Assembly (NCBI GenBank): GCA_004764695.1
Contig: SMSO01000016.1
Coordinates: 48,494-71,748, forward strand
Length of the DNA stretch: 23,255 bases
Origin: Schizochytrium sp. TIO01
Taxonomy: Eukaryota; Sar; Bigyra; Thraustochytrida; Thraustochytriidae
Direction: 5' to 3'
Shown here: in pieces, positions 1 through 23,255 of the stretch
Layout of the letters: each line of letters begins with the position of its first letter
How positions within the stretch are numbered: the first letter of the stretch is position 1
Notes under the pieces: model-generated
Seen by the model: the letters and a program-made list of their open reading frames with translations, nothing else
Databases searched by the model: none
What the model was told of the DNA's origin: nothing
Made by a program: the position numbers and the translations under genes

Positions 1-56
1 CGGGTTGTTTCGCACCCACTCGTAAGCCTCGAAAAAATAAAAAAATTATATCCTAA
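1..56 (+). CDS. rps19: Small subunit ribosomal protein S19, C-terminal end (5' cut by window)
   Basis: Only the last 17 codons are inside the window, read in the frame that starts at base 3 and ends with TAA at 54-56. The visible residues include FAPTRKPRK, the recognisable C-terminal motif of S19 (family pattern GEFAPTR). S19 binds the head of the mitochondrial small subunit. The TAA touches the ATG of rps3 with no spacer, which keeps the ancestral bacterial S10-operon order rps19-rps3-rpl16. The call rests on a short motif plus its neighbours, so it is good but not certain. Confidence 0.8.
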   Translation, partial: GCFAPTRKPRKNKKIIS

Positions 57-728
57 ATGTATTCTTCTATTAAATTTTCAGATACTCTATTCACAAAATT
101 TTCGTATAGTTTTTGGTTTAGTAAAGGTTTGTTGGTATCAAAGGTTATTGATACTACTCTATTTTCTTTGGGTTATTTGCCTGTAAAATCTACTTTGAAC
201 TTTAATAGTTCTTATTGTTACATTACCCTAGATTTGTTTCAATTTAAGTCTAGCTATACTTCAGCTCTTTTTTTGAAAGCAGTATCTCTTTTGGAAAAGC
301 ATATTTCTTTGCTTATTTTGGCGGGTATTCCAACTCGCATTTTTATTAAATCGTCTGCAGTTTCATCTGAATCGTCACTTTTTGAAACTATCTTTAGTTT
401 GGCTTCTAAAGGTTTTAATGTAAGTCATCTAGTGGCCAAAGTTATTGTCACCCTTCTAGAAAAAACTGCTCGTCATAGTCGAGTGCTTGACGTTTGTTTT
501 AGTACAATTACCCGCGTTTTTAATTCATCTACTAATTCTCGAATCGTAGGTCTAAAAATTAATGTGCAAGGTCGCGTAAATGGATCTGATAGGTCTAAAA
601 AAATAGTTTTGTCTTTGGGTACTGTGTCCCGTAAAACTTTTATAAAAGTAACTGATATAAATCATTCTTTTGCTAAAACTCCTTATGGAGTGCTTGGTGT
701 TAAAGTTTGGTGTTCTTATTCTAATTAA
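57..728 (+). CDS. rps3: Small subunit ribosomal protein S3 (223 aa)
   Basis: S3 sits at the mRNA entry channel of the small subunit. The C-terminal third is the diagnostic part: GLKINVQGRVNGSDRSKK (about residues 165-182) matches the S3 C-terminal domain pattern GIKI..SGRLNG, and the protein closes with the family motif YGVLGVKVW. The N-terminal half is lysine/serine-rich and diverged, as is usual in mitochondrial S3. At 223 residues it is close to bacterial S3 and lacks the large insertions of plant mitochondrial S3. The ATG directly follows the rps19 stop, and the gene ends with TAA. I read every codon and found no TTA, with leucine written TTG, CTT and CTA. rpl16 follows after 5 nt. Confidence 0.93.
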   Translation: MYSSIKFSDTLFTKFSYSFWFSKGLLVSKVIDTTLFSLGYLPVKSTLNFNSSYCYITLDLFQFKSSYTSALFLKAVSLLEKHISLLILAGIPTRIFIKSSAVSSESSLFETIFSLASKGFNVSHLVAKVIVTLLEKTARHSRVLDVCFSTITRVFNSSTNSRIVGLKINVQGRVNGSDRSKKIVLSLGTVSRKTFIKVTDINHSFAKTPYGVLGVKVWCSYSN

Positions 729-733
729 TTAAA

Positions 734-1171
734 ATGTGTTCACTTCGTCCTAAACGTATAAAATTTGCAAAGTATCAGCGAGGTCGTCTTAAGTGTTCTT
801 CACCGGGTATTCAAGATCTACTTGCTACAAATTTGCCTTCTTTTACTTTGATTTCAACTGAATCTTGTTACGTTACGAATAATCATCTTAGCGTAGCTAT
901 TAAGCTAATCAAGAAAAAGCTAGTTCGTAAAGGAATTCTTCGTTTGCACGTATTTCCTGATAAACCTTTTACGTCTAAAAGTATTGGTGCTCGAATGGGT
1001 AAAGGTAAGGGTGCTATCTCCATTTGGAAAGCTAAAGTGTCTCCTGGTTCTGTTATCTTTTCTATTTCTGGGGTTTCTGAAACTATCGTAGTAGATGCTT
1101 TTAATTCTATATCTAAAAAATTTCCCTGTTCAGTAAAAGTTGTAAAACGTAATTTTCCAGCCTCATTCTTA
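734..1171 (+). CDS. rpl16: Large subunit ribosomal protein L16 (145 aa), TTA stop
   Basis: L16 helps form the tRNA binding region of the large subunit. The start (MCSLRPKRIKFAKYQRGRLK) aligns with the bacterial opening M.LPKRTKFRKQ.KGR, and RMGKGKGAISIWKAKVSPG (near residues 88-106) is the L16 signature around GKGKG. The first in-frame TTA is at 1169-1171, after NFPASF; a TAA lies only two codons further on, so either reading gives nearly the same protein. I take TTA as the stop because of the genome-wide pattern. The gene follows rps3 by 5 nt. A tRNA-like minihelix stands between it and nad7. Confidence 0.93.
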
Positions 1172-1196
1172 TATTAAGTGTTATTTTTACCCTCTT

Positions 1197-1247
1197 AGTG
1201 GTACTCGTAGTATTATATAAATAGGGGTTCAATTCCCTTTGCCACTT
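1197..1247 (+). other. tRNA-like minihelix (acceptor stem plus T arm, no anticodon arm)
   Basis: A 7-bp acceptor stem is formed by AGTGGTA (1197-1203) and TGCCACT (1240-1246), with one T-G pair. It stacks on a T arm of AGGGG, loop TTCAATT and CCCTT (1223-1239), followed by T as discriminator. Only 19 nt (1204-1222) join the two halves, too few for both D and anticodon arms, and no anticodon stem can be drawn, so it cannot decode. It ends 13 nt before the nad7 ATG, the same distance at which true tRNAs precede genes here. I infer a degenerate tRNA kept as a substrate for RNase P and RNase Z, that is, an mRNA-cutting signal. A similar element lies at 8282-8327. Confidence 0.6.
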
Positions 1248-1260
1248 TACTGAATTTATT

Positions 1261-2454
1261 ATGGCACTTACAAAACGAAAAATAAATAAAGAGCTAAAGA
1301 ATTTTACTCTAAACTTTGGTCCTCAACATCCCGCTGCTCACGGGGTTTTGCGTCTTGTTTTGGACTTGCAAGGAGAAAATGTTCTTCGTGCAGATCCTCA
1401 CATTGGTCTTTTGCATCGAGGTACTGAAAAATTGGTTGAACATAAGAATTATATGCAAGCATTGCCTTATTTCGATAGGCTGGACTATGTTTCTATGATG
1501 GCCCAAGAACACACTTATTCTATAGCAGTTGAATCATTGATGAATATTCAAGTACCTAAACGTTCTATGTATATTAGGGTTATCTTTTTGGAAATCACTC
1601 GTCTATTGAATCATTTGCTATTTATTAGTTGCCACGCGCTTGACGTTGGGGCTATGACCGCTTTTTTTTGGGGATTCGAAGAACGGGAAAAACTTATAGA
1701 GTTTTATGAGCGTGTTTCTGGTGCTCGAATGCACGCTGCTTATGTACGTCCCGGAGGGGTTGCTTACGACATTCCTATAGGCTTGTCAGCAGATATTTAT
1801 AGTTTTTGTGAAGCTTTTCGGGTTCGTCTAGATGAATTTGAAGAGTTGCTAACCGAAAACCGTATTTGGAAACAACGTCTAGTTGATGTGGGAGTTGTTA
1901 CCATAAAAGATGCTGCTTCTTGGGGGTTTAGTGGTGTTATGCTTCGAGGTAGCGGAGTTTGTTGGGATTTGCGTAAAAACACTCCTTATGAAATCTATGA
2001 TGAACTCGATTTTTCGGTTCCTGTAGGTACAAACGGAGATTGCTATGACCGTTACCTTGTTCGAGTAGCTGAGATGCGAGAATCTTTGTCAATCATCGTT
2101 CAGTGTTTGAATAATCTTCCACAAGGTTCTGTTAAAGTAGACCACAAAGTGTCTGCCCCTTCTCGTAAAGAATTGAAACATTCTATGGAAGCTACTATTC
2201 AACACTTTAAATACTTCTCTGAAGGTTTTTCAGTTCCCGCAGGTGAAATTTATATAGCGACTGAAGCCCCTAAAGGAGAATTCGGTGTATTTCTTGTTTC
2301 TGACGGATCTTCAAAACCTTATCGTTGTAAAATAAAAGCGCCCGGATTTGCTCATTTGCAAGGGCTAGACATAATAGCAAAAGGACATCTAATTGCTGAT
2401 GTAGTTACCATTATTGGTACTCAAGATATTGTTTTTGGAGAAGTTGATCGTTTA
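1261..2454 (+). CDS. nad7: NADH dehydrogenase (complex I) subunit 7, 49-kDa type (397 aa), TTA stop
   Basis: Nad7 is the 49-kDa subunit of the matrix arm of complex I and helps form the quinone site. Visible family motifs are [14 protein letters not shown] (about residues 18-31), [25 protein letters not shown] and the C-terminal DIVFGEVDR. Family members end at or just after GEVDR. Here GEVDR is followed by TTA (2452-2454). Ignoring that TTA would add 12 unrelated residues and push the gene 22 nt into trnG; with TTA as stop the gene ends 14 nt before trnG. It is one of the cleanest cases for the altered code. The gene is preceded by a tRNA-like minihelix. Confidence 0.97.
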
Positions 2455-2468
2455 TTTAGGTCAGCTTT

Positions 2469-2540
2469 GCGGATGTGGTGTAAAGGTTAACACTTTAGCC
2501 TTCCAAGCTAATTATGAGGGTTCAAGTCCCTTCATCCGTT
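2469..2540 (+). tRNA. trnG(ucc): tRNA-Gly(UCC)
   Basis: A full cloverleaf can be drawn: acceptor GCGGATG with CATCCGT (first pair G-T), D stem GTGT/ACAC, anticodon stem TTAGC/GCTAA with loop CTTCCAA (anticodon TCC), and T arm GAGGG, TTCAAGT, CCCTT. The discriminator is T. It separates nad7 from the rRNA block and probably marks the 5' side of rnl. Confidence 0.95.
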
Positions 2541-2542
2541 TT

Positions 2543-5012
2543 TATTTATGGCATTTGAAGGATCTCTAGGTAATGTTAATATAGAGGCGTTTTTATATGC
2601 GATAAGCTAACCTATTTCGGTTAGATTCCTCTAGGAAAACCATTAATTTATTTTATTTATAACCTTGCGAATTGAAACATCTTAGTAGCAAGTTAAAAAA
2701 TTAAACAAGGAGTTGAAAGTAGTGGCGAGCGAAATCAATTTAAGCTTAAGGATTTTTTGCAAAAAATTTTAAAACCATAGAAGGTATTTAAGTCCTGTAT
2801 TTTGTAAAAATTTCTTATACATTAGTAAGTTGAGACATGTTATCTTTACTGAAAATAGGAGAACCATCTTCTAAAGCTTAACTTAACATTAACCGATAGC
2901 GCACAAGTACTGTAAAGGAAAGAGTGAAATCAAACTGCTTTTTATGCTAGAGTAGTTTAAAGCTATTATAGCGTGCTTTTTGTATTACGAACTGAAGAGT
3001 TAATAAAAGTAGCCCAGCTTAAGTGGAGACATGTAGGCGTACGTGAAAGCAAAAATTCAATATTATGTTACTTTTATTATACCCGAAACCAAGTGATCTA
3101 TTTATGAACTAGCGGATGTATATTTGCATTCGGCTGAACCCGTATCTGTTGCAAAAGATTGGGATGATTTGTGAATAGGAGTGAAAGGCTAATCAAACTT
3201 GGAAATAGCTGGTTCTTTGCGAAATCTATTTAGGTAGAGTGTTAAATACTAAAAAAGGGGGTAGAGCTCTGTTTAGGGAAGGGGGTGTCACTTACTAACT
3301 CTTTGCAAACTACGAATACCTTTTTTAAGAATATTTAATAAACAAACAATAGGCGATAAGGTCTTTTGTTGAGAGGGAAACAGCCCAGATTTATCGCTAA
3401 GGCCTTTAATGTTTTTTAAGTGCAAAAAGAGTTTATATCCAATGACAGTTAATATGTAGGCTTGGAAGCAGCCATCATTGAAAGAAAGCGTAGTAGCTCA
3501 TTAACTAAGGGTATAGGTTCTGAAAATGTAGGAGACTAAAAAAACAGCCGAAGCGGAAACAGAGCTTAAAAGCTCTGGGTAGCAAAGCTTTTTGTATAAG
3601 TTAGCATACGTTGTAAAATGTGTGTGTTTATCAATTTGATTATTTCAGTATGAGTAACGGAAAACACTCTGTGAATGAGTGTCGTCTGAATCCTCCAGGT
3701 TTCCTAAACAAATGTTGTTCAGTTTAGGGTTATTCGGTCCCTAATTAATTAGCTGAAAAGTTATTATGATGGGTTTTATATATCTAATGAAAAAAAGTAA
3801 TCTAGAAAATTATATAAGGTTTACCGTACTTAAACCGACACAGGTGAGGTAGCATAGTTATGCTAAGACGTAGAGATATTTATTTAAAAGGAACTCGGCA
3901 AATTGGCCTCGTAACTTCGGGAGAAGAGGCGCTTTCTTGATTAAAGAGAAAGTTGCAAAAAAACGGAAATAGCAACTGTTTACTAAAAACACAGGTCTTT
4001 GCAAACACGTAAGTGGTAGTATAAGGACTGACTCCTGCCCGGTGCTGTTATTTTAACTTTTATAGTATTTGCTATAAAACTAAGAACCAGTAAACGGCGG
4101 CAGTAACTCTGACTGTCCTAAGGTAGCGAAATTCATTGGTCACTAATTATGATCCCGCATGAATGGAGTAATGACTGTTTCACTGTCTCTTAAATAATCT
4201 CTGTGAAATTTATTTGCTCGTGAAGAAGCGAGCGTATTCTAAAAAGACGGAAAGACCCCGTGAACTTTTACTGTATCTTTATATTGTTCAAGGTTTTCTA
4301 TTGTACACTGGAAGTGGTAGTTTAATTACATAAGTGAAAGTCCACTCTTTAGTCTACCTAGACTCATTTTTTTAATAAAAGACCGTATAAGGAAGGCAGT
4401 TTATCTGGGGCGGATTCCTTTTAAAAAGTAACAAAGGAGTGCAAAGGCAAGTTATACTTTAAAAAAGTAAGCAGTGTAACGGCAATAAAAACTTGCTTGA
4501 CTGTAAGAGGTACATCTCGCACAGGGGTTTAAAAGCCGGCCGTAGTGATCCGGTGTTTTTTAATGGACAAGACATCGCTTAACGAATAAAAAGTACTCCG
4601 GGGATAACAGGCTAATGTTCTTCAAGAGCTCATATCTAAAAGAACGTTTGGCACCTCGATGTCGACTCAACGCAACCTGAAGCTGAAGCCGGTTTCAAGG
4701 GTTTGGCTGTTCGCCGATTAAAGCGTTACGTGAGTTGGGTTTAGAACGCTGTGAAGCAGTTTGGTCCCTATCTTTTAGAATTTATTGAAAGTAAACAAAA
4801 TGTTTAACTAGTACGAGAGGACCGTTAAGCACTATCCTCTTATGAACCTGTTGTCTAATGGCATCGCAGGGTAGTAACGATAGTTCAGAATAATTGCTGA
4901 AAGCATCTAAAGCAAGAAATCTTTTTGTTATCTTTCTAAACAAAGTGAAAGAACATCTCTTTGATAGGTCACGTGTGTTTTTAGCTTAGTGATACTAATT
5001 TTATTTTTTATT
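2543..5012 (+). rRNA. rnl: Large subunit (23S-type) ribosomal RNA, ends approximate
   Basis: The LSU rRNA forms the peptidyl transferase centre of the mitoribosome. Conserved stretches occur in order: a 5' region resembling the 23S GGATGCC and GCGATAAGC motifs (about 2550-2610), GTGGCGAGCGAAAT near 2722, GACGGAAAGACCCCGTGAAC near 4246, GGGGATAACAGGCTAAT near 4600, and the sarcin-ricin loop AGTACGAGAGGACC near 4811. The total of about 2.47 kb is somewhat shorter than bacterial 23S, and I see no intron. The 5' end is placed just after trnG and the 3' end in the AT-rich stretch before 5036; both are estimates. Unlike the bacterial order, rnl comes before rns. Confidence 0.95.
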
Positions 5013-5035
5013 TTATTATATAGTTTACATTTTTT

Positions 5036-5054
5036 TAGTATTTATTAAATACTA
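5036..5054 (+). repeat. Near-perfect palindrome in the rnl-rns spacer
   Basis: TAGTATTTA and TAAATACTA are exact inverted copies around a single T, in the roughly 50-nt AT-rich spacer that separates the two rRNAs. As RNA it could fold into a 7-bp stem with a 5-nt loop. No tRNA separates the rRNAs, so this may be where their precursor is cut, but an AT-rich palindrome can also arise by chance. Confidence 0.4.
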
Positions 5055-5061
5055 TTTAATA

Positions 5062-6388
5062 TTTTTATGTAAGTTTGATCTTGGCTTAGGATGAACGTTA
5101 GTGAAATGTTTTACACATGCGAGTTGAAAAGCGTACGGGTGAGTTTGTTAAGTATTTATCTTGAAAAAGAGAAGCTTTTCGGAAAGCAAGGTAGTAGGTC
5201 GTTTAATAGACTGACCTAGCCTATGACTTTAAGCGGTTTCGAAAGAAAGATCCGCCACAATGGCACTGAAAAAAGGGCCATACTCTACGTAGAGGCAGCA
5301 GTGAAGAATCTTAGGCAATGAGCGAAAGCTTGACCTAGCAATTTCACAAAATGAAGAAGGCAATTTTGTTGTAAAGTTTAGTAATAAGTTTAAATAATGA
5401 TATAAACTTATTTCTTAGTCCTGACCAATATGCGTGCCAGCAGTCGCGGTAATACGTGAAGGGCTTACGTTATCTATACATTAGGCGTAAAACGTTTGTA
5501 GGTGGTTATTTTTGTTATTTTCTAAATTTTAATTAAACTTTAATTTTGAAATAATACGTTATATCTAGAGGTTCTGAGAAGAAAATAGAATTTTTGAAGT
5601 ACGGGTAAAATCGGTTGATATCAAAAGGACTTTTTTGTGAAGACAATTTTCTACGAAAACCTGACACTGAGAAACGAAAGCGCAGGTAGCAAAAAGGATT
5701 AGAGACCCTTGTAGTCTGCGCCGTAAACGATGTTTATTGTTTAGTGAAATTACTCTTCGGAGATTTTCACTAAATAAGCTAACGCTAAATAAACTGCCTG
5801 GAGAGTACCCCGGCAACGGTGAAATCCAAAAGAATTGACGGGAGCTAGTATAGGCAGCGGAGCATGTTACTTAATTCGACAATACGCGAGTAATCTTACC
5901 AAAGCTTGACAGGAATCTTTTTAACAGGTGTTGCATGGTTGTCTTCAGCTCGTGTTTTGAAATGTATGGTTTAGTCCTTAAACGAGCGAAACCTTTTTTT
6001 AAAGATGTTTTTTCATCTTTAAATCAGCTGAGATAATCAGTTTGAAATTTAAGACTAAGACAAATCTTCATGACCCTTATGCTTTGGGCTGTAAACGTGC
6101 TACAATGGTAAATTCAAAAAGAAGCAATAAAGAAATTTAAAGCAATCCTTTTAACCATTACCGTAGTTCGGATTAAAAGTTGAAACTCACTTTTATGAAG
6201 TTGGAGTTGCCAGTAATCGTGGATCAGCACGCCACGGTGAAATTTTTTACCTAGCTTTGTACATACCGCCCGTCATGTTATGGGAGGTTTCGTTGTATGA
6301 AATGGTTTTAGCCTATAGTATAACGCAGCTGACTGTAATAAAGTCGTAACAAGGTAGCCGTAAGTGAACTTGCGGCTGAATTTATAAA
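5062..6388 (+). rRNA. rns: Small subunit (16S-type) ribosomal RNA, ends approximate
   Basis: The SSU rRNA holds the decoding centre. Recognised landmarks are AAGTTTGATCTTGGCTTAGG (5' domain), the 530 loop GTGCCAGCAGTCGCGGTAAT near 5434, AAAAGAATTGACGGGAGC near 5829, CAGCTCGTG near 5947, TACATACCGCCCGTCA near 6260 and GTCGTAACAAGGTAGCCG near 6344. The 3' end folds into the usual last hairpin (GCCG..CGGC) and runs into GAATTTATAAATAAA. It lacks the CCTCC anti-Shine-Dalgarno tail, which fits the absence of Shine-Dalgarno motifs before the genes. The length of about 1.33 kb is normal to slightly short. Both ends are estimated from the bacterial counterpart. Confidence 0.95.
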
Positions 6389-6482
6389 TAAATTTTAATT
6401 ATAATATCTTTGTATAAAGAAACATTCGGAAACTTTATACTTTTACTTTTTTAAATACTACTCAGGGAATCAAAAAAAGTTT
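6389..6482 (+). other. Unassigned AT-rich spacer with a strong hairpin
   Basis: These roughly 94 nt between rns and trnS form one of the longest unassigned stretches in the window. They contain an exact 8-bp inverted repeat, GTATAAAG (6412-6419) and CTTTATAC (6433-6440), around a 13-nt loop. I see no ORF and no tRNA. A divergent or permuted 5S rRNA is conceivable at this place, since other stramenopiles are known to hide one, but I cannot show it from the sequence. Confidence 0.35.
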
Positions 6483-6569
6483 GGAGAAGTGGCAGAGAGG
6501 TCGATTGCGAACGTTTGCTAAACGTTTACAGGTTAAAACTTGTCGCTGGTTCGAATCCAGTCTTCTCCG
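6483..6569 (+). tRNA. trnS(gcu): tRNA-Ser(GCU)
   Basis: This is a class II tRNA with a long variable arm. The acceptor GGAGAAG pairs with CTTCTCC and the discriminator is G. The anticodon stem AACGT/ACGTT holds loop TTGCTAA (anticodon GCT), which reads AGC and AGT. It is the first of three tRNAs between rns and rpl6. Confidence 0.95.
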
Positions 6570-6585
6570 TTTTGTTTTATATTGT

Positions 6586-6657
6586 TGGGATATAGCTTAA
6601 AGGTAAAGCTTTAGTTTTTGGTACTAAAAGATATAGGTTCGAATCCTGTTATCCCAG
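6586..6657 (+). tRNA. trnQ(uug): tRNA-Gln(UUG)
   Basis: The acceptor TGGGATA pairs with TATCCCA. The anticodon stem TTAGT/ACTAA holds loop TTTTGGT, giving anticodon TTG. The T loop is TTCGAAT and the discriminator is G. Confidence 0.95.
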
Positions 6658-6674
6658 CAGCATTTTGTATGTAG

Positions 6675-6747
6675 GTGGGTATAGTACAGTGGTTAGTACG
6701 CTTGCTTGTGGTGCAAGATGTCGTAGGTTCAAATCCTTCTTCCCGCC
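6675..6747 (+). tRNA. trnH(gug): tRNA-His(GUG)
   Basis: The anticodon stem CTTGC/GCAAG holds loop TTGTGGT, giving anticodon GTG. The acceptor GTGGGTA pairs with TTCCCGC apart from a T-T at position 6. A G at 6674 can pair with the C discriminator, giving the extra G-1 that identifies histidine tRNAs. It lies 14 nt before the rpl6 start. Confidence 0.93.
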
Positions 6748-6761
6748 ATTAACTTTTTATC

Positions 6762-7292
6762 ATGTATTTTACAGTGGTTATAAAAGATGGATTCTCTTTC
6801 TCTGAAAATCAATCTTTTTATATTATTACAGATTCATTTAATAATAAAAGCTTTGCGTTTAAAAAAGAGTTCTTTTTTCAGGTATTTAACGAAACATCGT
6901 CTATCCAATTTGTGTGTTCGAAACGTTCATTTTTGACTAAATTTAAGTCCCTACAATCTAAAATTATCTCTTTCATATCTAATAAAGTTTTTTCTGAAAA
7001 ATTTTCTATAGTAGGGGTAGGTTACAAATGTTCTCTAATTTCTCAAAATACTTTCCAAATTAACATTGGGCTTAGTCACCCTGTTTTGTTTACTATTCCT
7101 AAAGGTATTGTTGTGGAAATTAGTAAAGACCAAACTAAAGCTTTTTTCTATTCTATAAATTATAGTCTTCTAAAAGAATTCGTTTCTTTTATTTGCCAAC
7201 AAAAACAAACTGATCCTTATAAAGGTAAGGGTTGTTTTATAATAAGCAAAGTTTCTGTGTTGCCTCTAAAAGAAGGTAAACGTTCTAAATTA
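6762..7292 (+). CDS. rpl6: Large subunit ribosomal protein L6 (176 aa), TTA stop
   Basis: L6 binds the large subunit near the factor-binding site. The N-terminal half is diverged. The second half carries recognisable L6 features: GVGYKCSL near residue 86, LSHPVLFTIP (family GhSh..PIP), and DPYKGKG with KEGKRSK at the C-terminus (family pattern DPYKGKGI...K.GK). At 176 residues it equals bacterial L6, which has about 177. TTA (7290-7292) follows KEGKRSK directly. If TTA were leucine, this gene would be fused in frame to rps2 with only three extra residues between them. The context trnH-rpl6-rps2-rps4 is tightly packed. Confidence 0.88.
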
Positions 7293-7301
7293 TTTATTAT
7301 T

Positions 7302-7772
7302 ATGAAATCTGTTAAAATAATCTTTTTTTCTTCTATTTTGTCAAAGTATGGTTTGCTTTATTCTAAGCAAACTCAAGCGTTTATGAAAGTTTTCTACTTT
7401 ATTACCAATCTGCGTAAAAGTCAAGTTTCTTTTTGTATTGTAGGGAATTCAAAATCAATAGCACGCTTCTTTTATATGTTTAAAAATGAATCCGTTACTT
7501 TTTTGAGTAAATGGGTTCCTGGTACTCTATCCAATTCTCAAAAAAATTCTCGATCTTTTTATCCTGATATTTTGATCGTTATGGGCTTTAAAAAAAATCT
7601 TGTCGCTATTTTGGAAGCAAATAAAAAGGGGATTCCTGTAATCTGTTTTTCTAACGAAAGTTCTCTAAAGAAATATTCTTTTTATTTGCCTTACGTTATT
7701 TTTTGTGATCCTCGTCAAATTAAAGCTCTTTGGTTTTCTATATTTCTTTTTTTTACATCTTTTAAAAAATAA
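7302..7772 (+). CDS. rps2: Small subunit ribosomal protein S2, reduced (156 aa)
   Basis: S2 sits on the back of the small subunit between head and body. The pattern WVPGTLSN (about residues 73-80) matches the S2 core W..GTLTN. PDILIVMGFKKNLVAILEAN followed by GIPVIC matches the S2 stretch PD.....D....A..EA...IPVI. The protein is much shorter than bacterial S2 (about 240 residues) and seems to have lost much of the N-terminal and coiled-coil region. I start it at the only suitable ATG after the rpl6 TTA, leaving a 9-nt spacer. It ends with TAA, and rps4 starts 1 nt later. There is no internal TTA. Confidence 0.85.
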   Translation: MKSVKIIFFSSILSKYGLLYSKQTQAFMKVFYFITNLRKSQVSFCIVGNSKSIARFFYMFKNESVTFLSKWVPGTLSNSQKNSRSFYPDILIVMGFKKNLVAILEANKKGIPVICFSNESSLKKYSFYLPYVIFCDPRQIKALWFSIFLFFTSFKK

Positions 7773-7773
7773 A

Positions 7774-8271
7774 ATGCTTAAGTTTAAACAACTAAAAAAA
7801 CTAAAAATAAATCCTATCTATTCTCAAAAATTTGTTGCTCATTGTTGTAAGCCGCAAAATACTTGGGTTTCCATTTTGAAACAAGCTCAAAAAAATAGGG
7901 TTTCTTCATTTGTACGTTTGCACGCAATTAAAAAAGATGTTTTTAATCAGCGCAAACAAGTTAAGTACACTTATGGTTCATCTTCTCCAAGTCCACTTAA
8001 GCTTGATTTTCTTATTTGGAGTTCTCGTTTCTATCCTTCACTATTGGCAGCTCGTCATGCTGTTTGTTCTAGTAAAGTAGTCGTAAATGGAATTGTTCAA
8101 AAAAATCCAAATTTCATTTTGTCAGCGGGAGATCTTGTTCATATTCAGGGAAATATCACTATTAATGGTTCATTTTTTACTACCGTAAATCAAAATGTAG
8201 CTTTGCAAGCTATTATTCCCCAAAATTTGGAAATCAGTTTTAGTACACGCAGTTTTGTAGTTTGTTACTAA
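7774..8271 (+). CDS. rps4: Small subunit ribosomal protein S4, reduced (165 aa)
   Basis: S4 is a primary assembly protein of the small subunit body. The S4 RNA-binding domain is clear: KLDFLIWSSRFYPSLLAARH (from about residue 78) then VVVNGIVQKNP and AGDLVHI match the pattern RLD..L.R..F..S...AR..V..G.V.VNG........GD. The N-terminal S4 domain is short and basic, so the protein is smaller than bacterial S4 (about 205 residues). The frame is also open upstream to 7705, but that lies inside rps2; the ATG at 7774, 1 nt after the rps2 stop, is the sensible start. It ends with TAA and has no internal TTA. Confidence 0.88.
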   Translation: MLKFKQLKKLKINPIYSQKFVAHCCKPQNTWVSILKQAQKNRVSSFVRLHAIKKDVFNQRKQVKYTYGSSSPSPLKLDFLIWSSRFYPSLLAARHAVCSSKVVVNGIVQKNPNFILSAGDLVHIQGNITINGSFFTTVNQNVALQAIIPQNLEISFSTRSFVVCY

Positions 8272-8281
8272 CTACGTGTTT

Positions 8282-8327
8282 ACGGGGGTTTCGGTTAATT
8301 AAAAAGGTTCAAGTCCTTTTCCTCGTT
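8282..8327 (+). other. tRNA-like minihelix (acceptor stem plus T arm, no anticodon arm)
   Basis: ACGGGGG (8282-8288) pairs with TCCTCGT (8320-8326), with two G-T pairs. It stacks on a perfect T arm of AAAGG, loop TTCAAGT and CCTTT (8303-8319), with T as discriminator. Only 14 nt (8289-8302, with a D-loop-like CGGTTAA) join the halves, so the anticodon arm and most of the D arm are missing. It ends 12 nt before the rps8 ATG and begins 10 nt after the rps4 stop, the place where a punctuating tRNA would stand. It resembles the element at 1197-1247 in architecture but not in sequence. Confidence 0.6.
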
Positions 8328-8339
8328 TAAATATATTTT

Positions 8340-8714
8340 ATGATAAATTTTCAAAGGCTTATCTCTTCTTTGAATATAGGAATTCAACAAAATGCAAGTG
8401 TTGTGCAAGTTCCTAATTCTAAACAAAATCTTCAATTTATTTCTTTGCTTTATAAAGAAGGTTTTATTAAAGCTTTTCAATTTTCTGGTCGTAATATTAA
8501 AGTTTTTCTTTTCAAAAATAATAGTCTTTTGAAAGGTAAAAAATTTATTCTTTTTTCACACAATAAAAAAGATGTTTACGTATCTACTAAAAATTTGTGG
8601 GCGCATAGTGGACTTTGTTCGTTGTTTATCTCTACTTCAAAAGGTTCATTGGTTCATTATTCAAAAAGTTTTTCAAATCTAAAAGGAGGTAAATTGCTTG
8701 CCGCCACTATCTAA
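8340..8714 (+). CDS. rps8: Small subunit ribosomal protein S8 (124 aa)
   Basis: S8 is a core assembly protein of the small subunit. The C-terminal half carries the S8 hallmark LFISTSKGSLVHYSK (about residues 95-109; family pattern G..I.STS.G..TH..A) followed by GGKLL. The N-terminal part contains LQFISLLYKEGFI, matching the family motif I...L...GFI. The length is close to the bacterial 130. It ends with TAA, and every codon was checked without finding TTA. nad2 follows after 31 nt. Confidence 0.93.
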   Translation: MINFQRLISSLNIGIQQNASVVQVPNSKQNLQFISLLYKEGFIKAFQFSGRNIKVFLFKNNSLLKGKKFILFSHNKKDVYVSTKNLWAHSGLCSLFISTSKGSLVHYSKSFSNLKGGKLLAATI

Positions 8715-8745
8715 TTTTCTATTCTTATGATTTCATTGCTAACTC

Positions 8746-10245
8746 ATGATTTTTTTTTCGGGATTTCCACTTCTTTTTTTGGCACTTTCCGCATGTTTTT
8801 TTCTTTCATTCTTTTCGTTTTTCTTTAGTAAAGCTGTTATTATTAACTCTCAAAAAAAACATTTTGTTATAAAGCACTACGCTTTTAATATAACTCTTCT
8901 AATTATTGCATTTACATTTATAATTGAACTTAACACTCCTATTCAAAATTATTCTAGTTTTTGGGGATTTTTGAACTTTGATTTCTATTCACATAGCCTT
9001 TCTCTAATCGTTTTGTTTTTGAGTTTTCTTAGTTTTTTGAGCAGTCGTTCTTATATTATAACAAAATTTTCTTTTACCTTTGAATATTTTTTTCTTATTC
9101 TTTTCGGTATCTTTTCTCTAATAGGTTTGCCTGCTTGCTCTGATTTTTTGGGTATTTATCTATTTTTGGAACTTCAATCTCTTATCTTTTATACACTAGC
9201 CTGTTTTAATAGGTCATCCGCTTTTTCTACAGAAGCCGGAGTTAAATATTTTATTATGGGTGCATTTTCTTCGGGGATTCTTCTATTTGGTATGTCTCTT
9301 ATTTATGGGATGTGTGGGTCGTTGAATTTTGAAATTTTGAAAACACTTTTGTTTTATTTTTCAGAAGCTACTTTTTCATTTAACTACTTCGTAACTTATT
9401 TTGGTTTCTTTTTGATTGTGTGCAGTTTCCTATTTAAACTTAGTGCTGCACCTTTTCATTTCTGGTCACCCGAAGTTTATGAAGGTTCTGTAGCTCCAGT
9501 AAGTTTGTTTTTTGCAGTAGTTCCTAAAATTGCTCTGTTTGGGTCTCTTGTTCGAATTAGCGTGGGTGTTTTCTTTGAATTCTCAGCATTTTGGACAGTT
9601 TTGTTTGCTATCGTAGCATTTCTTTCACTGCTTTTTGGTAGTTTTTCTGCACTAGCTCAGAAAAAAGTAAAGAAATTTTTGGCATTCAGTTCTGTTACTC
9701 ACGTAGGTTTTATAATAGCCGCTTTGTCAGCGCATAGTTTTGATGGCCTTGTAGGTTTGTTCTTTTATTTGCTAGTTTATAGTTTTCTTTCATTGTGTTT
9801 TTGGAGTTTTGTAGTCCTTATGCACAAAGAAAAAAATAGTTCATTTCTAGTAGATTTTAAAATTTTGGCAAAACAAAATCCGTTTATTGGAGGTAGTCTT
9901 TGTATTTTGTTGTTTTCGATAGCTGGTATTCCTCCTTTGTCTGGGTTTGGAGCAAAATTTTTTAGTTTTATAGCTGTAGTAGAACAAAATGAATTCTTGT
10001 TGGCTGTTGTAATAGTATTGTTTGCTGTCGTGAGTTGTTTTTATTATTTGCGTGTAATTAAATGGATCTTTTTTGATAATTCTTCAAATGCAGTAACCAT
10101 TCAAAGTAATTATAACTTGACTTTTACATTCAGTCGATTGGAAGCTTATCTAATTTCTTTTAGTTTGTTTATATCAAGTATTCTTTTTATGCTACCTGAT
10201 TTTTGTATGCTGGTGGCACATCGTATGGCCCTTTCACTTTTTTAA
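8746..10245 (+). CDS. nad2: NADH dehydrogenase (complex I) subunit 2 (499 aa)
   Basis: Nad2 is one of the three antiporter-like membrane subunits that pump protons in complex I. The protein is almost entirely hydrophobic with about 14 membrane segments. Diagnostic stretches are LELQSLIFYTLA, KLSAAPFHFWSPEVYEGSVA (about residues 228-247), KKFLAFSSVTHVGF and GIPPLSGFGAKF. The length is typical for protist Nad2. The ATG at 8746 leads directly into the first membrane segment; an ATG at 8727 is in another frame and does not give the protein. It ends with TAA just before trnF. Confidence 0.97.
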   Translation: MIFFSGFPLLFLALSACFFLSFFSFFFSKAVIINSQKKHFVIKHYAFNITLLIIAFTFIIELNTPIQNYSSFWGFLNFDFYSHSLSLIVLFLSFLSFLSSRSYIITKFSFTFEYFFLILFGIFSLIGLPACSDFLGIYLFLELQSLIFYTLACFNRSSAFSTEAGVKYFIMGAFSSGILLFGMSLIYGMCGSLNFEILKTLLFYFSEATFSFNYFVTYFGFFLIVCSFLFKLSAAPFHFWSPEVYEGSVAPVSLFFAVVPKIALFGSLVRISVGVFFEFSAFWTVLFAIVAFLSLLFGSFSALAQKKVKKFLAFSSVTHVGFIIAALSAHSFDGLVGLFFYLLVYSFLSLCFWSFVVLMHKEKNSSFLVDFKILAKQNPFIGGSLCILLFSIAGIPPLSGFGAKFFSFIAVVEQNEFLLAVVIVLFAVVSCFYYLRVIKWIFFDNSSNAVTIQSNYNLTFTFSRLEAYLISFSLFISSILFMLPDFCMLVAHRMALSLF

Positions 10246-10262
10246 ATGGTAAATCCATTTTC

Positions 10263-10335
10263 GCTTAAGTAGCTCAGTTGGCAGAGCATAAGACTGAAAA
10301 TCTTTGTGTCACTGGTTCAAATCCAGTCTTAAGCA
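10263..10335 (+). tRNA. trnF(gaa): tRNA-Phe(GAA)
   Basis: The acceptor GCTTAAG pairs exactly with CTTAAGC and the discriminator is A. The D arm is AGCTCAGTTGGCAGAGC. The anticodon loop is CTGAAAA with anticodon GAA, and the T arm is CTGG, TTCAAAT, CCAG. It lies between nad2 and rps10. Confidence 0.95.
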
Positions 10336-10347
10336 ATTTATTTTATT

Positions 10348-10623
10348 ATGATTCGTGGTTATTTTCAACTTTATAGTTTTAAATCTATACCTTCTTCTGT
10401 TAAACAAAAAAAGGTATTCACTTTTAACAAATCTCATCATGTAAATAAAAAATCTAAGACATCCGCAAGTCTTGTTTTTTATAAAACTAAAGCATCTTCA
10501 CTTCATACATTTAGTTCGTGGTCAGATATAAAAAATTTTTATATTTATCAAGCACTTTCTATTTTTTCTAAAAAAATTACTTTTAGTTTTCGTATGAAAG
10601 TGGTTGCTTGCCCTTATAGTTTA
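10348..10623 (+). CDS. rps10: Probable small subunit ribosomal protein S10, short N-terminus (91 aa)
   Basis: This small, basic, non-membrane protein contains KVFTFNKSHHVNKKSKTSAS (about residues 22-41), which fits the S10 core RFTVLISPHVNKDAR, followed by a stretch like the S10 helix and final strand (SIFSKKITFSF for GVDVQISLG). S10 sits in the small subunit head. About 24 residues that precede the SPHVNK motif in bacteria are absent, so the N-terminal helix region looks deleted. The first in-frame TTA (10621-10623) lies 14 nt inside trnE; ignoring it would extend the frame to a TAG at 10638. The two RNAs could not both be complete from one transcript. The identification is by eye from one motif. 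Confidence 0.65.
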
Positions 10624-10681
10624 ATGGTTAGAACATAGCTTTTTCGTAGCTCAAGTGAGAGTTCAATTCTCTCTAAGGGTA
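10610..10681 (+). tRNA. trnE(uuc): tRNA-Glu(UUC)
   Basis: The acceptor GCCCTTA pairs with TAAGGGT (first pair G-T) and the discriminator is A. The D arm is GTTT/GAAC. The anticodon arm TAGCT, TTTTCGT, AGCTC gives anticodon TTC with one mismatched pair, and the T arm is GAGAG, TTCAATT, CTCTC. The 5' end overlaps the last codons of rps10. It ends 14 nt before cox3. Confidence 0.93.
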
Positions 10682-10695
10682 ACTCTTATTAGAAA

Positions 10696-11484
10696 ATGAC
10701 ACAAAAACATCCTTTTCATCTTGTCGACCCTAGTCCTTGGCCAATGGTCGCTTCTATTTCTGCTTTTATTACCACTACAGGTGGTGTTCTTTTTATGCAT
10801 AACTATAACGGTGGAGGTAGCTTTCTATTCTTTGGATTCGTTATGCTATTGTACACTATGTTTGTGTGGTGGCGTGATGTAGTTCGAGAAGGTACTTTTG
10901 AAGGGCAACACACTTCAATTGTACAATTGGGGCTTCGTTTTGGTATAATCTTGTTTATTGTATCCGAAGCAATGCTTTTCTTTGCTTTCTTTTGGGCTTT
11001 CTTTTGGGCAAGTCTAGCACCTGTTCCTGAAATTGGTTCTGTATGGCCTCCTAAAGGTATTGAAACCCTTTCCGCTTGGGAAGTTCCTTTTTTGAACACT
11101 GTAATTCTTCTTAGTTCTGGTGCTTCTGTTACTTGGGCGCATCATGCTATTATTGCAGGTTATCGAAAAGAAGCAATTCTTTCTTTGTCTATTACTGTTG
11201 CTTTGGCGGTAGTTTTTACAGGGTTGCAATTGTTTGAATATAAAAATGCTCCATTTACCATCGCAGATGGTATTTATGGAAGTACTTTTTATATGGCAAC
11301 CGGTTTTCATGGTTTCCACGTATTCGTAGGAACTGTTTTTTTGACCGTATGCCTTTATCGTGTATTTGCATATCACTTTACAAAACAACATCATTTTGGA
11401 TTTGAAGCTGCTGCCTGGTATTGGCACTTTGTGGATGTTGTTTGGTTGTTTCTTTTTGTAAGTATTTATTGGTGGGGAAATTAA
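10696..11484 (+). CDS. cox3: Cytochrome c oxidase subunit 3 (262 aa)
   Basis: Cox3 is a core membrane subunit of complex IV. The opening [12 protein letters not shown], the stretches [16 protein letters not shown] and HGFHVFVGT, and the ending [14 protein letters not shown] to YWWG are family signatures, and about seven membrane segments are visible. The length matches the usual 260-270 residues. It ends with TAA, and atp6 starts after one base, so the two are surely on one transcript. Confidence 0.99.
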
Positions 11485-11485
11485 T

Positions 11486-12241
11486 ATGTTTTTTAGTCCT
11501 TTGGAACAGTTTGAAATTTATCCTATTTTGCCTTTGCGCATAGGAGCTTTTGATCTTTCATTTACAAACTCTAGCTTTTTTTTGCTTTTGATTTGTTTGG
11601 TATACGTTTTTTTTGTTAAATTGGTTTATTCTAATGGTAGTGGGTTCTTTATTCCAAATCGTTGGCAATTGTTGTTTGAAAATTTTTATTCTTTCAGTGC
11701 TGATATGGTAGAAGAAAATATGGGTGCTAAAGGTCAAACTTTTGTGCCTTTTATTTTTGGACTTTTTATGTTTTTGCTTTTGGCAAACACTTTTGGAATG
11801 GTTCCTTATAGCTTTACAGTTACTTCTCATTTGATTGTTACTTTTACTTTGTCTGCTTTGGTATGGGTAGGTAAACTATATGTAGGTATTAAACATCACG
11901 GTATTCGTATTTTGGGTGTTCTTTTGCCTGGAGGTATTCCTTTTGCAATGGTGCCTTTCTTCGTAGTTGTTGAACTTTTGAGTTTTTTTATTCCTCTAGC
12001 CGCATTGGGTATTCGACTTTTTGCAAACATGATGGCTGGTCACATTCTTATGAAAGTTATTGTAGGTTTTTGTTGGTCTATGCTATTGGCAGGAAATGTT
12101 TTTTTTCTAGCTCACTTTATTCCTATGGGAGTATTGTTTCTTTTGTTGTTTCTAGAAACTGCTGTTGCATTTATTCAGGCTTACGTATTTACTATGTTGA
12201 CTTGTCTAATGACAGGTGATATGGTTCACGGAGGTCATTAA
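11486..12241 (+). CDS. atp6: ATP synthase F0 subunit a (251 aa)
   Basis: Subunit a forms the proton half-channels next to the c ring. The key stretch LGIRLFANMMAGH (about residues 174-186) contains the essential arginine, and ELLSFFIPLAA and FLETAVAFIQAYVFTML are also typical. Five or six membrane segments are visible. The length is normal. It ends with TAA 22 nt before trnN. Confidence 0.99.
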   Translation: MFFSPLEQFEIYPILPLRIGAFDLSFTNSSFFLLLICLVYVFFVKLVYSNGSGFFIPNRWQLLFENFYSFSADMVEENMGAKGQTFVPFIFGLFMFLLLANTFGMVPYSFTVTSHLIVTFTLSALVWVGKLYVGIKHHGIRILGVLLPGGIPFAMVPFFVVVELLSFFIPLAALGIRLFANMMAGHILMKVIVGFCWSMLLAGNVFFLAHFIPMGVLFLLLFLETAVAFIQAYVFTMLTCLMTGDMVHGGH

Positions 12242-12246
12242 TTATT

Positions 12247-12263
12247 ATGTAGGTTTACTACAT
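12247..12263 (+). repeat. 6-bp hairpin abutting trnN
   Basis: ATGTAG (12247-12252) and CTACAT (12258-12263) are exact inverted copies around loop GTTTA. The hairpin ends one base before the first base of trnN. It could form in the atp6 3' leader and affect processing or mRNA stability. Confidence 0.4.
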
Positions 12264-12335
12264 TCTCTAGTAGCTCAGGGGTAGAGCATTTGGCTGTTAA
12301 CCAAATTGTCGTTGGTTCAAATCCAATCTAGGGAG
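12264..12335 (+). tRNA. trnN(guu): tRNA-Asn(GUU)
   Basis: The acceptor TCTCTAG pairs with CTAGGGA and the discriminator is G. The D arm is AGCTCAGGGGTAGAGC. The anticodon stem TTTGG/CCAAA holds loop CTGTTAA (anticodon GTT). It lies between atp6 and cox2. Confidence 0.96.
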
Positions 12336-12353
12336 TTTATTAAATTTTTATAT

Positions 12354-13106
12354 ATGCTTTTTACTTTGTTTGGTTATTGTGATGCTGCTACTCCATGGCA
12401 ATTCGGATTTCAAGACCCTGCTACTCCTATCGCAGAAGGTATTATTCGATTTCATCACGATTTGATGTTTATTATGGTTTTTGTTGTAGTTTTTGTTTTT
12501 TGGATGCTTACTCGTATCGTAATGCATTTCAACGTAAAAACCAACCCTAACCCTTCAGCTGTAGTTCACGGAACTACTATTGAAATTATTTGGACTTTGA
12601 TTCCTGCAGTTCTTCTTATGATTATTGCAGTTCCTTCTTTTGCTCTTCTATACTCTGTAGATGAAGTAGTAGATCCCTCTGTTACTTTGAAAGTTATTGG
12701 GCATCAATGGTATTGGTCATACGAATACTCTGACTATGAAAATGAAGATGGAGAAAATCTAGTTTTCGATTCTTACATGTTGCCTGATGATGAATTGTCT
12801 TTGGGAGATTTGCGAATGTTGGAAGTAGATAACCGTGTAGTATTGCCTGTTGATACTCATGTTCGTCTTATTGTAACCAGTGCTGATGTGCTACATTCTT
12901 GGACTGTACCGTCTTTTGGAGTTAAAATGGATGCTTGCCCTGGTCGTCTTAACGAAGCTAGTTTGTTTATTCAACGTCCTGGTGTTTTTTATGGTCAATG
13001 TAGTGAAATTTGTGGTGTAAACCATGGATTTATGCCTATCGCAGTAGAAGCTTTGAAACTAGAAGATTACGTTTCTTGGGTAGCTGCTAAACTAGAAGAC
13101 GCTTTA
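12354..13106 (+). CDS. cox2: Cytochrome c oxidase subunit 2 (250 aa), TTA stop
   Basis: Cox2 accepts electrons from cytochrome c through the CuA centre. Two N-terminal membrane helices are followed by a soluble domain with [30 protein letters not shown] and the CuA site [16 protein letters not shown] (about residues 210-225). The protein ends [12 protein letters not shown] before TTA at 13104-13106, a normal Cox2 C-terminus. Continuing past it would add seven residues, including another TTA, and would overlap tatA. The ATG at 12354 is the first after trnN; the frame is open upstream only within the tRNA. Confidence 0.98.
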
Positions 13107-13116
13107 TTTTTAGTAT

Positions 13117-13251
13117 ATGTATCTTAGCTTTTTTCAAATTTGTTTTGTTGTACTTATCGCTTTTTTGCTTTTTGGTAATTCTAATAATCTTATTAAAACA
13201 TTTAAAAAGAATATTAAAAATATTCAAAAAGAATTTCAAAAAAAAGAATTA
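13117..13251 (+). CDS. tatA: Probable TatA, twin-arginine translocase subunit (44 aa), TTA stop
   Basis: This short ORF between cox2 and trnW has the TatA plan: an N-terminal membrane helix ([16 protein letters not shown], about residues 5-20) ending in the LLFG motif, then a lysine-rich amphipathic helix ([20 protein letters not shown]). TatA oligomers form the passage for folded proteins in the Tat system, with TatC as receptor; no tatC is seen in this window. TTA at 13249-13251 stops it 9 nt before trnW. If TTA coded leucine the frame would continue into the tRNA to a TAG at 13279. With the cox2 TTA stop, it begins 10 nt after cox2 with no overlap. An unrelated small membrane protein cannot be excluded. 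Confidence 0.65.
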
Positions 13252-13260
13252 CAACATTTC

Positions 13261-14856
<1,596 letters not shown>

Positions 14857-14860
14857 ATTA

Positions 14861-14875
14861 AAAGCTTTTAGCTTT
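14861..14875 (+). repeat. 6-bp hairpin in the cox1-nad4 spacer
   Basis: AAAGCT and AGCTTT are exact inverted copies around TTT, in the 27-nt spacer between cox1 and nad4. This junction has neither a tRNA nor a tRNA-like minihelix, so the hairpin may mark a cleavage site or protect the cox1 3' end. It is AT-rich and short, so chance is possible. Confidence 0.35.
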
Positions 14876-14883
14876 AAAAAATT

Positions 14884-16359
14884 ATGTCATTTCTTTATAT
14901 TTCTTACCTTATTGGTATTCCCGCTTTTATCGGTAGTTTTCTTTTGATTTTTCCACTATCAAATAAAGTATCAAAGCAACTTGCTTTGGGAGCATCACTT
15001 ATTAGTTTTTATATTTCTATTCTAATGTGGGTGTTTTTTGATAATAACAACGGTGCGTTTCAATTCGTAGAAACTTATAATTGGTTTAGTTCATCCAATC
15101 TAGCTATTACCTTTGGAGTCGATGGAATTTCTTTGTTCTTTATTCTATTGACAGCTTTTCTAATTCCTATTTGTCTTCTATCTTCTTGGTCGTCTGTAAA
15201 AACAAAAAATCATCTTTTTACTGATCGTCATTATTTTGCTCTTTTTCTTTTGATAGAAAGTATGATTTTTATCGTATTTACTTCACTAGATTTGATCGTT
15301 TTTTATACTTTTTTTGAAGCCGTTTTGATGCCTATGTTTTTTATTATCGGTGTTTGGGGTTCCCGTGAACGTAAAATTCGTGCATCTTATCTATTTTTTA
15401 TGTACACTCTTTTTGGTTCTCTATTTATATTGCTTGCTATCGTATTCATCTATATAGAATGCGGTAGTACTCATTATTTGATGCTTTTGGAAACTAGTTT
15501 TAGTCCTGAACGTCAAAAAATTTTGTGGCTAGCTTTCTTTTTCTCATTCGCTGTTAAAGTGCCTATGTTGCCTGTACATTTGTGGTTGCCTGAAGCGCAC
15601 GTAGAAGCACCTACTGCGGGTTCTGTTCTACTAGCTGGAGTGCTTTTGAAATTGGGTACTTACGGTATAATCCGTTATTCTTTGCCATTGTTTCCATTGG
15701 CTAGTTTTTATTTTCGTCCTTTTGTATTTACTTTGGCATCTTTGGCAGTTGTTTATTCTTCAATAACCGCTATTCGTCAAAGTGATATAAAACGTGTGAT
15801 TGCTTACGCTTCAGTTGCTCACATAAATATAACTGTAATTGGCTTGTTTAGTTTTAATTTGGTAGGTGTTGAAGGTGCTATTTTTCAAATGCTATCACAC
15901 GGTGTTGTTTCAGGAGCTTTGTTTTTGTGTGTAGGTGTATTGTATGATCGTCATCATAGCCGATTGATTAAATATTATGGCGGACTTGTGCATACTATGC
16001 CTCTTTTTGTAATTCTATTTCTTGTATTTACTATAGCAAATATTGCATTGCCAGGTACTTCCAGTTTTGTTGGAGAGTTCCTTATCTTGTTTGGTACTTT
16101 TTATGCTAATTCATTCGTAGCTTTTGTAGCCGCGACTAGTATGATTTTGGGAAGTGCGTATTCTCTATGGCTTTTTAATCGTCTGTGTTACGGTAACCTC
16201 AAATTGCAATACATTCAAGTTTCTTTTGATATTACAAAACAAGAATTTTGGGTGTTTATGCCATTGTTGTTTCTTACTATCTTTGGGGGTATCTTTCCCG
16301 GTATTTTTTTGGATCCTCTACATACTAGCTGTAGCGTTTTGCTTTCAGTTTTTTATTTA
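14884..16359 (+). CDS. nad4: NADH dehydrogenase (complex I) subunit 4 (491 aa), TTA stop
   Basis: Nad4 is an antiporter-like proton-pumping subunit of the complex I membrane arm. Diagnostic stretches are TFGVDGISLFFILLTAFLIP, the FFEAVLMPMFFIIGVWGSRE region (about residues 145-164), KVPMLPVHLWLPEAHVEAPT (about residues 224-243) and the SDIKRVIAYASVAHIN region. About 14 membrane segments are visible and the length is typical. TTA at 16357-16359 is followed at once by TAA, so the end is safe under either code. nad11 follows after 6 nt. Confidence 0.98.
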
Positions 16360-16365
16360 TAAAAT

Positions 16366-16992
16366 ATGATTTCTCTATATATTAACAATTCTAAAGTACT
16401 TGTACAGAAAAATTCAACCGTATTTCAAGCTTGTGCAAAAGTCGGTGTTGTAATTCCTCGTTTTTGTTTTCATGAACGTTTGCTTATCGCAGGTAATTGC
16501 CGTATATGTTTGGTGGAAATCGAAAAATTTCCTAAACCTGTAGCTTCGTGTGCAATGCCCGTAAGTGAAAATATAAAAATTTTTACTGATACTCCATTGG
16601 TAAAAAAAGCACGTGAAGCTGTAATAGAGTTTTTGTTGATTAATCATCCTCTGGATTGTCCTATTTGTGATCAAGGGGGTGAATGTGATTTGCAAAATCA
16701 ATCTTTTCATTATGGAACTAATTCTTCTCGTTTTTTTTCAAAAAAACGTAGTGTGGTTGATAAGAATGTAGGTCCTTTTATTTCTATAATTATAACCAGG
16801 TGTATCCATTGTACTCGTTGTGTTCGTTTTCTAAATGAAGTTGCTGGTTATTCTTTTTTTGGTATAACCGGTCGTGGATATGCCTCTGAAATTGGTACTT
16901 TTGTCCAAAAATCTCTTAAATCAAAACTTTCCGGTAATATTATTGATCTATGTCCTGTTGGTTTTATTTCTATTAAAAAATACAATGTTTTA
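16366..16992 (+). CDS. nad11: NADH dehydrogenase (complex I) subunit 11, N-terminal iron-sulfur part only (208 aa), TTA stop
   Basis: Nad11 is the 75-kDa subunit that carries electrons through iron-sulfur clusters in the matrix arm. Cluster motifs appear in order: [20 protein letters not shown] with a later C (2Fe-2S), [17 protein letters not shown] (N5 and N3 type), then [10 protein letters not shown] and DLCPVG (N4). The protein stops right after the CPVG.....K.Y boundary, so the large molybdopterin-type C-terminal domain is missing. In several stramenopiles this domain is known to be encoded separately or in the nucleus, so I infer a natural split, not a pseudogene. TTA at 16990-16992 lies inside the start of nad1, giving an 8-nt overlap. 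Confidence 0.95.
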
Positions 16993-17953
16993 TATTGAAA
17001 GTGTACTTAAAGTTTTGGGTATCGTAGTTCCTTTGCTAGTAGGTATTGCATTGTTTACTGTGGCTGAGCGAAAAGTTTTGAGTAGTATTCAACGTAGGCG
17101 AGGTCCAAATATTATTGGAGCTTTCGGATTGTTGCAAGCCTTTGCAGATGGTCTTAAACTATTGTTGAAAGAAACTGTTTTGCCAAGTAGTTCAAACAAA
17201 GCTTTGTTTGTAATTGCTCCAATAATTACTTTTTTCTTGAGTCTTATAGGTTGGGCAGTTATTCCCGTAAATGAAACTTATGTGTTTGCTGATCTAAATG
17301 TAGGTGTTTTGTATATCTTTGCAATTTCGTCTCTAGGAGTTTACGGTATTATTATTTCTGGTTGGGCAAGTAACTCAAAATACGCTTTTTTGGGTGCCCT
17401 TCGTTCTGCTGCCCAAATAGTTTCCTATGAAATTTCAATAGGTTTTATTATAATAAACGTTATTCTTTGTGCAAATTCTCTAAACCTTACTCAAATTGTT
17501 TTGGCTCAAGAAGCTATTTGGTATTGTGTGCCTTTGCTACCTATATTTATTTTGTTTTTTGTTTCATGTTTGGCTGAAACAAATCGTCACCCTTTTGATT
17601 TGCCTGAAGCTGAAGCTGAACTTGTTTCCGGGTATAATGTTGAATATTCTGCTATGGGTTTTGCATTGTTCTTTTTGGGTGAATATGGTAATATAATTTT
17701 GATAAGTTCTCTAAATGTTATTCTATTTATAGGAGGATGGCTATTTCCATTGCAAATTTTTGAAGGTTGTTTTTGTTTTGCTATTAAAACATTCTTTTTT
17801 ATTAGTTTGTTTATTTGGGTCCGTGCCGCATATCCTCGTTATCGTTATGATCAACTAATACGCCTTGGATGGAAAGTATTTCTTCCTTTGTCTATAAGTT
17901 GGACTATTTTGACTGCAAGTATTCTATTGAGTTTTAATTGGTATATTTCTTTA
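16985..17953 (+). CDS. nad1: NADH dehydrogenase (complex I) subunit 1 (322 aa), TTA stop
   Basis: Nad1 forms the membrane end of the quinone channel in complex I. Hallmarks are [17 protein letters not shown] (about residues 24-40), [15 protein letters not shown] and [20 protein letters not shown] (about residues 198-217), plus about eight membrane segments. The ATG lies inside the last codons of nad11. The first in-frame TTA is at 17951-17953, after NWYIS, giving a typical length. Reading on would add 11 more residues with a second TTA and would overlap nad4L by 35 nt; with TTA as stop, nad4L starts 1 nt later. Confidence 0.97.
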
Positions 17954-17954
17954 C

Positions 17955-18263
17955 ATGTTTTTGGATATCTTTTATTTTATTTTTGTTAGTTTTTGTTTGT
18001 TTTTTATTGGAGTATGTGGTATTGTTCTAAACAGGAAAAGTATTTTGATTATCTTGATATCAATTGAAATTATGTTGCTAGCTGTAAATCTTCAATTTTT
18101 GTTTTTTTCTGTTTATTTGGATGATCTTTATGGCCAAGTATTTTCACTATTTGTTCTTACTGTTGCAGCGGCAGAATCCGCGATTGGTTTGGCTATTTTG
18201 GTTTGTTATTTTAAAGTTCATACTAGTGTAGAAATAAAAACAGTTAATTTGCTTCAAGGATGA
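17955..18263 (+). CDS. nad4L: NADH dehydrogenase (complex I) subunit 4L (102 aa)
   Basis: Nad4L is a small membrane subunit of complex I with three helices. Visible features are [20 protein letters not shown] (about residues 25-44) with the conserved membrane glutamate, and [17 protein letters not shown] (about residues 67-83) with the second one. The length is as expected. It ends with TGA, one of two TGA stops in this window. I read all codons and found no TTA. It begins 1 nt after the nad1 TTA. Confidence 0.97.
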
Positions 18264-18268
18264 AGCAT

Positions 18269-18341
18269 GGGCGTGTAGCTTAGTGGTTAAAGCTTTCGGT
18301 TGATAATCGAAAGACCAAAGGTTCAAATCCTTTTACGCCTA
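18269..18341 (+). tRNA. trnI(gau): tRNA-Ile(GAU)
   Basis: The acceptor GGGCGTG pairs with TACGCCT (G-T at both ends) and the discriminator is A. The anticodon loop is TTGATAA, anticodon GAT, and the T arm is AAAGG, TTCAAAT, CCTTT. ATA codons are used in the genes here, but no tRNA-Ile(CAU) is seen in the window. Confidence 0.95.
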
Positions 18342-18351
18342 TCCCTTTATA

Positions 18352-18425
18352 AGGCAGTTAGCTCAATAGGTTAGAGCATTTCGTTTACACCGAAGAGGTT
18401 GGCGGTTCAAGTCCGCTGCTGCCTA
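18352..18425 (+). tRNA. trnV(uac): tRNA-Val(UAC)
   Basis: The acceptor AGGCAGT pairs with GCTGCCT and the discriminator is A. The anticodon loop is TTTACAC, anticodon TAC, and the T arm is GGCGG, TTCAAGT, CCGCT. It lies 11 nt before nad9. Confidence 0.95.
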
Positions 18426-18436
18426 AATTTTATTAT

Positions 18437-19006
18437 ATGTTTACTTTCTATAAATGGATTAGCTCAGTTCTTGCAAACGTGCTAAATGGTAGTTTCTTTA
18501 TAAATGATCATATCACTTTGGTCGTTAAAAAAGAATCTCTAATTGATGTAATACGTTTTCTAAAAAGTAATTCACATTGCCAGTTTATTGTTTTGAGTGA
18601 TATCGCAGGGGTAGATTACCCTTTTCGAGCAAATCGCTTTGAAGTAGTTTATCAACTGCTATCTATTAGGTATAACTGTCGAATTACTGTTAAAGTAAAT
18701 CTTGCTTCAGAAGAAGCAGTACCTTCTATTACATCTATTCATGAATCCGCGAATTGGTATGAGCGAGAAGCATTTGATCTTTTTGGAATCTTTTTCTCAA
18801 ATCACCCTGATCTTCGTCGTATTCTAACTGACTACGGTTTTGAAGGGCATCCTATGCGTAAAGATTTTCCTCTAACTGGATTTCATGAATTGCGTTACGA
18901 TATTGAAAAAAAACGAGTTGTTTGTGAACCACTTGAACTTTCTCAAGAATTCCGTAATTATACTTTTAATTCTTCTTCTCAGCTTACTAAGCCTGTTATT
19001 TCTTTA
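18437..19006 (+). CDS. nad9: NADH dehydrogenase (complex I) subunit 9, 30-kDa type (189 aa), TTA stop
   Basis: Nad9 is the 30-kDa subunit of the complex I matrix arm. The family signature [20 protein letters not shown] (about residues 99-118) and [20 protein letters not shown] are clear, followed by [13 protein letters not shown] near the C-terminus. TTA at 19004-19006 ends the protein at the usual length. Reading on would take the frame 17 nt into cob; with TTA as stop there is a 7-nt spacer before the cob ATG. Confidence 0.97.
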
Positions 19007-19013
19007 TTTTTAA

Positions 19014-20162
19014 ATGAAACGTTGGACTAAACAGCCTATTCTGGCTATTATCAATAATCATATCGTTGACTACCCTACTCCTATCAATATTAGTTATATG
19101 TGGGGATTCGGATCTTTGTCAGGGCTTATGTTGGTTGTTCAAATTCTTACTGGTGTTTTTCTTGCTATGCATTATACTCCTCATGTAGATCTCGCTTTTA
19201 GTAGTGTAGAACATATTATGCGTGATGTAAATAATGGTTGGCTTCTTCGTTACCTTCATGCAAATGGAGCAAGTTTCTTTTTTATTGTTGTTTACATTCA
19301 CATGTTTCGTGGTCTATACTATGGATCATATGCGCATCCTCGTGAATTGCTATGGTGTTCTGGAGTAGTTATTTTTATTTTGATGATGGCTACTGCTTTT
19401 ATTGGATATGTTCTTCCTTGGGGTCAAATGTCTTTTTGGGGAGCTACCGTTATTACTAATCTTATTTCTGCTATTCCTGCTGTAGGTGAATCTGTGGTTA
19501 ATTGGGTTTGGGGAGGTTTTTCAGTAGATAATCCTACTCTAAATCGTTTCTTTAGTTTGCACTATATTTTGCCTTTTGTTATTGCAGCTTTGGCATTGGT
19601 TCACTTGGTACTTTTGCACCAAGATGGATCAAACAACCCTTTGGGAGTAGATTCAAAATCTGATACCATTAGTTTTTATCCTTATTTTTATGTTAAAGAT
19701 CTATTTGGGTTGATTCTTTTGTTTATTGTTTACTCTTATTTTGTGTTTTTTGCTCCAAATGTTTTGGGTCACAGTGATAACTATATTATGGCAAATCCTA
19801 TGGTTACTCCTGCACACATTGTTCCTGAATGGTACTTTTTGCCATTCTATGCTATTTTGCGTTCTATTCCTCACAAATTGGGTGGTGTTATTGCTATGTT
19901 TGGTGCTATCGTTTGTTTGATGGCTTTGCCATTCATTAACACTTCAGAAGTTCGTTCATCTGTATTTCGTCCTATTTTCCGAAAATTTTTTTGGTTGTTT
20001 GTTGTTGATTGTATGATTTTGGGTTGGATTGGTCAAAATGTAGTTGAATATCCTTATGTAGAAATTGGGCAAGTTTGTACTGTTTTCTACTTCTTCTTTT
20101 TGCTAGTTCTAATTCCTCTTTTGGGTCGTTTTGAAAGTATGCTAATGCGAGCATCACTTTAA
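19014..20162 (+). CDS. cob: Cytochrome b (382 aa)
   Basis: Cytochrome b is the membrane core of complex III with two haems and both quinone sites. Visible hallmarks are [36 protein letters not shown] (haem histidines), [40 protein letters not shown] and the quinol-oxidation motif [16 protein letters not shown]. The length is normal and no intron is seen. It ends with TAA 8 nt before trnM. Confidence 0.99.
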
Positions 20163-20170
20163 AACGTTTT

Positions 20171-20244
20171 GGCGGTATAGCTCAGTTGGTTAGAGCATGG
20201 GAATCATAATCCTGGGGTTGCAAGTTCAAATCTTGCTATCGCTA
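20171..20244 (+). tRNA. trnM(cau): tRNA-Met(CAU), elongator
   Basis: The acceptor GGCGGTA pairs with TATCGCT (G-T at position 1 and one more G-T). The D arm AGCTCAGTTGGTTAGAGC and anticodon loop ATCATAA (CAT) resemble the bacterial elongator tRNA-Met. A tRNA-Ile with a modified CAU anticodon is the main alternative, because the base sequence alone cannot show lysidine. Confidence 0.8.
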
Positions 20245-20250
20245 AATTTT

Positions 20251-20324
20251 CGGGGTGTAACGCAGTTGGTTAGCGTGTTAGTTTTGGGAACTAAAAGTCG
20301 TATGTTCAAGTCATACCTCCCCGA
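20251..20324 (+). tRNA. trnP(ugg): tRNA-Pro(UGG)
   Basis: The acceptor CGGGGTG pairs with CTCCCCG except for one T-T, and the discriminator is A. The anticodon stem TTAGT/ACTAA holds loop TTTGGGA (anticodon TGG), and the T arm is GTATG, TTCAAGT, CATAC. It lies 12 nt before nad6. Confidence 0.95.
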
Positions 20325-20336
20325 TCTTTATTTTAA

Positions 20337-20945
20337 ATGCTTTCCTTTCTTTTTTATATTTTTAGCTCTATTTTGCTAATTTCTAGTTTGTTTGTTATTA
20401 TAACAACTAACCCTGTTTATTCGGTATTTTATCTTATTCTTGGTTTTTGTAATGCATCCGCAATCCTTTTGTTGTTTGAGCTAGAATTTCTTGGTTTTTT
20501 GCTTTTGATTGTTTACGTAGGTGCTATCGCAGTACTTTTTCTTTTTGTTGTTATAATGTTGAATGTTGCAGTTTCTCGAGAACATTCTTCAAATTTTTTT
20601 GGTTATCTGTTTTTTGCTGTCATTTTTTGTAGTTTTTTTGTAATAACCCAAAATTTTTCATATAATACAAGTCTTTTTTTTCAACAATCATATTTTTCTT
20701 GGTTTTCTTCATACGATTCATCCCAAAACGTATTGCTTATAGCAAACGTTTTGTATTCTTATTATTTTGTACCTTTTTTGCTAGCCGGGTTTGTTTTGCT
20801 AATTGCCATGGTAGGTGCTATCGTTTTGACACTAAATCCAACCCTATTTTATAATAGCCAATCTTTGATTTTTAAAAAACAAAAAGTTTATCAACAACTT
20901 TCGCGCCAATCAAATAAAGCTGTTTTTTTGTTTAAACGTAATTAA
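20337..20945 (+). CDS. nad6: NADH dehydrogenase (complex I) subunit 6 (202 aa)
   Basis: Nad6 is a membrane subunit of complex I. The N-terminal half has the family core FYLILGFCNASAILLLFELE and FLLLIVYVGAIAVLFLFVVI (about residues 56-75), and a further membrane stretch near residue 145 ends in AMVGAIVLTL, also typical. Five membrane segments are visible. It ends with TAA, whose last A is the first base of the rps7 ATG. No TTA was found in the second half, which I read codon by codon. Confidence 0.97.
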   Translation: MLSFLFYIFSSILLISSLFVIITTNPVYSVFYLILGFCNASAILLLFELEFLGFLLLIVYVGAIAVLFLFVVIMLNVAVSREHSSNFFGYLFFAVIFCSFFVITQNFSYNTSLFFQQSYFSWFSSYDSSQNVLLIANVLYSYYFVPFLLAGFVLLIAMVGAIVLTLNPTLFYNSQSLIFKKQKVYQQLSRQSNKAVFLFKRN

Positions 20946-21340
20946 TGTTCTTTTCTAAACTAAATTCATTTATTATAAATAAAGGTACTCGTAAAGTGGC
21001 AAAAAAAAATCTTGCTAAAACATGCTTGCTTTTTTTGAAAAGTTCAGTTTCAAATTCTGAAAAACTTATTAGTTTTTCTAGTTTTATGAAAAAAAGTTTT
21101 GATAAAGCCTCTTTGCCGCTAGCTCAAAAAAGGCTTCTTCATAAACGTAATGCAGTTGTTATTATACCCCTTTCAAAATCAAAACAAATGTTGAAAAGTA
21201 TATCTTCTTTTGTTCGTTCTGCCCAAAAAGCTTCTTTTTCTCAAGTATTTTTTAAAGAAATTATATCTAGTCAATCAAATCAAGGGAGTGTATTTATAAA
21301 AAAAATTACTTCTTTGAAATCTATTGAAAAAGCTCGTTAA
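20945..21340 (+). CDS. rps7: Small subunit ribosomal protein S7 (131 aa)
   Basis: S7 organises the head of the small subunit. The protein is basic and diverged but follows the S7 order: FIINKGTRKVAKKNLAKTCL (about residues 9-28; family F.N..M..GKK..A), then LAQKRLLHKRNAVVIIPLSK (family RR.GG....VP), then FFKEIISSQSNQGSVFIKK (family LA.E...A....G...KK) and IEKAR at the end. It is shorter than bacterial S7. It lies directly before rps12, its classical partner, though in reverse of the bacterial order. It overlaps the nad6 stop by one base and ends with TAA. There is no TTA in any codon. Confidence 0.82.
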   Translation: MFFSKLNSFIINKGTRKVAKKNLAKTCLLFLKSSVSNSEKLISFSSFMKKSFDKASLPLAQKRLLHKRNAVVIIPLSKSKQMLKSISSFVRSAQKASFSQVFFKEIISSQSNQGSVFIKKITSLKSIEKAR

Positions 21341-21347
21341 TAAATAA

Positions 21348-21710
21348 ATGTCCACTCTTTTGCAATCTATAAAACGTAAAAAAAGTAGTTTCATTAAAAA
21401 AGAAACTGCTTTGAAAAAAGCACCCCAAGCAAGTGGTGTTTGTTTGAAAGTTTTTACTATGTCTCCAAAAAAGCCTAACTCTGCTGTACGTAAAGTAGCC
21501 AAAGTGCTTTTGAGTAATAAAAACATTATTTCTGCGTATATTCCAGGCGAAGGACATAACCTTCAAGAACATTCTAGCGTATTGGTTCGTGGAGGTCGTG
21601 TTAAGGATCTACCTGGAGTTCGTTATAAAATTGTACGTGGGGCTAAAGATACTGCCGGTGTTATAAAACGAAAAACATCGCGTTCTAAATATGGAGCCCC
21701 TAAACAATTA
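21348..21710 (+). CDS. rps12: Small subunit ribosomal protein S12 (120 aa), TTA stop
   Basis: S12 lies at the decoding centre. Conserved parts are [20 protein letters not shown] (about residues 26-45), [19 protein letters not shown] and [19 protein letters not shown], ending [10 protein letters not shown], the normal C-terminus of S12. The next codon is TTA (21708-21710), and trnD begins 1 nt later. Ignoring TTA would add eight residues read from tRNA sequence and overlap trnD by 23 nt. This is among the strongest cases for TTA as a stop because S12 is so conserved. Confidence 0.98.
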
Positions 21711-21711
21711 T

Positions 21712-21785
21712 GGAGGAATAGCTCAGTTGGTTAGAGCGTAAGCTTGTCGAGCTTAATGTCGCGAGTTCAAATCTCGTTTCTTCCG
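21712..21785 (+). tRNA. trnD(guc): tRNA-Asp(GUC)
   Basis: The acceptor GGAGGAA pairs with TTCTTCC and the discriminator is G. The anticodon stem TAAGC/GCTTA holds loop TTGTCGA (anticodon GTC), and the T arm is GCGAG, TTCAAAT, CTCGT. It lies between rps12 and nad3. Confidence 0.96.
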
Positions 21786-21799
21786 TTTCTTTTTATTAA

Positions 21800-22162
21800 A
21801 TGACTTTTTTGCTTTTTGAATATTCTTTTATTCTTATTTTTTGCATAGTTGCTGCAATCCTTTCTTTTGTTATTTTTATAGCTTCTTTTTTGTTGGCTAC
21901 TCAAAATAATTACGCTGAAAAAGTTTCTCCATATGAATGTGGATTTGATCCTTTTGAAGATGCGCGTAATCAATTTGATGTCCGTTTTTATTTGGTTGCT
22001 ATCCTTTTTCTTATTTTTGATTTGGAAGCTAGTTTTTTGTTTCCTTGGTCTATTATAGTGGGTAAACTGGGATCTTTTAGTTTTTGGATTATAATCGATT
22101 TCTTTGTTGAATTGGTTATCGGTTTTCTTTATGCCTGGAAAGTAGGTGCTCTTGAATGGTAA
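21800..22162 (+). CDS. nad3: NADH dehydrogenase (complex I) subunit 3 (120 aa)
   Basis: Nad3 is a small membrane subunit of complex I whose first loop takes part in active/deactive switching. The loop motif [20 protein letters not shown] (about residues 41-60) with its key cysteine is followed by [20 protein letters not shown] (about residues 63-82), both highly diagnostic. Three membrane segments are visible and the length is typical. It ends with TAA 16 nt before trnfM. Confidence 0.99.
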
Positions 22163-22178
22163 TTCCTTAATCAGGATT

Positions 22179-22251
22179 TGCGGGGTAGAGTAATGGTTAT
22201 CTCATTAGGCTCATAACCTAAAGATTGGAGGTTCAAATCCTCCCCCCGCCT
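22179..22251 (+). tRNA. trnfM(cau): tRNA-fMet(CAU), initiator
   Basis: The anticodon stem TTAGG/CCTAA holds loop CTCATAA (CAT). The acceptor TGCGGGG against CCCCGCC leaves position 1 unpaired (T-C) with six strong pairs below. A broken 1-72 pair is the mark of bacterial-type initiator tRNAs, so I call this one the initiator and the gene at 20171 the elongator. The T arm is GGAGG, TTCAAAT, CCTCC. Confidence 0.88.
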
Positions 22252-22272
22252 TTATTAAAAATTTTAAAATAA

Positions 22273-22500
<228 letters not shown>

Positions 22501-22506
22501 GTTATC

Positions 22507-22524
22507 GCTTTCTTATTTGAAAGC
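22507..22524 (+). repeat. 6-bp hairpin between atp9 and trnL(uag)
   Basis: GCTTTC (22507-22512) and GAAAGC (22519-22524) are exact inverted copies around loop TTATTT in the 28-nt spacer. It may protect the atp9 3' end. Its placement just before a tRNA resembles the hairpin before trnN. Confidence 0.4.
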
Positions 22525-22528
22525 TTTT

Positions 22529-22610
22529 GCTGCTTTGGTGGAATTGGTAGACACGGTGGATTTAGGTTCCATTTAATTTATTAGTGCAAGTTCAAGTCTT
22601 GCAAGCAGTA
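22529..22610 (+). tRNA. trnL(uag): tRNA-Leu(UAG)
   Basis: This is a class II tRNA. The acceptor GCTGCTT pairs with AAGCAGT (first pair G-T) and the discriminator is A. The anticodon stem GTGGA/TCCAT holds loop TTTAGGT (anticodon TAG, reads CTN), and the T arm is GCAAG, TTCAAGT, CTTGC. It cannot read TTA. Confidence 0.94.
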
Positions 22611-22612
22611 TT

Positions 22613-22684
22613 GGGAATGTAGATCAATGGTAGATCATTTGCTTTGCAAGCAAAATGTTGTTGGTTCAAATCCAATCATTTCCA
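22613..22684 (+). tRNA. trnA(ugc): tRNA-Ala(UGC)
   Basis: The acceptor GGGAATG pairs with CATTTCC and includes G3-T70, the universal identity signal for alanine. The anticodon stem TTTGC/GCAAA holds loop TTTGCAA (anticodon TGC). The discriminator is A. It lies 2 nt after trnL(uag) and 13 nt before rps14. Confidence 0.96.
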
Positions 22685-22697
22685 AAATAATCTTTAT

Positions 22698-22970
22698 ATG
22701 AAAAGTTCTCTAAGTAAAAATCGTAAGTATAAACTAGATTCTATTTTTAACCCTACCGTTTTTAATTCTTTTGATACAATGGCTAGTTTTTATACTCCTT
22801 TCTCTAAAAAAGTAGTCGTAGAAAAAAATATAAAAACAAAATTGAATAATCGCTGCTTTCTAACAGGGCGTTCCCGTTTTGTTTTTAGGTTTTTTAAAAT
22901 TTCTAGGATAAGTATTCGACGAGTATTGCTTCAATATCGTGTTTCTGGTTTGTCGTCTTATTCTTGGTAA
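22698..22970 (+). CDS. rps14: Small subunit ribosomal protein S14 (90 aa)
   Basis: S14 is in the head of the small subunit. The C-terminal half is clear: LNNRCFLTGRSRFVFRFFKI (about residues 52-71) fits the family pattern RC..TGR.R.V.R.F..SR, then SRISIRRVLLQ and the ending SSYSW (family SSW). There is no zinc-binding CXXC. The frame is open upstream into trnA, but the ATG at 22698 is the first after the tRNA. It ends with TAA and has no internal TTA. Confidence 0.93.
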   Translation: MKSSLSKNRKYKLDSIFNPTVFNSFDTMASFYTPFSKKVVVEKNIKTKLNNRCFLTGRSRFVFRFFKISRISIRRVLLQYRVSGLSSYSW

Positions 22971-22978
22971 TTATTTTT

Positions 22979-23053
22979 GCCCCTATGGTGGAATTGGTAG
23001 ACGCGGTAGATTCAAAATCTATTTTTTTGCTGGTTCAAATCCAGCTAGGGGTA
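22979..23053 (+). tRNA. trnL(caa): tRNA-Leu(CAA)
   Basis: The acceptor GCCCCTA pairs with TAGGGGT (first pair G-T) and the discriminator is A. The anticodon stem GTAGA/TCTAT holds loop TTCAAAA (anticodon CAA), and the T arm is GCTGG, TTCAAAT, CCAGC. The C in the wobble position reads TTG and not TTA. This explains why TTG is the main leucine codon in an AT-rich genome and supports TTA being free to act as a stop. Confidence 0.95.
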
Positions 23054-23068
23054 ATCCATTTTTATTTT

Positions 23069-23255
23069 ATGCTATATCCTCAAATAACTCTAAATGTTCT
23101 TGATAATAGTGGAGTTCGTGAAGTTCGTTGTGTTCATATTAAAAATAAACGTTATGCTAATAATGGGGTAGTGGGATCCGTATTTGTGGGGTTGTTCAAG
23201 CAATGAAAAATCAAACAAATAAACAACAAAAATTTAAAAAGGGTCAACTAGTGGC
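23069..23255 (+). CDS. rpl14: Large subunit ribosomal protein L14, 5' part, with a frameshift (3' cut by window)
   Basis: The start MLYPQITLNVLDNSGVREVR fits the L14 opening (MIQ..T.LNVADNSGAR.V.C), then RYANNG. After GSVFVG this frame runs to a TGA at 23204. The frame one base back continues the family pattern from GTT at 23191 (VVQAMKN, then KFKKGQLVA, compare L14 V..A......KKG.VV.A) and stays open to the window end. The switch falls on GGGG at 23188-23191. There, a -1 slip of a glycine tRNA would re-pair perfectly, and a single missing G in the sequence would look the same. L14 binds the large subunit near the inter-subunit bridge. Confidence 0.85.

Follow-up and report, generated by a model that had tools for sequence, protein, structure and literature searches.

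The question raised by this DNA is whether TTA is read as leucine or as a stop, and which translation table its genes call for. The window, meaning the whole stretch of 23,255 nucleotides that was analysed, is part of a mitogenome to which the Thraustochytrium mitochondrial code (NCBI table 23) applies: TTA never serves as a sense codon and ends 15 of 35 coding sequences, and no mitochondrial tRNA expected to read TTA was found. The mitogenome is almost certainly that of a thraustochytrid (Labyrinthulea) near Schizochytrium/Aurantiochytrium, using table 23.

Source DNA and gene set

The window corresponds to positions 48494-71748 of contig C15 (71,748 bp) in a 64-Mb nuclear assembly of 37 contigs. 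Positions 7347-30600 of C15 hold a second copy of the window, 99.99% identical, and C15 therefore goes round the mitogenome more than once; a 4.2-kb stretch of N separates the two copies. Contig C37 (41,662 bp) carries another copy, oppositely oriented, and is apparently one complete mitogenome unit of 41.7 kb. At its left edge the window begins inside a gene:

1..56, + strand: 3' end of rps19, in which one extra A at position 45 in the window copy shifts the TTA stop out of frame

The extra A is missing from the first copy on C15 and from C37, and rps19 ends at TTA in both. A one-base difference from the same two copies at about 23190 breaks rpl14 in the window. Since the intact genes agree in two of the three copies, both differences are probably assembly errors.

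Translation under table 23, as the preliminary description had proposed, gave each recognised gene of the window one full-length open reading frame (ORF) with no internal stop. Gene identities were confirmed by family searches, except for rps7, tatA and orf91, which were weakly or not confirmed. For codon counts, the window genes were combined with the remaining genes of the mitogenome (tatC, rpl2, rps19, rpl14, a probable rpl5, rps13, rps11, nad5 and atp8), giving 35 coding sequences with 7,558 codons in all. The assembled mitogenome carries 21 tRNA genes.

TTA inside genes and at gene ends

Within the 35 coding sequences, in-frame TTA was counted 0 times against 387 TTG, 256 CTT and 177 CTA, bearing out the earlier claim that TTA is absent inside genes in which other leucine codons are common, with the proviso that TTA was taken as a stop when the ORFs were drawn and its absence is thus partly by construction. 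The third position of Lys, Gln and Glu codons has an A:G ratio of 761:87 (about 9:1), under which zero TTA has a log10 P of about -383, and thousands of TTA would be expected beside 387 TTG were the two codons freely interchangeable. Read in the other two frames, the same genes contain 352 and 141 TTA among 5,717 triplets. The codons that never occur inside the 35 genes are TAA, TAG, TGA, TTA and AGA, and the TTG codons of cox1 mostly align with leucine columns. The independent test of the reassignment is whether the ORFs have full family length with TTA at the family C-terminus.

The 35 genes end in TAA (18), TTA (15) and TGA (2); TAG was found at no gene end and at no position within a gene (0 in both cases). 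Eleven of the 15 TTA-ended genes lie in the window, one of them weakly identified, and the other four are on the same contig, namely rps19, which crosses the left edge of the window, and tatC, rps11 and atp8 outside it. The ten TTA positions cited in the preliminary description were all exact and in frame; its list was incomplete by one, the TTA of orf91 at 10621. The TTA stops of the window are as follows.

1169..1171, + strand: TTA stop of rpl16 (CDS 734-1171); Pfam Ribosomal_L16, matched over 1-132 of 132 positions, reaches residue 137 of 145
2452..2454, + strand: TTA stop of nad7 (CDS 1261-2454)
7290..7292, + strand: TTA stop of rpl6 (CDS 6762-7292); TIGR03654 is matched to 174 of 175 at residue 173 of 176
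10621..10623, + strand: TTA end of orf91 (ORF 10348-10623), of weak identity, with no family match above cut-off
13104..13106, + strand: TTA stop of cox2 (CDS 12354-13106)
13249..13251, + strand: TTA stop of a tatA-like ORF of 44 aa (ORF 13117-13251), for which TatA matches were weak (E 0.004-0.13) and fell below cut-offs
16357..16359, + strand: TTA stop of nad4 (CDS 14884-16359), with TAA directly after the TTA
16990..16992, + strand: TTA stop of the N-terminal half of nad11 (CDS 16366-16992), overlapping the start of nad1; Fer4_Nqo3 is matched to 65 of 67 at residue 200 of 208
17951..17953, + strand: TTA stop of nad1 (CDS 16985-17953)
19004..19006, + strand: TTA stop of nad9 (CDS 18437-19006), aligned to residue 178 of 189
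21708..21710, + strand: TTA stop of rps12 (CDS 21348-21710), adjoining tRNA-Asp at 21711

The further claim that these regions reach the C-terminus of their family exactly at TTA held to the residue for nad7, where the residue before TTA (...GEVDR) is the end of nearly all the solved homologues listed, and with an offset of a few residues at most for rps12, rpl6, nad1, cox2 and nad4. Residue 120 of 120 in rps12 aligned with residue 122 of a bacterial uS12 of 124 residues, residue 246 of 250 in cox2 with 249 of 251 in the closest solved Cox2, residue 487 of 491 in nad4 with 489 of 495 in a plant Nad4, and residue 319 of 322 in nad1 with 323 of 325 in a plant Nad1. Rpl6, Rps11 and Rps19 end no more than three residues past the profile match, which extends to the final or penultimate position of the profile. 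The fit was less exact for nad9, nad11 and rpl16, the last of which was matched by TIGR01164 to 125 of 126 at residue 131 and gave no match in a PDB search at a strict cut-off; it was compatible and less sharp for tatC, and weak for tatA and for orf91, which is possibly rps10.

Reading TTA as leucine was found to fuse rpl6 with rps2 (339 aa in total, a gain of 159 aa for rpl6), to make nad1 overlap nad4L and nad9 overlap cob, to carry nad11 and rps12 on into the genes or tRNAs next to them, to run rps19 into rps3, and to add 11 aa to nad7 and short tails to others. The warning that tables other than 23 create false fusions, overlaps and tails was thus well founded, and annotation with them would carry these errors. 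Table 4, in which TGA encodes tryptophan, was rejected since TGA occurs nowhere inside the genes, ends both nad4L and cox1, and is accompanied by a sole tRNA-Trp with a CCA anticodon.

13348..14856, + strand: cox1, ending in TGA

Decoding of UUA and rival explanations

Two leucine tRNA genes were found in the window by both ARAGORN and Rfam.

22528..22611, + strand: tRNA-Leu(UAG), reading CUN
22978..23054, + strand: tRNA-Leu(CAA), predicted to decode UUG alone

Neither program found a tRNA-Leu(UAA) gene in the assembled mitogenome, in which a tRNA gene may lie concealed within the 4.2-kb gap of C15. TTG remains leucine, probably as the codon read by tRNA-Leu(CAA).

A search of the nuclear genome gave three RF-1-domain proteins, identified as mtRF1a, mtRF2a and an ICT1-like protein. 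The recognition loop of mtRF1a is normal (QRVPAT), and the ICT1-like protein matches the catalytic GGQ domain only. Residues of mtRF2a, numbered as in T. thermophilus RF2 with solved sequences as the guide, read S193, P194E, F195Y, H202Q, T203 and S204C. F195Y and H202Q do occur among 15 alphaproteobacterial RF2 sequences, whereas P194E and S204C are absent from all 15, each of which has serine at 204. In labyrinthulean mtRF2a, Ser204 is reported to be replaced by A, G or C, a change proposed to allow UUA recognition, and an independent change at this position is known from a plastid RF2 that likewise terminates proteins at UUA (PMC12574857). The mtRF2a described here shares the replacement of Ser204, in this case by Cys, with the labyrinthulean mtRF2a of Zihala, Salamonova and Elias (2020), as relayed in PMC12574857, and also carries P194E in the SPF tripeptide.

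Release at UUA by mtRF2a is what we infer from correlation, here and in the published cases, the role of Ser204Cys being likewise correlative. UUA would most likely have lost its tRNA, with no tRNA-Leu(UAA) to compete; mtRF2a with Ser204Cys would tolerate U as the middle base of the codon and release at UUA, UAA and UGA, and UAA would be served by mtRF1a.

It is very improbable that TTA is still leucine, avoided inside genes as its tRNA is missing or imported at a low level, with the genes really ending a few codons later, at whichever of TAA, TGA or TAG comes first. For most of the window's TTA-ended genes a standard stop does follow 0-11 codons past the TTA, as such a reading expects, but it would also entail the rpl6-rps2 fusion and the overruns of nad1, nad9, nad11, rps12 and rps19 described above, and it is opposed both by nad7 and rps12, which reach their family C-terminus just before TTA, and by the change in mtRF2a that is tied to UUA termination. 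With TTA as a stop, short leucine-containing tails may nevertheless exist on single genes, a standard stop lying within the same distance of several TTA codons. Least likely of all is RNA editing of TTA to TAA, by which the stop would be standard at the RNA level; it fails to explain the absence of TTA inside genes and the missing tRNA-Leu(UAA), and we know of no such editing in labyrinthuleans.

A somewhat less remote, still unlikely, alternative accepts termination at UUA and assigns it to mtRF1a or to the ICT1-like factor instead of mtRF2a. All three factors are present in the nuclear genome, yet the recognition loop of mtRF1a is unchanged, the match of the ICT1-like protein is confined to the GGQ domain, and the unusual recognition-loop residues occur in mtRF2a only. 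ICT1-like factors are, to our knowledge, not codon-specific.

Comparison with known systems and the absence of AGA

Zihala and colleagues (2020; Mol Phylogenet Evol 152:106908) reportedly found UUA termination in all labyrinthuleans studied. Both termination at UUA and the change in mtRF2a are already established for labyrinthuleans, and the present genome adds one more consistent case, in which the mitochondrial and nuclear sides are seen together. As in table 23, TTA is an added stop here, TAA and TGA are stops, and TTG and CTN are leucine; the table lists TAG as a stop and AGA as arginine, whereas here TAG is never used (0 of 35 genes) and AGA is absent.

For the mitogenome of Schizochytrium sp. 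TIO1101 (KU183024), the authors list TAA, TGA and TTA as stops (PMC7799850). It is alike in these stops and in having 21 tRNAs, 10 nad, 3 atp and 3 cox genes, cob and tatC, and its rps19 (165 bp) and nad5 (1,968 bp) are equal in length to those found here (PMC7799850). The exact matches in gene length, together with Ser204Cys in mtRF2a, support the earlier assignment to a labyrinthulean mitochondrion. The TIO1101 mitogenome has 31,494 bp against the 41.7-kb unit here, which contains a GC-richer tandem-repeat region, and the tatA-like ORF and orf91 are added in the present count. In the mitochondria of Marsupiomonadales and Pseudoscourfieldia, UUA has likewise passed from leucine to stop, but UUG serves as a stop too and it is mtRF1a that has changed, whereas here UUG is leucine and mtRF1a is normal (PMC12574857).

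Searches for labyrinthulean relatives in viral contigs gave five loci by cox1 at 44-58% identity, none of them close mitochondria, and no loci by nad7. A search of bacterial genomes gave alphaproteobacteria only, with cox1 identity up to 71%, and these were taken as controls. A literature search on Aurantiochytrium mitogenome architecture found nothing relevant.

A second A-ending codon, AGA, has dropped out of use, with 0 occurrences in the 35 genes against 27 of AGG (log10 P of about -27 at the same A:G ratio). AGG stays arginine and lies at widely conserved arginines, for example in RRRGPN of nad1 and GKRPTVRG of rpl2. None of the 35 genes uses AGA as a terminator, and AGA is unassigned, avoided or a latent stop. 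In LAB14, another labyrinthulean clade, AGA and AGG have been put forward as stop codons, and the absence of AGA here could therefore be an intermediate stage. We tentatively suggest, as a possibility on the weaker side of even, that AGA has left the code, as an unassigned codon or a latent fifth stop, with AGG still arginine, and that TTA and AGA mark two steps in the loss of A-ending split-box codons, TTA having been captured as a stop and AGA not yet. The absence of AGA beside a kept AGG could help to ask how codons leave the code before reassignment. The mitogenome has no gene for tRNA-Arg or tRNA-Thr. The nucleus carries tRNA-Arg genes with UCU and with CCU anticodons, and the existence of the former rules out a missing nuclear UCU tRNA as the cause of the AGA absence.

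Codon usage and the release factor mtRF2a

Across the 35 mitochondrial genes of the window and the rest of contig C15 of the TIO01 assembly, AGA was absent from all 7,558 codons, where more than 200 would be expected from the A:G ratio, and AGG occurred 27 times, at arginine positions. None of these coding sequences ended at AGA. TAG was also unused: it did not occur within any coding sequence, and 0 of 35 terminated at it; in a gene set of this size that may be due to chance. Genes for tRNA-Arg and tRNA-Thr were not found in the whole assembled mitogenome (C15), and both tRNAs are presumably imported into the mitochondrion.

The nuclear-encoded release factor mtRF2a (L001, contig C24) carries Glu at the residue of the SPF tripeptide that aligns with P194 of T. 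thermophilus RF2, a position occupied by Pro in all 15 alphaproteobacterial RF2 sequences compared; Ser204Cys is present as well.

Mitogenome contigs and repeats

In the assembly the mitogenome appears on C15 as a concatemer of more than one turn with an N gap, and again as the separate contig C37 of 41,662 bp; the mitogenome of Schizochytrium sp. TIO1101 is only 31.5 kb (PMC7799850). GC content reaches 0.48, against about 0.33, in two gene-poor stretches of C15 that contain roughly 100-bp tandem repeats:

C15:1-5700, GC-richer, gene-poor stretch
C15:35000-44277, GC-richer, gene-poor stretch

Individual genes

Compared with the two other mitogenome copies (C15 copy 1 and C37), the window has one additional A at 45, which shifts rps19 so that its TTA stop is no longer in frame, and a one-base difference at about 23190, which breaks rpl14 (from 23069); both are likely assembly errors. 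The nad11 gene at 16366-16992 codes for no more than the iron-sulphur portion at the N-terminus (208 aa), with the remainder presumably encoded in the nucleus. Separately, contigs filed as viral (L010-L013) carry cox1 with 50-58% identity to Cox1 of the TIO01 mitochondrion, and L010 also carries cox2.
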